A stretch of 64,000 nucleotides of DNA from assembly GCA_030019255.1 (NCBI GenBank), contig JASEFK010000002.1, positions 233,347 through 297,346 of the forward strand. Direction: 5' to 3'. Source of the stretch: Actinomycetota bacterium. GTDB taxonomy: Bacteria > Actinomycetota > Geothermincolia > Geothermincolales > RBG-13-55-18. Each line of letters opens with the position of its first letter. Within the stretch, counting starts at the first letter, position 1. The translations under genes were made by a program, and so were the position numbers. The notes under the pieces are model-generated. The model was not told where the DNA came from. It was given only the letters and a program-made list of their open reading frames with translations, and searched no databases. Positions 1 through 64,000 of this stretch are shown here, piece after piece.

Positions 1-2
1 AG

Positions 3-230
3 CCGTCGGACGTGTGCATCGGCTGCGGCGCCTGCGCCTACGCCTGCCCCACCGGAGCCATCCAGCTTAAGGAGGAGAACGGCGTGCGCCACATATGGCA
101 CAAGGATTTCAAGATGGTCAGGTGCAGCGTCTGCGGTACGCCTTACATCCCCGAAGCTCAGGTGGATTGGATAGTGAAGAGGACGGGCAAGGACAGGTCG
201 TTCTTCGACAAGTGCCCGGACCACCGCTGA
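3..230 (+). CDS. 4Fe-4S ferredoxin-type electron-transfer subunit, C-terminal part (truncated by window edge)
   Basis: The gene starts before the window, so only its last 75 codons are visible. A CxxCxxCxxxCP motif (CIGCGACAYACP) at the edge should bind one [4Fe-4S] cluster. About 25 residues later comes a CSVCGTPY block, then a last Cys in DKCPDH, which could hold a metal. A cluster motif followed by a CxxCGxPF-like block is seen in HycF/HyfH-type subunits of membrane hydrogenases and related Nuo-like complexes (family knowledge). Without upstream genes the parent complex cannot be named. The stop is TGA at 228-230, and a promoter for a separate transcript follows about 180 bases later, so this is probably the last gene of its operon. 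Confidence 0.75.
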   Translation, partial: PSDVCIGCGACAYACPTGAIQLKEENGVRHIWHKDFKMVRCSVCGTPYIPEAQVDWIVKRTGKDRSFFDKCPDHR

Positions 231-411
231 TTCCCGTCCCACGCGGAGGCGCCCGGCGCTCCAGGGAAACCGAAGGTGCCGCCGGCTCGGACGCTCCCGG
301 GCAGGTGGACATGTTTTCCAGGGTCCCTTCGAGCACCGCGACCAAGTCTCCCCTGATTCCGCAAGAGATTGGGTTCAGCCCACCAGCCAGTGTGTCTCAA
401 GGCGTATCCGC

Positions 412-440
412 TTGACCCCGAGTATGAACATTTCGATAAT
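412..440 (+). promoter_or_regulatory. Sigma-70-type promoter of the MarR operon with overlapping inverted repeat
   Basis: TTGACC (412-417), a 17-base spacer and GATAAT (435-440) make a near-consensus housekeeping promoter upstream of the MarR gene. An inverted repeat ATAAT-TTA-ATTAT (436-448) covers the -10 box, in an AT-rich stretch that stands out from the GC-rich surroundings. A repeat over the -10 is where a self-repressing MarR protein would bind; binding is inferred. Confidence 0.6.
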
Positions 441-471
441 TTAATTATTAAAATATTTAACTTTTCCAGAC

Positions 472-510
472 TAACGCGACAGGAGGTTTCCGGAATAACG
501 TGACAGGAGG
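472..510 (+). repeat. Tandem 15-base direct repeat carrying two Shine-Dalgarno sites
   Basis: TAACGCGACAGGAGG (472-486) and TAACGTGACAGGAGG (496-510) differ at one base and lie 24 bases apart. The second copy gives the Shine-Dalgarno of the MarR gene (ATG at 516). The first copy has the same AGGAGG with no start codon at the right distance. It could be a local duplication or a standby ribosome site. Confidence 0.6.
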
Positions 511-515
511 CAGCA

Positions 516-986
516 ATGGGGAAAGTCCAGCGGGTCGCGGCGGATGTTTCGCCACCGAGGCTCGAGGAGCACATACTGAACGCCTCCCGCATCATGGTCA
601 ATATCCTCGCCGAATCCCTGTTACAGGAGGGGGAAGAACAGATCACCGTCCCCCAGTTCCGGGTCCTGGACATGGTATACAACCTCAACGATAAACCGGC
701 CAGGATAGCCGTCATGCTCGGCATTTCCCCCTCGGCGGTCACCTCCCTCCTGGAACGCCTGGAGGAGAAGGGCCTCCTCCGGCGCCGGCCGGGTACCGAC
801 GACCGGCGCCGCGTGGAGCTGGCCTTAACCCAGCGGGGCGAGCATCTCGTGCGTCAGGTAAACGCCCGCCGCAAGAGGCACCTGGAGAGGATCCTTGAGG
901 AAATGAACCCGACGGCGCGCCGCCACCTGGAGGAATCCCTGCGGGAATTCGTTTCCGCCTACCTGAGGACGAAGGAGGAAGCCTGA
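516..986 (+). CDS. MarR-family transcriptional regulator
   Basis: A 156-residue winged-helix regulator. The family signature is clear: a helix-turn-helix in the middle (ARIAVMLGISPSAVTSLLERLEEKG) followed by the wing DDRRRVELALT near residues 95-105, with N- and C-terminal helices for dimer formation. MarR proteins bind palindromic operators as dimers and are usually released by small ligands, metals or oxidants (family knowledge). Start ATG 516 has AGGAGG six bases upstream. The antiporter gene begins seven bases after the stop, so the regulator probably controls its own operon with the antiporter and CBS genes; the inverted repeat over its promoter fits this. The ligand is unknown. Confidence 0.85.
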   Translation: MGKVQRVAADVSPPRLEEHILNASRIMVNILAESLLQEGEEQITVPQFRVLDMVYNLNDKPARIAVMLGISPSAVTSLLERLEEKGLLRRRPGTDDRRRVELALTQRGEHLVRQVNARRKRHLERILEEMNPTARRHLEESLREFVSAYLRTKEEA

Positions 987-992
987 TTCCCG

Positions 993-2219
993 ATGCTCAA
1001 GGACCTCATACCCGAGAGCCCCCATTTCCTGGTCACCATGGTCGGCCTGGCCCTCCTGCTGGGATGGGGAGCGGGTCTTCTCTGCCGACGTTTTAAGGTT
1101 CCCATGGTGGTGGGATACATCCTGGTGGGCATCTTCATGGGTAAGTCCGTCCTGGGGATCTTCCACGACGACAACTTCGGTGGGCTGGTCTATTTCACCT
1201 ACCTGGCCCTGGCCTGCATCGGCTTCGACATCGGGGGGGAGCTGGCTTTCCGCAAGCTCCGGCACCTGGGGAACTCCATCCTCTGGATTTCCGTGCTCGA
1301 GTCCCTGGGGGCCACCGTGCTGGTGACCCTCGCCTTGTATATATACTCCCGCAACCTCCCCCTGGCGCTGGTGTTCGGCGCCCTGGCCTCGGCGACGGCG
1401 CCGGCGGCCACCGTGGACGTGCTGCGGGAATACCAGGCCTCGGGACCGCTGACCACCACCGTCTTCGCCGTGGTGGGCATCGACGACGCCTTCGCCATCA
1501 TCATCTACGCCTTCGCCATCTTCCTGGCCAAGTTCCTTCTCACGGGAAGCGAGGTGCACGTGGCGGAGGCCGTGCTGCGCCCCTTCGGGGAGATCCTGGG
1601 GGCCATGGCCCTCGGGTCGGCGGTAGGCCTTCTTTTCCTTTTCCTGGTACGCAACTACACCGCCCGGCGGGGACTCCTGGTGCTCACCCTGGGAGCCATC
1701 GTCCTCACCACCGGGCTGGCCAATGCCCTACATTTCTCCCTCATCCTGGCCAACATGTCCATGGGGATGGTCGTGGTCAACCTCACCAAATGGCGTAGGG
1801 AGGACCTCTTCGAGATCATGCGGGGCATAACCCAGCCTCTCTTCGTGATCTTCTTCGTGGTGGTGGGTTCGCAGCTGATGACCGGAAAGCTGCTCCAGCT
1901 GGGATGGATAGGCCTGCTGTATATCCTCTTCCGCTCCCTGGGGAAGCAGGCGGGGGCCTCCCTTGGAGGGAGGATATCCAGGGCTCCCGAGAACGTCCGC
2001 AAGTACCTGGGCCTGTGCCTTTTTTCCCAGGCCGGGGTGGCCATCGGCCTCTCCATCCAGACCATGCTCGAGTTGGGGGGAGGGAAATTCGGGCCCGCCG
2101 GGGTGGAGCTGGGGACCATGGCCATCAGCGTCATCGCCGCCACCACCCTTTTCTTTCAGCTCATCGGGCCCCCGTTCACCCGCTACGCTATATTCAAAGC
2201 CGGAGAGGCCAGAGTCTGA
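993..2219 (+). CDS. Cation:proton antiporter, CPA2 (Kef/NapA-like) family
   Basis: A 408-residue integral membrane protein with about 11-12 hydrophobic segments over its whole length. The segment VVGIDDAFAIIIYAFAIF holds the paired Asp typical of electrogenic CPA2 exchangers, preceded by an SATAPAATVDVL segment, so Na+/H+ or K+/H+ exchange is the likely role (family knowledge; the ion cannot be read). There is no C-terminal TrkA-N domain as in KefB/KefC. A soluble CBS-pair protein is encoded right behind it and may do the regulating. It is the second gene of the MarR operon. Confidence 0.85.
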   Translation: MLKDLIPESPHFLVTMVGLALLLGWGAGLLCRRFKVPMVVGYILVGIFMGKSVLGIFHDDNFGGLVYFTYLALACIGFDIGGELAFRKLRHLGNSILWISVLESLGATVLVTLALYIYSRNLPLALVFGALASATAPAATVDVLREYQASGPLTTTVFAVVGIDDAFAIIIYAFAIFLAKFLLTGSEVHVAEAVLRPFGEILGAMALGSAVGLLFLFLVRNYTARRGLLVLTLGAIVLTTGLANALHFSLILANMSMGMVVVNLTKWRREDLFEIMRGITQPLFVIFFVVVGSQLMTGKLLQLGWIGLLYILFRSLGKQAGASLGGRISRAPENVRKYLGLCLFSQAGVAIGLSIQTMLELGGGKFGPAGVELGTMAISVIAATTLFFQLIGPPFTRYAIFKAGEARV

Positions 2220-2238
2220 CGGGATCGAGGTGAGGGAT

Positions 2239-2679
2239 ATGGAGGGCGAAAAACACATCTACCTGGAGGGGAAGGTCGAGGACGTGATGACCAGGGAGCC
2301 CATCTGTGCCCGCAAGGACGACGACCTGGAGAGGCTGGTGGAAATGTTCAAGACCTACAAGTTCCACGGCCTGCCCGTCTTGGATGATAAAGACAGGCTG
2401 GTGGGCGTAGTCAGGGACACGGACATCACCGCCATCTTCGCCCGAAGGGACCCCGCCAGCCGGATGTACAGGAGGGTGGAGGACATCATGCACAAGCCGC
2501 CCCTGACCATAGGGCTCAAGGATTCCATCCAGAACGCCATCATGAAGATGTTCACCGACCAGACCCGCTTCCTGGTGGTCACGGATGAGGAGAACAAGAT
2601 GGTGGGCGTGGTCACCCGCATCGACCTCATCCGGGGGATACGCTTCCGCGAACCGGACGGAAAAGAAAAGCCAGGCTAA
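2239..2679 (+). CDS. CBS-domain-pair protein
   Basis: A 146-residue protein made of two CBS motifs, VEDVMTREPICARKDDDLE near the N-terminus and VEDIMHKPPLTIGLKDSIQ in the second half, each followed by LPVLDD/FLVVTDEENKMVGVVTRIDL strands. Such Bateman modules bind adenine nucleotides and regulate partner proteins (family knowledge). ATG 2239 follows a GAGGTGAGG Shine-Dalgarno site; GTG 2230 is a weaker option. It begins 20 bases after the antiporter stop, so it probably senses energy or nucleotide state for that antiporter. Confidence 0.85.
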   Translation: MEGEKHIYLEGKVEDVMTREPICARKDDDLERLVEMFKTYKFHGLPVLDDKDRLVGVVRDTDITAIFARRDPASRMYRRVEDIMHKPPLTIGLKDSIQNAIMKMFTDQTRFLVVTDEENKMVGVVTRIDLIRGIRFREPDGKEKPG

Positions 2680-2869
2680 AAAAACTGTTGGGCTCCCTGC
2701 CAATCTTTTCCAGTATTTCCCCCGGAAGTGCGTTCGCAGGTCGTGGGGCGATCCCTCGCAGGAGAAGGAGCGGGTTGGATGGCGGCAAGTAATTGGTGAC
2801 CATGATACCAACCCTGGCAAGGCAAAGAGCGATTCCCGCAGGACCTGGAAGCGGTACGGGTAGTTGAAC

Positions 2870-2919
2870 GGCCGGGACGTTTCCCGGCCTCCTCGCGGCA
2901 ATCCCCGGAACCGGGGATT
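2870..2919. terminator. Two GC-rich hairpins between convergent genes
   Basis: An 8-bp hairpin GGCCGGGA/TCCCGGCC with a CGTT loop (2870-2889) is followed by AATCCCCGG/CCGGGGATT (2900-2919), which overlaps the stop codon of the minus-strand gene. They lie between the CBS gene (plus) and the DUF5320 gene (minus), as bidirectional terminators would. Neither has a U-tract, so intrinsic termination is not proven. The 190 bases before them (2680-2869) hold no recognisable gene. Confidence 0.4.
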
Positions 2920-3244
2920 ACTTCTTCTCCAGCTCCTCGATGCGCTTGCGTATGGCGTCCAACTGCCGGGAGAGAAAATCAGCCCTGGACTTCAGGAACT
3001 CCAGCTCCTGCTCTGGCCCTCCCGCGAAACCAGTCCCGGCTGCAAAACCCGATGCCGGACCGGCCTGCCAGGCCTGGGCCGTCTGCGGGGTGGGCCATCT
3101 CCCGGTCACGAGGTACTCGGCGCATGGCCCCAGGCCGCTGGGGCTCCTCCCCACCCAGCCCGGGCTGTAGCCGAACCTCATCCACCCCGGGAGGCCCGTC
3201 AGCCGGTACATGTTGCGATACCCGTAACCCGGCATCCTATTCAC
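2918..3244 (-). CDS. DUF5320-type small protein with C-terminal coiled coil
   Basis: A 108-residue protein that starts MNRMPGYGYRNMYRLTG, has a Gly/Pro/aromatic-rich middle, and ends in a charged heptad-like helix (ELEFLKSRADFLSRQLDAIR then KRIEELEKK). This architecture matches DUF5320, small proteins common in anaerobes near NifX/Mrp-type iron-sulfur genes (family knowledge from memory). Function is unknown. It stands alone, divergent from the Crp-like gene, with its own promoter and a perfect TTGACA about 120 bases upstream. Confidence 0.65.
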   Translation of the reverse strand: MNRMPGYGYRNMYRLTGLPGWMRFGYSPGWVGRSPSGLGPCAEYLVTGRWPTPQTAQAWQAGPASGFAAGTGFAGGPEQELEFLKSRADFLSRQLDAIRKRIEELEKK

Positions 3245-3340
3245 CTCCTTTCCGCCGCGCTCGGCGTTTCACGTCACCACCGTGCCCATTCCCTCGGGGG
3301 CCGGTTCTCGATCCTTCATGTCTCCCCCCATCGATCTCTT

Positions 3341-3376
3341 ATATTAATATTATAATGGGCATATGTCAATTATAAT
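3341..3376 (-). promoter_or_regulatory. Minus-strand promoter with two 8-base palindromes
   Basis: Read leftward, TTGACA (3369-3364), 17 bases and TAATAT (3346-3341) form a promoter for the DUF5320 gene. Two copies of the perfect palindrome ATTATAAT (3349-3356 and 3369-3376) are 20 bases apart centre to centre, two helical turns, flanking the spacer. ATATTAATAT (3341-3350) is a further palindrome. This layout suits a dimeric repressor or activator. The rest of 3245-3545 has no recognisable gene. Confidence 0.5.
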
Positions 3377-3545
3377 TCGTGCTCTCACGAGTACCGTAAA
3401 CGGCCCCCTCTTCCCACAATGCGATTCCCTTCCTCAAACGAGGACTCTCAGGCCGCGGCCTGGACGAAAAGTGGGCGTCCCTTCCTTTTGGGCACGCAAG
3501 CCCCCCGTGCGGTCCACGGGACATGATGCCGACGAGACCTCGGAT

Positions 3546-3554
3546 TGGTATAAT
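3546..3554 (+). promoter_or_regulatory. Extended -10 promoter of the Crp/Fnr gene
   Basis: TGGTATAAT is a consensus -10 with the TGn extension. No good -35 lies 17 bases upstream, as is usual for extended -10 promoters. Transcription would begin near 3561, giving a leader of about 35 bases before GTG 3596. Confidence 0.6.
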
Positions 3555-3595
3555 CATCCTGTTCGCGTTCAGGAGACTCGGGAAGGAGAGGCACG

Positions 3596-4276
3596 GTGGA
3601 AGACCATTTCCTGCGGGAGTTCCTCAACCACCTGGAGGGGGGCCTGCGCGAGGAAGCCCGGGACCTTTTCAAGCCGGAGTGGTTCGACCGCGAGCAGTAC
3701 ATATTCATAGACCAAGACGAGGCCACCCACCTCTACGTGGTGGAGGAAGGTACCGTGGAGGCCAATATCGTCCACGGCGACGGCAGGCTGTACATCCTGA
3801 ACTTCCTCTACCCCGGGGACCTCTTCGGCGAGGGGGCCCTCTACGAGGAGGGGATCTACTCCTATTCCGCGGTGGCGCGCGAGGAATCCCGCGTCTGGCG
3901 GATAAGCTGGGACGACCTGCAGTGGCTGGCCTCAAGGGACCCCCTTTTCGCACTTTACCTGACCCGCCGCGTGGTCATGAAGTTGGACCAGGCCTATTAC
4001 AAAGAACGCTGCATCGCCGGGGAGAAGGTGGAGAAGCGCATCGCCTGCGTGCTCCTGAAGATGGTGGACGAGGTGGGGATTACCGACAAGTGCGGACTGG
4101 TCATCAACACCCCCCTCACCAACCGGGACATCGCGGGCCTGGTGGGGTCCACCGAGGAGACCGTCTCCCGCATCATGAGCCGGCTCAAGAAATCCGAGAT
4201 CATCTCCTCCGAGGGCAAGCTCCTGGTGGTGAAGGACAAAGGCGCCCTGCTCCAGTACTTCGACGGCCTTTCTTAA
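3596..4276 (+). CDS. Crp/Fnr-family transcriptional regulator
   Basis: A 226-residue regulator: an N-terminal cyclic-nucleotide-binding-like beta-roll (to about residue 120, including LYPGDLFGEGALYEEG), a long dimer helix, and a C-terminal Crp-type helix-turn-helix (LTNRDIAGLVGSTEETVSRI, about residues 170-190). No N-terminal Cys cluster is present, so it is not an Fnr-type iron-sulfur sensor; the Arg/Ser pattern of cAMP-binding Crp is not clear either. The start is GTG 3596 behind GGGAAGGAG. It is transcribed alone, from its own extended -10 promoter, away from the DUF5320 gene. Targets are unknown. Confidence 0.85.
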   Translation: MEDHFLREFLNHLEGGLREEARDLFKPEWFDREQYIFIDQDEATHLYVVEEGTVEANIVHGDGRLYILNFLYPGDLFGEGALYEEGIYSYSAVAREESRVWRISWDDLQWLASRDPLFALYLTRRVVMKLDQAYYKERCIAGEKVEKRIACVLLKMVDEVGITDKCGLVINTPLTNRDIAGLVGSTEETVSRIMSRLKKSEIISSEGKLLVVKDKGALLQYFDGLS

Positions 4277-4486
4277 GCCCGCCCTCGAATGAAGGGTGGT
4301 TCCCGTGCATTTCGCCCTTTTTGCCCGCCGTCACGCTTACTTTCCATGTGCCGGAGGGCTTGAGGCGAGACTCTTCACGGGGGAAGGCGGGCACTGACGG
4401 AAGTCATGTCCTCCGGGCTGATGGACTGATATTTTAATGCCAGGAAACGAAGCGGGACTGAAGACCACGAGAAAGGAGAGGCTGAC

Positions 4487-4633
4487 ATGAGCAAGGCGAA
4501 GTCACTGGAAAGAGGAGGCCTCTGCTGCCCTCATTGCGCGGATTCCAAGTTTCCCTGCGTGACCATGGAGAAACAGATGCGCAAGGGGACGGAAACAGGT
4601 AAGAAGGAAGGTTCGGGAAAGGGTCGGGAATGA
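4487..4633 (+). CDS. Small Cys-rich protein (48 residues), unknown function
   Basis: A short reading frame with a good AAAGGAG Shine-Dalgarno site eight bases before ATG 4487. The protein starts MSKAKSLERGGLCCPHC and contains CCPHC, then Cys eight residues later (FPCVTM), and ends in a Lys/Gly/Glu-rich basic tail. Four Cys and one His could bind zinc or a small metal cluster. The ribosome site and Cys spacing argue that it is real, but no family is recognised. It lies 210 bases behind the Crp-like gene, perhaps in the same transcript, and a strong hairpin follows 70 bases downstream. Confidence 0.5.
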   Translation: MSKAKSLERGGLCCPHCADSKFPCVTMEKQMRKGTETGKKEGSGKGRE

Positions 4634-4702
4634 CGGTTCTCCCGCCATCCTGCCAAGGGGGTTGACGACCCGGGTCCCCGGCAGGTGAGGGTTGTACATC
4701 CG

Positions 4703-4729
4703 GAGGAGGGCGGCAGGTCCGCCCTCCTC
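4703..4729 (+). terminator. Strong GC hairpin after the small Cys-rich gene
   Basis: GAGGAGGGCGG and CCGCCCTCCTC form a perfect 11-bp stem around the loop CAGGT. It has no U-tract but sits where the Crp/small-protein transcript should end. The remaining 4730-4989 shows no gene; it includes an AT-rich spot (ATTAAATCTTTTAAT near 4858) that may hold the promoter of the next operon. Confidence 0.45.
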
Positions 4730-4992
4730 GCCGCTGGGGGAAGAAAGCGCGATGCGGCAGGGGGTCCGCCGTCCGCCCCGGAGGGATGCCGAAACCGGGT
4801 CGCCCGGGGCGCGGTGGAATCCCGGCCGAGCAAGGGAAGGAAAGGGTTGCCGTACCCATTAAATCTTTTAATCGGCGCAGGCCGAAAGGGGCAGTCGCTT
4901 TCACCCCGGCGGTGGAGCGGGAGATCCGAGCCGTGCCGCCGTATGGGAAGAGGAAATAGCCTGACCATCCTTACCCGAGGAGATGGACCGTG

Positions 4993-6855
4993 ATGGGCGA
5001 GGCCAGGAAAGCCGATACCCGAGGAACCGGGGAGGAATTTCGCTTCTCGCCCCGGCCCAATCGGGCGCGGGAGATAAACTGGCTTCCCTGGGGAAAGGAG
5101 GCCTTCGAACGAGCGGCCAGGGAAGGCAAGCCGGTACTCCTTTCCATATCCGCGGTATGGTGCCACTGGTGCCACGTCATGGATGAGACCACCTATTCGG
5201 ACGAGGAGGTCATCCGGCTCATCAACTCCCTCTATATCCCGGTCCGCGTGGACAACGACCGCAACCCGGACATCAACCGTCGCTACAACCAGGGAGGCTG
5301 GCCCACTACCGCCTTCCTCTCCCCCAACGGGGCGCTGCTTGCGGGAACCACCTATGTCCCGCCGGAGACCATGCGCAAGGTGTTGCGGAGGATCTCCCAG
5401 TTGTACGCGGAGAACCGGAGCCAAATAGAGAGCGCTCCTCCGGAGATAGTCTCCCCCGGCGGTCGCGGCGGACCCTTGGATCCCTCCCTGATGGACGCGG
5501 TAGCCTCCTCCCTACTCGTCGCCTGGGACCGGGAATACGGGGGGCTGGGCGGGGAACCTAAGTTCCCCCACCCCGAGGCCGTCCTCCTTGCCCTGCGCAT
5601 GCACCGGAAGGGAGAGGCGAGGTTCCTAGACTTTGCCTTGCAATACCTGGAAGCCATGGCCCGGGGCGGGCTGCGTGACCCCGTGGAGGGAGGTTTCTTC
5701 CGTTACTCCGTCACCCGGGACTGGTCGATTCCCCATTACGAGAAGATGCTTGACAACAACGCCCGCCTCCTCACCGTCTACCTGCGGGCTTACGGAGGCA
5801 CGGGAGAGGAGGGATTCCTCGAGGCGGCCGCGGAAACCGCCTCCTACATCCACCGCACCCTGAGCGACGGCGACCACCGCTTCTTCGGGAGCCAGGACGC
5901 GGACGAGGAGTATTACCTCCTCGATGCCGCCGCAAGGCGGACGCGTCCCGTCCCCCCGGTCGACGAAACCGTCTACATTGATGCCTCCGCCCGGGCCGCG
6001 GGAGCGCTGCTGGGAGCGGCGGAGGTCCTGGGACGGGAGGAATACGGCCGGCTTTCCCTGCGCTTCCTGGATTTCGCCTGGCGGGAATGCTTCCATCCCC
6101 GGGGCGGGATGGCCCACTACCACCATCACGCCCCCCACCGTCACGGCCTGCTAGCCGACCAGGTGGAAACGGCCCTTTCCCTGCAGGAGGCCTTCTCCTC
6201 CACCGGCGACACCATTTACCTGGAAAGAGCCGGGGAGCTGCTCCACCTTGTGGAGGACGAATTTCGGGACCGGGAGAGCGGGCTTCTCCTGGACGCCTTG
6301 CCGGACTTCCTGCCACCCGGCTTGCTCCCCGAGCCCGCCGACCCGATCTCCGTCTCCCGGGCTTCGGAGGCCTTCCTGCGTCAGGCCTTCCTCGGTGGGA
6401 AAGAAGGATGGAAGGAAAGGGCGCAAAAGCTGCTCTCCTCGGTGGCTGGTGATGTCCTCCGCTACGGCTACCACGCCTCCCCCTTCGCCCTCTCCCTGGA
6501 TCTTTTGCTGGAAGGCCCCTTGGTAGTGAGGTGGTGGGGAGGCGACCAGAACCGTCGGCGCCTTTTCCGAGTCGCCCGGGAGCTCTCCCCCGACCACCGG
6601 ACCCTGTTCCTCCCCCTACCCCGGGAGGAGGCGGAGGGAGAAACCAGGCCGGGGGCCGAGATCTGCGGTGAGAACTCCTGCCTGCTACGCACCGTGAATG
6701 TGGAGGAAGCGGCTGCATACCTGGGGATTCGGCCGGGAATAATAGAAAGGGTCAAAAAGGGCGGGGTCCCACTTGCGAAGGATACCGCAACGGAGCGGAA
6801 GGAGACGGGAGGGAACTCAGCCGCGGGCGGGAAAGGACCTGGCAAGGAGGAATAG
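4993..6855 (+). CDS. DUF255 (YyaL/SSP411-like) thioredoxin-domain protein
   Basis: A 620-residue protein of the family annotated DUF255, thioredoxin domain-containing. The N-terminal thioredoxin-like domain carries the family motif WCHWCHVM (CxxC near residue 56), with DRNPDINRRY and QGGWPTTAFLSPNG as further hallmarks. The C-terminal two-thirds looks like an alpha/alpha-barrel (KFPHPEAVLLALR, DWSIPHYEKMLDNNA, SQDADEEYYL). The function of the family is not settled; a thiol redox or sugar-related role has been proposed. At 620 residues it is slightly shorter than usual (about 650-700). ATG 4993 and GTG 4990 are both possible behind GAGGAG. Its stop is four bases from the IscS-like gene, whose Shine-Dalgarno it contains, so they are cotranscribed. 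Confidence 0.85.
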   Translation: MGEARKADTRGTGEEFRFSPRPNRAREINWLPWGKEAFERAAREGKPVLLSISAVWCHWCHVMDETTYSDEEVIRLINSLYIPVRVDNDRNPDINRRYNQGGWPTTAFLSPNGALLAGTTYVPPETMRKVLRRISQLYAENRSQIESAPPEIVSPGGRGGPLDPSLMDAVASSLLVAWDREYGGLGGEPKFPHPEAVLLALRMHRKGEARFLDFALQYLEAMARGGLRDPVEGGFFRYSVTRDWSIPHYEKMLDNNARLLTVYLRAYGGTGEEGFLEAAAETASYIHRTLSDGDHRFFGSQDADEEYYLLDAAARRTRPVPPVDETVYIDASARAAGALLGAAEVLGREEYGRLSLRFLDFAWRECFHPRGGMAHYHHHAPHRHGLLADQVETALSLQEAFSSTGDTIYLERAGELLHLVEDEFRDRESGLLLDALPDFLPPGLLPEPADPISVSRASEAFLRQAFLGGKEGWKERAQKLLSSVAGDVLRYGYHASPFALSLDLLLEGPLVVRWWGGDQNRRRLFRVARELSPDHRTLFLPLPREEAEGETRPGAEICGENSCLLRTVNVEEAAAYLGIRPGIIERVKKGGVPLAKDTATERKETGGNSAAGGKGPGKEE

Positions 6856-6859
6856 ATAG

Positions 6860-8038
6860 ATGAAAGAGGTATACCTGGACAACTACGCCGCTTCGCCTCT
6901 CCTTCCCGAGGTGAGGGAGGCCATGCTCCCCTTCCTGGGCGAAAGGTACGGCAACCCCTCCTCCCTGCACAGCTGGGGCGATGCCGCCCGGGAGGCGGTG
7001 GAAGAGGCACGGGAGAAAGTAGCCGCCCTCATCGGGGCAGAGCCCTCGGAGATCATTTTCACCTCCAACGGCACGGAGGCCAACAACCTGGCTGTGAAGG
7101 GCATCGCCGCGGGCTCCCGGCGCAAGGGAAAACACATCGTAGTCTCCGCGGTGGAACACTTCTCCGTTCTCCACGCCGCCAGGACCCTGGAGAAACAGGG
7201 GTACGAGCTGGACCTGGTGTCGGTGGACGAACACGGGCGGATTGACCTTGAGGAACTGGGATCCCTGTTACGGGAGGATACCATCCTGGTATCGGTAATG
7301 CTGGCCAATGGGGAGGTGGGGACCATTCAACCGGTGGCCGAGGCCGCCCGCTTGGCAGCGGAAAGGGAAATCCCCTTCCACACCGATGCCGTGGCCGCCG
7401 CCGCTCATCTCCCCATCGACGTCAAGGAGCTGGGCGTGCAGGCCCTCTCCATCTCCTCCGACCTCCTTTACGGTCCCCAGGGAGTGGGAGCCCTGTGGGT
7501 GAAACGAGGGGTTCGCCTCATCCCCCTCCTGGACGGCGGAATCCAGGAAGGGGGCCGACGTGGCGGAACGGAGAACGTACCGGGAATCGTGGGGATGGGA
7601 AAAGCTGCGGAGCTAGCACGGAAACGCATGGGGGAACGGAGCACCTATCTCGCCGGGCTCCGTGATGCTCTTATCACGGGGCTGACCTCCCGGGTGGAGC
7701 ATATCCAGCTCACCGGGCACCCCGTGGAGAGGCTGCCCTGGAACGCCAGCTTCGTGGTGGAATTCATCGAGGGAGAAAGCATGCTCCTCTTCCTGGACCA
7801 GCGGGGGGTGGCCGTATCCAGCGGCTCAGCCTGCACCTCCCGGGCCCTTAAGGGCTCTCACGTGCTCACCGCCATGCACATCCCCCCGGAGAAGGCCCAA
7901 GGGTCCATCCTTTTCAGCTTCGGGCCCCAGAACACCATGGAGGACGTGGAATACGTCCTGGAGGTTTTCCCGCCCATAGTGGAGCGCTTGCGGCAAATGT
8001 CGCCGCTGTACGCTAAGTACCTCAAGGAAAGGGGGTGA
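6860..8038 (+). CDS. NifS/IscS-like cysteine desulfurase homologue lacking the PLP-binding lysine
   Basis: A 392-residue class V aminotransferase fold aligning along its whole length with IscS/NifS: LDNYAASPLLPEV at the start, GNPSSLHSWG, TSNGTEANNLAVKG, EHFSVL, ANGEVGTIQPV, GGRRGGTEN, and the substrate-Cys loop SSGSACTS (Cys325). The PLP site differs. Where IscS has SGHKIYGPKG, with Lys forming the Schiff base, this protein has SSDLLYGPQG, so His-Lys becomes Asp201-Leu202. The Gln of the HxDxxQ segment is also changed (HTDAVAAA). Ordinary PLP-dependent desulfuration is therefore doubtful. A lysine-less IscS that still complexes IscU is known, from memory, in Archaeoglobus fulgidus. The adjacent IscU gene supports a scaffold-partner role with sulfur from elsewhere, perhaps free sulfide. 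Confidence 0.85.
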   Translation: MKEVYLDNYAASPLLPEVREAMLPFLGERYGNPSSLHSWGDAAREAVEEAREKVAALIGAEPSEIIFTSNGTEANNLAVKGIAAGSRRKGKHIVVSAVEHFSVLHAARTLEKQGYELDLVSVDEHGRIDLEELGSLLREDTILVSVMLANGEVGTIQPVAEAARLAAEREIPFHTDAVAAAAHLPIDVKELGVQALSISSDLLYGPQGVGALWVKRGVRLIPLLDGGIQEGGRRGGTENVPGIVGMGKAAELARKRMGERSTYLAGLRDALITGLTSRVEHIQLTGHPVERLPWNASFVVEFIEGESMLLFLDQRGVAVSSGSACTSRALKGSHVLTAMHIPPEKAQGSILFSFGPQNTMEDVEYVLEVFPPIVERLRQMSPLYAKYLKERG

Positions 8039-8042
8039 GAAC

Positions 8043-8426
8043 ATGGCCCAGTACAGCGACGTGGTCATGGACCACTTCACCAACCCCCGCAACGTGGGCG
8101 AGATAGAGGACGCCGACGGGGTGGGAGAGGTGGGCAACCCGGTTTGCGGGGACATGATGACCTTCTACATCAAGGTGGACGACGAAGGTCGGCTGTCGGA
8201 CGTGAAATTCAAGACCTTCGGCTGCGGCGCGGCCATCGCTGTCTCCAGCATGGTGAGCGAGATGGCCAAGGGCAAGACCATCGAGGAGGCCTTGAAGATA
8301 ACCCGGGACGACGTGGCCCAGGAGCTGGGAGGTCTCCCGGCCAACAAGATGCACTGTTCCAACCTGGGCGCGGACGCCCTGCACAAGGCCATCGAGGACT
8401 ACCTGGAAAAGAAAGGAAAGAGATGA
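8043..8426 (+). CDS. iscU: Iron-sulfur cluster assembly scaffold IscU/NifU-N
   Basis: A 127-residue protein matching the IscU/NifU N-terminal domain. The three cluster-ligand Cys are all present: Cys35 in GNPVCGD, Cys61 in GCGAAIA and Cys105 in KMHCSNL, and Asp37, which tunes cluster release, is kept. It assembles [2Fe-2S]/[4Fe-4S] clusters in the cytoplasm for transfer to apo-proteins. It starts four bases after the IscS-like gene, so the two are made together. The PANKMHCSN form resembles NifU-type scaffolds of anaerobes. No HscA/HscB, ferredoxin or IscA genes follow, so the system is minimal. Confidence 0.92.
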   Translation: MAQYSDVVMDHFTNPRNVGEIEDADGVGEVGNPVCGDMMTFYIKVDDEGRLSDVKFKTFGCGAAIAVSSMVSEMAKGKTIEEALKITRDDVAQELGGLPANKMHCSNLGADALHKAIEDYLEKKGKR

Positions 8427-8427
8427 G

Positions 8428-8628
8428 ATGGAGGAGAGGAAGGAAGAAAGGACCGAGGTCTGCCGGTGCCCCTACTGCGAGGCGGAGATAGAGGCGGCGG
8501 TGGACATGCCTGCCTTCTGCCAACCCTGCCAGATAGTCATCGTCACCTGCGCCGCCTGCGGCGGGGCAGCCCGGGAAGGGTCCGAGGAATGCCCCCATTG
8601 TGGCGAACCCCTCGAGGCGCGGGGGTGA
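8428..8628 (+). CDS. Small double zinc-ribbon protein
   Basis: A 66-residue protein with four CxxC knuckles: CRCPYC, CQPC, CAAC and CPHC. They form two zinc ribbons with almost no other sequence. It starts one base after the iscU stop and shares its transcript. Such proteins may handle metal or act as small adaptors; no specific function is recognised. The region 8629-8827 after it has no clear gene. Confidence 0.7.
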   Translation: MEERKEERTEVCRCPYCEAEIEAAVDMPAFCQPCQIVIVTCAACGGAAREGSEECPHCGEPLEARG

Positions 8629-8827
8629 CTTGGGCTGAGCGTCGGGAAGAGCGGTGCAAGCCACCTTCGCAACCCGGCGGGTTGAGACCGCGGACGGTGA
8701 GGTCTCTCACGCCCTGGTTGTGCGGAAGATCCAAGCCAGGAAAAGCTAATTCCCACAAGCATGCGGCGACCCGGGAGCTGTTTATTCGATGGGGATAGCG
8801 GGCGAGCAGAGACCGTACTGAGAGCGG

Positions 8828-9364
8828 ATGAAAAGAAGGGGCAGGTGTAAGAGGATGGAAACGCAGGGTGATATAAGGTGGGAAAAAAGCCAGGATAGTG
8901 CCACCATCGTGGTCTTCAGCGGTGAGCTGGACCGCGCCCTGGCAGCCTTCAACATCGCCACCGCCGCCGCCTCCATGGGCATGGACGTGACCATGTTCTT
9001 CACCTTCTGGGGGCTCAACGTGGTGCGCAGGGAAAGGGGCGGAGGAGGCCGCAAGACGCCCCTGCAGCGTATGCTGGGCCTCATGAACCGGGGAGGCTCG
9101 CGGCGCCTGCGCCTCTCCCGCCTGCACATGCTGGGGGGCGGCAGGGCGGCCATGAAGCTCCTCATGCGGCAATTCCGCATGCCCTCTCTGGAGGAGATGA
9201 TCGGGCTGGCCAGGGAACTGGGAGTACACTTCATAGCCTGCACCACTTCCATGGCCCTCATGGGCCTGACGGAGGAGGATTTCATCCCCGAGGTGGAGGA
9301 CTTCGCCGGGGCGGCCACCTACGTGGAGCGGGCCTCCCGCTCGGCCATCAATCTCTTCATCTGA
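8828..9364 (+). CDS. DsrE/DsrF/DrsH-like sulfur-carrier family protein
   Basis: A 178-residue protein of the DsrE-like group often found with TusA. After a basic N-terminus come ATIVVFSGELDRALAAFNIA and AASMGMDVTMFFTFWG, the first strands and helix of the fold, and a conserved Cys near residue 138 (HFIACTTSMALMGL). That Cys is the likely persulfide carrier (family knowledge). ATG 8828 is in frame with ATG 8855 (METQGD), and neither has a strong Shine-Dalgarno site, so the N-terminus is uncertain. TusA and rubrerythrin genes follow on the same strand. The gap 9365-9581 holds no recognisable gene. Confidence 0.8.
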   Translation: MKRRGRCKRMETQGDIRWEKSQDSATIVVFSGELDRALAAFNIATAAASMGMDVTMFFTFWGLNVVRRERGGGGRKTPLQRMLGLMNRGGSRRLRLSRLHMLGGGRAAMKLLMRQFRMPSLEEMIGLARELGVHFIACTTSMALMGLTEEDFIPEVEDFAGAATYVERASRSAINLFI

Positions 9365-9581
9365 GGGCCGCCGGGGAAGGAGAGGCAAGGATGTCGATGG
9401 AATCGGAACGAGGGATATGAACGACCCCTTCAACTGAGGACTTTGGAAAGGAAACGGTTAACGTCAAGCGAAAGAGGGTAACATCTTCGACGAGCGACCG
9501 GAAACCGCGCGCCGGAAGCACTCCCGGGCCACCCGGCACCGAAGAAGGCCGCCTGTTATCCATGTCGGGAGGTGATGAAAG

Positions 9582-9815
9582 TTGAAGGCGGATAGGACCG
9601 TGGACTGTGTAGGACTTTACTGTCCCATGCCCATCGTCAGGACCTCCCAGGAGATGAAGTACCTCCAGGAGGGGGAGATCCTGGAGGTCATCGCCGACGA
9701 CCAGGGCATCAAGAACGACATGCCCGCCTGGTGCGCCAAGACCGGGCACGAGTTCCTGGGCATCGAGGAAAGGGACGGGGAATACCACGTCTTCGTGCGC
9801 AAGAAGGGAAACTGA
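9582..9815 (+). CDS. TusA-family sulfur carrier protein
   Basis: A 77-residue protein with the TusA signature: DCVGLYCPMPIVRTSQEMKYL with the CPxP active Cys (Cys14) near the N-terminus, then an ILEVIADDQGIKNDMPAWC strand-helix unit. TusA proteins pass persulfide sulfur between partners, for example to or from DsrE. The start is unusual: TTG at 9582, chosen because GGGAGGTGAT (9567-9576), a near-perfect complement of the 16S 3' end, lies five bases upstream and no in-frame ATG does. Confidence 0.88.
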   Translation: MKADRTVDCVGLYCPMPIVRTSQEMKYLQEGEILEVIADDQGIKNDMPAWCAKTGHEFLGIEERDGEYHVFVRKKGN

Positions 9816-9881
9816 GGATCCGCGGGCGCGCCGACGGGAACCCTCTAGTTCACGGCTCGGGTATCGAGGAAAGGGGGACCT

Positions 9882-10379
9882 ATGGGAGAGAAAACCAGGA
9901 AGCACCTCTATGACGCCTATACGGGCGAGTCCAAGGCGGCGGTGAGGCTCAAGGCCTTCGCCAGGAAGGCCGAGGAGGAAGATTACCCGGTTATCGCCAA
10001 GCTCTTCAGGGCGGTGGCGGAGTCGGAGAGCATCCACGCCTACAACAACCTCCGCCTGCTGCGGGAGATAAAGGACACCGAGACCAACCTGGAGGAGGCC
10101 CTGGCCTCGGAGCAGAAGATCGCACAGGTTAGCTACGATTCCTTCATCGCCGACGCCGAGGCGGAGGGCGAGAGGGTGGCGGCCACCATGTTCGCCTACG
10201 CCCGCGACGTGGAGGAACGCCATGTCAAACTCTACGAGGGAGCCCTGCAACACCTGGTGGCGGAAAAGATTCCCAATTATTACGTTTGTAGCGTGTGCGG
10301 GTACGTGGCCGACGACGTCATACCGGAAAAGTGTCCCATATGCGGAGCGCCGGAGGACAAGTTCTTCGAGGTGGAATAG
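9882..10379 (+). CDS. Rubrerythrin family protein
   Basis: A 165-residue diiron protein. The four-helix domain has the expected acidic/His motifs (GESKAAVRL, AESESIHAY, EAEGERVAA, VEERHVKLYE). The C-terminal rubredoxin-like domain has CSVCG and CPICG for one iron. Rubrerythrins reduce hydrogen peroxide in the cytoplasm of anaerobes using rubredoxin or NAD(P)H electrons. It is the last gene of the DsrE-TusA group and is followed by a convergent terminator. Its presence supports an anaerobic lifestyle. Confidence 0.92.
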   Translation: MGEKTRKHLYDAYTGESKAAVRLKAFARKAEEEDYPVIAKLFRAVAESESIHAYNNLRLLREIKDTETNLEEALASEQKIAQVSYDSFIADAEAEGERVAATMFAYARDVEERHVKLYEGALQHLVAEKIPNYYVCSVCGYVADDVIPEKCPICGAPEDKFFEVE

Positions 10380-10426
10380 GTTCGGGGTATAAGCGGGCCT
10401 TTGCCTCCTGGCGACCTGGAAAGGGC

Positions 10427-10458
10427 ATAAAACGAGGGGCTTCCCGGGAAGCCCCTCG
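10427..10458 (-). terminator. Intrinsic terminator, perfect 26-base palindrome
   Basis: CGAGGGGCTTCC at 10433-10444 pairs with its exact reverse complement to 10458. On the minus strand the hairpin is followed by TTTTATG, so it should terminate the minus-strand gene ending at 10477. It may also stop plus-strand transcripts from the rubrerythrin gene. Confidence 0.75.
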
Positions 10459-10476
10459 AGGTTCGTCGTTTTCAGG

Positions 10477-10707
10477 TCATTCGATGCCGCACTGCTTGAG
10501 GGATTCCATCACCTCGGCGAGGACCTTCTTCCTCTTCTGCAACTCGGCGAGCTTGGACTCCACGTCCTCCATCTCGGGATCGAAGACGCAGGCCCCGAAG
10601 GAACAGTCCACTCCGGCCAGTTCCTGCAGCTTGCTCGCCAGCACCTTGAGCTCTTCCTCGTAGGAGGCGATCTCCTGGTTCAACAGCTCCTCTTTCTCGT
10701 TGGCCAT
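10477..10707 (-). CDS. Small coiled-coil protein, unknown function
   Basis: A 76-residue, mostly helical, charged protein: MANEKEELLNQEIASYEEEL, a short middle with DCSFGAC, then KLAELQKRKKVLAEVMESL. Two helices of heptad character around a CxxxC turn suggest a helical hairpin. The start is fixed by AAGGAGGT on the minus strand just before ATG 10707. It is monocistronic with a good terminator behind it. No family is recognised. The stretch 10708-10936 has no gene. Confidence 0.7.
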   Translation of the reverse strand: MANEKEELLNQEIASYEEELKVLASKLQELAGVDCSFGACVFDPEMEDVESKLAELQKRKKVLAEVMESLKQCGIE

Positions 10708-10936
10708 CGACAAACCTCCTTCTCGTTTCCCTTCTGACACCTTATACATTATACCCCCACACCGGGTTTTTTCGCCCCGGGGATCAAGATTGAACAAGGC
10801 GAGATCACCCTTTTCCTCCGTTTTCCTGTCTCACTGGGATGATGGGGTGGTCTCCCAGCCTTCTCCAGCCCCGAAGGCGCCCGTTAAAACACGCGGCATC
10901 AACTGAGACGGCGTCGTTCAGGCGGAAACCAACTCC

Positions 10937-12049
10937 TCAGAAAGCGGGCTGCAGGGAGTAGTCCATCCCGGCGTCCCTGGCCCTCCTCCGGAAGCGGGCC
11001 AGGTCCACGAAGGCCTCCAGCCGGGTGGCCACGCCGGCCTTCCCGGTCATCTCGTCTATGACCAGGGAGAGGACGGGAATCCCCAGGTCGCGGGATACCC
11101 TGGGCAGGATGCTCTTGGCGATGGTCTCCGGCATGCAAGTGAAGGGCATGACGTGCACCACGCCGTCGTAACCGTGGCGGTGATAGAGGGCCGTCGCCCC
11201 CACCGACCTTAGCCCCTCGCCGCCCACGAAGTGGGTGAGATAGGGCAGTGCCGCCTCCTCGATCTCGCGATCGTGCTGCCCGGCTACCGGGTTGTTCCCC
11301 GAGGGACGCAGCCAGTCCGTGAGGTAGACGCTGCGCTCCACGAAGGCTCCCAGGTTCCCCAGTTGCTCCTCCACTCCCAGGTTGAAAAAGGGCTCCAAGA
11401 CCAGGTAGAACTCCCCCACGATCCCTATTCTCACCGTCTCCCGCTCCACCCGGGGAACAGAATATAGGAGCCCGAAAGCCTCCTCCTCCACCCTGCGCAA
11501 GGCGGCGTAGGAATCCGCTTTCCACACCATGCGGTAGCATTTCTCCAACGCCTTGGTGGTCGCTCCCCGATCCCGGTCCAGGCAGCGCTGGTGCAACGCC
11601 TGCTGCTCCAACCGGTCGATGAGATAGGCTTTGCTCAGGGCAAACTTGATGGCCCGCACCACGGACCTCCAGGGCCGGCCCTGCTTCAGCTCCCGTAGTT
11701 TCCGTACGGTGGCCGGGATCTTGCTCGGCTCGAATTCCAGGGGGACCATGCGGAACTCATAGCCGGCGTCCTCCAGGATACGCCTCTGCGTCTCGGCGTA
11801 GAAACCGAAGCGGCAGGGCCCCTTTCCGGCCACCATGATCAGGGTGTCCGCTCCCGCCTCGATGGCCTCGATGAAGTTCCCCAGGGTGGACTTGAGGGGG
11901 AAGCAGGCGAACTCCGGCCCGTAACGCGTGCCCAGCTCCAGGGTGCGCTGGGAACTTGGAGGCGGAAGCACGTAATCCAACCCCAACTCCTCGAACACGC
12001 TGCTCAGCACGAACTCCAGGCTCCCCATGTGGGGCCAGCTGATCTTCAT
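10937..12049 (-). CDS. 2-hydroxyacyl-CoA dehydratase/activase-related iron-sulfur protein (C-terminal-half type)
   Basis: A 370-residue protein related to the HgdB/FldB-like part of the large CoA-substrate-specific enzyme activases. Possible cluster ligands are Cys in GPEFACFPLKSTLGN, GKGPCRFGFYAETQ and MPFTCMPETIAKS. The ending PVLSLVIDEMTGKAGVATRL and EAFVDLARFRRR repeats the ending of the upstream protein, so the two are paralogous modules. No ASKHA ATPase domain is present. Its ATG overlaps the upstream stop (ATGA, 12046-12049), so translation is coupled. The substrate is unknown; a dehydratase-like electron-transfer or sensing role is inference. Confidence 0.75.
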   Translation of the reverse strand: MKISWPHMGSLEFVLSSVFEELGLDYVLPPPSSQRTLELGTRYGPEFACFPLKSTLGNFIEAIEAGADTLIMVAGKGPCRFGFYAETQRRILEDAGYEFRMVPLEFEPSKIPATVRKLRELKQGRPWRSVVRAIKFALSKAYLIDRLEQQALHQRCLDRDRGATTKALEKCYRMVWKADSYAALRRVEEEAFGLLYSVPRVERETVRIGIVGEFYLVLEPFFNLGVEEQLGNLGAFVERSVYLTDWLRPSGNNPVAGQHDREIEEAALPYLTHFVGGEGLRSVGATALYHRHGYDGVVHVMPFTCMPETIAKSILPRVSRDLGIPVLSLVIDEMTGKAGVATRLEAFVDLARFRRRARDAGMDYSLQPAF

Positions 12050-13035
12050 ATCGCCACCGCCTCCCGCACCTCCGGGGCGATTCCCTTGCGCCTGCGGAGC
12101 ATGTCCACGAAGGCCTCGATGCGGGTGAGGAAACCGCCCTCCCCGGTGTGCTCGTCGATGACCAGGCTAAGCATGGGGACCCCTCCCATGCGCCGGTTCT
12201 CCTGCTCGCAGAGGACGCGGATGATGGAGTCCGGCCCGCAGGGGAAAGAGATCATGAATATTATCCCGTCCACCAGACGGTAGCGAGTGCAGGCCAGTAT
12301 GGCACCCGCCACCTCCTGCTCGTAGCTCCAGTAGATGTCCTTGGGCAGGCGCTTCAGCTCCCGCTCCTTGAGCTCCTCGGGGACCATGTCCGCGGTGACC
12401 ACGTCCACCCCCATGGAGCTCAGGCGGTCCAGCAGGGACATGGTGGTGAAGGTGTCGTAAACGTTGTAGTGATGGCCGATTACCCCTATCCTCAATTCCC
12501 GCCCCTCGCAGAGAAGGTCCTCCGCCTCCCCCCTGAGGGCGCTCCTGTGGTCCAGGCCCAGGGTCAGGCGCTCCAGGTACAGGCGGTGCTCCCGCCAGGC
12601 CTCCAGGCCTGCCCGGATGATGCGAATAGGGTTGCGGGTGAAGAGGCTCCCAAGGGAATAGACGGCGCGGTAGTTGGCCCACATCCCCTCCTGGAAATTA
12701 ATGGTAGGGGCCAGGATGGGCACCTTATCCTCCACCGCCGCCCGGGCCAGGTCCGGGAGGCCCAGCATCTTGGGACAGGTGTGGGTTCCCCTCTTCACGC
12801 TCACCAGGCGGGGGACGAAGATGGCGTCCACCTTGTCCCGCAGGGCGAGCACGTGCCCGTAGAAGACTTTCACCGGCAGGCAGCTCTCGTTCTCCGCCTT
12901 GCTTACCCCGGAGGAGAGGATGGAGCGGGTGGTCTCCCCCGACTCCACCACCTCCGCGCCCAGGGCACGGAGGAAGGAAGTCCACAACTTCCCGTAACGG
13001 TAATAGAGCAGGCCGCCGGGTATTCCCACCCTCAT
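12046..13035 (-). CDS. DUF2229-type acyl-CoA dehydratase activase-related protein
   Basis: A 329-residue protein beginning MRVGIPGGLLYYRYGKLWTS, as the DUF2229 section of large activase proteins does. Cys in AENESCLPVKVFYGH, RGTHTCPKMLG and SFPCGPDSIIRV are likely [4Fe-4S] ligands, and the C-terminal LSLVIDEHTGEGGFLTRIEAF block matches the downstream paralogue. In other organisms these parts are fused with an ATPase domain in one chain of about 1,400 residues (family knowledge); here they are separate genes with no ATPase. It starts 16 bases after an acyl carrier protein gene, which hints at an acyl-thioester substrate. Confidence 0.75.
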   Translation of the reverse strand: MRVGIPGGLLYYRYGKLWTSFLRALGAEVVESGETTRSILSSGVSKAENESCLPVKVFYGHVLALRDKVDAIFVPRLVSVKRGTHTCPKMLGLPDLARAAVEDKVPILAPTINFQEGMWANYRAVYSLGSLFTRNPIRIIRAGLEAWREHRLYLERLTLGLDHRSALRGEAEDLLCEGRELRIGVIGHHYNVYDTFTTMSLLDRLSSMGVDVVTADMVPEELKERELKRLPKDIYWSYEQEVAGAILACTRYRLVDGIIFMISFPCGPDSIIRVLCEQENRRMGGVPMLSLVIDEHTGEGGFLTRIEAFVDMLRRRKGIAPEVREAVAI

Positions 13036-13051
13036 CGGGACCCCCCGGTTC

Positions 13052-13297
13052 TCAAGCCCTTGCCTTCTGGAGGATGAGGTCCACGGCGTCACCCACGGTG
13101 TTTATCTCCGCCGCTTCCTCGTCGCTGACCTTGAAGCCGTAAACGCGCTCCATCTCCAGGAGGAGCTCCACCAGGTCCAGGGAATCCGCCTCCAGGTCCT
13201 CCTTGAAGCGGGAATCTTCCCTTATATCCTCCTCGGGGAGCTCCAACGCCTCCGCCAGCGCGGCGCGCACCACCGCGAAAATCTCTTCCCGGTTCAT
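13052..13297 (-). CDS. Acyl carrier protein
   Basis: An 81-residue acidic four-helix protein with the phosphopantetheine site DSLDLVELLLEME (Ser39). It would carry acyl groups as thioesters. It is not next to fab genes; it sits between a small membrane protein and two iron-sulfur dehydratase-like proteins in a sigma-factor operon. This suggests a dedicated carrier rather than the general fatty-acid ACP, though it could still be the only one in the genome. Confidence 0.9.
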   Translation of the reverse strand: MNREEIFAVVRAALAEALELPEEDIREDSRFKEDLEADSLDLVELLLEMERVYGFKVSDEEAAEINTVGDAVDLILQKARA

Positions 13298-13309
13298 CTC
13301 CGCCCCTTC

Positions 13310-13621
13310 TCAGACGCCCAGGGCCACGGCCCTCCGCCTGGTAAGATGCTTGTTAATAGCATAGGCGGCGACCCCCAGAAAGGGAAGGGCGGAGAATATC
13401 GCTCCGCCGATGATCATCCCCCGGCGGCCGGAGAAGTAGCCCGCGGGCTCCGACTCGGCCACCAGGAGGTCGTCCGCCCCCAACCCTTGGCAGAGGTCCT
13501 CCAGGCGTCGGGAAAAGGCGGGATCGGGATCCACGGGATGGAGGTAGCTCTTGAGCAACCTCACCGTGTGCCGGTATCCGCGTTTCACCATCTTGTTCCC
13601 CCGTCTCCTCCATCCGCTCAT
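13310..13621 (-). CDS. Small single-pass membrane protein, possible anti-sigma partner
   Basis: A 103-residue protein with a basic N-terminus, a soluble middle (PVDPDPAFSRRLEDLCQGLG) and one hydrophobic segment near the C-terminus (GMIIGGAIFSALPFLGVAAYAI) followed by a basic tail. Its start overlaps the sigma-factor stop (ATGA, 13618-13621), so the two are coupled. That position, directly behind an ECF sigma gene, is usual for anti-sigma factors, and the DPAFSRRLEDL segment recalls the start of some of them. It lacks the HxxxCxxC zinc motif of ZAS anti-sigmas, so the role is inferred from place only. Confidence 0.55.
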   Translation of the reverse strand: MSGWRRRGNKMVKRGYRHTVRLLKSYLHPVDPDPAFSRRLEDLCQGLGADDLLVAESEPAGYFSGRRGMIIGGAIFSALPFLGVAAYAINKHLTRRRAVALGV

Positions 13622-14208
13622 TTCTCCTCCTCCTCCATCTCGGAGAGGCGCCGGTGCAGGCTTATCAGCGAGCGGTGAACCAGGACCTTCACCGCCCCGG
13701 CGCTCTTCCCCATCACCTGCCCGATCTCGCGGTGTCTCATTCCCTCCGCGTAACGGAGGATGAGCACCTGCTGCCTCTCCTCGGGAAGTGAAGCCAGCGC
13801 CTCCCGCAGGCGTCTTATTTCCTCCGCCCTCTCCAGGGCTTCCTCAGGCGATAGGCCCTCGTAATGCAGCTCCTCCACCGCCTCCAGGGATACTGGACGC
13901 CTCCTGGAAGCGCTGCGGTGCCAGTTGGCCACCAGGTTGTGGGCTATGCGGAGGAGCCAGGCGGAGAAGGGAATCCCCCGGTCCTGGTAGCGGTCCAGGT
14001 GCACCAGGGCATGGAGGAAAACGCTCTCCGTTATGTCCTCCGCGTCCTCCGCGTTGCCTACCCGGTAATAGACGTAGGTGTAAATCTTGCGGAGGTACTT
14101 GGTGTATAGGGCCTCGAAGGCATCCCTCTTCTCCCGGGCCCGCTGCACCAGGACCCTGTCCTCGTGGCAGAGCTCCCGGCCTCCGTCACCACCCGCTTCC
14201 AAGCTCAC
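13618..14208 (-). CDS. ECF-type RNA polymerase sigma factor (sigma-70 family)
   Basis: A 196-residue group 4 sigma factor. Region 2 is visible as YTKYLRKIYTYVYYRVGNAEDAEDITESVFLHAL, with RGIPFSAWLLRIAHNLVANW after it. Region 4 is LPEERQQVLILRYAEGMRHREIGQVMGKSAGAVKVLVHRSL. It redirects RNA polymerase to a dedicated promoter set. The GTG start at 14208 (VSLEAGGDGG) is chosen because it gives normal family length and follows AAGGGGAG; upstream extensions would run past the -10 box. It heads the operon with the small membrane protein, ACP and the two iron-sulfur proteins. Confidence 0.88.
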   Translation of the reverse strand: MSLEAGGDGGRELCHEDRVLVQRAREKRDAFEALYTKYLRKIYTYVYYRVGNAEDAEDITESVFLHALVHLDRYQDRGIPFSAWLLRIAHNLVANWHRSASRRRPVSLEAVEELHYEGLSPEEALERAEEIRRLREALASLPEERQQVLILRYAEGMRHREIGQVMGKSAGAVKVLVHRSLISLHRRLSEMEEEEK

Positions 14209-14242
14209 CTCCCCTTCTCGGGTTTTCCGCTTCACACCCTTT

Positions 14243-14248
14243 ATTATA
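14243..14248 (-). promoter_or_regulatory. -10 box of the ECF sigma operon
   Basis: TATAAT on the minus strand, about 35 bases before the GTG start, in an otherwise GC-rich stretch. No TTGACA-like or ECF-type GGAAC -35 is seen at the right distance. The region 14249-14703 behind it shows no gene or clear repeat. Confidence 0.45.
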
Positions 14249-14703
14249 AACACCGCCCGGGGTCTCCGGTTACCGCAGAAACACCTGACACGGGACCCGG
14301 CGTAAGCCCTCGCGGGATGCGGGACGGCGCGATCGACCGACCTGTCAACGCCGGAACACCGACCGGGTCCGTCGTCGACCCCTTCCGGGAGGGACATGGT
14401 GCGGCGGAAAACCACCGAGGAAAGGGCTTCTCCGAACATATTCGATCTACTCGCCGAAGACGGTCATCACCTTACCGGCCGCTCGTTGAGGTGCATCGCG
14501 CCCGAGGGGCCGTTGTGATAGCATCTTGTTGAGCGGCACCCGGGGATCGGGTCCGGACAGGAGAGGCGGCGCCAGGCGCAGGGGAACGCGGCGCCTGCCC
14601 TGCGGGATCGGCGGAGGCCGGAATCCTGCCCATCCCGGATCCACCCGGTTAAACCAGGGTGGCAGGCGGGATCTTCCGCGCAGGGGAAGAAGAGGAGGTT
14701 GAA

Positions 14704-14943
14704 ATGGGAAACGTCCCCGGAGCTTACTGCCCTTTCCGCGTATCGGCCATCGCGGGCGCCCTTTCCCCCTGCAATGACGAATGCGCCCTGTATATCCCCA
14801 CCTCCAAGATGCCCGCCCAGAAGAGCTGCGCCATCTCCATACTGGGGGTGTACGCCCTGCAGAGGATAATATTCAAACAGCAGGAGGAGTCGGGGAAGGT
14901 ATCCGGGGGAGAAGCGGAAGGGAGTGACCGGGAATCCCCCTGA
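14704..14943 (+). CDS. Small Cys-containing protein, unknown function
   Basis: A 79-residue protein with AGAGGAGG five to six bases before ATG 14704. The first half has a regular pattern: YCPF, SPCNDECALY and KSCAISILG, four Cys in about 45 residues. Short proteins with CPF...C..CALY...CAI occur in many anaerobic Gram-positive bacteria without a known function (recollection). The C-terminus is polar and low-complexity. It lies alone upstream of uppS; the gap 14944-15391 has no further recognisable gene. Confidence 0.55.
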   Translation: MGNVPGAYCPFRVSAIAGALSPCNDECALYIPTSKMPAQKSCAISILGVYALQRIIFKQQEESGKVSGGEAEGSDRESP

Positions 14944-15391
14944 CCGGGGAAGTGGATACCCCGCAACGCCGGCCTTCAGGGCGGGCTGACCCTCGAGGAC
15001 GCACCGATATAAACGGCGCTGGAAGGGGCCGGGAAATGGGACCCAGCACCGTCGAGGAGCGGGGGGCGATCTCCAATTCGCATCCGCGCGGGGGGAAGGA
15101 CCTTCCGTCCTCCAGGCGATCTCGACGCCGGACATGAGGCCGCATCCGCGGTGGAAGGGAAAGATGTCCAGGGGCAGGGTCGTCCCGCTGCGGCGTTGAA
15201 CGCCGGCGCGAGGCGTGACCGGCGGGTAAAGGGTCGAGGTGCGGGAGCTTTTCCGGCTTTATCCCTTCGAAGCGGTGAAGGATAATATTCGCAGTAAGGG
15301 GGGCGGACGCTCCGGAGGTCACTTCCAGCGTTCCGCTCCCCGCCCGGGTCCCGGTATCGTAAAACGTCGAGGTGAAGGGGGAGTAGCGCAC

Positions 15392-16129
15392 ATGTCGGAG
15401 ATGGAGGTCCCCAGGCCGGAAGGAGAACTTCCCTTCCACATTGCCATCATCATGGACGGTAACGGCCGCTGGGCCAAGATGCGCGACCTGCCGCGCATCG
15501 CTGGACACAAGGCCGGAGAGAGGTCCATCACCGACGTCGTCCGGGCCGCCTCCGAGTGGGGCATCGGGGCCCTCACCCTCTTCGCCTTCTCCACGGAGAA
15601 CTGGAACCGCCCGGAGAACGAGGTCCGGTTCCTCATGAGCTTCAACCGCAACCTGCTCAACAACAGGGTACAGGAGTTTCACCGGCGGAACATCCGCATC
15701 AGGCACCTGGGACGGCGGGACCGCATCCCGCCCTCCACCCTCAAGGCCATCGACGATGCCGTGGCGCTGACCCGCGACAACACCGGGATGTCCCTGAACA
15801 TCGCCTTCAACTATGGCGGCAGGGCCGAGCTGGTGGACGCCGTCCGGGCGCTTAGCGCCGACGTGGCGGCGGGCAGGGTGGACCCCGCCGAGGTGGACGA
15901 GGAGCGCTTCCGTTCCTACCTCTACCATCCGGACCTCCCGGACCCCGACCTCCTCATCCGCACCGCCGGGGAGATGCGCATCAGCAACTTCATGATCTGG
16001 GAGCTGGCCTACACCGAGATATACGTCACCGACGTGCTTTGGCCGGATTTCGACCGTCGCCACCTGGCGGAGGCCATCCGGGACTACCAGAGGAGGGAAA
16101 GGCGCTTCGGCGCCATCCGCGAGGAGTAG
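15392..16129 (+). CDS. uppS: Undecaprenyl (isoprenyl) diphosphate synthase
   Basis: A 245-residue cis-prenyltransferase that extends farnesyl diphosphate with isopentenyl diphosphate to make the lipid carrier for peptidoglycan. The family motifs are present: IIMDGNGRWAKMRDLPRIAGHKAG at the N-terminus with the catalytic Asp, FAFSTENWNRP, FNYGGRAELVDA, and the C-terminal DLLIRTAGEMRISNFMIWE...YTEIYV. The start is ATG 15392 (MSEMEVPRP) behind GGGGAG. recO begins eight bases after the stop. Confidence 0.95.
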   Translation: MSEMEVPRPEGELPFHIAIIMDGNGRWAKMRDLPRIAGHKAGERSITDVVRAASEWGIGALTLFAFSTENWNRPENEVRFLMSFNRNLLNNRVQEFHRRNIRIRHLGRRDRIPPSTLKAIDDAVALTRDNTGMSLNIAFNYGGRAELVDAVRALSADVAAGRVDPAEVDEERFRSYLYHPDLPDPDLLIRTAGEMRISNFMIWELAYTEIYVTDVLWPDFDRRHLAEAIRDYQRRERRFGAIREE

Positions 16130-16137
16130 GGTTTCCG

Positions 16138-16923
16138 TTGGCCACCCTCAAGGATGAGGCCATCGTCCTGCACGCCCATGACCTCGGGGAGGCCGACCGA
16201 ATCGTCTCCCTGATCACCGCTGGGCACGGCCTGCGCCGGGCGGTGGTCAAGGGGGTCAAGCGCACCGCGAGCCGTTTCGGGGCCCGGCTGGAACCCTTCA
16301 CCCACCTCAAGATAGTCCTCCACGAGGGGAGGAACCTGGACACGGTAACCCAGGCGGACACCGTCCACGCCCACGCCCCGCTGCGCTCCGATTACGAGAA
16401 GTACCTTTGCGGGGAGGCCATGCTGGAGCTGGCGGAGAGGTCCCTGCGGGAAAACCAGGCCATCCCCAGGTTCTTCGACCTGCTGCGGGTGACCCTCGGG
16501 GTGCTGGAGGGCGAGGTGAGAGACTGCGCCCTCCTGCTAGCCGCCTACCAGTTGAAGGCCTGCGCGCTCATCGGATACCGGCCCCACCTGGACCGCTGCC
16601 TCCACTGCGGTAGGGAGGCATCCACGGGATCCTGGCGCCTGGACCCCTCCGAGGGGGGGATCGCCTGCGCCAAGTGCGCGGGGGGCTCCTCCCGAACCTT
16701 CAATCTCAGCACGCAGGGCCTGGAACTCATGCGGCGCCTCCTAGGGACGGAAATGGCCGCGGTGGCCCGGTTCGAGGAACCTCCCCGCCTGGTCCTGGAA
16801 GCGCTAAGGGTATCCTTCGCCTACGCGGAGAGCGTCCTGGAACTGCGCCTGCGGTCGCGGCAGATCGTCCTCCAGCACCTGGAGGGAAAGATGCGCGGAG
16901 CGGGTCCGCTCGCTAACCCGTAA
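16138..16923 (+). CDS. recO: DNA repair protein RecO
   Basis: A 261-residue RecO: an N-terminal OB fold (ATLKDEAIVLHAHDLGEADRIVSL, KGVKRTASRFGARLEPF), a helical middle, and a zinc finger CLHCG...CAKC in the C-terminal half. RecO loads RecA with RecF/RecR and anneals DNA strands. The start is TTG 16138, with GAGGAG at the end of uppS as Shine-Dalgarno; no in-frame ATG lies nearby. The uppS-recO pairing is found in several Gram-positive groups. Confidence 0.9.
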   Translation: MATLKDEAIVLHAHDLGEADRIVSLITAGHGLRRAVVKGVKRTASRFGARLEPFTHLKIVLHEGRNLDTVTQADTVHAHAPLRSDYEKYLCGEAMLELAERSLRENQAIPRFFDLLRVTLGVLEGEVRDCALLLAAYQLKACALIGYRPHLDRCLHCGREASTGSWRLDPSEGGIACAKCAGGSSRTFNLSTQGLELMRRLLGTEMAAVARFEEPPRLVLEALRVSFAYAESVLELRLRSRQIVLQHLEGKMRGAGPLANP

Positions 16924-17169
16924 GGTTGGCCTCCGGTTGAGCACAGTAGCCCAAACGGTGGAGCGGATTCCCGGGGTAGTCGAACCTTCACAAAAGAGGC
17001 GGGACGTGCCGTGTGGAGCGTGGCATGGGCAACTCCCCGGTAAATGGCTGCCCTATTTCCTGGATACTCCCCGAGTGTTAGGTCGTCGAAATCCCCCGAC
17101 GAGGGAAGATCTATAAAATCCCAGGTAAAAGGGTATTGACCCTCTAATACCATAGTGGTATATTTACTT

Positions 17170-17293
17170 TGACCCCAAGGAGCTGGAGGGAAGTCCAGCC
17201 GGGGGACCCGGAAGGAGGAACCGGAAGGCGTAAGCTGGAAGGTGAGGCCGGAAGGGAAGCTCGGAGGGATGTACCAAAGGTTACTTGGGGTCA
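17170..17293. repeat. Possible 124-base element with 10-base inverted ends
   Basis: TGACCCCAAG (17170-17179) and CTTGGGGTCA (17284-17293) are exact inverted repeats around 104 bases. The size is close to the 125-base element at 55164-55288 and the GACCCC end is similar, but the rest of the motif is absent. A small ATACCA-TAG-TGGTAT hairpin lies just upstream (17147-17161). The whole gap 16924-17787 holds no convincing gene. Confidence 0.35.
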
Positions 17294-17521
17294 CTTCTTT
17301 TATATTTTATATTTATGGTTATTATCCGTAGGGATTATCGGGAACTTTCCCCAAACCGCACTTACCCACCAACCATCTCTCCTCATACATACCCACTTCT
17401 CTTCGCTGGAGCCAACCGGATCGTCCGGAACGTTTCTTCCGGCGAGCGGGCACGCTGCACCATAAGAGGCCGCAAGGGGGAATTCTCGCGGCGACTCACC
17501 CCACCCAAGGGGCCGGTGTTT

Positions 17522-17802
17522 GGTCGCAGCGAGCGTTTCAGCGAGCGAGACCATTAACCCCGGCCCCTCGGAAGAAGGAACTCCAAGGGAGAACAGCACA
17601 TCCATGAAAGCCAGCGGTCAGTCGGAGCGAGCGTCTCAGCGAGCGAGACCACTACCACCGGTTTTTCGGAAGAAAGAGGGATCCCAGGCGAACGAGACCA
17701 CTAACCCCGGCCTCCCCGGAAGAGGTAGAAGGGCGATACGGCTGGCAGGCGGCCTCCCGCCCCACATACCCCCCGGGGTATCAAAATTCAAGACCTGACC
17801 CC
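17522..17802 (+). repeat. Composite repeat element A, overlapping the deoC 3' end
   Basis: Three degenerate units built on GCGAGCGAGACCA then TAACCCCGGCC and CGGAAGA (about 17522-17578, 17621-17680, 17687-17725) are followed by a hairpin (ATACCCC/GGGGTAT, 17766-17781) and the family end motif AAAATTCAAGACCTGACCCC (17783-17802). The end supplies the last four sense codons and stop of deoC on the other strand. The body is shared with the copy at 44703-44884. No transposase is encoded. Confidence 0.75.
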
Positions 17803-18543
17803 ATAGATCCAGAGGTACTCCTGGAGGATGGCATAAGCCGCGCTGGTCCCGATCCGGTTGGCCCCGGCCCTCACCATCTCCATCACCTGGGCCAGGGTGC
17901 GTATCCCCCCGCTGGCCTTGACCCCGAAGCCCGGCCCCACCACCTCCCGCAGGAAGCGGACATCATCCGCAGTGGCCCCGGCGGGCCCGAAGCCCGTGGA
18001 GGTCTTCACGAAATCGGCCCCCGCTTCCCTGGCCAGCAGCGCCCCGAGGCGCATCTCCTCCCGACTCAGGTAACAGGTCTCCAGGATCACTTTCACCACC
18101 ACGTGGCCCTCCCCCTTGCCGGCGTCGTAACGGCGCGCCAGCTCCACCACGCCCCGGATGTCCTCCCTCACCCTCTCCAACCTTCCCGAGCGGAGGGCGG
18201 AGATGTTGATCACCATGTCCAGCTCCCCGGCTCCCTGCTGCAGCGCGAACACCGCCTCCGCCCTCTTGGCGTCGGTGGACTGGTAACCGAAGGGAAACCC
18301 CAGGGGTGCCCCTAGGACCACACCGCTTCCCCGGAGCTCCATGCGCGCCATGGGCAGGTAGTAAGGGGGCACGAAAACGGCCCGGAAGCGCGCATCCGCC
18401 GCCTGGCGCAAGAAGCTCAGGTACTCACGTTCATCGGCCTCCGGCCGCAGCAGGGTGGCGTCCAGGAGGTAGGTTAGATGCCCCACACTGGGAAACAATT
18501 CCAGGACTTCTTCCCTGGTCACCTCCCGTTTCGCTCCGGGCAT
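17788..18543 (-). CDS. deoC: Deoxyribose-phosphate aldolase
   Basis: A 251-residue class I aldolase that cleaves 2-deoxyribose 5-phosphate to acetaldehyde and glyceraldehyde 3-phosphate in deoxynucleoside catabolism. Visible hallmarks are LDATLLRPEA near the N-terminus, VVKVILETCYLS with the catalytic Lys pair region, GADFVKTSTGFGPAGAT with the Schiff-base Lys, and VKASGGIRT. The last residues GVRS and the stop are encoded by the end motif of repeat element A, so the native C-terminus was replaced when the element arrived. It is the last gene of the era-mgtE-deoC run, 13 bases behind mgtE. Confidence 0.92.
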   Translation of the reverse strand: MPGAKREVTREEVLELFPSVGHLTYLLDATLLRPEADEREYLSFLRQAADARFRAVFVPPYYLPMARMELRGSGVVLGAPLGFPFGYQSTDAKRAEAVFALQQGAGELDMVINISALRSGRLERVREDIRGVVELARRYDAGKGEGHVVVKVILETCYLSREEMRLGALLAREAGADFVKTSTGFGPAGATADDVRFLREVVGPGFGVKASGGIRTLAQVMEMVRAGANRIGTSAAYAILQEYLWIYGVRS

Positions 18544-18556
18544 CTCGCACCCCCAT

Positions 18557-19903
18557 TCATACCAAAGCCATGGCCACCAGGAGGTAGACCGCCAACCCCA
18601 CGGCGTCCATGAGCGTGGCCACCAGCGGCTCGGAGGCCTTGGAGGGATCGCGGCCCATCTTCCTCAGGAGCAGGGGAAGAGAGGACCCCAGCAGGGCGGC
18701 GGAGAGAACCGTGCAGGCCATGGCCAGACCCACCGCAGTTCCCAGGGCGGCGTTCTCGCGCATCAACCAGGCCACCACGGCGATTATCCCTCCCGAGGCC
18801 GCGGCCACCAGGAGACCGATGCCCACCTCGCTCGCCACGGCCCGCACGTACCGCCGCCCTTCTCCCTCCTGGAGGAGGTCCACGGTCACGCGCGTGGCGC
18901 TCTGCAGGGCCACCGTCCCTCCCATGGCCAGGATGGCGGGAATGAAGAAGATGATGGCCAGGTGATTCCTCAGCACCTCCGAGAAACCCCGCAGAATGCC
19001 CCCCACCACCAGGACCTCCAGAGCCAGGGCGAGGAAAACCCAGGGCAGCCTGCCCAGGAAGGGGACCAGCAGGGGATGCCTTTCCGCTCCTTCCTCCGTC
19101 TCCCAGCTCCCCACCAGGCTGTAGATGTCCTCCTGGGCCTCCTCCTCGATGACGTCCAGGACGTCGTCCACGGTGACTATCCCCAGGAGCCTCCCCTCCT
19201 CGTCCACCACCGGGACGGCCAGCAGGTCATAGCGGTCGATGAGGGCGGCTACCTTCTCCTGGTCCTCACCGGGGCCCACGGTGATGAGATCGCGGTGCAT
19301 GATACGGGAGACCGGCTCCTCCGGGTCGGCGACGATCAGCTCGCGCAGGGAGGTGACCCCCACCAGCCTTTCCCGCTCGTCCAGCAGGTACACGTAATAG
19401 ATCATCTCCACGCTTTCCGGCGCCTCGCGCAGCCTCTCCAGCACCTCGCCCACGGTGAGGTCCTGGCTCAGGCGCATGGCCTCGGGGGTCATGAGGCCTC
19501 CCGCCGTGCGCTCCCCGTGGGCCAGGAGGCGACGCAGCTCCCCGGCCTTCCGTGCGCTCAATCCGGAGAGGATGGACTCCCTTAACCTGGGGGGAAGGTC
19601 GGCCAGCAGGTCAACCGCGTCGTCGGGAGGCATCTCGGAGATGATGCGCACGGCCAGGTTGCGGGCCAGCCCCTCCACCACCCTCACCTGTTCCTCTTCG
19701 GACATCTCCAGGAGCGCCTCCGAGGAATCCTCGGCGTCCCAGGAACGGAAGATGCGCATCCGGTCCTCGTAGGGCACGCTCTCCAGGACCTCCGCGGCGT
19801 CCGCGGGGTGTAGCCCGTCTAGAAGGGCCAGGGCAGCCCCCATCTTCCCCTCCGCGAGAAGGTCCTTGAGGGTCTCGCCCAGAACCCGGTTTCTCTCCTC
19901 CAT
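18557..19903 (-). CDS. mgtE: Magnesium transporter MgtE
   Basis: A 448-residue protein with the complete MgtE layout: N-terminal superhelical MgtE_N domain (residues about 15-120, LHPADAAEVLESVPYEDR), two CBS motifs (about 125-245, ending IVTVDDVLDVI), and five membrane helices in the C-terminal 170 residues. The pore segment PLVATLMDAVGLAVYL keeps the conserved Asp. The usual GGNxGxQ loop reads GGTVALQS here, a mild change. It conducts Mg2+ inward and is gated by Mg2+ binding to the CBS domains. It sits between era and deoC in one transcript. Confidence 0.93.
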   Translation of the reverse strand: MEERNRVLGETLKDLLAEGKMGAALALLDGLHPADAAEVLESVPYEDRMRIFRSWDAEDSSEALLEMSEEEQVRVVEGLARNLAVRIISEMPPDDAVDLLADLPPRLRESILSGLSARKAGELRRLLAHGERTAGGLMTPEAMRLSQDLTVGEVLERLREAPESVEMIYYVYLLDERERLVGVTSLRELIVADPEEPVSRIMHRDLITVGPGEDQEKVAALIDRYDLLAVPVVDEEGRLLGIVTVDDVLDVIEEEAQEDIYSLVGSWETEEGAERHPLLVPFLGRLPWVFLALALEVLVVGGILRGFSEVLRNHLAIIFFIPAILAMGGTVALQSATRVTVDLLQEGEGRRYVRAVASEVGIGLLVAAASGGIIAVVAWLMRENAALGTAVGLAMACTVLSAALLGSSLPLLLRKMGRDPSKASEPLVATLMDAVGLAVYLLVAMALV

Positions 19904-19929
19904 GGCCTCCCTCTTATCCTGTGCAGGTA

Positions 19930-20850
19930 TCAGTAGCCCATCCTGCGCACCAGCTGGGGCCGTTTGGACCAGTCCTTTTCCACCTTGACCTGGAGCTGCA
20001 GGAAGACCTTCTCTCCTAACAGGGGTTCAATCTCCCGGCGTGCCCGGGTGCCGATCTCCTTGAGCATGCGGCCCCCCCTGCCTATGATGATGCCCTTCTG
20101 GGAATCCCTCTCCACGTAGATGACCGCCTGGATGTCCACTATCTCCCCGTCCTCCCGCTTACCCATCTCCTCAACCACCACGGCCACGCTGTGAGGGACC
20201 TCCTCCCGCGTGAGCTGTAGGACCTTCTCCCGGATGAGCTCGGCCACTATGAAGGTCACCGGCTGGTCGGTGATCATATCATCAGGGTAATACTTGGGGC
20301 CCTCCGGCAGCAGCTCCACGATCTTCTCGATGAGAGCGTGGACGTTCTCGCCGGTCTTGGCGGAAAGGGGGATGACGTCCTCGAAATCCCCCAGGTTCTC
20401 CGCCACCGCCAGCTGGGCCTCCACCTGCTCGGGGCTCAACCTGTCTATCTTGTTGAGCACCGCCACCACCGGGGTCTCCAGGCCGGACAGCTCCCCGGCA
20501 ATGAACAAGTCGCCCTTACCGATGGTCTGGGTCCCGTCCAGCATGAAGACCACCACGTCCACCTCGGAGAGGGTCTCCCTGACCGCCTTGTTCAACCTCT
20601 CCCCCAGGGCGTTCCGGGGCTTGTGCAGACCCGGGGTATCCACGAAGATTATCTGGGCGTCGTCCCGGGTGAGTATGCAGCGGATCTTGTTGCGCGTAGT
20701 CTGGGGCTTTTCGGAGATGATGGCCAGCTTGCGATGCATGAGGTTGTTGAGCAGCGTGGATTTTCCCACGTTGGGCCGGCCGATGATGCCCACGAACCCC
20801 GAGCGGTAAGCGCCTTGCGGACTTGAATCCTCGGACATGACCTCCTCCAT
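19930..20850 (-). CDS. era: GTPase Era
   Basis: A 306-residue ribosome-assembly GTPase. G1 is GRPNVGKSTLLN, G3 DTPGLHKP, G4 NKID, with a C-terminal KH domain (KGIIIGRGGRMLKEIGTRAR) that binds the 3' end of 16S rRNA. Start ATG 20850 (MEEVMSED) follows GGCGAGG; ATG 20838 (MSEDSS) is a close alternative. It lies downstream of rodA and upstream of mgtE on the minus strand. Confidence 0.95.
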   Translation of the reverse strand: MEEVMSEDSSPQGAYRSGFVGIIGRPNVGKSTLLNNLMHRKLAIISEKPQTTRNKIRCILTRDDAQIIFVDTPGLHKPRNALGERLNKAVRETLSEVDVVVFMLDGTQTIGKGDLFIAGELSGLETPVVAVLNKIDRLSPEQVEAQLAVAENLGDFEDVIPLSAKTGENVHALIEKIVELLPEGPKYYPDDMITDQPVTFIVAELIREKVLQLTREEVPHSVAVVVEEMGKREDGEIVDIQAVIYVERDSQKGIIIGRGGRMLKEIGTRARREIEPLLGEKVFLQLQVKVEKDWSKRPQLVRRMGY

Positions 20851-20941
20851 CCTCGCCTTGACCTACCCGTATCCCGCGACCTCCTTGCTCCCGCGGGAGG
20901 AAATTCCCACCCTTCGAAAGAGATGGGATTTTTTGCCATAC

Positions 20942-22117
20942 CTATATCTGGGAGAACCTCCGCATGTACACGTTGGTGAGCAGGCCAACGGCCGCCAGGT
21001 TGACGATGAGGCTCGATCCTCCGTAGGTGATGAAGGGCAGAGGGATACCGGTTATGGGCATGATCCCTATTGTCATGCCTATGTTCACGATGATCTGGAA
21101 GGCGAACATGGTCACGATGCCGAAGGCGATCATGGTCCCGTAGAAATCGCGAGCGTGGTTGGCGATGCGCACCCCCCTCCAGAGAAGGTAACAGAAGGCC
21201 GCGATGAGCAGCAAGGCCCCGATCAACCCCAGCTCCTCTCCCACCACGGCGAAGACGAAGTCGGTATGGTGGGCGGGGATGAACTTGAGGTTGGTCTGGG
21301 TGCCCTTGAAGAGCCCCTTTCCCACCAGCTGGCCCGATCCAATGGCTATCTTGGACTGCATGAGCTGGTAACCGGCCCCCTGGATGCTGCTCCCCTGCTT
21401 GAGGAAGGCCGTGAAGCGCTCCACCTGGTAGTCGTGGAAAAGGTGGAAGGCGAACCCCAGGGTGAACCCCAGGACCCCCAGGCCCACGAAACCCAGCCAG
21501 TAGCGCATGCGGCAGCCTACCAGGTAGAGCATGCCCAGCAGGATGGCCGCCAGCACCAGGGTGGTTCCCAGATCGGGCTGGAGGAAGACGAAGAACATGA
21601 AGGGGAGGGCCCAGAGCGTCGGGACGACAAAGCTGCGGAGGGACTCCGGATCCGCCTTGTTGTCGGAAAAGTAGTTGGCCAGGACCAGGATGAGCACCAG
21701 CTTGCAGTATTCGGAGGGCTGGAAGCTGAAGGGTCCCAGGGTTATCCAGCGCTGAGCCCCCATGGCCTCCTCGGTGAGAAAGACCACCAGGAGGGCGAGG
21801 AGGAAGAAACCGTAGATGAAGGGCGTGGCCACCTTGAGGCGGCGGTAGTCGAAGCTGAGCATGAGGCCCATGACCACCAGGCCCACCAGGAAATTCAGGG
21901 CCGTGCGTAAAACGTAATAGGTGGGGTTGTCCGGGTTGTCCCCCCGGGTGGCGCTGTACTGGACGAGCATCCCGAAGGCCACCAGGAAAAGGGTAACCGC
22001 CAGGAGGGACCAGTCCACGTGGCGGATGGGCATCCCGCTCAAGCGGCGGGCTACCTCGTCGGTCCTCCTCCGCTCCGTAACCTTGGGGGCCAGGACCCTT
22101 CCCAGCCGAGTTGGCAT
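20942..22117 (-). CDS. rodA: Rod-shape peptidoglycan polymerase RodA (SEDS family)
   Basis: A 391-residue membrane protein with about ten helices and SEDS hallmarks: WITLGPFSFQPSEYCKL, FVFAVVGEELGLIGA and GIMPITGIPLPFITYGGSSL. RodA polymerises lipid II glycan strands for side-wall elongation with the class B PBP encoded just upstream (mrdA, 18 bases away). The N-terminus carries a cytoplasmic tail of about 30 residues. Confidence 0.93.
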   Translation of the reverse strand: MPTRLGRVLAPKVTERRRTDEVARRLSGMPIRHVDWSLLAVTLFLVAFGMLVQYSATRGDNPDNPTYYVLRTALNFLVGLVVMGLMLSFDYRRLKVATPFIYGFFLLALLVVFLTEEAMGAQRWITLGPFSFQPSEYCKLVLILVLANYFSDNKADPESLRSFVVPTLWALPFMFFVFLQPDLGTTLVLAAILLGMLYLVGCRMRYWLGFVGLGVLGFTLGFAFHLFHDYQVERFTAFLKQGSSIQGAGYQLMQSKIAIGSGQLVGKGLFKGTQTNLKFIPAHHTDFVFAVVGEELGLIGALLLIAAFCYLLWRGVRIANHARDFYGTMIAFGIVTMFAFQIIVNIGMTIGIMPITGIPLPFITYGGSSLIVNLAAVGLLTNVYMRRFSQI

Positions 22118-22135
22118 AATTCCTCTACCCCCTCC

Positions 22136-24085
22136 TCACTCGGTCACCGTGACCTCCGGCTGTCCCCGCGGGATGCCGAAGATATACTCCAGGATGTGCC
22201 GGGCGATGGGAGCGGCCACCAGGCCTCCATGGCCGCCCTCCTCCACCATCACCACCACCACGTAGCGAGGATCGTTGGCCGGAGCGTAGCAGGCGAACCA
22301 GGCGCAGGGCTGCTTGCCCTGGACCTCGGCGGTTCCCGTCTTCCCGGCCACGGGGATGGCCTTGATGGGAAAGCCGGCAAAGGCCCCGGCAGCCGTTCCT
22401 CCCCGGGCTACCACCCCGGTGAGGGCGTTGCGCACCACGTCCAACTTGTCCTTGTCCACGTGGATGCCGAGATCGTTGTCGGGATCGGTGATATCCCCGA
22501 TCTGCTGGGGCTGGATGGTCTCCACCGTCTCCCCGAGGTAGGTGAGGATCTCCTTCCCCACGTGGGGCCGGAAGTATGGGCCCCGGTTGGCTATGGCCGC
22601 GTACAGGTTGGCCAGCTGCAGGGGGGTGACCAGAATGTCTCCCTGCCCCACGGCCATGTTCACCGTATCCCCGGGATACCAGCGCTGGTAGTCCGGGTTC
22701 CCCTGATTGAACTCCCACTTCCACTGCGGGGTGGGGACCCGTCCCTCGAACTCGTTGGGGAGGTCCACGCCCGTGGGCTTGCCCAGCCCGGCCAGGACGG
22801 CGTAATCCTGCAGGCGGGTGACCCAACCTTCCCGGTTGCGGTTTTCGTAGAAAGCGTATCCCAGGTCATAGAAGACCACGTCGCAGGACTGGATGATGGC
22901 GCTCATGAAGTTGATGGAGCCGTGGGTACCCCAGCAGGTCTTGGGAAACTGGGCGAACTCCCCCCGGTTGAAGACGTGCCCGCAGAAGAAGGGGGAATAA
23001 GCGCTCACCATCCCCTCCTGGAGGGCGGCCATGGCGGTGACCACCTTGAAAGTTGACCCGGGTGGGTACTGTCCCACGATGGCCCGGTTGTTCAGGGGAT
23101 AGTTGTTGCGGGGGTCGTTGAGCCTTTGCCATTCCTCCTCGTCAATCCCGCCCACGAAATCCTCCAGGTTGAAGGTGGGCTCGCTGGCCATGGCCAGTAT
23201 CTCGCCCGTACGGGGGTCCAGGACTACCGCCGCTCCCGCCGGGGCCACGTAGTTCTTGCCCCGCTCGCGGTCGAAGTAGGTGCGTGCCTGGGCCATGCCC
23301 TGCCGGAGGCTCTCCTCCACCGCCCGCTGGAGTTCCTTGTCCAGGGTGAGGACCAGGGTTTTCCCCGGGTTTCGCTCCTCCCTCCCCAGTTCCTGGAGAG
23401 GCCTGCCCCGGGCGTCCACCTCCATGATCAGCTTGCCATCCACCCCCCGCAGGATATCCTCGTAGTAGGCCTCCACCCCCGAGGTCCCCACGATATCCCC
23501 CGCCTTGTAACCCTTGTCCTTCAGCACTTTAAGTTGTTCCTCTGAAATTTCTCCCAGGTACCCCAGAACGTGGGCCGCCAAGCTCTCGTCCCCATCAGGG
23601 TATTCGCGGACCGGCATCTTCTCGGGGAACACCCAGGGGAAGTCCGCCTGCCTCTCCTGGATGAAGAAATAGACCTCGGGGTCCACGTCCTTCTTGATGA
23701 GCACCGGCTTGTGCGGCTGCACGCCCTCGCCCTGGAGTTTTTTCATGATCTCCTCGCCGCTCATGCCCAGCATGGCTCCCAGGCGGGCGGCCTCACCTTC
23801 CTTGTCCTCCAGCTTCTCGAACTCCGTGGGGAGGACGAAGATGGAGAGAGCCCAGCGGTTTCCCACCAGCATCTGGTAGTTGCGGTCCAGTATCTTGCCC
23901 CGGGAGGCCTCCAGGGGGACCTCCCGCACCCGGTTGCCCTCGGCCATGCTCCGGTAGCGGTCCCCCTGCACTACCTGCAGGAACCAAAGCCTGACCACCA
24001 GTACGGCCACCATGACCCCGATGAACATGACGAAAAGGGTATAGCGGTGGACCATGGCTCCTTTCTGCTGCGGGTTAACGGGCAT
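22136..24085 (-). CDS. mrdA: Penicillin-binding protein 2 (elongasome transpeptidase)
   Basis: A 649-residue class B PBP. One N-terminal membrane helix (YTLFVMFIGVMVAVLVVRLWFL), a PBP dimer domain starting near EVPLEASRGKILDRN, then the transpeptidase domain with PPGSTFKVV (catalytic Ser, SxxK), SCDVVFYDLG (SxN-like position) and KTGTAEVQG (KTG). It crosslinks new wall during rod elongation, paired with RodA. It lies in the standard mreB-mreC-mreD-mrdA-rodA order. Confidence 0.93.
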   Translation of the reverse strand: MPVNPQQKGAMVHRYTLFVMFIGVMVAVLVVRLWFLQVVQGDRYRSMAEGNRVREVPLEASRGKILDRNYQMLVGNRWALSIFVLPTEFEKLEDKEGEAARLGAMLGMSGEEIMKKLQGEGVQPHKPVLIKKDVDPEVYFFIQERQADFPWVFPEKMPVREYPDGDESLAAHVLGYLGEISEEQLKVLKDKGYKAGDIVGTSGVEAYYEDILRGVDGKLIMEVDARGRPLQELGREERNPGKTLVLTLDKELQRAVEESLRQGMAQARTYFDRERGKNYVAPAGAAVVLDPRTGEILAMASEPTFNLEDFVGGIDEEEWQRLNDPRNNYPLNNRAIVGQYPPGSTFKVVTAMAALQEGMVSAYSPFFCGHVFNRGEFAQFPKTCWGTHGSINFMSAIIQSCDVVFYDLGYAFYENRNREGWVTRLQDYAVLAGLGKPTGVDLPNEFEGRVPTPQWKWEFNQGNPDYQRWYPGDTVNMAVGQGDILVTPLQLANLYAAIANRGPYFRPHVGKEILTYLGETVETIQPQQIGDITDPDNDLGIHVDKDKLDVVRNALTGVVARGGTAAGAFAGFPIKAIPVAGKTGTAEVQGKQPCAWFACYAPANDPRYVVVVMVEEGGHGGLVAAPIARHILEYIFGIPRGQPEVTVTE

Positions 24086-24097
24086 GGCGACCCCACC

Positions 24098-24607
24098 TCA
24101 CTGGAACATCATCTCCCTTTCCTCGCGACCGGCAAACCTTCCCAGCAGGGGATAGACGGCCAGGGTGAGCACGGAGTTGTACAGCGCCAGCCCGAAGACC
24201 ACCCCGGGGTTCAGAGGGGGTCTCTGCTCCAGGCCCACCATGGTCCAGGCGGCGAACTTGATGAGCTCGTGGAGGAGGGTGCCCGCGAAGACGATGAGCA
24301 TGGGCCAGACCACGGACTTGGAGACCACGCGCTGCCGGAGCTCACCGGAGAAATAGCCGATGAGGGTCTTGGCGAAGGCCCCCACCCCCAGGACGGCGGT
24401 GGTGAAGACGTCCTCAAGCAGGCCGCCCCAGAACCCGAAGAGGGCTCCCCGGGTGGGGTCCTCGAAGAGGGCCCAGCAGATGGTGGCCGTGAGGAGGAGG
24501 TCCGGCTTTACACTCCCCACGCTTATCTCCCCCGCTACCGCCACCTGGAGGAGGAGAGCCACCAGGATGATGATGGCAAAGAGCAGCCGGCGGTGGGCGG
24601 TTATCAT
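24098..24607 (-). CDS. mreD: Rod-shape-determining protein MreD
   Basis: A 169-residue protein with five or six membrane helices and little else, as expected of MreD (AIIILVALLLQVAVAG, PDLLLTATICWALFEDP). Its ATG overlaps the mreC stop (24604-24607), so translation is coupled. It connects MreC and the PBP2/RodA complex in the membrane. The identification rests on size, topology and position. Confidence 0.88.
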   Translation of the reverse strand: MITAHRRLLFAIIILVALLLQVAVAGEISVGSVKPDLLLTATICWALFEDPTRGALFGFWGGLLEDVFTTAVLGVGAFAKTLIGYFSGELRQRVVSKSVVWPMLIVFAGTLLHELIKFAAWTMVGLEQRPPLNPGVVFGLALYNSVLTLAVYPLLGRFAGREEREMMFQ

Positions 24608-25473
24608 ATCCCGCTCCCCCCTTCGGCGACTCCCGGTGCGGTGGTAGGCTTCGGGGAGATCACCACCATGACCCTGTCCAGGCGGGTCATGTTGGCCCGC
24701 GGCTGGATAATGATTCCTACCGATAGGTCCGCCTGCTTCTCCCCTATCTCGGTCACCGTGCCGATGGGTATGCCCGCCGGGCAGGTGCCCCCCATGCCCG
24801 AGGTGACCACCACGTCGCCCGTGCGCACGTCAGCCTCCAGGTTGAGGAGCTCGAGGTGCACCCTTCCACCGCCCTCCCCGCGCAGGATGCCCATCTCCGA
24901 GTTGCGCTGCAGCCTGGCTCCCACGGCGCTTTTCTCATCGGTGATCAGCTGCACTATCGAGGACTTCGCCGTGCAGGTGATTATCCTGCCCACCAGGCTC
25001 CCGTCCTCGCTGAGCACGGCCATGTACTCCTGCAGACCGTCATCGTATCCCGCCCCGATGATGATGGTCTGCTCCCAGGCGTCGGGGCTGGCCCCGATAA
25101 CCTCCACCACCAGGAACTCCAGTTCCGGGTAAGCTTCCTTGACCGCGATCATCTCCCTCAGGGCCTCGTTCTCGCGCCGCATCCCTTCCAGCTCGTGGAC
25201 CCTCTGCTCCAGAAGCCTTACCTCGTCCTTAAGGCGGTCCCTCTCTCCCCGGGCCCGCCCCAGGTCCACCAGGAAGCCGATGCCGTCGCGCACTGGGCTC
25301 AGCACCTTGCTCATCCCCTTCTGCAGGGGGGAGATGACGTCCATGGAAAAACGCTGCAGGCGGTGCAGCAGGCCGTTCTCGCTCTCGCGGGAGTAGACGG
25401 TGACCAGAAGTATGCACACCAGTATGAGAATGACGATGAGAAATCGCTGTCTGCGGTTGCGTCTTTCCAGCAT
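24604..25473 (-). CDS. mreC: Rod-shape-determining protein MreC
   Basis: A 289-residue protein with one N-terminal membrane helix (RFLIVILILVCILLVTVYS), a coiled coil (about residues 65-105, GERDRLKDEVRLLEQRVHEL) and the periplasmic double beta-barrel with the MreC signature VIGASPDAWEQTIIIGAG and GDVVVTSGMGGTCPAGIPIG. It scaffolds and activates PBP2. It is 17 bases behind mreB. Confidence 0.93.
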   Translation of the reverse strand: MLERRNRRQRFLIVILILVCILLVTVYSRESENGLLHRLQRFSMDVISPLQKGMSKVLSPVRDGIGFLVDLGRARGERDRLKDEVRLLEQRVHELEGMRRENEALREMIAVKEAYPELEFLVVEVIGASPDAWEQTIIIGAGYDDGLQEYMAVLSEDGSLVGRIITCTAKSSIVQLITDEKSAVGARLQRNSEMGILRGEGGGRVHLELLNLEADVRTGDVVVTSGMGGTCPAGIPIGTVTEIGEKQADLSVGIIIQPRANMTRLDRVMVVISPKPTTAPGVAEGGSGI

Positions 25474-25490
25474 GATCTCTCATCCCCGGT

Positions 25491-26546
<1,056 letters not shown>

Positions 26547-26591
26547 TTAACGGCCCGAAGGCCGCTTCGCGTCGCGCTCATCATCCTAATA

Positions 26592-26600
26592 ATTTTATCA
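26592..26600 (-). promoter_or_regulatory. Extended -10 promoter of the mre operon
   Basis: On the minus strand TGATAAAAT is an extended -10 (TGn plus TAAAAT) about 70 bases before the mreB start, in the only AT-rich spot between ndk and mreB. The rest of 26601-26923 shows no gene. Confidence 0.5.
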
Positions 26601-26923
26601 CAAGGGCCTGGTTCTCCTTCCCCCGCCCCCGCGGCGGAGCGGGAGTGCTGGTCGCCAAGCTTAATGACGGGGGTCCGCGCCGGGCGGTTCCCCCTCCCTC
26701 GGGCGCGGCGGGATCTTCCCTGGCTCGAACCGGCAGATTGGTTCCCCATGTCCCTCCCGATTCACACGCCCCCGCACGCAGCGGTAACATCCCCGGGGCG
26801 GCCGTCAGGGGCTCTCCGGGTCCGGCCTTCCCCCCGGGCGGTTACCGGCAGATAACGGCATGGTGACCGTTACGTAGGCGACGCTTTTTCCCGCATGCCG
26901 AGGCGTTCTCCTTCCCCTGGCCG

Positions 26924-27337
26924 TCAGGTAAGCTCCGGGAAGAAGAGGCTTATTTCGCGGGCGGCACTCTCCGGGCCGTCCGAGCCGTGCACGATGTTGC
27001 GGGTGATCTCCACCCCGTAATCCCCCCGGATGGTGCCCGGAGGAGCATCAACGGGATTGGTGGGGCCCATGACCTTGCGCACCAGCCCTATGGCCTCCTC
27101 GCCCTCCAGGACCATGGCCACCACCTCCCCGGAGGTGATGAAGGCCACCAGCTCCGGGTAGAAGGGCTTGCCCACGTGCTCCGCATAATGCTTGGAGGCC
27201 AGGTCCTCGTCCACCCGGAGCATGCGCAGGGCCACGATGCGCATGCCCAGCCTCTCGAAGCGGGAGATGACCTCCCCCACCAGGCCCCTCTCCACGCCGT
27301 CCGGTTTCACCAATACCAGGGTCCTCTCCACGGCCAT
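26924..27337 (-). CDS. ndk: Nucleoside-diphosphate kinase
   Basis: A 137-residue NDK that transfers the gamma-phosphate between NTPs and NDPs. The active-site His is in [26 protein letters not shown] and [19 protein letters not shown] are the other hallmarks. The start is ATG 27337 behind GGAGG. It lies between folC and mreB on the minus strand. The gap 27338-27585 has no gene. Confidence 0.96.
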
Positions 27338-27585
27338 GTTCTTGATTCCTCCGTTCTCCTTCCATGAAGCTCCAGACAATGCTCTCCCCCGGTAGGCATG
27401 AAGTCCTGCAGAAAAACCAGCTCCTCCCTTCTCCTCCCGTTTAAGCCGCTTAAACCTCCATGTCCATCCAGGCCTCTTTTCCCCTTCCGCCGGCCTCGCC
27501 TTGGGACATGGTATATCACGCCTGGAGATTTCCGGGAGATATATTACACCATTGCGGGCTCGGGCCATGCCGGGTCGGGGCAGGG

Positions 27586-28899
27586 CTATTCCGGGCGAAG
27601 CCCCAGGGCGGCGCGGGCCTCCCCCACCGTGTACAGGGATCCGGTGACACACACCATGTCCGTGACCGAGGCCAGGGTGCGAGCGAACTTCACGGCCTCG
27701 CCGATGTCCTCCACCACCACGCCGTCGTAACCCATCTCCCGGGCCATGCGCGCCAGTTTCCTCGCTGGGGCGGCCCTCTCCTCGAGGCTCTGGGTGAACA
27801 CCACCGTGTCCGCCAGGGGGAGGAGTACCTTCAGCATCTGCCGCATGTCCTTGTCCTCCAGGATGCCCAGGACCAGCACCAGCTTGTCATAATCCAGATC
27901 GTTGCGGATGACCTGGGCCAGCCGGGACGCCCCGTCCGGGTTGTGGGCCCCGTCCAGGAGGACCAGGGGGTGGAGGGAGACCACTTCCAGCCTGCCCGGA
28001 GAGGTCACCCGGCGGAGTCCCGCCGCCACCTCGTCCGCGGAGAGTTCCGCCGGAGAGCCGGCGAAGGCCTCGCAGGCTGCCACGGCGCAGGCGGCGTTGA
28101 CGCCCTGGTGTTCGCCCAGCAGAGGAAGGAAGAGGTCGGCGTACTCCCGCATCAGGCCCCGTATCCCCACCACCTGGCCTATCCTCTCCGTCTCCACCCC
28201 GTAGGTTAACTGATAGATCAGCTGGAAGTCCTTTCCATACAGCTTGAGGTCGCTCCCCCTCTCCGCGCAGGTGGTGGCGACCACCTCCAGGGCCCCCGGG
28301 TGGGCCACCGCGGAGATCACCGTACTTTTTTCCTTGATGATTCCCGCTTTTTCGAAGGCTATCTTTTCCAGGGTGTCCCCCAGTTCCGCCACGTGGTCGT
28401 AGGCTACGCTGGTGATCACCTGGACGGAGGATCTCAATAGGTTGGTGGCGTCCCACCTCCCGCCAAGCCCCACCTCGATGACCCCCACGTCCACCTTGCG
28501 GCGGGCGAAGTGCAGAAAGGCCATGGCCGTGGTGACTTCGAAGTAGGTCAGGGGATCACCGGTCTCGGCGTCGGTCTCCTCCACGGCGGGGATGATCCTC
28601 TCCAGGAGGGAGGCGAACTCGCGCTCCGTTATCGGGCGCCCGTCCACGCAGATACGCTCGGTCACGCTCTGCAAGTGCGGGGAGGTGTATCGCCCCACCT
28701 TCCTCCCCCCCACTTGCAGGATGGACGCCGCCATGCGTGCCGTGGAGGTCTTCCCGTTGGTGCCGGTGATGTGTATGGAAGGAAATACCAGCTGCGGGTC
28801 GCCCAGCCTGGAGAGGAGAAGCCTTATGCGTTCCAGGCCCGGCTTGATGCCGAACCTCGCCCGCCGGTCCAGATAAGCCTCCGCCTCCCGAAAATCCAT
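27586..28899 (-). CDS. folC: Folylpolyglutamate/dihydrofolate synthase
   Basis: A 437-residue Mur-ligase-type enzyme that adds glutamate to folates. Motifs are [16 protein letters not shown] (P-loop), [25 protein letters not shown] and [14 protein letters not shown]. The start codon at 28899 lies immediately next to the end of the repeat element at 28900-29133; the bases before it (CAAGACCTGACCCC) contain no Shine-Dalgarno site. Either the original leader was lost when the element arrived or translation begins without one. The protein itself looks complete. Confidence 0.93.
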
Positions 28900-29133
28900 G
28901 GGGTCAGGTCTTGAATTTTGATACCCCAGGGGGTATCCAATCGAATAACGAATTTTTCTCTTCGACCTTTATAGAAATATAAAGTAATTGCTTTTTATAA
29001 CAGATGACGTGGCAATTGTTGAGCCACATCCCTCTCGAACCTTTAAAGTCAACCGCCAAAGGATCGCAACGGACAGTCAAAGCAACTGGACCACATATAC
29101 CCGGGGGGGTATCAAAATTCAAGACCTGACCCC
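28900..29133. mobile_element. 234-base MITE-like element with perfect 26-base terminal inverted repeats
   Basis: The left end (28900-28925) and right end (29108-29133) are exact reverse complements, each containing AAAATTCAAGACCTGACCCC next to a GGTATC hairpin. The 180-base interior is AT-rich and encodes nothing credible, unlike the GC-rich flanks. It fills almost the whole space between valS (10 bases away) and folC (0 bases). Small non-autonomous elements with such ends are moved in trans by a transposase, here absent from the window. Confidence 0.8.
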
Positions 29134-29143
29134 TTTATTCTCT

Positions 29144-31801
<2,658 letters not shown>

Positions 31802-31920
31802 CCCTCAGTTCACCTCCAGTCCCCGTCCTTCCCGTTACAGCGGGCCGGCCTCCTCGCCCCGGGCAGGAAGCTCACCCGCTCGAGCTCCGACCCCCGCCGC
31901 GGTTTCCGGCGATATGAGAC

Positions 31921-31926
31921 ATTATA
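31921..31926 (-). promoter_or_regulatory. -10 box of the valS promoter
   Basis: TATAAT on the minus strand, with CTGACG about 19 bases upstream as a weak -35. The leader of about 110 bases contains ACCGCGG but is too short for a T-box and lacks the other T-box parts. Confidence 0.5.
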
Positions 31927-32329
31927 TATGCAAGGGACCATGTGTCGTCAGGTTCCACGCCGTTTAAAATGCGCGGTGGGGGCACGCCGAGTTATGAGGA
32001 ATATGCGTGGGCCATCGGACATATTGCGGCGCGGGCGGGGCGGGCGCGGGGCATCAAGGCTCGCGTGACAGGAGGGCATGCGGAACTTGGGGATATAGGG
32101 ATCACAAGTGCACCACGGGCCATATCGAGGCACGGGGGGATACGGGCGCGGGGCATCAGGGCCGGCGGGAGATAAGGGCAACCGGAGGAGGGAGTGGCAC
32201 AAATGTATTCCCTTCAGGAAGTAAGAGCGAAAGACGAGGGAGAGGCCTCGTCGTGGAAAGAAGGGTGGACCGGCAACCGTTTCTTCCTTATTTCCAAGGC
32301 TTGTGGCGACGAGGTCAGCGGGATATCCT

Positions 32330-32443
32330 TTTGATAGCCCACCCGCAGGAAAAGGGAGAAAGGTCGGTGGACGTAACAGAGGCACTTGGTATATCGGCAT
32401 ATTTCTTTGATGGACCACCCGAAGGAAAAGGGAGAAGCGTCGG
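32330..32443. repeat. Two 38-base direct repeats, 76 bases apart
   Basis: Copies at 32330-32367 and 32406-32443 both read TTTGAT, then CACCCG, then AGGAAAAGGGAGAA and TCGG, with a few differences. A second short repeat (GGGCGCGGGGCATCA) occurs twice near 32043 and 32144. Region 31927-32517 holds no convincing gene. Confidence 0.6.
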
Positions 32444-32517
32444 CTGGCAGGCTCGAGGCGGGCGAGGCAGTGGGCTATTCTTTGACCACTAACCGATATG
32501 AAAGGGAAGGTGCTTCC

Positions 32518-32847
32518 ATGGGCAAGGCCGCGCTGGTGGTGTTCCTGGTGGCCCTGGGGACGGGGTTCCTGGACCTCGCCCTCCTGGTCCGTTCCGCCTT
32601 CCTCGTCTATCGCACCCTGAGCGCCGCCTACGACGACTACCGGGCCTGGGCCGCCTCTTTCTCCGAGATGGCCTCCCAGCTGTCCGAGAAACTGCAGGGC
32701 CTGGAGCGGCGCGCGAGCTCCATTCTGGAGACCGTAAACCGGATTCGAGAATCGGTGGAGGACATCCAGGACGTCGTGGAGGAGTTGCGTTCCAGCCCCC
32801 TGCTGCGCGCCGCCCGCTTCATCGGTAAACACCGCGCCAAGTCCTGA
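32518..32847 (+). CDS. Membrane-anchored coiled-coil protein, unknown function
   Basis: A 109-residue protein: one N-terminal membrane helix (ALVVFLVALGTGFLDLALLV), then a long amphipathic helix with LSEKLQGLERRASSILETV and RESVEDIQDVVEELRSSP, and a basic end. It resembles DUF948-type proteins in build. The start is ATG 32518 behind GGGAAGG. A damaged duplicate of its 3' part follows immediately. It is on the plus strand between valS and clpX, both minus, so it is transcribed alone. Confidence 0.6.
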   Translation: MGKAALVVFLVALGTGFLDLALLVRSAFLVYRTLSAAYDDYRAWAASFSEMASQLSEKLQGLERRASSILETVNRIRESVEDIQDVVEELRSSPLLRAARFIGKHRAKS

Positions 32848-32878
32848 TCCGGGCACTTCATGCCTGGAATGGGAAACG

Positions 32879-32989
32879 GTGAAGGGCATCCTGGACGCCC
32901 TGGAGGAGTTGCGTTCCAGCCCCCTGCTGCGCGCCCCGTTTCCCGGGAAGGTACCGCAGGAAGACGTCCCCGATCTCCACCACCGTTAA
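32879..32989 (+). pseudogene. Partial tandem duplicate of the upstream gene's 3' part
   Basis: A 35-base block (32777-32811) of the upstream gene recurs unchanged at 32901-32935, 124 bases on, with weaker similarity before it. In the same frame it reads ILDALEELRSSPLLRA, matching IQDVVEELRSSPLLRA in the intact gene. The copy has no convincing start or membrane helix and continues into unrelated sequence (stop at 32987-32989). Confidence 0.6.
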
Positions 32990-33105
32990 TCCTGAAAAAG
33001 CTAACCAGTCGTCGCTTCTTTCCGTGCTTTTGGAAATGGTGATCACAGGAGATCGCGATCCGCGGCGGGGCAATAGGCGAGACAGGGCGGGAGTGGGTGG
33101 AAAAC

Positions 33106-34368
33106 TCAGGCGCTCTCCTCGTCCTTGTAATCGCCAGCCGAGGTAACCAGGGTGGGCTCGGTTCCCCTCTCGATGGTGTCCTTGGTCACCACGCAGCGGA
33201 TGATGTCATTGCGCGAGGGAAGCTCGTACATGACGTCCAGGAGGCACTCCTCCAGGATGGCCCGCAGGCCCCGGGCCCCGGTGTTGCGCTGCATGGCCTT
33301 GCGGGCCACGGCGCGCAGGGCCCCCTCGGTGAAGCGCAGCTCCACCCCGTCGAACTCGAAGAACTTCTTGTACTGCTTGACCAGGGCGTTCTTGGGCTCG
33401 GTGAGGATGCGGATGAGGTCGTCCTCGGAGAGCCCGTGGAAGGCGGCGATGACCGGCAGGCGTCCCACGAACTCGGGGATGAGGCCGAACTTGAGGAGGT
33501 CCTCGGGCATAACCTGCTCCAGGATTTCCCCGATGTCCTTCTCCTCCCGCTTGCGCAGGTCAGCCCCGAACCCGATGCCCTTCTTGCCTATGCGGTTCTC
33601 CACGATCTTCTCCAGCCCGGCGAAGGCCCCACCGCAGATGAAGAGGATGTTGGTGGTGTCGATCTGGATGAACTCCTGGTGGGGATGCTTGCGCCCTCCC
33701 TGGGGCGGCACGCTGGCCACCGTGCCCTCCAGTATCTTGAGCAGGGCCTGCTGCACCCCCTCCCCGGAGACGTCCCGGGTGATGGAGGGGTTCTCCGACT
33801 TGCGGGCGATCTTGTCTATCTCGTCGATGTAGATGATGCCCGTCTCGGCCCGCTTGACGTCATAGTCCGCAGCCTGGATGAGCTTGAGGAGGATGTTCTC
33901 CACGTCCTCCCCCACGTATCCGGCCTCAGTGAGGGTAGTGGCGTCCGCGATGCAGAAGGGGACGTTGAGCACCCGGGCCAGGGTCTGGGCCAGGAGGGTC
34001 TTCCCGCAACCGGTGGGCCCGATGAGGATGATGTTGCTCTTCTGTAGCTCCACGTCGTCCCCGGAGTAGGCCCCCACCTGGATGCGCTTGTAGTGGTTGT
34101 AGACGGCGACGGAGAGGATCTTCTTGGCCTTTTCCTGCCCGATGACGTAGTCGTTGAGGAAGGCGTAGATCTCCGCCGGCTTGGGGAGCTCCTCCAGGCG
34201 CAACTCGGGGGTCTCCGCCAGCTCCTCCTCGATGATCTCGTTGCACAGGTCGATGCACTCGTCGCAGATGTACACGCCGGGGCCGGCGATGAGTTTCTTC
34301 ACCTGCCGCTGGCTCTTGCCGCAGAAGGAGCACTTCAGGAGATCGCCGCCCTCACCGAACTTGGCCAT
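33106..34368 (-). CDS. clpX: ATP-dependent Clp protease ATPase subunit ClpX
   Basis: A 420-residue AAA+ unfoldase. The N-terminal zinc domain has CSFCG and CDECIDLC, followed by Walker [14 protein letters not shown], Walker [11 protein letters not shown] and the ClpP-docking IGF-like loop ([12 protein letters not shown]). It feeds tagged proteins, including tmRNA-tagged ones, into ClpP. It lies in the order tig-clpP-clpX on the minus strand, but 366 bases behind clpP, so it may have its own promoter. Confidence 0.96.
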
Positions 34369-34734
34369 GTAACCACTTCCTCCTGATGTTTATCCTGAAG
34401 GACGTCGGTCCCGTCCATACATCGCCTTCTATATCGCCTTCCGGACCGCTTTCCTTAACCCCCTCCGACATCAGCCTCCGCAAGCGGCACCGGGGAAATC
34501 CCGTTCTCCGTCCCGGAGCCGTCCCTACACCATGACCACGCCCTTCCTCCGCCCTTATCTTCCTCCTTATGTAGGACATGCTCCCCGCCGGAAGCAACCG
34601 GGCCGGACCACGCCGGCGCTCGGGCCGCGAGCGAGCTCGCTTCATCATGCCTACGTCCCGGGGACATCCGGAAACGCCCCCCGCCCGCCAGGCTCCACCC
34701 TTGCCCGTCCCGCTGCGGCCGCGGTCCTGCGGGC
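34369..34734. other. Gap between clpP and clpX without a gene
   Basis: No frame shows coding character and no RNA was recognised. On the minus strand an AAGGAGG near 34560 precedes no reasonable reading frame. It may hold a clpX promoter, but no clear -10/-35 pair was found. Confidence 0.5.
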
Positions 34735-35346
34735 TCACTTGGTCCTGGAATCCTCCTCTTCCTTGCGCTCGATGACCGCATCGATGATCCCGTAATCCCG
34801 GGCCTCATAGGCGGTCATGATGAAGTCCCGGTCCGTGTCCGCCCGTATCTTCTCCAGCGGCTGACCGGTGTGCTTGGCCAGGATGTTGTCCAGCAGATCC
34901 CGCAGCCGGAGTATCTCCCGGGCGTGGATGTCGATGTCCACCGCCTGGCCGCTGGCGCCGCCCGCCGGCTGGTGCAGGAGCACCCGCGAGTGCGGAAGCG
35001 CGAACCGCTTCCCCTTGGCCCCCGCCGCCAGCAGGAGGGCCGCCCCGGAGGCCGCCTGTCCGATACAGATGGTGGAAACGTCGGCCTTCACGTACTGCAT
35101 GGTGTCGTAGATGGCCAGGGTGGAGGTCACTATCCCTCCCGGGCTGTTGATGTACAGGTGGATGTCCTTCTCCGGGTCCTCGGATTCCAGGTGCAGAAGC
35201 TGGGCCATGACCACGTTGGCCACGTGGTCGTCGATCTCCGTGCCCAGGAAGATGATACGGTCCTTGAGTAGCCGGGAGTATATGTCGAAGGACCTCTCTC
35301 CCCGGCTGGTCTGCTCGATGACTATGGGTATCAGGCTGGTGGCCAT
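34735..35346 (-). CDS. clpP: ATP-dependent Clp protease proteolytic subunit
   Basis: A 203-residue serine peptidase. The triad has normal family spacing: Ser100 in [10 protein letters not shown], His125 in VLLHQPAGG and Asp174 in ADTDRDF. It forms a 14-mer degradation chamber with ClpX or ClpA/C. The start is ATG 35346 (MATSLIPIV) behind GGAGAGG. It ends with a charged tail ([11 protein letters not shown]). Confidence 0.96.
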
Positions 35347-35478
35347 GTCTACTCGACCTCTCCTTTCCAGGTTAGTTCTCTCCACGTCGGGGGTGGGAAA
35401 CCCCGGGTATCCCAACCTTCCCACCCACCGCGTCTCCTCCCCTCGACACCGGGGAGGAGCTTTCCATACTCCAGGATT

Positions 35479-35484
35479 ATTATA
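35479..35484 (-). promoter_or_regulatory. -10 box for clpP
   Basis: TATAAT on the minus strand about 135 bases before the clpP start, in the tig-clpP gap. No good -35 or TGn extension is seen. Confidence 0.4.
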
Positions 35485-35638
35485 CCCGACGCTTTCCGGT
35501 CCCATCCTCCCCCGGGACCAACGCCCCGCCCCTTGACCCATGCGGAGGATTTCCAGCGCGATGCAGTCGGCTCGGCCCCGGGAACCACCGTTATCTACAC
35601 CCATCCGCGGGGCCTCTCGGGAGCCAACAGCGGGATAG

Positions 35639-37057
35639 CTATTCCTCCGGGGAAGTTTCCTCCTCCGGGGACCCGCCTCCCGCCTCCAAGGTCGCTTCCC
35701 CGGCATTCCCCTCGTTCCCGGAGACTTCCGCCTCCAGCTGCGACGTCTCCCCCTGGTCCGCGAAGACGGCATGTTCGCCCAAGAACTGAAGGGCCTTCTC
35801 CCGCAACAGGTCGATCCTTAAGTCCTCCAGGCCCTCCCTCTCTTCGATGGCCGAGCGGAGGGTCTCCGGCTCCAGTCCCAGCATCTCCGCGCGCCTCTCG
35901 ATCTCCCGCTCCAGCTCCTCGTCGCTGACTTGGAGCCCCTCGGCCCGGGCCACGGCATCCAGCACCAGCTCGTTGCGAATGAGGCGTTCCGCTTCCTCCC
36001 CGAACTCCTCCTCCATGCGCTTCTCGGTGTAGTTCACCGCCTTGAGATAGCTCTCCAGGGAGATACCCCGGGTGGCCAGGCGCGCCTCAAGGTCCCGGCG
36101 GCGGCGCTGAACGTAGTCCTCCACCATGCGGCGGGGTATCTCCACCTCCAGGCCGTCGGCCAGCTTGCGCAGGGCCTGCAACCGCACGGACTCCCGGGCT
36201 CTCTCGGACTTCATCTCCTGCAGCCGCTTGCGGATGTCCTCCCTGAGCTCCTCGAGGGTATCGAACCTGCTGGCCTCCCGTGCGAAGTCATCGTCGGCCT
36301 CGGGGAGCTTCTTTACCTTGACCTCCTTGACCAGGACCTTGAAGCTGGCCACCTTCCCCGCCATCTCCGGTTGCGGGAACTGCTCCGGCATCTTCACCTT
36401 GATGTCCAGGATGTCTCCCTTGCGCTTGCCACGCAGCTCCTGGTTGAATTCCGGCCAGATGTTCTCCGTCCCGATCTCCAGCATGAAGTCCTTGGCGGAA
36501 CCCCCCTCGAAGGGCTTCCCGTTTACCGTGCCCTCGAAGTCGATGAGGGCGTAATCCCCGTCGTCCAGCGCCTTGCCCGAGGCCACCTCCAGCTGGGCGA
36601 ACTTTTCCCGCATATTGTCCAGGGCCCGCTGTACCTCTTCCTCGGTCACTTCCTCGTCGGGGCGTTCCACCACCACTCCCTTGTAGTCGGTGAGCTCCAC
36701 GCGGGGCCGCACCTCCACCACCGCCTCGAAGGAGAGGGGCTTACCCTCCTCTATCTCGATCTCCTCCAGGTCGATTTCCGGCTCGGCGATGGGCTCGAGG
36801 TCCAGCTGTTCCAGGGCCTCCCGGTAATAATCAGGTAGGTTGGACTGCTTGACTTCCTCGTACACCGGCTCCATGCCCAGCCTGGCCTGGAGCACGCGTC
36901 GCGGGACCTTCCCCCGGCGGAAACCGGGAACGAAGACCTCGCGGGCGATATCACGGAAGGCGCGATCGATGGCCCTGCTCACCTCCTCGGCGGGAACCTC
37001 CACCCGTATGCGTACCTTGTTTTTCTCCACTTCCTCCATCTCGGCTTTTACGGTCAC
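35639..37057 (-). CDS. tig: Trigger factor (ribosome-associated chaperone, PPIase)
   Basis: A 472-residue trigger factor. The N-terminal ribosome-binding domain has the signature [20 protein letters not shown]; the FKBP-type domain follows ([20 protein letters not shown]); the C-terminal helical arm runs to an acidic, low-complexity tail. GTG 37057 ([14 protein letters not shown]) is chosen, with AAGGAG upstream; longer frames would run into the tRNA-Leu gene. It lies upstream of clpP, the usual tig-clpP-clpX order. Confidence 0.94.
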
Positions 37058-37173
37058 TTCCCCAACGCTCCTTCCTCGTTCTCCTCCGGACACGAACCTC
37101 GTCGGGCGACGTCCTCTTACTCCCCGCTTCTGGGTGGAAAAATTCCACTCCCCGGTGGGGGACGTTAAATGGT

Positions 37174-37258
37174 TGGTGCGAGAGGGGGGACTCGAACCCC
37201 CACGGTCTGAACCACTGGATCCTAAGTCCAGCGCGTCTACCGATTCCGCCACTCTCGC
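37174..37258 (-). tRNA. tRNA-Leu (anticodon TAG)
   Basis: The acceptor stem GCGAGAG pairs with CTCTCGC; the anticodon loop CTTAGGA gives TAG; a long variable arm (class II) and TTCGAGT T-loop are present; the CCA end is encoded. Confidence 0.95.
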
Positions 37259-37358
37259 CCGTCTTCGGGGGCGTAAATCATGCTACTACAGGCAAGGTGA
37301 CAAGGCAATAAATCCGCCTTTCCGGGGGGCCGGGGGCGATGCGCGGAACGTGCGCCGT

Positions 37359-37367
37359 TGCTATAAT
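37359..37367 (+). promoter_or_regulatory. Extended -10 promoter of the tRNA-Arg/tRNA-His pair
   Basis: TGCTATAAT, a consensus extended -10, lies 21 bases before the mature 5' end of tRNA-Arg. Confidence 0.6.
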
Positions 37368-37388
37368 AACCTTGCTCCTTGAAAACAC

Positions 37389-37464
37389 GCGCCTGTAGCT
37401 CAATGGATAGAGCAACGGACTTCTAATCCGTGGGTTGGAGGTTCGAGTCCTCCCAGGCGTGCCA
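37389..37464 (+). tRNA. tRNA-Arg (anticodon TCT)
   Basis: 76 bases including encoded CCA. The acceptor GCGCCTG pairs with CAGGCGT, the anticodon stem ACGGA/TCCGT encloses loop CTTCTAA, and the T-loop is GTTCGAGTC. Confidence 0.95.
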
Positions 37465-37474
37465 GAAATCGGCG

Positions 37475-37550
37475 GTGGGGGTAGCTCAATCGGCAGAGCA
37501 CTGGGTTGTGGCCCCAGAGGTCGCGGGTTCGAGTCCCGTCCCTCACCCCA
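37475..37550 (+). tRNA. tRNA-His (anticodon GTG)
   Basis: The anticodon loop TTGTGGC gives GTG. The acceptor GTGGGGG pairs with CCCTCAC; G at 37474 can serve as the extra G-1 opposite C73. CCA is encoded. It lies 10 bases after tRNA-Arg, so one transcript is likely. Confidence 0.95.
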
Positions 37551-37706
37551 TTTTTTTCACCAAATCCTGTTCGGACCAGGGAAGGCGGTAAAGTCATCCC
37601 TTTTATGGTCCTGTCCGCGGAGGTAAGCCGCATGCTCCCTCCCCATCCCGCCAGCCCGGAACCCCGCGGGTCCGGTCACCAGCGGCAAAGGGAGACGCGG
37701 GGGCCG

Positions 37707-38308
37707 TCATTTCTCCTCCTGCTCCACAAGGAGGGCGCGCGCGCTGCGCCTCTCCTCCGTCCTCCTGCGGGCCAGGGGAAGCAGGGTTAAAAGGAGGAAA
37801 AGAAGGGAGAGGGCCGCGGCGTAGTACCTTTCCGCGTCGGGGGAGATATCCACCTCCCTTCCGGGCTGTAGCACGGTCAAGGACGAGGCGTGGATGTCAA
37901 AGTCGCCGCCGTGCTCGGCGCAGTCGGCGTGGAAGACGCCGCGTACCTCCACCGTATCCCCCATGCTGCCGTGCCTTCCCAGGCGACCGATCTTCTCCGC
38001 CTCCTCCGCCGGCAACCATACCCCGATGCCGCTGTTGCCCCCCGCAGTTCTCCCGCCTCGTGCAGGGCGTTGAGGCTGTAATGGTCGTCGTTTACCGTCA
38101 CCCAGGCGTGCTCCCCCCTCACCATGACGTCACCCACCACCTCCCCCCGGAAGACGACCTCCTGCCCGTCGTACCTCTCCCATTCCTGGAGGAGGGTCCC
38201 GCTGTTCACTTCCTCCGGCACGCCCCCCAGGGCCGCCGAAGGGTGGAGAAAAAGCACCCAGAAGGTGCAGAGCGCCAGGGGCACAAGCAAGCGCAGCGCC
38301 CTCTTCAT
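37707..38308 (-). pseudogene. Secreted/membrane OB-fold-like protein gene with a frameshift
   Basis: The first frame gives a signal peptide (LLVPLALCTFWVLFLHPSAALGG) and DGQEVVFRGEVVGDVMVRGEH, an OB-like strand pattern. After GELRG at a run of six C (38038-38043) the sense moves to the next frame: GNSGIGVWLPAEEAEKIGRL, TVEVRGVFHADCAEHGGDFD and a C-terminal membrane helix. Joined, the product would be about 200 residues. Either the gene is broken or the run was miscounted. It is next to the equally frameshifted trkH. No family name is justified. Confidence 0.65.
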
Positions 38309-38309
38309 C

Positions 38310-39796
38310 TCATCTCCTCCTCCCCAAGCGGAGCAGGAAAACGAACATGGCCAGGACCGCCAGCACCTCCAGCCTCCCCGCCCACATCTCGAAGATGTAG
38401 GTCACCTTGAGCAGGGCGGGCATGGTCCAGGAGGTGAGCCCGGTGGTCAGTCCCACGTTTCCCGCCGCGGAGACCGACTCGAAGGCGGAGGCGGTAAGCC
38501 CGTACCCGTAGAAGAGCCCCACCACCGTGCCCAGGAAATACAGGCCCAGGTAAAGGAGGGTAACCAGGAAGGCCGTGGAGGCCAGCTCCTCGTTGAGGGT
38601 GTAATCGCGGATGTGGTGAAAGCGCTCCAGCACCACCGCCGATGAGGGGGAGAGGGTCTTGCGGACACGGCGCTTGATGTCCTTCCCCATGATTCCTACC
38701 CGGATGGCTTTCACCGCGCCGGAGGTGGAACAGGAACAGCCTCCCAGGCCCATGGCCACGATGAGGCCAGGTCCCCCCACCTGGCTCCCATCTGGGGACC
38801 GTACACGGTCATGAACCCGGTCCCGCTGTGAGCGGAGACCAGCTGGTAGACTCCCCGCCGCAGGTCGGAGGCGAAGCCGGAGAAGGTACCGGCCAGGGTG
38901 AGTCCCGCCAGCACCAGCCCCAGGGTGACCAGGAGGGTGAGGGTGAGGGTCCGGGTCTCGATGTTGCGCCGGAGCTCCCCGAACTTTCCGCTCCATACCT
39001 CGTACTGCACGGAGAAGTTGAGCATCCCCAGGACCATGAAGATCATGGTTATGAGCTCCACCGGGAGGCTGTGATAGTAGAGGACGGACTGCGCCTAGGG
39101 AGTGAACCCGCCGGTGTCGAAGCCGGCCATGAAGAGGCAGGCGGCATGAAAGAAGGAGCGCACCGGGGCCATCCCCTGGAGGAGGAGACACAACCCCAGG
39201 GAGAGGATTCCCGCCGCCAGGTAGGCCAGGCTTACCTTCCAGATGAAACGCGAGCTCTCCACCACGTTGGGCAGGATGTTCTCCCGTCCCTCCCCCGTGT
39301 AGAGCTGGGCGGCGGCGCTGGAGCCGGCCATGAAGTAGGAGACCACCAGCACCACGATCCCCTGGCCGCCCAGGAACATGATCAGGTGGCGCCAGAGGTT
39401 CATCCCGTAGGCCATGTGGTCCAGGTCGTGGACCAGGGTCAGGCCGGTGGTGGCCAGCCCGGACATGGACTCGAAACAGGCGTCCAGGTAGGAAGCGTAA
39501 TGGCCGCTGAAATACAGGGGCAGGGCGGAAAAAAAGCATGGCTGCCAGCCAGGAGAGGGCTACGATGACCAGCCCCTGGTTCCAGGTGATGCGGCCCCGG
39601 GGGCGAAGGAGGAAGAAGAGGAGGTTCCCCACCCCACGGTGATACAGAGGGTAATGAAGAGGTCCAGCACGCTCGCCCACTCGCCGGCCACCAGGGAAAC
39701 CACCAGGGGAACGGCCATGCACAGGCCCAGGGCGATGAGAACCAGGCCCACGTAATGGAATATGTTCTCGATGTCCTCGCGGTAAGGTGCGGTCAT
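38310..39796 (-). pseudogene. trkH: TrkH-type potassium transporter gene, interrupted by frameshifts and a stop
   Basis: Pieces of a full TrkH lie in order but in two alternating frames: MTAPYREDIENIFHYVGLVL, then GRITWNQGLVIVALSWLAAM, then SGLATTGLTLVHDLDHM and GGFTP, then QSVLYYHSLPVELITMIF, AHSGTGFMTVYGPQMG, and finally LGGCSCSTSGAVKAIRVGIM and SAAGNVGLTTGL. Changes of frame fall near 39630, at a run of seven A (39529-39535) and at six C (38773-38778); an in-frame TAG (39095-39097) follows GGFTP. TrkH is the K+ channel subunit of Trk/Ktr. No trkA gene is adjacent. Confidence 0.8.
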
Positions 39797-39855
39797 CTCA
39801 AGGGCTCCCGTCTCCGGCCTGGGGGCGTCGCCCGGGCTGTCCTCCCGCCTTCGTC

Positions 39856-40482
39856 CTAGTCCACGTACAACTCAAGGTAGCTAACCACGGCCCTGGAGGT
39901 GGGCCGGAAGTCTCCCATGTCATGACGGTAGAGGCAATCGCGCAGCGGTCCCAGGTCCCGGCCATCCCAGGCGCACCGGGCCCCGGTGACCTTGTAGATG
40001 CGGTGGAGCCGGAAACGGCTGCGCCTCCCCAGCTCGGTGACCCCGGCGATCCTCTGCCCGGGATCGGTTCCCAGCAGGGGAGCGGAAAGGCGCGGCAGGA
40101 GGCGGCAGTAGAGCGGGTTGCGGGCCACCCCATCCGGGATGCGCGGCGCGATGGAGTTCACCACCCGGAGGGGCATGGTCTCCCCGTACTCCACCTCCAT
40201 CCTCAGCTCCCCTCGCTCGCCCGTGTCCGCCTCGATCACCCAGCGTCCATCCACACGGCGGGAGACGATGGGGGTCACCACCCGGCGGTCGAAGCGGTGG
40301 ATACCGGAGACGAGGTCCCCGCTCTCCTCTCCGCTCACGTAGAGGGTGCGGAAATCGTCCGGGGTGAAATGGAAGATCGCACGATAGGGTCCCACCGGGG
40401 TGTCCTCCCAATCCTCAACCAGGAAGACGTCGTGGGGACCGAACTGCAGGGTGGGAATGAACCAGCCCCTCTCCACCAACAT
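39856..40482 (-). CDS. Hypothetical protein
   Basis: A 208-residue soluble protein with no signal peptide or membrane helix. It starts MLVERGWFIPTLQFGPHDVF and is rich in beta-type segments and Arg/Asp (YRAIFHFTPDDFRTLYVSG, RWVIEADTGERGELRMEVEY). No motif is recognised. Its stop is 59 bases from the trkH start, so it may be cotranscribed with trkH. Codon use matches the neighbours. Confidence 0.6.
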   Translation of the reverse strand: MLVERGWFIPTLQFGPHDVFLVEDWEDTPVGPYRAIFHFTPDDFRTLYVSGEESGDLVSGIHRFDRRVVTPIVSRRVDGRWVIEADTGERGELRMEVEYGETMPLRVVNSIAPRIPDGVARNPLYCRLLPRLSAPLLGTDPGQRIAGVTELGRRSRFRLHRIYKVTGARCAWDGRDLGPLRDCLYRHDMGDFRPTSRAVVSYLELYVD

Positions 40483-40555
40483 CCCTTATCCCCCCTTCCT
40501 CCGCTACCCTCCCACGCCGCGCTCCAGTCCAGAGAGCATGAAGCCCGTTAAAATC

Positions 40556-40633
40556 TGGTCGGGGTGGGCGGATTTGAACCGCCGACCTCATGCTCCCAAA
40601 GCATGCGCGCTGACCAAGCTGCGCCACACCCCG
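40556..40633 (-). tRNA. tRNA-Pro (anticodon TGG)
   Basis: 78 bases with encoded CCA. The acceptor CGGGGTG pairs with CACCCCG, and stem CATGC/GCATG encloses loop TTTGGGA. The T-loop is TTCAAAT. Confidence 0.95.
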
Positions 40634-41186
40634 ACGGGTTGATTATAGCAGTAACCCCCGGCGCCTTTAAGGTCTGGTCTCGCCTTTCGCGTTCCCACGC
40701 GGTCCCTGTCCTCTCCCCAAGGAACCGTGCGCCTGGCCCCGAATGACCCTGCCGCCGGGCGAGCATACTCCTCTTGCGGGGACGACGAGGGTCGGCTCCC
40801 CTTTCCGGTTCGATCCTTTCCCGCGATTCTAGGTCCTCCCCCGCACCTTCCCCGATCCATGCAGGACTCCTCACGCCGTCCCGCAGGGCCATTAGCGATC
40901 CTGGGACTCCGAACGCACCGCCCCTTCATGCCTTGCTTCGAGACCGGAAACTCTCCCATCCCCCACCGTGGAGCCTTGTCCAACCCTGAGGCTCCCGGCT
41001 CGCTCCACCTGAGACCCTTCGCGAGCATGAGGGCCCCGCCTTCCGTGGCCAGGGGATCGCTGCTGAACCCTAAACCTCGAACGCGACCCTCCTTGCATCC
41101 TCCCCTGCCACCCGGAGAACCTCTCCCTTCCCCGCCGAAGGGTTATGATAAAATTAGTTGCGCCGGAATCCTCCGGCCGCATGCGG
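40634..41186. other. Gap between two divergent tRNAs, with the tRNA-Gly promoter
   Basis: No gene is seen in these 550 bases. At 41146-41154 TGATAAAAT is an extended -10 on the plus strand, 33 bases before tRNA-Gly. A GCCGGA/TCCGGC hairpin (41162-41177) lies in the precursor leader. Confidence 0.5.
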
Positions 41187-41262
41187 GCGGGAGTAGCTCA
41201 GGTGGAAGAGCGAGAGCCTTCCAAGCTCTAGGTCGCGGGTTCGAGGCCCGTCTCCCGCTCCA
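41187..41262 (+). tRNA. tRNA-Gly (anticodon TCC)
   Basis: 76 bases with encoded CCA. The acceptor GCGGGAG pairs with CTCCCGC; stem AGAGC/GCTCT encloses loop CTTCCAA. It is followed at once by a T7 run, which may help end transcription. Confidence 0.95.
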
Positions 41263-41328
41263 TTTTTTTGCCCGGAGCAGGGAACGGATTCCCTCACCCG
41301 CTCCTCCGGGCGCGAAGGCTGGTAAAGA

Positions 41329-41955
41329 TCAAGCGGAAGTGAAAAAGAGCCAGGAGGGTTCTCCCCTTTCCAGGAGCTCCCGCAGGCGTCGAAGGGCCTT
41401 TCCGCGGTGGCTCAAGGAGTTCTTCTCCTCCAGGGACAGCTCGGCCATGGTGCGGGAATATCCCCGGGGAACGAAGACCGGGTCGTAGCCGAAACCGCCC
41501 TCCCCCCGCGGCTCCCCGGTTATCCGTCCCTCGCACTCCTCCCTTACCAGGAACCTCTCCCCCCGGGGACCCACGAGGGCCAGGACGCACACGAAACGGG
41601 CTTGCCTCTCCTCCTCCGGAATACCCTCCAGCTCCCGCAGCAGGCGGGCGATGTTGGCAGCGTCGTCGCCGTGTCTCCCCGCGTAGTGGGCGCTGGCGAC
41701 ACCGGGCGCCCCGCCCAGGGCCTCCACCTCCAGGCCCGAATCGTCGGCCAGGGAAGGCAACCCGGAGAAACCCGCCAGGCTTTCCGCCTTCTCCAGGGCA
41801 TTCTCCTCGAAGGTCTTCCCCTTCTCCTCCGGCACCCGCCAACCTGGAAATTCCTCCCAGGTAATCAGGTGGAGAGGCAATCCCCGCAGGGCTTCCCCTA
41901 TCTCCCTTATCTTGCCTTGGTTGCGGGTGGCCACGGCCAGGCGAATCTCCTTCAC
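41329..41955 (-). CDS. rdgB: XTP/dITP (non-canonical purine NTP) pyrophosphatase
   Basis: A 208-residue HAM1/RdgB protein that hydrolyses ITP, dITP and XTP to monophosphates. [16 protein letters not shown] at the N-terminus, [35 protein letters not shown] and [10 protein letters not shown] are family hallmarks. Its ATG overlaps the rph stop (41952-41955), so the two are translationally coupled, a common pairing. Confidence 0.95.
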
Positions 41956-42704
41956 CCCGCATCCTCCAGGGAAGCTTCCTTCTGCTCGGAGAGGAGCACG
42001 GCGCGCTGCAGGCCGAGGATCTTCCCGATGCCCACGTGGGCCAGCTCCAGGAGCTCCTCCAGTTCCCGCCGCGAGAAGGGCCTCTTCTCCGCCGTGCCCT
42101 GCACCTCCACCAGGTCCCCTTTACCAGTCATGACCACGTTCATGTCCACCTCGGCGGAGGCGTCCTCGTCGAAGTCCAGGTCCAGGAGGGGTACGCCATC
42201 CACTATCCCCACGCTCACCGCGGCCACCGCGTCGGTCAGGGGGACCTCCTTCAACCTCCCCTCGTCCACCAGGCGACGGAAGGCCTCGTGGAGGGCCACG
42301 TAGGCGCCGTTGATGGCCGCGGTGCGCGTGCCCCCGTCAGCCTGGATGACGTCGCAGTCTACCCAGATGGTGTACTCATCCAGGGCTTCCATGTCCGTCA
42401 CCGCCCGGAGGGAACGGCCGATGAGGCGCTGGATCTCCAGGGTCCGCCCGCCCTGCCGTCCCACCACCGACTCCCGGTTCATCCTCTCGCGGGTGGAACG
42501 GGGGAGCATGCCGTACTCGGCGGTTATCCAGCCCCTCCCCGAGCCCCTAAGGAACTGGGGGACCTTGAACTCCAGGGTGGCCGTGCACACCACCCGGGTG
42601 TTCCCCATCTCCACCAGGGCGGACCCTTCCGCGTGGGCCATGTAACCGCGGATGATCCGCGTGGGTCGCAGCTGGTCGGGACGCCTCCCGTCCCTTCTAA
42701 CCAT
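41952..42704 (-). CDS. rph: Ribonuclease PH
   Basis: A 250-residue phosphorolytic 3'-5' exoribonuclease that trims tRNA 3' ends. It begins [17 protein letters not shown] and contains [45 protein letters not shown] and [16 protein letters not shown]. The start ATG 42704 lies inside the 3' end of the MBL gene (8-base overlap). Confidence 0.95.
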
Positions 42705-43473
42705 CCTTTCCACCCCCCAGACGGATGCGCATCCCCTCCCGAGCCACTTCCGCATCCCCCCCGAAGGCCTCGGCGGCCTCCGCGAGCACCTCCTCCGTAT
42801 CGAAGGTGGGCCATATGTGGGTGAGGAGAAGACGCCTGACCCCCGCCCTCCGCGCCGCCTCTCCCGCCTGCCTCGAGGTAAGGTGGCCATGGGAAGCTTC
42901 CTCGCGGTAGGAGTCGGGAAGGGTGGCCTCGCAGATGAAGAGGTCCGCCCCCCGGGCGGCCTCCTCCAGGGCCGGGGTAAGGGAAGTGTCCGATGAGTAG
43001 GCCAACGTCCATCCCTCTCCCTCCACCCGCACCGCGTACCCCTCCACCGGATGGCGGGTGGGAAAGGCCCGCACCAGCATGCTGCCTACCTGGTAATCTT
43101 TTCCATCCTGAAGGGTTTCCTCCCGGAAGACCCGGGGCAGGTATTCCCGCGCCTCCGGGCTCAGGATGCGCCCCATGTGCTCCAGCCCGCCTTCGGGCAG
43201 GATGAGGCGCAGTCCCCAGGGCTTCAGGGGATGGAAGCGCAGGGCGTAATAGAGCGGATAGAGATCGCCGAAGTGATCTATGTGCATGTGGGTGATCAGG
43301 ACGGCGTCGATGGCCGTGAGCTTCACCTCCCGGAGGAGGTTGGAGAGGCAGCCGTTGCCCAGCTCGATGACCAGGGAATATCCCTCCTCCCGGATGAGGA
43401 AGCCGTTGCAGGCCCCGCCGGGACGAGGATAGGTTCCGGAGGCGCCTAAAACGGTCAGGATCACGTCCTCCAT
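42697..43473 (-). CDS. MBL-fold (RNase Z-like) metallo-hydrolase
   Basis: A 258-residue metallo-beta-lactamase-fold protein. The metal motif is [14 protein letters not shown] (HxHxDH), with [31 protein letters not shown] and LLLTHIWP as further metal-ligand positions, the pattern of RNase Z-like and cAMP-phosphodiesterase-like enzymes. The substrate is unknown; neighbours rph and rdgB fit an RNA or nucleotide role. It overlaps murI by 13 bases. Confidence 0.85.
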
Positions 43474-44279
43474 CCCCCCAGCGGGAGCTCCACCTTCTCC
43501 ACCGCCTCCACCTCGGGCCCCAGGAAGATCCTCCCCAGGGAGACGGCTTGCTCCGGGTCCCCCGAGCACATGAAGCGGTAAGAGGGAGGCTCGTCCGAGG
43601 TCTTGAGGTATCCCCGGCGCACCAGGTTCTCCTCCACCTCCCGGGCCACCTCCTCGTCGGAGCTTATCAGCCTCACTCCCTCGCCCATCACCCGGCCGAT
43701 GACCTCCCGCAGGAGGGGATAATGGGTGCACCCCAGGACCAAGGTGTCCACTCCCCGCCTTTTCAGGGGGGCCAGGTAACGCCGGACCTCCTCCTCCACC
43801 CGAAGTCCGCTCACCTCTCCCCGTTCCACGAAGTCCACCAGGGTGGGGCAGGCCCGGGAGTGGACGTGGGCCCCGGCGTCCAGGGCATGGATGGCCCTCT
43901 GATAGGCCCGGCTGCGGATGGTGGCCCGGGTGCCGATGACCCCGATGCGACGGTTGCGGGTGGCCTGGACCGCCCCTCGCGCCCCGGGCTCCACCACCCC
44001 CAGCACTGGCACGGCGCAGCTCCTCTGGATGTCCAGGAGGGCGGCGGAGGTGGCCGAGTTGCAGGCTACCACGATGATCTTGACCCCCAGGGACTCGAGG
44101 AAGGCGGCTATCTCCAGCGCGAAGCGCCTTATCTCCGGGATCTCGCGCGGCCCATAGGGCCCCCTGGCGTTGTCCCCGAAATAGATGATGGATTCCCGCG
44201 GCAGGCGGCGCATCACCGCCCGCATCACGGTCAGTCCTCCCACGCCCGAATCGAACATGCCCAGGGGTGCCTCGTTCAA
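43461..44279 (-). CDS. murI: Glutamate racemase
   Basis: A 272-residue racemase supplying D-glutamate for peptidoglycan. It has GMFDSGVGGLTVMRAV, YFGDNARGPYG, the two catalytic Cys in VVACNSATSAA (Cys73) and VLGCTHYPLL, and a C-terminal SSDEEVAREVEE. TTG 44279 (LNEAPLGMFDSG) is preferred, behind GGGAGGTGG; ATG 44306 is possible but lacks a ribosome site. It heads the murI-MBL-rph-rdgB operon. Confidence 0.93.
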   Translation of the reverse strand: MNEAPLGMFDSGVGGLTVMRAVMRRLPRESIIYFGDNARGPYGPREIPEIRRFALEIAAFLESLGVKIIVVACNSATSAALLDIQRSCAVPVLGVVEPGARGAVQATRNRRIGVIGTRATIRSRAYQRAIHALDAGAHVHSRACPTLVDFVERGEVSGLRVEEEVRRYLAPLKRRGVDTLVLGCTHYPLLREVIGRVMGEGVRLISSDEEVAREVEENLVRRGYLKTSDEPPSYRFMCSGDPEQAVSLGRIFLGPEVEAVEKVELPLGGWRT

Positions 44280-44359
44280 TCTCCACCTCCCTAAAGGGTC
44301 CATTTCCATCCCGTGGACTTTATGCACCGCTTGTTTTCCAGCCCTTAAAATATCGATTG

Positions 44360-44368
44360 ATTCTAACA
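44360..44368 (-). promoter_or_regulatory. Extended -10 promoter of the murI operon
   Basis: On the minus strand TGTTAGAAT is an extended -10 about 80 bases before the murI start. No -35 is evident. Confidence 0.5.
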
Positions 44369-44437
44369 CAACGCAACTTTTTCAGGTCACCTCAAAATAC
44401 GGGCAAGATTTATGGCCCTGCTCCTGCCCCTTTTCCA

Positions 44438-44604
44438 GTAAAGATCCGGGGTCAGTCCCTTTCCGTTGCCGGCTCCTTTCGTGGCGAGCGGTAGAGGTCT
44501 CCGGTCACTCCAACAATAAAAGCTCCTGCAGATGATCTCCCCTTCTAAAACCTCTACCCCCGAGTAAAGATTCGGGGTCGGTCCCTTTCCATTGCCGGCT
44601 CCTT
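44438..44604 (+). repeat. Two 42-base direct repeats, 125 bases apart
   Basis: Copies at 44438-44479 and 44563-44604 both begin AGTAAAGAT and run through CGGGGTC, GTCCCTTTCC and TTGCCGGCTCCTT with three mismatches. The GGGGTC-GTCCC part recalls the GACCCC ends of the element family next to it. No gene is present. Confidence 0.7.
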
Positions 44605-44702
44605 GCATGGTCAGCAGCAAAGCCGTCAGGCTACGTCGGCAAGAAAAGCTCCCGCATGCAAACTTCCCTTCTACAACTTCCCTTCCCGGGGCCGACTGGG
44701 TC

Positions 44703-44884
44703 GGTCGCAGCGAGCCCTCCTCAACCCTTTTCTTCTTTCGAGAGACGGTGCGTGGAGGCGAGCGAGACTATTAACCACGGCCATTTCCAGAATAAGAACA
44801 GGGCCTTGGGCGAGCGATACCGCTACCCGGCGGCCCTTTTCCTCCATATACCCTCGGGGGTATCAAAATTCAAGACCTGACCCC
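44703..44884 (+). repeat. Composite repeat element B (homologue of 17522-17802)
   Basis: It shares with the 17.5-kb copy GGTCGCAGCGAGC at the start, GCGAGCGAGACTATTAACC in the middle, GCGATACCGCTACCCGGCGG before the end, and the hairpin plus AAAATTCAAGACCTGACCCC at the end (44865-44884). It lies between murI and the gene starting at 44932. It is shorter than the other copy, with fewer internal units. Confidence 0.7.
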
Positions 44885-44931
44885 TTTATACTTATCCTTA
44901 TCGCAGGGTACGAGGGAGGAGGTCCGGGAAG

Positions 44932-45342
44932 GTGATAAAAGAATATTTCCTCCGCCGCATGGAGCAGCTGGTACCGCTGCTCCTCCTGACATCTCACGAT
45001 CTGCCGTCCGCGGATCCCGGGGAGATAGCCGACTTTTGCAAGGAGTTTATCTACTCCGGCACCCCGGCCTTCCGCATGCTCTATTTCGCCATGATCCTCC
45101 TTCTGCAGGCCCTATGCCGGCTGCGCTGCGGCCGTTCCATCTACTCCCTGCGTCCCCCCGAAGCCGAGGAGTTCCTGGAATCCCTGTATTCCAGCCGGCT
45201 GATACTGCTCAATGCCGTGCCCACCCTCTTGAGCATGCCCTTCGACCTGGCCTATTACGGGCGGGACGAGGTGCAGGAAGCGCTGGGCTTCGAGGTGGGG
45301 GCCCTGCGGGAGGAAGCCCTCCGGAGAGAGGTGGTTCGATGA
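44932..45342 (+). CDS. Small protein encoded with a GMC oxidoreductase
   Basis: A 136-residue mostly helical protein (MIKEYFLRRMEQLVPLLLLT, FRMLYFAMILLLQALCRLRC, SRLILLNAVPTLLSMPFDLAYYGR). The start is GTG 44932 behind GGGAGGAGG. It overlaps the oxidoreductase start (ATGA, 45339-45342), so the two are coupled. Size, hydrophobicity and position resemble the small subunits of membrane-bound GMC-type dehydrogenases (gluconate dehydrogenase subunit 3-like); this is inferred. The repeat element ends 48 bases upstream and may carry the promoter. Confidence 0.6.
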   Translation: MIKEYFLRRMEQLVPLLLLTSHDLPSADPGEIADFCKEFIYSGTPAFRMLYFAMILLLQALCRLRCGRSIYSLRPPEAEEFLESLYSSRLILLNAVPTLLSMPFDLAYYGRDEVQEALGFEVGALREEALRREVVR

Positions 45343-46949
45343 TCGTGCGGCCGGAAGAGATTTCCGGGAACGTCAGCCGTGAGGCCGACGTGGCCATTGT
45401 GGGCTCAGGCGCCGGGGGCGCACCGGTGGCCAAGGAACTGGCCGAAGCGGGATACCGGGTGGTAGTCGTCGAGGAGGGAGCCTGGTACCGGCGCGAGGAC
45501 TTTGACTTCCGGTCCTCCCATGCCCTCATGCGCCTCTACCGCGACGCCGGCCAGACGGTGACCCTGGGACTCCCGGTGGTGATCCTTCCCCAGGGGATGA
45601 CCGTGGGAGGCACCACCACGGTGAACTCCGGCACCTGCCTACGGGTCCCCCGGCACGTCCTCAAGCGCTGGCACCTGGAACACGGGCTGCGGGACATCAC
45701 CGAGGAGGAGTTGAACCTCCTCTACGCGGCCCTGGAGGAATACCTCTTCGTGAAGAGGGCCGACCCGGAGGTGGCGGGCAGGAACGCCATGCTCTTCCTG
45801 GAGAGCGCGCGGAACCTCGGGTACTCGGGTGGCTTCCTGCCCCGCAACGCCAAGGACTGCGAGGGCTACGGGGTCTGCGCCTACGGGTGCCCCTCGGGGG
45901 CCAAACAGAGCGCCAACGTGTCCTGGATACCAGACGCAGTGAGGGCGGGGGCGGATGTCTACACCCGCTGCCGCGTGGACCGGGTGGTGGTGAGAGGCGG
46001 AAAAGCGGTGGGCATACGCGGACACTTCCTGGACCCCCGGGGGAGAAGAAACGGTTACCGGCTGGAGGTCTCGGCCCGGGTGGTGGTGCTGGCCGCGGGC
46101 GCCCTGCAGACTCCCTCCCTGCTCATGCACAACCGCATCTGCCTCTCCTCGGGACAGGTAGGCCGGAACCTATCCATCCATCCCTGCGGGGCCACCGCGG
46201 CCCTGCTGAAGGAAAAGACCGGAAACCCCAAGGGCATCCCCCAGAGCACCTACGTGGACGAGTTTGCCCCGGAGGGGATCATGCTGGAAGGGGTGACCCT
46301 CCCGCCGCCCGTCATGTCCGTGAGCCTTCCCTGGGGAGGCCGCCGGCACGCCGAGGCCATGCGACTCTATCCCTATTGCGGCACCTTCGGATCCATGATC
46401 AGCGAACACGATTCGTCGGGGCGCGTGATGGCCGGGCCTTCCGCCCGCCAGCCCCTGGCCTTCTACCGTTTCGGACCGGGGGACCTGGAGAGGCTCAAAA
46501 GATCCATAATCCTCATGGCCGAGATCTGGTTCGCCGCCGGGGCCCGGAGGGTCTATACTCCCATCTCCGGCTACCGGGAGATCACCTCCTCCCGCGACCT
46601 GGCCCGCCTGGCCCGGCACCGGTTGCGGCGAGGGGAGATCTACGGCCTTTCCGCCTACCACCCCATGGGCACCTGCTGCATGGGAAGTGACCCCGAGTGG
46701 TCGGTGGTCAAGAGCACCGGCGAGACCTGGGAGGTGGAAAACCTTTACATCTGCGACGCCAGCGTCCTTCCCACCTCGCTGGGAGTCAACCCGCAACTGA
46801 CCATCATGGCCCTCGCCCTGCGCACCGCCGGTTTTATTGATGAGCGCCTCCAAAAGCCTCGGGTTCCGCCGGAGAGGACCGGGCGCCTGGCGGAATGGCT
46901 GGAGAGGCGACGCAATGCGATGAGCAGCAGGTCGATTGTAGAGCCGTGA
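45339..46949 (+). CDS. GMC-family FAD-dependent oxidoreductase
   Basis: A 536-residue flavoprotein. The N-terminal FAD site is VAIVGSGAGGAPVAKELAEA (GxGxxG at residues 22-27); VGGTTTVNSG, ARVVVLAAGALQTPSLL and the C-terminal SAYHPMGTCCMGSD with the catalytic His, then CDASVLPTSLGVNPQLTIMA, are GMC hallmarks. A CEGYGVCAYGCPSGAKQS segment in the middle is Cys-rich, as in long-chain alcohol oxidase and glucose/sorbosone dehydrogenase-like members. The substrate is probably an alcohol or sugar. No signal peptide is visible. Confidence 0.9.
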   Translation: MIVRPEEISGNVSREADVAIVGSGAGGAPVAKELAEAGYRVVVVEEGAWYRREDFDFRSSHALMRLYRDAGQTVTLGLPVVILPQGMTVGGTTTVNSGTCLRVPRHVLKRWHLEHGLRDITEEELNLLYAALEEYLFVKRADPEVAGRNAMLFLESARNLGYSGGFLPRNAKDCEGYGVCAYGCPSGAKQSANVSWIPDAVRAGADVYTRCRVDRVVVRGGKAVGIRGHFLDPRGRRNGYRLEVSARVVVLAAGALQTPSLLMHNRICLSSGQVGRNLSIHPCGATAALLKEKTGNPKGIPQSTYVDEFAPEGIMLEGVTLPPPVMSVSLPWGGRRHAEAMRLYPYCGTFGSMISEHDSSGRVMAGPSARQPLAFYRFGPGDLERLKRSIILMAEIWFAAGARRVYTPISGYREITSSRDLARLARHRLRRGEIYGLSAYHPMGTCCMGSDPEWSVVKSTGETWEVENLYICDASVLPTSLGVNPQLTIMALALRTAGFIDERLQKPRVPPERTGRLAEWLERRRNAMSSRSIVEP

Positions 46950-47108
46950 ATTCCTTTGGACCGGGGATCGCATCAAAGACAACGCCGTCGCGTCATGAAA
47001 TTCGTCGAGCGGTCGCTGTAAGTTTTGGATTTACTGATGCCGGGAGTATTGCTTGCGCCGCTGATCGGATAAGAGCTTCAATCTCGTAGGCCTAACGACG
47101 AACTATGG

Positions 47109-47825
47109 TCATGCTTCGCTAAGGGGCCAGATGCGCCCTTCCCGGAGCGCCTCGCGGAAGCGCTTTCCCGCTCCCCCCAGTATGGGTTCCCCGTGCCCGG
47201 GAAGGAGGATGTCGAAATCCAGCTCCTTCACCCGGAGCAGGGAGCGCGCCGCCGCCTCCGGGTCGGGAGTGAACTGGGGCGGGGGACCCTCGAGGATTCC
47301 TCCTTCGTTGCGCAGGAGGTCCCCGCTGAAAAGTATGCCGCGGCGGGAGGAGTAGAGGCAGATGCTGCCCACCGTGTGCCCCGGGGTGTGGATCACCTCC
47401 AGGCCGCCGGCCAGCTCCAGGCGGTCCCCCTCCCGGAGGGCACGGTCTACGTGAAAGGCGCGGTAGCGGAAGAAGGGCCAGAGGGCGGTGTAGAAGACCA
47501 GCCGCGAGGTCTCCACCTCGAAGCGCTCGTAGGGGATATCGCCGCGCGCGTAGGGGGCGTCGTCCTCGTGGATGGCAGCGCGCACCCCGTGCCTCCGCTT
47601 CAGGCCGGATATGGTCCCCACGTGGTCCCCGTGGTAATGGGTGGCCACCACCATCTCCAGGTCGCGGGGGGAGGCACCCATGCGGCGCAGGCCGAGGTGG
47701 ATGGCCGGCAGATCCACCGGGAATCCCGCGTCCACCAGGGTGAGCCCGTTCCCGGTGACTAGGTATATGTTGGACCCGAAGGAATTGGCCAGCCGGTAGA
47801 TGTCCCGAGTCAAGCTGATGGGCAT
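47109..47825 (-). CDS. MBL-fold metallo-hydrolase (glyoxalase II-like)
   Basis: A 238-residue protein with the metal motif THYHGDHVGTISGL, HTPGHTVGSICLY, FSGDLLRNEGG and LPGHGEP, all zinc or iron ligand positions of the glyoxalase II-like branch. The substrate is unknown. It has its own promoter and is convergent with the GMC gene. The gap 46950-47108 holds nothing recognisable. Confidence 0.85.
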   Translation of the reverse strand: MPISLTRDIYRLANSFGSNIYLVTGNGLTLVDAGFPVDLPAIHLGLRRMGASPRDLEMVVATHYHGDHVGTISGLKRRHGVRAAIHEDDAPYARGDIPYERFEVETSRLVFYTALWPFFRYRAFHVDRALREGDRLELAGGLEVIHTPGHTVGSICLYSSRRGILFSGDLLRNEGGILEGPPPQFTPDPEAAARSLLRVKELDFDILLPGHGEPILGGAGKRFREALREGRIWPLSEA

Positions 47826-47880
47826 GTCCTCACCTTACCCTCCCGCCCGCCCCGGGCGAGTTTCCCGTCTCCTTCCGCTT

Positions 47881-47886
47881 ATTATA
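47881..47886 (-). promoter_or_regulatory. -10 box for the MBL gene
   Basis: TATAAT on the minus strand about 55 bases before ATG 47825. The stretch 47887-48193 has no gene but contains a 15-base-period direct repeat (CCGGACGCGCAAGG at 48018-48031 and 48033-48046). Confidence 0.5.
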
Positions 47887-48193
47887 TTCCATGGGGAAAT
47901 ATTCCATCCCCGCAGGCCGGTTCCGGCGGCACCCGAGCGCAGTTCCACGCGCCGGGATGCGCCCCGGTCCAGAACCTCCCCCGGACGTCGGTAGGTCCTC
48001 CGGAAGGAGGTCACCTTCCGGACGCGCAAGGTCCGGACGCGCAAGGAGGGGAATTATACTCCCAAGCCCCCTCCCGCACCAGCAAAAGGAGCCTCCGGCC
48101 TTCCATTCAGAAACCACCACCGATGCACGCACAGCTACCAGGCACAATACCTCCCCCAGCCTTTTTCCGCTTACGTGCAGGGAACCGCTAAGG

Positions 48194-48199
48194 TATGAT
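48194..48199 (+). promoter_or_regulatory. -10 box placing the smpB transcript start at or near its ATG
   Basis: TATGAT ends seven bases before ATG 48206. A start at the usual distance would fall on the ATG, making a leaderless mRNA. There is no Shine-Dalgarno site within ten bases; the nearest AAGG is 13 bases away. Confidence 0.4.
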
Positions 48200-48205
48200 G
48201 TACCC

Positions 48206-48703
48206 ATGGGCGGGAAAAACCAGACCCTTAAAAGGGTGAAGACCCTGGCCGAGAACCGCAAGGCCAGGCACGACTACCTCATCGAGGAGCGCATGGAGGC
48301 GGGGATATCCCTCCTGGGATCCGAGGTCAAGTCCATCCGGGAGGGCAAGGCCTCCCTGCGGGACAGCTTCGCCAGGGTGCGGGATGGCGAGGTCTTCCTG
48401 GAGAACATGCACGTGGCTCCCTACAGCCACGGGGGAGCTTTCAACCATCCGCCCCGGCGGGAGAGAAAACTCCTCCTCCACAAGGATGAGATACGGCGCC
48501 TGCAGGGCAAGGTGGCCGAGAAGGGCTACACCCTGGTGCCCCTCAGCCTCTACCTCAACGAGAGGGGAAAGATCAAGGTGGAGCTGGGGCTGGCCCGGGG
48601 CAAGGCCAAGGCCGACCGCCGCCGCGAGATAATGGAACGGGAGAGCCGACGGGACCTGGAACGGGCCCTCAAGGAGGGATTGCGGCGAACCTCACGGGAA
48701 TGA
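48206..48703 (+). CDS. smpB: SsrA-binding protein SmpB
   Basis: A 165-residue SmpB that binds tmRNA and places it in stalled ribosomes. Signature segments are NRKARHDYLIEERMEAGISLLGSEVKS, NMHVAPYSHGGAFNHPPRRERKLLLH, and LVPLSLYLNERGKIKVELGLARGKAKADRR, ending in a basic tail. The start is MGGKNQTLKRV. tmRNA is encoded 465 bases downstream on the same strand. Confidence 0.96.
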   Translation: MGGKNQTLKRVKTLAENRKARHDYLIEERMEAGISLLGSEVKSIREGKASLRDSFARVRDGEVFLENMHVAPYSHGGAFNHPPRRERKLLLHKDEIRRLQGKVAEKGYTLVPLSLYLNERGKIKVELGLARGKAKADRRREIMERESRRDLERALKEGLRRTSRE

Positions 48704-48728
48704 GGTGTTCCGACTCACCGGGTCCAGG

Positions 48729-48840
48729 CATGCCCCATGGCCGTAACAATCGAACCATCCTCCTGGAAGTATCGGTACACGAGAATAGGGAAGTAATCTT
48801 CATGCCCCATCGACCGTAATAGTTGAAACGATCCTCCCGG
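48729..48840 (+). repeat. Imperfect tandem repeats between smpB and tmRNA
   Basis: CATGCCCCAT is followed in both copies (48729-48766, 48801-48840) by GACCGTAA or GGCCGTAA, then GAA and CGATCCTCC or CCATCCTCC. Further on, GCGATAAGGGG occurs twice (near 48995 and 49064). No gene lies in 48704-49168. A TAAAAT at 49133-49138 is a possible -10 for tmRNA. Confidence 0.5.
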
Positions 48841-49168
48841 GAACGGGGTATCCATGGCTCCGCTATTTCCATGACCCCGCTGTACCTCTCGTTCCTTTAA
48901 AAACGGCGAAAATGTTGTGTTTATTGGATAGGTGGGTTCAGGAAAATCTCCAAAACGGGAAAACTCCCCATGATCCTGATGCAACCCGCAACCAGCGATA
49001 AGGGGGTTCTCCCGCCGGAAACTCCCTGCCAAGGAGGCAAGGGAGCGGCAAAAACCACACCCGGCGATAAGGGGTTTTCTCGGTGAAAATGGTGGTACAA
49101 CTGCCAGGGATGCGTTTCAGGGTCGACGGATGTAAAATATTAAGGTGAAGGCGCAGTTTGACAACCGA

Positions 49169-49519
49169 GGGGGCGAAACGGCTTCGACAGGGATCGGCGG
49201 CCGCAGTGGGAGCGAGTCGGGGGCCCGCGCCCCGTCAGCAAGCGGGAAAACAAATAGACGCCGACAGCGAGTTGGCTCTGGCCGCTTAATGTAGGCGGCC
49301 CGTCCCTCCCCGGGAGGCCCGCGACCGGGGAAGGGGCGTCGCGCAGCGGGCTGGCCGAGGCCCAACTCCCGTGAGGGCCGAGGGACTACCTGACCGGGAT
49401 AGCTCCCGGCGAGCCGTTCGCCGGGCGGACCGGGAGCGAAAGACAATACGGCGGATACGCTCGTAGAGCCCACGCGGTCGGATTTCTGGACGGGGGTTCG
49501 ACTCCCCCCGCCTCCACCA
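49169..49519 (+). ncRNA. ssrA: Transfer-messenger RNA (tmRNA)
   Basis: 351 bases. The 5' GGGGGCGAAACGGCTTCGAC and the 3' GGACGGGGGTTCGACTCCCC then CGCCTCCACCA form the tRNA-like domain (GGGGGCG pairs with CGCCTCC). The tag frame starts with GAC at 49257 and reads DADSELALAA, then TAA (49287-49289). With the Ala from the charged tmRNA the tag is ADADSELALAA, ending in the ClpXP-recognised ALAA. Confidence 0.95.
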
Positions 49520-49525
49520 GAAAAA

Positions 49526-49560
49526 GGAAAAGCCCTTCCACGAGAAGGGTTTTTCTTTCT
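49526..49560 (+). terminator. Intrinsic terminator of tmRNA
   Basis: CCCTTC (49533-49538) pairs with GAAGGG (49544-49549), extended by A/T pairs, and is followed by a long T-rich run (TTTTTCTTTCTT). Confidence 0.85.
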
Positions 49561-49637
49561 TGCGCAAACGGCGCGAAGAGGCCACGCCTTAAATGATCAA
49601 ATCATCTTCGCCACGCAGGGGGGGATGGTACATCCGG

Positions 49638-50957
49638 TCAGGGATTACCACGGGCCACCTCCAGGGCGCGCTCCAGCTGGAGGTCCTCCTCGCCCACCAG
49701 GGGGTTCTTCACCGGGATATCCGGGGCGATGCCCTGGTCGTCGATGTTGGTCCCCAGGGGAGTGTAGTAGCGGGCGATGGTCAGGCGGATCCCTGTACCA
49801 TCAGGCTGGCGGAAGATCTGCTGGATGGAGCCCTTCCCGAAGGTGGTCTCCCCCACCAGCAGGCAACGGTTGTTCTCCCGCAGGGCGGCGGCGAAGATCT
49901 CCGAGGCGCTGGCCGACCCCCGGTTGACCAACACGTAGACGGGAAGGTCCCAGGACACCTCACCGTCCGCCTCGTAAACCCGGTTCACTCCCCCCACCCG
50001 ACCCCGGGAGGAAACGATGACCCCGCCGCGCAGGAAGAGGTCGGCAGCTTCGATGGCCGTTTCCATGTATCCTCCGGGATTGGAGCGCAGGTCGATGACC
50101 AGGGAGGAAGCGCCCTTCGCCCCCAGTTCGGCCAGGGCTTCCCGCAGCCGCTCCGCGGCGTCCTGGGTCCAGTCGGTGAGACGGATGTAACCCACTCCCC
50201 CCTCCTTGACCTCCACCTCCATGACCGGGATCTCGATCCTCCGGCGCACGATGTCGAAGGTGAGGATTTCCGGTTCCCCCGGCCGGGACACGCCGATGCG
50301 GACCGTGGTTCCCTCCGGGCCCCGGATGAGCATGACCACCTCGTCCAGCTCCAGGTTGGTCACGTCCCTTCCGTCTACCTCCCGGACGATGTCCCCCTCC
50401 CGCATTCCCACCTCCTGGGCCGGCGTGCCCTCCAGCACCTGGACCACGCGTATTTGGTTCTTCACCTTCTGCATGGCCACACCGATGCCCGAGAAATGCC
50501 CGGAGAGCTGGGTGTCCAGCATCTCCAGCTGTTCGGCGGTCATGGAGGCGGTGAAGGGATCGTCCAGGGAATCCAGCATGGACTCCACTCCCCGCGCCAC
50601 CAGGGCGTTGCGGTCAGCTCCGGCCTCCGCCAGGCGGCGGATGCCCCGCGCCGCGGCCCCCAGGAGCTCCTCCCCGTCCACCTCCTCCACGAAGTTGCCC
50701 TCCACGATGTCCCGCGCGCGCCGGAAGGAGTCGCTCTCCAGCAGGAGGTCTCGGAGCTGCTCCGCGGATTCCGCCGTCCCCTCCCCGGTCGCCCGCGAGG
50801 TCGCGTCACTTCCGGAGCGACGCCCCGTGGAGGTCAGGAGGTAGGGCACGGCGAAACAGGAGCCCAACAGGAGCAGGGAAAGCACCACGGCGATGACGGC
50901 TATGCGCCGGTCCCGGCGCTTCAGCCCCTCCGCCGAGAAGTCAGGGACCGGCTGCAT
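49638..50957 (-). CDS. Carboxy-terminal processing protease (S41 family)
   Basis: A 439-residue protease with an N-terminal membrane anchor (IAVIAVVLSLLLLGSCFAVPY), a PDZ domain (GIGVAMQKVKNQIRVVQVLE, GMREGDIVREVDGRDV) and an S41 domain with SSLVIDLRSNPGGYMETAI, NRGSASASEIFAAAL (catalytic Ser) and GETTFGKGSIQ (catalytic Lys). It acts outside the membrane on C-termini. It follows ftsE-ftsX on the minus strand, as CtpA/CtpB genes often do. Confidence 0.92.
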   Translation of the reverse strand: MQPVPDFSAEGLKRRDRRIAVIAVVLSLLLLGSCFAVPYLLTSTGRRSGSDATSRATGEGTAESAEQLRDLLLESDSFRRARDIVEGNFVEEVDGEELLGAAARGIRRLAEAGADRNALVARGVESMLDSLDDPFTASMTAEQLEMLDTQLSGHFSGIGVAMQKVKNQIRVVQVLEGTPAQEVGMREGDIVREVDGRDVTNLELDEVVMLIRGPEGTTVRIGVSRPGEPEILTFDIVRRRIEIPVMEVEVKEGGVGYIRLTDWTQDAAERLREALAELGAKGASSLVIDLRSNPGGYMETAIEAADLFLRGGVIVSSRGRVGGVNRVYEADGEVSWDLPVYVLVNRGSASASEIFAAALRENNRCLLVGETTFGKGSIQQIFRQPDGTGIRLTIARYYTPLGTNIDDQGIAPDIPVKNPLVGEEDLQLERALEVARGNP

Positions 50958-50990
50958 CCTCCTACCCCCTACGGGACCGGCGCCCGGTCC

Positions 50991-51890
50991 TCACACTTCG
51001 AGGAAGCGGCCCAGGGCGTAGGCGCTGCCCAGGGCCCCGATAACCACTCCCCCCACCAGGATGCAGGGGACGAGGACGGCGAAGAGGCCCGAGGAGAAGG
51101 AGAGACGGAGGAACTGTAGGCTCTCGATGAGCCGGTCCAGTATCCAGACCTTGACCGCCAGGACCACCAGGATGGCGGCCAGGGAACCCGTAAGCCCCTC
51201 GAAGACCCCTTCCAGCACGAAGGGCCAACGGATGAACCAGTTGGTGGCCCCCACCAGCTTCATGATCCCGATCTCCCTCCGCCGGGCGAAGATGGCCACC
51301 TGGATGGTCACCGAGACCAGGAGCACGGCCACCAGGGCCAGGGCTATGACGGCCACCGTGCCGATCTGCCGGAACTTGTCGAAGATGTTCTCCAGCTTCT
51401 CGATGGCCGCGCTGGCGGACTTGATGTCCTCGATGCGCTCCCGGTAGGGAGCCTCGTTGTTTATCTTTCCCACCACCACGCCGACGTCCTTGGGGTCCTT
51501 GGTCATCAGCTGGTAGGAATTGGGAAGTGGATTCTCGTCGATGTACTCCCAGAGCTCGGGCTGATCCTTGAACCGCTCCTTGAACTCCTTCAGGGCCTCA
51601 TCCTTGCTCTTGAAGTAGATGGACTTGGCGTCCACCTCCGGTATGGAGGCCAGGAAGGCCTCGATGGCCTGGAGCTCCTCCTGGGTGGCCAGGTCGGAGA
51701 GGTAGACGTCCACCTCCCCTACCTTGCGCTCGGCGTTCTTGATCATGTTGCTGAACATGTTCCAGCCCATCACCACCAGGCCCAGGAGCCCCAGGGAGAC
51801 GGTGACCACGGCGATGGCCGCGACGGCCAGGATGAGGTTCTTGCGCAGGGAAGCCCAGGTCTCGCCAGCGAAGTACTTGATCTTATTCAT
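50991..51890 (-). CDS. ftsX: Cell-division permease-like protein FtsX
   Basis: A 299-residue membrane protein with one N-terminal helix, an extracytoplasmic domain (EVDVYLSDLATQEELQAIEA) and three C-terminal helices around ARRREIGIMKLVGATNWFI. With FtsE it controls peptidoglycan hydrolases. It overlaps ftsE by eight bases. Confidence 0.93.
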   Translation of the reverse strand: MNKIKYFAGETWASLRKNLILAVAAIAVVTVSLGLLGLVVMGWNMFSNMIKNAERKVGEVDVYLSDLATQEELQAIEAFLASIPEVDAKSIYFKSKDEALKEFKERFKDQPELWEYIDENPLPNSYQLMTKDPKDVGVVVGKINNEAPYRERIEDIKSASAAIEKLENIFDKFRQIGTVAVIALALVAVLLVSVTIQVAIFARRREIGIMKLVGATNWFIRWPFVLEGVFEGLTGSLAAILVVLAVKVWILDRLIESLQFLRLSFSSGLFAVLVPCILVGGVVIGALGSAYALGRFLEV

Positions 51891-52566
51891 AGCCGTATAC
51901 GCCCCTGTCCTGGTCGCGGATGATGCGCCCGTTCTCCAGGGCGATCACCCTCTTGCGGAAGGCGTCCACTATGTTCTTGTCGTGGGTGGCCACGATCACC
52001 GTGGTGCCCGTGGAGTTTATCTTCTCCAGCAGGCGCACGATACCCACCCCCAGGGAGGGGTCCACGTTCCCGGTGGGCTCGTCGGCCAGGAGGATGGGCG
52101 GCCGGTTGATGAAGGCGCGCGCGATGGCCACCCTCTGCTGCTCCCCGCCCGAGAGCTCGTCCGGGAAGGCGTCCAGCTTGTGCCCCAGGCCCACCAGCTT
52201 GAGTACCTCGGGGACCTGCTGCTCGATGAGGCGCCGGGATTTCCCGGTGACCTCCATGGCGTAGGCCACGTTCTGGAAGACCGTCTTGTGGGGTAGGAGC
52301 TTGAAGTCCTGGAAGACGCAGCCTATCTTGCGCCTCAGGTAGGGGATCTTCCACTTGCGGAGCTGGTTGATGTTGGTGTCCGCGATGTAGATCTGTCCGC
52401 TGGTGGGCTCCTCCTCCTTGATGAGCAGCTTGATGAGGGTGGTCTTGCCCGAGCCGGAGGGACCCACCAGGAAGACGAACTCTCCCTTCTCCACGTCCAG
52501 GGTGACGTCCTCCAGGGCGTAGACGTTGCCCTTGTAGATCTTGGTCACCCTACGCATCCTGATCAA
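51883..52566 (-). CDS. ftsE: Cell-division ATP-binding protein FtsE
   Basis: A 227-residue ABC ATPase: Walker [16 protein letters not shown], signature [15 protein letters not shown], Walker [13 protein letters not shown], and the H-loop VIVATHD. It starts [20 protein letters not shown]. The transketolase gene lies six bases upstream, so the two may be in one transcript. Confidence 0.95.
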
Positions 52567-52572
52567 TGTCCA

Positions 52573-53538
52573 TCATCTCCTCGGTTTTCCGCCGTTATCT
52601 CCGTGACAGAGCAGGCGCGCCGCTTCGGCGATGTGACGGGCGCCCAGGCCGAAATGTTCCACCAGTTCCTCCGCCGACCCGGAGACGCCGAAGCGGTCCC
52701 GGATGCCCACCATGCGCATGGGCAGGGGCATCTCCTCGGCCAGGAGCTCGGCCACGGCGCTTCCCACTCCGCCGTGCACCGTGTGCTCCTCGCAGGTCAC
52801 CACCCTTCCCGTGCGGGCCGCCGATTCCAGGACGCCCTCCCGGTCCAGGGGTTTCACCGTGTGGAGATTGACGACCTCCGCCTCTATACCCTCCCCGGCC
52901 AGCATCTCCGCCGCCTGGAGCGCCTTATGCAGGAGGTAACCACAGGCGATCAGGGTGACGTCCCTTCCCGGGCGCATGACCAGTACCTTCCCGAACCGGA
53001 AGCGGTAGTCCTCGCCGAAGAGCACGGGCGCCTTGGGCCGCCCCAAGCGCACGTAGGCCGGGCCATCCAGGTAGGCCACGGCCTTCACCGCCTCCCGTGC
53101 CTCATAGTAATCGGCGGGCACTACCACCTTCATGCGCGGCACGGCCCGCATGAGGGTGATGTCCTCCAGGGCCTGGTGGGAGGAGCCGTCCTCCCCCACG
53201 GTTATGCCCCCGTGGCTGGCGCAGATCTTGACGTTGAGGTCGGAGTAGGCGATGGTGTTGCGCACCTGGTCGTAGGCCCTCCCGGTAGCGAAGATGGCGA
53301 AGGTGGAGGCGAAGACGATCTTGCCCGTGGTCGCCAGCCCGGCCGCGGTGGCCATGAGGTTCTGCTCCGCCACCCCGCAGTCCACGAAGCGCTCGGGGAA
53401 GCGCAGCTTGAACTTCTCCGTCTGGGTGGACTTTGCCAGGTCGGCATCCAGGACCACGATGCGAGGATCCTTCTCGCCCAGCTCCAGCAGTGCCGCGGCG
53501 TACCCGTCCCGGGTATTGCGCAATTCCCACTCCGTCAT
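52573..53538 (-). CDS. Transketolase, C-terminal subunit
   Basis: A 321-residue protein covering the pyrimidine-binding and C-terminal domains: [53 protein letters not shown] and [13 protein letters not shown]. With the adjacent N-terminal subunit it makes a two-gene transketolase, as in archaea and many anaerobes. Its ATG overlaps the N-subunit stop (53535-53538). Confidence 0.93.
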
Positions 53539-54443
53539 CTCGCCTCTTCCAGCTCCCTTAACGCTTTCTCCATCTCCTCCCGGGTGGGGGCCTTGCCGTG
53601 GAAATCCACGTTGTTCTCCATGAAGGACACGCCCTTGCCCTTCACCGTGTGGGCGATGATGATGCCGGGACCGGCGGCCTCGTCGGCCCGGTCCAGGGCC
53701 TCGCAGATCTCCAATACGTCGTGCCCGTCCACCTCCTGCACCTCCCACCCGAAGGAACGCCACTTGGCGGGAAGGTCTCCCAGGCTGACCACCTCGCAGC
53801 AGCGCCCGTCAATCTGCAGGCCGTTGTTGTCCAGTATGGCCGTCAGGTTATCCAGGCGCTGGTGGGCTGCGAGCATGGCCGCCTCCCAGATACCCCCCTC
53901 CTGGCTCTCGCCGTCCCCGATGAGGGCGTATACCCGGCAGGGGAGACCGTCCATGCGTAGGCCCAGGGCCATCCCGCAGGCGGCGGACAGCCCCTGCCCC
54001 AGTGAGCCGGTGGATATCTCCACCCCGGGAGTGCGCAGCCGGTCCGGGTGGCCCTGGAGCATGGAACCCAGGCGGCGGAGGCGCCACAGCTCCTCGCGGT
54101 CGAAATACCCGCTCCAGGCCAGGGCGGCGTAGAGGGCGGGGGCGGCGTGGCCCTTGGAGAGGACGAAGCGGTCCCGCAGGGGCCAGTCTGGTTCCTCGGG
54201 GCGATGCTTCATCTTGTAGAAGTAGAGGCAGGCCAGTATCTCCACGCAGGAGAGGGAGCCTCCGGGGTGCCCGCTCCCGGCCAGGCCGATCATGCGCACG
54301 ATGTCCTTGCGGAGTTCTCTGGAAATAGTTTCCAACCTGCTCCTGAGCTTCTCCGCCTCCGTCCCTCCCAAGACCATTCCTTCCGTCCTCGGGCGTATGG
54401 CGCTCATGCTTCCATGCCTTTCTGGCTCGCCGGCCGGCCTCAT
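53535..54443 (-). CDS. Transketolase, N-terminal subunit
   Basis: A 302-residue protein with the thiamine-diphosphate domain: [55 protein letters not shown] and the TPP motif [19 protein letters not shown]...LDNN. The start at 54443 overlaps the PHP stop (ATGA); ATG 54407 ([10 protein letters not shown]) behind AAAGG is also possible and gives a more typical N-terminus. It transfers two-carbon units in the pentose phosphate pathway. Confidence 0.93.
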
Positions 54444-55258
54444 TCCAGGCGCAGCGGCTTCCCCCTCCGCGCTAGGAACTCCTCCAGCCTTTCGAGGGAG
54501 TAGTTTATCACGCTGCTCGGAGTGATGTCAGTTTCACGTAATACTTCTATCGCCTCCCCGAATTCTCCTGCAAAGGAGGCCACGTGGGCGTCGCTTCCCA
54601 CCGCCACCAGGCCTCCCTTCTCCGCCAGGAGCCGCGCCATGCGCCGGCAGTTCTCCTCGCTCCCGCTGCGGGTGTAGGTGAAGGAACTGTTGTTCACCTC
54701 CAAGGCCTTTCCCTCCCGCACCGCCGCCTCCACCACCACCTCCATGTCCACCGGGAAGGCAGGATTGTCAGGATGGACGATGATGTCCACCAGGGGATGG
54801 CGGATGGCGGCCAAAAGAGCGGCGGTGTTCTCCTCCACGCCCTCCCCCTGGTACCCGGTGTAGGGATGCAGGCCGGCGTGGACCACGTCCAGGGCGGCCA
54901 GCACCTTGTCGGGAAGGTCCAGGGTCCCCCTCGTGTCCAGGATATTGGCCTCCACGGAGCGCAGGATGACCACGCCGTGGAGCCGCCGCGGGATCACCTT
55001 GAGGTTCCAGAAATGGTAAATATTGCCTGAACCCGGCACGGCCGGTCCGTGGTCGGTGACGGCTATGGCCTGCAAGCCCTTGCCCGCCGCCCAGCGGGCG
55101 CACTCCTCCACCGTGGAGTAGGCATGCCCACTGGACACCGTGTGCACGTGCAGGTCGACCTTGGGGGTCAGGTCTTGATTTTTGCCGGCCCCGGCATCCT
55201 TGCCTATGTAAACCATCTTTTCACCTTCTTCGCAGTCCGTCTTTTGCTCCACCGTCAT
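54440..55258 (-). CDS. PHP-domain phosphoesterase with an N-terminus supplied by a repeat element
   Basis: A PHP (YcdX/HisK-like) metal-dependent phosphoesterase; the core begins [20 protein letters not shown] and continues with [37 protein letters not shown] and [15 protein letters not shown], the usual metal His/Asp ligands. PHP proteins normally start a residue or two before DLHVH. Here 33 residues precede it ([20 protein letters not shown] then [12 protein letters not shown]), all encoded by the 125-base repeat element; NQDLTP is its end motif read in frame. A second start, MVYIGKD, follows AAGAAGGTG. So the element gives this gene its start codon and ribosome site. Confidence 0.85.
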
Positions 55259-55288
55259 TCCACCTTGTAAAAATCAAGACCTGACCCC
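55164..55288. mobile_element. 125-base element with 20-base terminal inverted repeats, between prfB and the PHP gene
   Basis: GGGGTCAGGTCTTGATTTTT (55164-55183) and its exact reverse complement (55269-55288) flank 85 bases. The right end encodes the last residues and stop of prfB; the left end and interior encode the N-terminus of the PHP protein. The end motif is a variant (ATTTTT for AATTTT) of that at 17.8, 28.9-29.1 and 44.9 kb. Confidence 0.8.
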
Positions 55289-56363
55289 TTTCGCCGCCTT
55301 CCAGCGCAGGTAGGCATCGATGAACCCGTCCAGCTCCCCGTCCAGCACGGCGTCCACGTTGCCCGTCTCCATGCCCGTGCGGTGGTCCTTCACCATCCGG
55401 TAGGGGTGCAGGACGTAGGAGCGTATCTGGCTGCCGAAACCGATGTCCTTCCTCTCCCCGCGCAGCTTCTCGATCTCCTTCTCCCTCTCCTGTCGGGCCA
55501 GCTCGAAGAGGCGGGCCTCCAGGATGCGCATGGCCGTGGCGCGGTTCTGGATCTGGGAGCGCTCGTTCTGGCAGGATACCACGATGCCCGTGGGCAGGTG
55601 GGTGATGCGCACCGCCGAGTCGGTTACGTTGACGTGCTGGCCACCCGCCCCGCTGGAACGGTAGGTCTCCACGCGGAGGTCCTTGGGGTCTATCTCCACC
55701 CTCTCTTCCTCGGCCAGCATGGGGATGACGTCCAGGGAAGCGAAGGAGGTGTGGCGCCGGCGGGAGGCATCGAAGGGGGAGATACGCACCAGGCGGTGGA
55801 CCCCCTTCTCGGGGAGCAACAGCCCGTAGGCGTTGCGCCCGTGCACGGTGAAAGTGGCGCTCTTGATGCCCCCGCCCTCCCCGGGCTGGACGTCGTTGAG
55901 GTCCACTTTGAAGCCCCGGCTCTCCGCCCAGCGCAGGTACATGCGCAGGAGCATCTCCGCCCAGTCCTGGGATTCCAGGCCACCCGCACCGGGATGGACG
56001 CTCACTATGGCGTCGTGGGAGTCGAACTCGCCCGAAAGGAGGCTCTCCTCCTCCAGGCGGTCGATCTCCCGCCTCAGGCGCTCCAATCCCCGCTCCACCT
56101 CCTCGGCCAGGCTGGAGTCCTCCTCCTCCCTGGCCAGCACGGCCAGCTCCTCCAGGTCGCCGGCCTCCGACCACAGCCGCTCCCAGAGCTCCACCACGTC
56201 CTTCAGCGTGGAGAGCTCGGCCAGGAGGCGGCGGGCCTTCTCCTGGTCGTCCCACAAGTCGGGTCGGGCTACTTCCTTCTCCAGCTCGGAGAGGCGCGCC
56301 CTCTTGCCCTCGATGTCAAAGATACTCCTTTATCTTCTCCAGCCTCTCTGCAACCTCTCCCAT
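55274..56363 (-). CDS. prfB: Peptide chain release factor 2, with programmed +1 frameshift
   Basis: The gene starts at ATG 56363 behind GGAGGGAAAG and reads MGEVAERLEKIKEYL, then TGA (56318-56316). The site AAGGAG-TAT-CTT-TGA-C is the classic RF2 autoregulatory slip site; after +1 shifting translation goes on as DIEGKRARLSELEKEVARPD. The product is about 362 residues, normal for RF2, with SPFDASRRRHTSF (UGA/UAA-reading SPF) and GAGGQHVNVTDSAVR (GGQ). Low RF2 raises shifting, so its level is self-controlled. The last residues GVRS and the stop come from the repeat element at 55164-55288. Confidence 0.95.
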
Positions 56364-56466
56364 CTTTCCCTCCGGGTTCCGCCATCGAATTCAAGCCGTG
56401 GAACGGTAGCGGCAAAAGGATATCACAGGAACGGGATATTCAGATTTTGTGACGCAAGGGGTCCTT

Positions 56467-59130
56467 TCAGGCACTCCTTCCGCAGCAGTGCTTGTACTTC
56501 TTCCCGCTGCCGCAAGGACAGGGGGCGTTCCTTCCCACCTTCTGGGAACGCACCGGCTCGGCCTTTTTCCTCTGCTTTCCGCCCTCCCCCTCTACCACGC
56601 GTAGGGAGGGCCTTTCCTCCGCCTTGACCAGGCGGACGTGGAACATGTAACGGAGGAACTCCTCCTGGATGTTGAAGATCAGCTCCTGAAAGGTGCGGAA
56701 GGCCTCGTTCTGGTACTCCACCAGGGGGTCCCGACCGGCGAAGGAACGCAGCCCCACGCTGTCCCGAAGATGGTCCATGTCGTAGAGGTGGTCCCGCCAG
56801 CGGTTGTCGATGACCCGCAGCATGACCAGTCGTTCCAGTTCCCGGATGTCCCGCCCCTGCTCGGCGAACTCCTTCTCCCGCTCCTCGTAGACCTCCAGGG
56901 CGTCCTCCACCAGGGCCTCCCTCAGGGCCTCAGGGGTGACGTTGTCCAGGTCGATCTGGGAGGGCTCGAAGGTCACGGGGTAAATGGTCCTCAGGTAACG
57001 GAAGAGGCCCTCCAGGTCCCACTCCTCGGGGTGGGCATCGGCGTCGATGTGCCCGGCGACGGCGGCGTCAACGACCTCCTCGATCATCTCCCTGACGCGG
57101 GAATGGATGTCCTCCCCCTCCAGGATGCGCCTCCGCTCCCCGTAGATCACCTCCCGCTGGGTGTTCATGACATCGTCGTATTTCAGGAGGTTCTTGCGCA
57201 TCTCGAAGTGGTTGGCCTCCACGTTCTTCTGCGCCGTCTCGATGGCCCGGGTGACCATCTTGTTCTCGATGGGCATGTCCTCCGGGAGGCGGAGCCGATC
57301 CATGAGGGAGGCCACGGTGTTGGAGGCGAAGACGCGCATGAGGTCGTCCTCCAGGGAGAGGTAGAAGCGGGAGACGCCCGGGTCGCCCTGGCGTCCGGAA
57401 CGGCCCCGGAGCTGGTTATCGATGCGCCGTGCCTCGTGCCTCTCCGTGCCCAGGACGTAGAGCCCGCCCAGCTCGATGACCTTCCTCTTCTCCTCCTCGC
57501 AGCGTGCGGTGACCTCGGCCAGCTTGCGCTCCCACTCCTCCCAGGGGATGCCCTCCTCCTCCAGCGTCCTCCTCCAGGCCTCCTCGTCCATCTCCACCCG
57601 CCCCAGGAGCTCCTTCTGGGCCAGCATGCGGGGGTTCCCGCCCAGCATGATGTCCGTTCCCCGACCGGCCATGTTGGTGGCGATGGTCACCGTCTTGAGT
57701 CGGCCGGCCTGGGCCACGATCTCCGCTTCCCGGGCGTGGTGCTTGGCGTTCAGGACTTGGTGGGGGATGCCCCGCTTGCGGAGCATGGCCGAGAGGCGCT
57801 CCGACTTCTCGATGGAGATGGTCCCCACCAGGACCGGCTGTCCCCTCTCGTAGCAGGAGGCGATGTCCTCCACCACGGCGCGGAACTTGGCCTCCTCCGT
57901 CTTGTAGATGACGTCGTTTTTGTCCTCCCGGATCATGGGGAGGTTGGTGGGTATGACCACCACCTCCAGCCCGTAGATCTCTTCGAACTCCGCCGCCTCG
58001 GTGGCCGCCGTCCCGGTCATGCCCGCCAGCTTCTCGTACATGCGGAAGTAGTTCTGCAAAGTGATGGTGGCCAGGGTCTGGTTCTCCTGCCTCACCCGCA
58101 GCCCCTCCTTGGCCTCGATGGCTTGGTGTAGGCCGTCGCTCCAGCGCCGCCCGGGCATGAGCCTCCCGGTGAACTCGTCCACGATAACCACCTGGCCGTC
58201 GGTGACCACGTAGTCCACGTCCCGGCGGTAGAGCTCCTTGGCCTTGAGGGCGTTCTGCAGGTGGTGCACCAGGGGGGTGTTGATATGGTCGTAGAGGTTT
58301 TCCACCCCCAGCATGGCCTCCACCTTGCGGATCCCCTCGTCGGTCACGGATACGGTGCGCGTCTTCTCTTCCACCTCGTAGTCCACGCCCAGCTTCAGGC
58401 GGGGGGCTATGGAAGCGAACTGGCGGTAGAGGCGCGCCGACTCTTCCGCCGCCCCGGAGATGATCAGGGGGGTGCGGGCCTCGTCGATGAGGATGGAGTC
58501 CACCTCGTCCACGATGGCGTAGTGATGCCCGCGCTGTACCATCCCCTCCAGGGTCACCTCCAGGTTGTCCCGGAGGTAATCGAACCCGAACTCGTTGTTG
58601 GTGCCGTAGGTCACGTCCGCGGCGTAGGCCTTCCGCCGCTGCTCCTTGGGCATCTGGGCCTGGATGAGCCCCACGGTGAGCCCCAGGAAGCGGTAGATGA
58701 CCCCCATCCACTCGCTGTCCCGCCGCGCCAGGTAATCGTTGACCGTGACCACGTGCACGCCCTTGCCCTCCAGGGCGTTGAGGTACACGGGGAGGGTGGC
58801 CACCAGCGTCTTCCCTTCACCGGTCTTCATCTCGGCGATCTTCCCCTGGTGGAGGACAATGCCGCCCATTATCTGCACGTCGAAGTGGCGCTGGCCCAGG
58901 GTGCGCACCGCCGCCTCGCGAACCACGGCGAAAGCCTCGGGGAGCAGGTCGTCGAGGGATTCACCCCGTTCCAGGCGGGACTTGAACTCCCCCGTTTTGG
59001 CCCGCAGCTCCTCGTCGCTCAAACGCTGCACCTCGGGCTCCAGCGCGTTAACCAGGCGAACCGTCTCCTCCAGCTGCTCCAGCCGGCGGCGTTCCCCCAT
59101 GCGCAGCACCTTGCCCAGCGCCTTGAGCAT
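56467..59130 (-). CDS. secA: Preprotein translocase ATPase SecA
   Basis: An 887-residue SecA. Walker A is [82 protein letters not shown] and the C-terminal zinc motif [14 protein letters not shown] are all present. It drives protein export through SecYEG. The start is ATG 59130 ([12 protein letters not shown]) behind GGAGCGGAG. It is the gene upstream of prfB, a common order. Confidence 0.96.
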
Positions 59131-59454
59131 TCTCCGCTCCTCCTTCGAGGTCCCCTGCCGTCTCCTCGCGCTCGTACCGCGTAAGCCCTGTCCGCCCTCC
59201 GGCGACCTCATCCTTCCTTCGAGACTTACCGCGACATCCTCTAACCTATTCTACACTCGTCCGGCACCACGGGTTCCCGCCGCTCACCCCCAGGCGCACT
59301 CGCGGGAGGGCAAGCCCGTCCCCTCCCCAAAAGCTGCTCTCGTTAAAGCCGTCCTGTTATGCGGAGGGTCGCAAGGCGGGTGAAACGGCGTGACGGCTGC
59401 GGGCCCGGCCCGGACACCCCTTCCGTCCGCCCGAGCCTTCCGGACAGCGGGCTT
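59131..59454. other. Gap upstream of secA
   Basis: No gene is seen. On the minus strand TAGAAT near 59247-59252, preceded by GTG, is a weak -10 for secA. Confidence 0.4.
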
Positions 59455-60819
59455 TCACTCCCGCTCTTCCTCCCGGAAGATCTCCTCCAGGCTCTCCCGG
59501 AGCTCCTCCTCCTCGAGCACCTTGGCCCGCTGCCTTATCTCCCTCTCCGGGCGTCGCCTGGCCCGCTCCTGCGCCTCCAGCACCTGGGCCATGGTGCGCA
59601 GGACCATGGAATCGTACTTGCGCCCCCTCTCCATGCCCATCTCCTCCAGGGCCTCGGCCCTGGACAGCCGGTTCCTGGCCCGGCTGGTCAGTAAATCGTA
59701 GTCCGTGGCCGCAGCGATGATCCTGGCGCCCATGGGCAGGCGCGCTCCTCCCTCCTCCTCGGGAGAGGGATGGTGGTGGCGCACGATGCGGGCTATGGGG
59801 GCCAGCCGGGGCACCTTCTCCAGGACCTGGGCCCCTCGCTCCGCGTGTTCTTCCTCCACCTCGGCCCCCGCCTCGATGCGCCCGATGTCGTGAAGGGCGG
59901 CGGCGTAGCGGATGTCCCGTACCTCTCCGGCGGAAAGCCCCATCTCCCGCGCTACCTCCGCGGCCAGGTTACTCACCCGGCCGGAATGGCCGGGCATGCC
60001 CCTGGCCAGGTCGAAGGCATCCCCGATGACCAGCAGGGTCGAGTAGTAGCGGTCGTCCAGCTCCTTGTCCCGGTTGGACTCCGCACGTACCAGCAGCAGG
60101 GGGATGAAGAAGATCAGAAAGTTGAACCAAGGGATGCGGGGAAAATAGAGGGCCATGAGCGCCCCCGCTCCGGCTATGGCCAGGTAAACGGGGAAGGTCT
60201 GGCGCGCGTGTTGGGGAAGGATGGTGCGCCAGTTGCCCCGTCCGGCCACGGCCATCTCCACCGAGGAGGTCAGCATCTCACCCAGGTAGAAGACCAGGGC
60301 CATGACCAGGAAGGCCACCGGGAAGACCAGCGCCCGGTGCATCACCGCAGGGTTGTAATAGGTGAAATAGACCTTCTCAGGTGTGGGGTCGAGGTTGTAA
60401 AGCGGGGGGTAAGCGTTCCACGAGAAATCCCATCCCACAAATATCAGCGCCCGGTAGACCAACCCGGAGAGGGCCACGATATAGGTCCGCTGCACGATGT
60501 GCAGGAAGTCCCCCTCCTCGGAGCGCTGGGCACGGTAGAAGATGCGCCCCAGGAGACTGCCTATCAGGAAGACCCACACCGCCTCCGGAAGGGGCCTTAT
60601 GGCCAGCACGCATAACAGCACGGCCATGCCCAGCCGGAGCGGCCTGCCCCAGGGGAACTGTACCCTCCAGGTCTCCAGGAAGGCCAGGAAGGCGATGAGC
60701 CCGATGGTGCGTACGGGGTCGAGATCGCCCCACTTGACCAAGGCGGCGCACACTCCCAGGACCGCCAGGAAGGCGACCACCGAGAGGAATCTCAGGGCCC
60801 TGGAGCGGTCCTCGCTCAT
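59455..60819 (-). CDS. Membrane protein with C-terminal HD (degenerate HD-GYP) domain
   Basis: A 454-residue protein: about seven N-terminal membrane helices (to roughly residue 230), then an HD domain (GHSGRVSNLAAEVAREMGLS, AALHDIGRIE, VRHHHPSPEEEGG, GARIIAAATDYDLL), then a charged coiled coil. Key His/Asp are kept, but the GYP signature is missing (EEEGGARLP), so cyclic-di-GMP hydrolysis is uncertain. ATG 60819 overlaps the upstream stop (TGATG), so it is coupled to the next HD gene. Confidence 0.8.
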   Translation of the reverse strand: MSEDRSRALRFLSVVAFLAVLGVCAALVKWGDLDPVRTIGLIAFLAFLETWRVQFPWGRPLRLGMAVLLCVLAIRPLPEAVWVFLIGSLLGRIFYRAQRSEEGDFLHIVQRTYIVALSGLVYRALIFVGWDFSWNAYPPLYNLDPTPEKVYFTYYNPAVMHRALVFPVAFLVMALVFYLGEMLTSSVEMAVAGRGNWRTILPQHARQTFPVYLAIAGAGALMALYFPRIPWFNFLIFFIPLLLVRAESNRDKELDDRYYSTLLVIGDAFDLARGMPGHSGRVSNLAAEVAREMGLSAGEVRDIRYAAALHDIGRIEAGAEVEEEHAERGAQVLEKVPRLAPIARIVRHHHPSPEEEGGARLPMGARIIAAATDYDLLTSRARNRLSRAEALEEMGMERGRKYDSMVLRTMAQVLEAQERARRRPEREIRQRAKVLEEEELRESLEEIFREEERE

Positions 60820-62609
60820 CAATGCCCACCCCCTTCCTCCCCCTCCCCCGGGGTTCTCGAACCTTCCTCCCCGGGGATTCCGGGGATTTCGGAGGCCTTA
60901 TCCTCCAGACCGGCGCCCGTGCCGGGGTATTCCTTCCCGGCTGACCCTTCCCTGTCTCCGGTCCCCTCTTCCTCCAGCGCCCGCAGGGCCTCCCTCTCCA
61001 GGCGTTCCCTGGCCTCCCTGCGTTCCCTCAGCCTCTCCTCGCGGTGGCGCGCCCTCCTTCCCCTCCAGGCGCGGGCCCCGCGTTCCGCCGGGGCGGTCAC
61101 CCTCTCCGCGGGTCCCTCCTCGGGCGCCTCCGCCAGTGTTTCCTCCCGGGAGGCCGCCCTCTCCACGGGCAGGACCCCGGCCATGCCGGCCTCCTCGAGG
61201 GCGGCCAGGAAATGTTCCACCACCTGGGGATCGAACTGCAAGCCGCTGTTCTGGCGGAGTTCCGCCGCCGCCCTCTCGTGCCCCTTGGCCTCCCGGAAGG
61301 GGCGGGGATGGGTCATGGCATCGTAGGCGTCGGCCACGGCGATGATGCGCGCCCCCAGGGGGATAGTGTCCCGGGCCAGGTGGTCAACGTAACCGCCCCC
61401 GTCGTAGTACTCGTGGTGGTGCCTCACGGCGTCGGCCATGTCCGAGAGGTAGGGTACCTCCTCCAGCCGAGAGCTCCCCTCCAGGGGATGCTTCTTGACC
61501 TCCTCGAACTCCTCCTCGTCCAGACGACCCTCGCGAAGAAGGACGCGGAGAGGTACCGCCGCCCTTCCCAGGTCGTGCAGCAGGGCGGCATGACGGAGGC
61601 GGCTCACCTCGTAGAAGGGGAGCCTCATCCTCCGTGCGGTCATGACCGCGTACTCCGCCACCCGTACCGCGTGGCCGTCCAGGTAGGGCTCCCGGCGCTC
61701 CAGGTAGGTGACCAGGGTCTCCAGGCTGCGGTCGTAGGACTCGAGGAGCTCTATATTCTTGCCGCTGAAGTACCAGGCGGTTCCCAGAAGGGCGGTGAAG
61801 GAAAGCACAGCGAAGAGCCCGCGCAGGTACTCCGCCGTGGAGCCCACCACCAGGGGCCTCCCCGCGGCGTCCAGGATGGCTCTTCCCTCCACGTCCTGCA
61901 GCACGTGAAAGGCGTTCTGGGCGTAGATGATGCCCACGCTCAGGCCCACCAGCCCGTAGATGAGCTGGTTGGGGAAAAGCCTCAGGGCGTCGGTCCTGAG
62001 GAAGCGCGCCGGTTCCACGTCACTCTTGAGGCGCAAAGCGAGGGCCATCCCGCCGGTGTTCAGGGCCCAGAAGACGGCGGCGGCGGCCAGGGCGGGAAGG
62101 ATGGACTTCAGCCCCGCGGCTAAGGTGAAGGTCCGGGAAGAGCCTCCCAGGGCGTGATAGGTCGCCGATGCCGCCCACAGGGCCAGCGAATACATAGCCC
62201 CGTTGAAGAGCGCCGCCTGCGGGGAAGCACCCTTCTCCCCGCGTCCCAGCCTGAACCCCCCGCAGAGGGCCACGATCATCGCCGAGGGCGTGTTCAGGGC
62301 GGCCATGGCGGCGAAGAGGACGATGATCCCATAGGTGGACCTCCCGCCCTGGGACATCCTCTCCCCCATGCTCTCGCAGAGGACCACCGAGGCCCCCAGG
62401 AGCAACACCGAGAACCAGAGCACCGGCTGGTCACCGGCCAGCGCCAGAAAGAGGATGACCCCCAGGGCGGCCAGCCAGCCCATCACGGCGGCCAGGGCGA
62501 GGGCGCCGCCACGCGCTCCGCCCCCCTTTCGGGAAGGGTCTCTTCCCTCCGCCCCCGGCGCGTACCGTTTCCCCGCCCTATCAGGCGCTCCCATGTCCGT
62601 ATCCGTCAC
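60819..62609 (-). CDS. Membrane HD-GYP-type phosphodiesterase-like protein
   Basis: A 596-residue protein: about eight N-terminal membrane helices with a short periplasmic loop, then an HD-GYP domain (DGHAVRVAEYAVMTARRMRL, ALLHDLGRAAVPLRVL, VKKHPLEGS, VRHHHEYYDGGGYVDHL, GARIIAVADAYDAMTHPRP) and a long charged, low-complexity C-terminal tail. GYP reads GYV. It is closer to active cyclic-di-GMP phosphodiesterases than its downstream partner. The start is GTG 62609 behind GGAGG. The pair lies between hpf and secA. Confidence 0.85.
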   Translation of the reverse strand: MTDTDMGAPDRAGKRYAPGAEGRDPSRKGGGARGGALALAAVMGWLAALGVILFLALAGDQPVLWFSVLLLGASVVLCESMGERMSQGGRSTYGIIVLFAAMAALNTPSAMIVALCGGFRLGRGEKGASPQAALFNGAMYSLALWAASATYHALGGSSRTFTLAAGLKSILPALAAAAVFWALNTGGMALALRLKSDVEPARFLRTDALRLFPNQLIYGLVGLSVGIIYAQNAFHVLQDVEGRAILDAAGRPLVVGSTAEYLRGLFAVLSFTALLGTAWYFSGKNIELLESYDRSLETLVTYLERREPYLDGHAVRVAEYAVMTARRMRLPFYEVSRLRHAALLHDLGRAAVPLRVLLREGRLDEEEFEEVKKHPLEGSSRLEEVPYLSDMADAVRHHHEYYDGGGYVDHLARDTIPLGARIIAVADAYDAMTHPRPFREAKGHERAAAELRQNSGLQFDPQVVEHFLAALEEAGMAGVLPVERAASREETLAEAPEEGPAERVTAPAERGARAWRGRRARHREERLRERREARERLEREALRALEEEGTGDREGSAGKEYPGTGAGLEDKASEIPGIPGEEGSRTPGEGEEGGGH

Positions 62610-62739
62610 CTTTATCCCTCCGGATCTTCATCCCAGGAAACCGGCTACCGGCTTCGCCGCCGGGAAGGAAAACCGGCCGCCGAAGCGCCGCCCGAGGTCC
62701 TTCCCGGAGCCGCCCACATCCTTGCACGCCGCCCGAGGC

Positions 62740-62814
62740 TCACAGGCGCATGGATGCGCCCCTGCGCACCACGTAGTCCAGGAGCTGGCGCAGGATGTCC
62801 ATAAAACGCCTCAC
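62740..62814 (-). CDS. Possible 24-residue small protein between hpf and the HD-GYP gene
   Basis: GTG 62814 follows GGAGG with eight bases' spacing and reads MRRFMDILRQLLDYVVRRGA then SMRL, an amphipathic basic helix. The Shine-Dalgarno site overlaps the end of hpf. It could be a leader or small membrane-surface peptide, or chance. Confidence 0.3.
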   Translation of the reverse strand: MRRFMDILRQLLDYVVRRGASMRL

Positions 62815-62818
62815 GGCA

Positions 62819-63367
62819 TCATCCTCCCGGCTCGATCAAACCGTAGTTCCCGTCTCTTCTTCTATAGACGACGTTGGTTTCCTCCGTCTCCGAGTTGATA
62901 AAGACGAAGAAATCGTGCCCTACCAGTTCCATCTGCAGGCAGGCCTCCTCGGGGGTCATGGGCTTGAGGGGAAAGCTCTTGGTCTTCACGATCACCGGCT
63001 CCTTTTCCTCCTCTTCCTCCTCAGGTAGGAGGGCCGGCTCCTTGAAGGGGTTCCGAGCGTGATGGTGACGGTCGATGAGCTTCCTCTTAACCTTGCGGGC
63101 CTGGCGTTCCAGCTTGGCGCAGACCAGGTCGATGGCCTGGTACATGTCCGGGGCCGATTCCTTGGCCCGTATCACCGGTCCGCTGGAGAAGATGGTCACC
63201 TCCACCACCTGGTTCTCCTGGATCTTGGGGTTCTTCTCCACGCTCAGTTCTATCTCCGTCTTGATGATGCGGTCCAAGTACTTCCCGACCCGCCCCACCT
63301 TCTCCATGGCGTAATCGCGCAGGGCGTCGGTTACCTCCAGGTTCTTCCCCTTGACGATGATCTGCAT
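62819..63367 (-). CDS. hpf: Long-form ribosome hibernation promoting factor (HPF/RaiA)
   Basis: A 182-residue long HPF. The N-terminal S30AE domain (MQIIVKGKNLEVTDALRDYA, KVGRVGKYL, VEVTIFSSGPVIRAKE, MYQAIDLVCAKLERQARKVK) blocks the A/P sites. A Glu-rich linker leads to the C-terminal dimerisation domain (KSFPLKPMTPEEACLQMELV, GHDFFVFINSETEETNVVYR) that forms 100S ribosomes. The start is ATG 63367 behind GGGAGA. A structured RNA of the raiA type lies upstream. Confidence 0.95.
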   Translation of the reverse strand: MQIIVKGKNLEVTDALRDYAMEKVGRVGKYLDRIIKTEIELSVEKNPKIQENQVVEVTIFSSGPVIRAKESAPDMYQAIDLVCAKLERQARKVKRKLIDRHHHARNPFKEPALLPEEEEEEKEPVIVKTKSFPLKPMTPEEACLQMELVGHDFFVFINSETEETNVVYRRRDGNYGLIEPGG

Positions 63368-63614
63368 GTCCTCTTCTCCCTTCCTCCTTGCGTAAAAAGC
63401 CCATACCATAGGTCAGGGTATGGGCCTGCGACGTGATCGCCTTCCGCTCCCGGGCCCCCTCCCTGGAGGGGTCCCTACAAGCGACGCGCATAAGGTTAGC
63501 ATATGATGTAATCCCTGCCAAACCCGGAGCCGGATGCCCACGGCTCGCGCCGTTTCCTGCCGGGGACGGCGCCTCCCGACCCCGCACCGCGTGCTCCGAG
63601 AACGCCTTTAAGGA

Positions 63615-63862
63615 GGAAGGCTTCGAAGCCCGGCTGACCTGGTCTTTGCCCCCACACTCGCCTGCTGAGCGGCTCGCAGCGGGCGGGAATACCCCGCGGG
63701 AACGTCTCCTCGCCCGCCACTACTACGCTTCTCCGGCTCTACGGCCGGGCAGGACTTACCCCTAAGCCGCACCATGCTCACCAACCAAGAGTTGGCTTAC
63801 GTGGGTCGTTTCGCCTGCGGCTGGCATCGACTTTCAACCACAGACCCGGGTCGAAGCCTTCC
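63615..63862 (-). ncRNA. raiA-type structured RNA upstream of hpf
   Basis: On the minus strand a -10 TATAAT places the start at about 63862. The first 12 bases (GGAAGGCTTCGA) pair exactly with TCGAAGCCTTCC at the other end (63626-63615), closing a 248-base RNA. Inside are hairpins such as CCAAC/GTTGG (63781-63795) and CCGGC/GCCGG (63733-63748), and no credible frame. The raiA motif RNA is known by comparative genomics from the 5' side of raiA/hpf genes in Firmicutes and Actinobacteria, with a similar size. The name rests on location, size and the closing stem, not on a covariance search. Confidence 0.65.
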
Positions 63863-63868
63863 GCCTAT

Positions 63869-63874
63869 ATTATA
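63869..63874 (-). promoter_or_regulatory. -10 box for the raiA-type RNA/hpf transcript
   Basis: TATAAT on the minus strand; the predicted start seven bases on coincides with the first base of the RNA's closing stem. No TTGACA is seen 16-18 bases upstream. Confidence 0.55.
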
Positions 63875-63909
63875 AAGCATGGGAGGTCTCGGGGTTTCTC
63901 AGCCGGACG

Positions 63910-63943
63910 CCCGCGCCCTCTAAGCATTCAACGCCGGCGCGGG
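63910..63943 (-). terminator. GC hairpin after the gene at the right edge
   Basis: CCCGCGCC and GGCGCGGG form an 8-bp stem with an 18-base loop just behind a possible stop codon. It lacks a U-tract. Confidence 0.3.
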
Positions 63944-63948
63944 TCCTC

Positions 63949-64000
63949 TCAGTGGAGATTGTCGGCTATGAGGCGGCCCAGAAGTTTCCAGGCAACATCC
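63949..64000 (-). CDS. Possible C-terminal end of a minus-strand gene (partial)
   Basis: The frame entering from the right edge reads DVAWKLLGRLIADNLH and stops with TGA at 63951-63949. It is too short to identify; the hairpin behind it and the hpf promoter beyond support a gene end here. Confidence 0.35.
   Translation of the reverse strand, partial: DVAWKLLGRLIADNLH

Follow-up and report, generated by a model that had tools for sequence, protein, structure and literature searches.

Short repeats at gene ends of an Actinomycetota genome as probable non-autonomous elements of a TIRYT-type Y1 transposase

Introduction

TIRYT transposases, their GGGGWSAS ends and the associated families of terminal inverted repeats (TIRs; "TIRtrons") were described by Di Nocera et al. 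in 2013 (PMC3733652), and most TIRYTs fall in TnpA-Y1 subclass 2.1 (Quentin et al. 2018; PMC6006769). The former study also described GTAG REPs near ORF 3' ends, where they often supply a TAG stop (PMC3733652). Here we follow up a sequence-only reading of a 64,000-nt stretch of an Actinomycetota genome (hereafter the window), in which six copies of a 20-base motif at gene edges had been attributed to non-autonomous elements moved by a Y1 transposase encoded elsewhere.

Results

Motif copies and elements in the window

All six motif copies were found at the coordinates and on the strands originally given (Table 1). Four of them are exact, and those at 55164 and 55269 each differ from the 20-base motif by one mismatch. 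The motif was absent from 100 of 100 shuffles of the window, with 0 copies by chance. As had been proposed, two pairs of copies form inverted repeats, spanning 234 and 125 bp. The GGTATC hairpin said to lie beside most copies was recovered as a palindrome at four of the six, and the 125-bp pair lacks it.

Table 1. Motif copies, palindromes and elements in the window (positions from the first base of the window)
Feature	Position	Strand	Remark
Possible whole deoC-side element	17287..17802	+	tentative
Palindrome ATACCCCCCGGGGTATC adjoining motif	17766..17782	+	
Right terminal motif AAAATTCAAGACCTGACCCC	17783..17802	+	complement carries deoC TGA stop, 17788-17790
deoC	17788-18543	-	family match
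234-bp element, inverted ends, between folC and valS	28900..29133	.	
Left terminal motif of 234-bp element	28900..28919	-	
Left palindrome GATACCCCAGGGGGTATC of 234-bp element	28920..28937	+	
Right palindrome ATACCCGGGGGGGTATC of 234-bp element	29097..29113	+	
Right terminal motif of 234-bp element	29114..29133	+	AATAAA as outer flank
Longer element with two unlike ends	44448..44884	+	left GGGGTCAGTCCCTTTCC at 44448, variant at 44574
Palindrome ATACCCTCGGGGGTATC	44848..44864	+	adjoins 44865-44884 motif
Right terminal motif of 44448..44884 element	44865..44884	+	
125-bp element, inverted ends	55164..55288	.	AAAAATC variant, no palindrome
Left terminal motif of 125-bp element	55164..55183	-	read through within PHP N-terminus
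Right terminal motif of 125-bp element	55269..55288	+	gives prfB tail GVRS and stop

The gene assignments of the sequence-only reading also held: deoC, folC, valS, PHP and prfB each matched their own families. So did the placement of the copies at gene edges. The deoC and prfB stops lie inside the motif (prfB TGA at 55274-55276, minus strand), the folC ATG (28899) directly abuts the 234-bp element, and the valS stop at 29144 is 10 nt from the motif. The GTG at 44932 lies 47 nt from its motif and opens a 136-aa frame without a family match. The present ATG of the PHP gene (54440-55258, minus strand), at 55258, falls within the 125-bp element, and the first residues and predicted start of this gene are encoded by the inserted element.

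The two copies that appear single, at 17783 and 44865, are probably the right ends of longer elements, with a different sequence, GGGGTCA[GC], as the left end. Such left ends occur at 44448 and possibly at 17287, where GGGGTCACTTC is a tentative candidate named from its match to GGGGWSAS. A separate repeat, GGTCGGTCGCAGCGAG...GCGAGCGAGACC, occurs within the longer elements (17512-17725 and 44700-44840), and further solo copies are present on contig C1. Folded as single-stranded DNA, the 234-bp element is predicted to form a terminal stem of about 28 bp (z = -8.5 relative to shuffles), which would suit a single-stranded route without proving it.

A genome-wide family with more than one end type

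In the genome that contains the window (G000; 2.93 Mb, 43 contigs), the 15-base core TCAAGACCTGACCCC occurs at 59 places with at most one mismatch, 46 of them exact, and the reversed-core control at 0. The possibility that the six window copies are the only ones therefore fails against a genome-wide count of about 59. In the sampled DNA of this genome, 61 ends were collected at up to two mismatches, of which one or two may be chance matches. At most of the 61, the palindrome ATACCCCnnGGGGTAT lies directly inside the motif; a second end type, TGCAAAATTC, has no such palindrome. The palindrome arms are conserved by sequence and showed no covariation beyond shuffles; maintenance by covariation is not supported.

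Twelve inverted pairs of ends lie within 2.5 kb of each other in G000. Ten of the 12 are elements of 84-289 bp and one is a 1,061-bp transposase element; a 2,133-bp pair that spans other genes probably represents two elements. Many single ends belong to longer elements whose far end is GGGGTCAGTCCCTTT (11 copies in G000), and both kinds of end, motif and GGGGTCAGTCCCTTT, start with GGGGTCAG. Within the window, the GGGGTCAGTCCCTTT family is found at 44448-44462 and 44574-44588. It also occurs at a gene end of the congener G003 (C3:13339), where G000 carries the main motif. One copy of the motif (L006 match at 1501; G000 C2:178623) sits just a few bases upstream of what appears to be a tRNA gene.

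End copies number 59 in G000, 104 in G013 and 65 in G008. The 20-base motif was also found in many phyla, including Omnitrophota, Nitrospirae, Spirochaetes, Vibrio, Thalassotalea and Methylococcaceae, which fits the wide spread of this transposase family. A literature search with GGGGTCAGGTCTTG returned nothing, and the only match to GGGGTCAGAGT was an unrelated paper on human cells.

A Y1 transposase lies between the same ends

The single PF01797 (Y1_Tnp) match in G000 (C9:35590-35868) sits between inverted copies of the 20-base motif at C9:35303 and C9:36349, within the 1,061-bp element. Its frame lacks a normal start and diverges from its relatives near the end, and we therefore consider the gene decayed; unless another copy was missed, mobility in this genome thus belongs to the past. 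Relatives in the genus Candidatus Solincola and related genera (G001, Ca. Solincola quzhuomuensis; G002; G003, MAG-41; G012; G013) encode intact transposases of 280-290 aa between ends of the same kind, at a shared locus between formate dehydrogenase and phosphoglycerate mutase genes. The proteins are 75-77% identical within the genus and 57-62% identical between Solincola and other genera of the family. The transposase of G029, which belongs to another family of the class, also lies between such ends, so that inverted GGGGTCAGGTCTTG-type ends flank the gene in G000 and in all six of these relatives. A Y1/RAYT transposase flanked by the ends of the small elements, which the sequence-only reading had suggested looking for, is thus present, decayed in G000 and intact in its relatives.

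The transposase scores above the PF01797 cut-off and contains HYH and RYVVLNP motifs. The proteins of G001, G002 and G012 (the three scanned) also exceed the cut-off of the NCBIfam model NF047646, REP-associated tyrosine transposase, and reach 14-17.5 bits with the IS200 model NF033573, whose cut-off is 55. C-terminal matches to HTH_23 and sigma70_r4 in the Solincola proteins (E 0.01-0.2) lie below the curated cut-off; a relative, L060, passes that of HTH_23. Comparison with solved structures gave only a weak match, to TnpA-REP 4er8 (E 0.43); the class is settled by the sequence families.

In several genomes, the ends of the resident transposase recur as common or dominant types among the copies there. 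Those in G000, ATCAAAATTC, are the commonest type among the copies of that genome (32 of 61), those in G013, TGCAAAATGA, are the commonest there (49 of 75), and in the G008 sample the transposase's own ends match common or dominant copies, TGCAAAAAAC. This agreement is consistent with a resident transposase that changes in step with its followers. Another end variant was seen in G006, where tandem GGGGTCAGATCTTCATTCTTCGATCCCGGCAG units lie downstream of a Y1 transposase (L063, 2329-2556).

A congener lacks the element at about half of the sites

We compared the G000 sites with fully fetched contigs of G003, reading the alignments by eye. About half of the testable sites are filled in G003, some in decayed form, and about half are empty, which indicates that the elements were mobile and counts against old fixed sequence with identical copies at all orthologous loci. 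The 124-bp element at C13:15296-15419, for example, corresponds to an empty site in G003 with both flanking genes retained. At prfB/PHP, G000 and G003 carry the element and G001 and G002 lack it; G013, which belongs to another genus, again has it, at an identical base position in the PHP gene but with the end type of G013 itself. G000, G001 and G013 carry the folC/valS element, which most other genomes lack, and in G003 a decayed end remains beside valS. In G004, from another genus, the prfB/PHP spacer (L369) holds an unrelated perfect inverted-repeat element, TAGGTGCCGTGTCTTGATTCTTCA..., again beside a gene end.

At sites shared across the genus, a near-perfect motif borders unrelated inner DNA, and a given site may carry different end subtypes. 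Either the ends were replaced in place or insertion recurred at the same spot. Beyond the loci picked beforehand, only a few gene edges are common to G000 and G013, and we therefore make no strong claim of general site recurrence.

Elements lie at host gene ends with near base-level precision

Distances to stops were taken from our own codon-usage gene finder, which is rough (coding fraction 0.81). Among the 61 G000 ends, 45 face the stop of a neighbouring gene, at distances of -15 (17 ends), -22 (3), +1 (12), 0 (2), -1 (1), +2 (1) and a few larger values. Where the host stop lies outside the element, 16 of 25 ends are within -1 to +2 nt of it, against a null of 1.8% for intergenic positions within 400 nt; the resulting p-value of about 3e-22 is indicative only, given the rough gene finder. 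The clustering at gene edges beyond chance that the sequence-only reading had proposed to test is thus borne out for stops.

At 20 further ends, the host reading frame continues into the element and closes at an internal TGA. The read-through frames are distributed 17:3:0 (p = 4e-6 against equal expectation), and the -15 and -22 classes stop at the TGA of GGG GTC AGG TCT TGA or at a later TGA. Measured against empty G003 orthologues, the read-through insertions lie mostly 2-11 codons before the natural stop, and those of the +1 class at the natural stop or within one codon of it. Insertions found in G000 but missing from G003 likewise occur at gene ends. The main end type of G013 has no TGA, and many junctions there read TA/G (stroke, junction), so that host and element each contribute part of the stop codon. 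Retained host length equals that in G003 in 8 of 18 comparable G013 genes and is within 3 codons in 15 of 18, a few of the compared G003 genes carrying an element themselves.

The flanking bases are also biased. AAA flanks 19 of 61 ends in G000 (0.4 expected) and TA 32 of 52 in G013 (1.7 expected); by lineage, the flanking steps are AAA or AT in Solincola, GAT in G029 and TA in G013. No clear rule of target duplication or loss emerged, TA being present on both sides of 9 of 25 G013 elements and on one side of 13, and a fixed target-site duplication was not established. Only 2 of 119 TAAA words in the window lie at a stop, compared with 7 of 11 TAAA-flanked elements. Since TAAA mostly occurs elsewhere, a target word alone is ruled out as the cause of stop placement, and the AT-rich words in the flanks fall short of explaining how precisely elements sit at stop codons.

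Discussion

We consider it very probable that the motif copies are the TIRs of small, non-autonomous TIRYT-type elements, mobilised by the Y1 (HuH, single-tyrosine) transposase of an element with the same ends. The family has shared ends, a transposase between them, copies that mostly match the ends of their own transposase, empty sites and a reading-frame bias. The original attribution to non-autonomous elements moved by a Y1 transposase elsewhere therefore stands, given the sole PF01797 gene between the same ends, its intact relatives and clean empty sites. The elements are real and were mobile in the past, and the G000 copy of the transposase is disrupted.

By analogy with IS200/IS605, movement would proceed through single-stranded DNA folded by the ends, with joining beside a short A/T-rich step, AW/ in Solincola and TA/ in G013. 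The clustering of insertions at natural gene ends would reflect insertion bias or strong survival there. Survival would be concentrated where the element gives the host gene a stop almost at once, whether the gene's own, the TGA in GGGGTCAGGTCTTGA, or TA plus G at the junction; the shares of targeting and selection in this placement are ones that we infer. A bolder version, possible though rather unlikely, is that this transposase subclass prefers stop codons as insertion sites, for example by recognising a short signal or some state of the DNA where translated genes end. The ends would then have evolved to rebuild an in-frame stop, with TA/G taking over where TGA was lost (G013), and insertions at identical bases in different lineages, each with its own end type (PHP/prfB in G000/G003 and G013; the end of formate dehydrogenase in G000 and G029), would represent repeated hits on such sites.

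Among the alternatives, the one that best survives, though improbable, is that the 37-nt unit of palindrome and motif serves as a fixed signal for regulation or for mRNA 3' ends, maintained at gene ends by selection, and is no longer, or never was, mobile. The near-perfect motif at orthologous gene ends in four genomes, next to unrelated inner DNA, would fit such a signal, as would the many copies directly after stops. However, about half of the sites are empty in the congener, copies also abut starts and make up the PHP N-terminus, and the ends agree with those of the local transposase, with end types that can differ at one orthologous site.

Still less probable is that ordinary insertions came to abut genes as their spacers eroded down to the conserved ends. 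The genome is compact and many sites are old and common to the genus, yet the G000-specific insertions are already at gene ends, which rules out erosion for young copies. Moreover, the distances are concentrated at precisely +1 or in a single reading frame, unlike the outcome of gradual deletion, and the G013 junction cuts the natural stop codon.

The sequence-only reading had offered MITE or REP elements moved by a TnpA-REP (Y1) transposase. Its Y1-moved elements are retained, but as TIR elements of TIRYT type and not as classical GTAG REPs. It is very unlikely that the copies are such REPs and that a RAYT from one of the REP-associated subclasses moves them: the transposase superfamily is the same, and GTAG REPs are likewise located no more than 20 bp from ORF 3' ends and provide TAG stops (PMC3733652), but the GTAG/GTGG foot beside the palindrome is absent, the ends are long TIRs starting with GGGGTCAG, and some copies have no palindrome. 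Least credible of all are MITEs of a DDE insertion sequence that shares these ends by chance, since, for all their MITE-like inverted ends and sizes of 84-289 bp, a Y1 transposase was the sole gene to turn up between these ends in G029 and six genomes of the family, in a search that was non-exhaustive for DDE genes.

TIRYT transposases were named in 2013, and we found little on what their elements do. The present family offers hundreds of copies in related genomes, with empty sites, matched transposases and a base-level stop-codon pattern. It makes testable whether a transposon can avoid harm by cleanly ending host genes, and whether such transposases aim at gene ends. Insertion of an element accounts for odd protein tails such as GVRS, and in these genomes the elements can cause starts and stops to be called wrongly.

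Comparison with known systems

Some features of the family recall IS200/IS605 (IS608, ISDra2), namely the transposase superfamily and insertion beside a short fixed sequence with no clear duplication; it differs in its long TIRs and in scoring far below the cut-off of the NCBIfam IS200 model. With GTAG REPs/REPINs and their RAYTs (PMC3116915, PMC3733652) it shares short units in many copies near ORF 3' ends, the capacity to supply a stop, and a single resident transposase. In contrast to those systems, its ends are long inverted repeats and there is no GTAG-tagged hairpin: on inspection, a GTAG or GTGG tetranucleotide at the hairpin foot was not conserved among the 61 listed ends.

The likeness to subclass 2.1 (PMC6006769) lies in the length of the Y1 protein (280-290 aa), in its C-terminal region, which weakly matches HTH models, in GGGG[AT][CG]A[CG] ends and in the lack of typical REPs; it is a likeness of features, the HTH matches in Solincola being below curated cut-offs. 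As in TIRYT/TIRtron systems, a Y1 gene is flanked by long TIRs with a GGGGWSAS start, here GGGGTCAG at both ends, and the TIR sequences form a repeat family elsewhere in the genome. The present family differs in its host, Actinomycetota (Ca. Solincola and relatives), in the palindrome inside most ends and in some elements with two unlike GGGGTCAG ends. We found no description of a base-level link to stop codons for TIR families. Judged by its sequences, the family has the TIRYT features examined (Y1 gene, long TIRs, GGGGWSAS, repeat family), and its base-level stop-codon pattern goes further than the earlier observations on REPs.

Follow-up and report, generated by a model that had tools for sequence, protein, structure and literature searches.

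A raiA/ModT noncoding RNA gene between comFC and hpf in a Geothermincolales genome, with a separate terminator-like hairpin ahead of hpf

Structured RNAs encoded just ahead of a ribosome hibernation gene invite the question of whether they control that gene or merely adjoin it. The case considered here lies in a 64,000-nucleotide stretch (the window) of an actinobacterial genome assigned to the class Geothermincolia of the Actinomycetota and to the same order as Candidatus Geothermincola primus. An initial annotation had proposed a raiA-type RNA upstream of hpf, either independent of or cotranscribed with that gene. Below we consider the identity of the RNA, its surroundings in related genomes, and the leader that separates it from hpf. 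Coordinates are collected in Table 1.

Table 1. Features of the raiA RNA-hpf region, in window coordinates.
Feature	Position	Strand	Basis or remark
raiA/ModT RNA (RF03072)	63615..63862	-	predicted start to end of closing stem; Rfam match, outer stem, covariation
-10 box of raiA RNA, TATAAT	63869..63874	-	sequence; predicted start 63862
P1 outer stem, 5' arm	63851..63866	-	pairing and arm covariation
P1 outer stem, 3' arm	63611..63626	-	pairing and arm covariation
pk1 pseudoknot, 5' half, AGCCGCA, P3 loop	63816..63822	-	pairs with 63765-63771
pk1 pseudoknot, 3' half, UGCGGCU, pk-loop	63765..63771	-	pairs with 63816-63822
P6-P7-P8 domain	63661..63753	-	larger "variant 2" form, without P2 insert; alignment and pair counts
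hpf promoter-like element, TTGGCA-N17-TAACCT	63493..63521	-	conserved in family leaders
Terminator-like hairpin GCCCATACC/GGTATGGGC + U5	63394..63425	-	U tract about 30 bases ahead of hpf ATG
hpf (long ribosome hibernation promoting factor), 182 aa	62819..63367	-	Pfam PF02482 (S30AE), PF16321 (S30AE_C)

Identity, fold and covariation of the RNA

The Rfam/Infernal covariance-model search returned a full-length match to RF03072 (raiA) at 63854-63623 on the minus strand (169.6 bits, E 7.5e-43), which covered model positions 1-209 of 209 and lay far above the curated cut-off of 101.3 bits. The identity, extent and strand proposed in the initial annotation are borne out by this match together with the closing stem, the -10 box and the fold, and both strand and promoter are those expected of an RNA transcribed in the direction of hpf. 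Pairing outside the model widens the element to 63862-63615, or about 248 bases, whose folding energy is better than that of 200 of 200 shuffles (z -3.7). Judged by match and fold, the element is a genuine raiA/ModT noncoding RNA gene, belonging to a widespread bacterial class; as such it is an ordinary further example of something already known, and the less expected item at the locus is a separate conserved terminator-like hairpin ahead of hpf.

The closing stem is as exact as had been claimed: the P1 arms at 63615-63626 and 63851-63862 are perfect reverse complements over 12 pairs, and the stem lengthens to 15 of 16 pairs if 63611-63626 and 63851-63866 are taken. Its outer part coevolves among relatives, with a mean pairing energy of -9.9 kcal/mol for arms of the same locus against -6.2 kcal/mol for swapped arms, a result equalled in none of 5000 permutations. 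Covariation is likewise strong within the core and pseudoknot. Across 40 sequences, 96.9% of cells in 48 pairs, the seven of the pseudoknot pk1 among them, are standard, and two-sided change occurs in 28 of the 48. None of 500 shuffles, which ignore the relatedness of the sequences, reached the observed pairing or two-sided change, and slid versions also came nowhere near; with so large an effect, and with the slid versions as a control, a chance origin is implausible. The seven pairs of pk1 are intact here, with 99.3% of cells paired across the 40 genomes and two-sided change at four pairs, and they fit the pk-1 contact between P3 loop and pk-loop defined by cryo-EM (PMC11751092).

The RNA shares with the RF03072 class its core helices, pk1, and variant 2 of the P6-P7-P8 domain (the variants are described in PMC11751092), as well as a comFC gene upstream, hpf/raiA downstream and one copy per genome. 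The closing stem of this family is longer than that of the class, the P2 insert is lacking (as it is in the ModT RNA of Clostridioides difficile), the 3' U tract is weak, and a separate promoter-like element and hairpin precede hpf. Compared with the cryo-EM structure of the Clostridium acetobutylicum raiA RNA (9CXF; PMC11751092), the 7-bp pseudoknot between P3 loop and pk-loop, the UUGAAA of the three-way junction, the A-rich internal loop and the P6-P8 domain recur, while P1 in this family has an outer, bulged part that reaches beyond the Rfam model; differences in the variable parts P5, P7 and P8 were taken relative to the Rfam consensus rather than base by base against 9CXF.

Promoter, 3' end and neighbouring genes

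A TATAAT box at 63874-63869, followed by a six-base discriminator, would place the transcription start on 63862, where the P1 stem begins, as foreseen in the initial annotation. TATAAT-type boxes stand at about equal distance from the RNA in 14 of 14 family members. The further description of promoter and end as sharply defined held for the -10 box only. The sigma-70 scan found the -10 and no -35, and none is conserved by eye in the family alignment; at the 3' end, the bases following P1 read CCUUCCUCCUUAAAGG, a weak U tract.

Many relatives, however, carry a U tract directly 3' of P1, and the average over 40 genomes peaks just past the stem (T fractions of 0.55 and 0.43 at +5 to +14, against about 0.2 elsewhere). 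Because this rise is so sharp, many species of the phylum probably use P1 as the stem of a terminator as well. Such an arrangement could serve to control hpf in cis, with P1 and U tract forming a terminator and the opening of P1, by a ligand or by misfolding, allowing read-through into hpf. The position of the peak would suit this reading, as would Rfam's typing of RF03072 as Cis-reg and the placement of P1 and U tract 35-53 bases ahead of the hpf ATG in L033, L034, L040 and L041. A U tract is, however, equally expected of a plain noncoding RNA terminator, and the one in this genome is weak, while hpf has a promoter-like element of its own with a second terminator-like hairpin in between. Trans complementation has moreover been reported in Clostridia (PMC11706538), and synteny with hpf is not obligatory. 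We therefore consider cis control of this kind unlikely, though a P1/U-tract terminator may operate in some lineages.

Synteny merits closer description. At this locus hpf lies on the same strand as the RNA, its ATG at 63367 being 247 bases past 63615, in line with the distance of some 250 bases given at the outset. A ComFC-like gene encoding a double zinc ribbon and a PRTase (L031:7583-8353) lies upstream, and the order comFC - raiA RNA - hpf is the published one, for which frequencies of 74% (comFC) and 66% (raiA) are quoted in PMC11706538. The RNA is single-copy in this genome, present in 14 of 15 genomes of the family, and found exactly once in 29 of 31 genomes of the class. As the remaining two also lack a match to hpf, their missing copies are likely due to assembly gaps.

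Elsewhere the neighbourhood is looser. In L032 the RNA and hpf are divergently oriented with about 2 kb between them, in G056 they are 86 kb apart, and within the phylum the RNA also occurs upstream of csp; at some loci the gene behind it encodes a zinc-ribbon or a solute-binding-protein-like product. Since both the identity and the distance of its neighbours vary, the RNA has no fixed link to hpf. The 3' end could be recognised at 72 named loci, most of them from Bacillota; among these, the commonest single class of next gene lies 37-71 bases beyond the RNA and encodes a short zinc-ribbon protein (27 of the 72 by a strict pattern, with a few more by eye). The Bacillota version of this neighbour (L044-L123; for example L058, L050 and L045) is about 80-100 aa long and reads MYxDKTLxCKDCGxEFVFTAGEQEFYAEKGF. 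The csp gene, which encodes a cold-shock protein, sits between the RNA and hpf in other families of the class (L003, L005, L009, L012, L016, L021-L024 and L028), several of these loci having a terminator ahead of hpf. The window also contains a tmRNA gene at 49169-49519 on the plus strand (150.9 bits) and tRNA genes at 37177-41259.

The leader of hpf

Two elements that the initial annotation did not mention lie between the RNA and hpf. One is a promoter-like element, whose TTGGCA-like and TAnnnT boxes recur with N17 spacing in 13 of the 14 aligned hpf leaders of the family; in the fourteenth (L018) it lies upstream of an insertion. That insertion, of about 200 bases between hairpin and hpf, contains a long inverted repeat (GGCATAGGGGTCGGCCCTGGGCTTATGCC-like) and resembles a small mobile element bearing its own U tract.

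The other is the terminator-like hairpin. Its pattern, GCCCATACC/GGTATGGG, occurs once per genome and always ahead of hpf in 12 genomes of four genera (that of the window, and L006, L008, L010, L014, L018-L020, L025-L027 and L029), with no occurrence elsewhere in those genomes. All 17 stem bases (GCCCAUACC/GGUAUGGG) are invariant among the 12. The hpf genes of these genomes, by contrast, keep just 3 of 28 fourfold sites unchanged, with a pairwise identity of 0.58, and identity over the 40 bases preceding the hairpin is 38%. Hairpins were found in 15 of 17 hpf leaders across the order, as against 6 of 139 control genes, and sister families (L002, L035 and L042) possess one of similar structure but different sequence at the same place. 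The terminator scan permits loops of up to eight bases and hence did not list this hairpin, the loop of which has nine. Two members of genus g3, L011 and L015, are without it and have kept both the RNA and the promoter-like element.

As transcripts from the promoter-like element must cross the hairpin, these observations suggest that it is a possible attenuator of hpf. No conserved antiterminator for it was found, and RNAalifold recovered essentially no consensus structure from the MAFFT alignment of the leaders, because these cannot be aligned outside promoter, hairpin and Shine-Dalgarno (SD) sequence. Nor did Rfam supply a second element between the RNA and hpf, its sole other match being a chance, sub-threshold one.

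Switching at the level of translation was also considered. In this genome the P1 3' arm (CCUUCCUCCUU) could pair without a mismatch over 11 bases with AAGGAGGAAGG, the hpf SD region, so that an opened P1 might mask the ribosome-binding site. Among 14 family members, however, arms pair no better with their own SD (-15.6 kcal/mol) than with swapped ones (-16.0 kcal/mol), and 77% of permutations are at least as good. The match reflects composition, namely purine-rich SDs and pyrimidine-rich arms, and is not conserved; we rejected this switch as highly improbable. More generally, no conserved expression platform for an hpf riboswitch emerged: anti-SD pairing is unconserved, and the downstream gene and its distance vary.

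A standalone RNA acting in trans

With a conserved promoter-like element of its own and an intervening terminator-like hairpin, hpf is more plausibly transcribed separately from the RNA than together with it, so that of the two options initially left open the independent one is favoured and cotranscription less so. The two are probably separate transcription units in the Geothermincolales lineage, to judge from these leader elements. As a counterpoint, gaps of only about 29-54 bases between the RNA and hpf in some Actinomycetota (L033, L034, L037 and L039-L041) leave little room for an hpf promoter, and such spacing hints at a cis component there.

We favour, with a probability of roughly three in four, the reading that the raiA RNA is a standalone, stable and abundant noncoding RNA gene with its own promoter that acts in trans and does not switch hpf here. 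Judging from promoter anatomy, its transcript would begin at the -10-directed start at 63862, apart from that of hpf; the closed P1 and compact fold would shield it, rendering it stable and abundant; and at transitions in growth it would act in trans, in the manner of its C. difficile and C. acetobutylicum relatives. Its position beside comFC and hpf would then represent ancestral synteny. By homology with ModT, a housekeeping-like role in trans, as in Clostridia, is most likely, Clostridia being the only group in which a trans role has been shown for the class.

The clostridial systems offer the closest comparison. In C. difficile, ModT is very abundant and stable, is transcribed from a single sigma-A start, acts in trans by complementation, and affects the stationary-phase transition and c-di-GMP (PMC11706538). 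It shares with the present RNA the sigma-A-type -10 and a comFC-like gene upstream, and its isoforms of 215 and 260 nt are of similar length; its downstream gene encodes a PTS antiterminator in place of hpf, and a terminator close by ends its long isoform (PMC11706538). For the present RNA, the distance to the next terminator-like hairpin is about 190 bases, with another promoter-like element coming first. Genetic work on C. acetobutylicum, as cited in PMC11706538 and PMC11477304, likewise describes a growth-transition role in trans. With a trans role at growth transitions and a cryo-EM structure published in 2024-2025 (PMC11706538, PMC11751092), the initial description of the class as poorly understood no longer holds in full. 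The stationary-phase expression that had been guessed would also differ from expectation, since ModT levels are high during exponential growth and for the most part drop in stationary phase (PMC11706538).

How such an RNA might act is a matter on which PMC11751092 and PMC11706538 both put forward catalysis, for example as an RNA-processing ribozyme in trans. The complex, compact fold, its pseudoknots and its deep conservation would be in keeping with this, but the raiA RNA literature examined reports no activity, and we regard the proposal as quite improbable; it is compatible with the standalone trans-acting reading, for which it would supply the molecular step.

We may also speculate, while holding the scenario to be unlikely, that the RNA has a dual role in actinobacterial lineages, acting in trans while its P1 and U tract serve as a premature terminator limiting read-through into hpf. 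Under this scenario control would have passed, in Geothermincolales, to the new invariant hairpin and its U tract, which, behind a separate promoter, would form an hpf attenuator that some factor recognises. The locus thus adds a well-defined actinobacterial member to the raiA RNA class, and its hpf hairpin makes the limiting of a hibernation factor by premature termination a concrete question.
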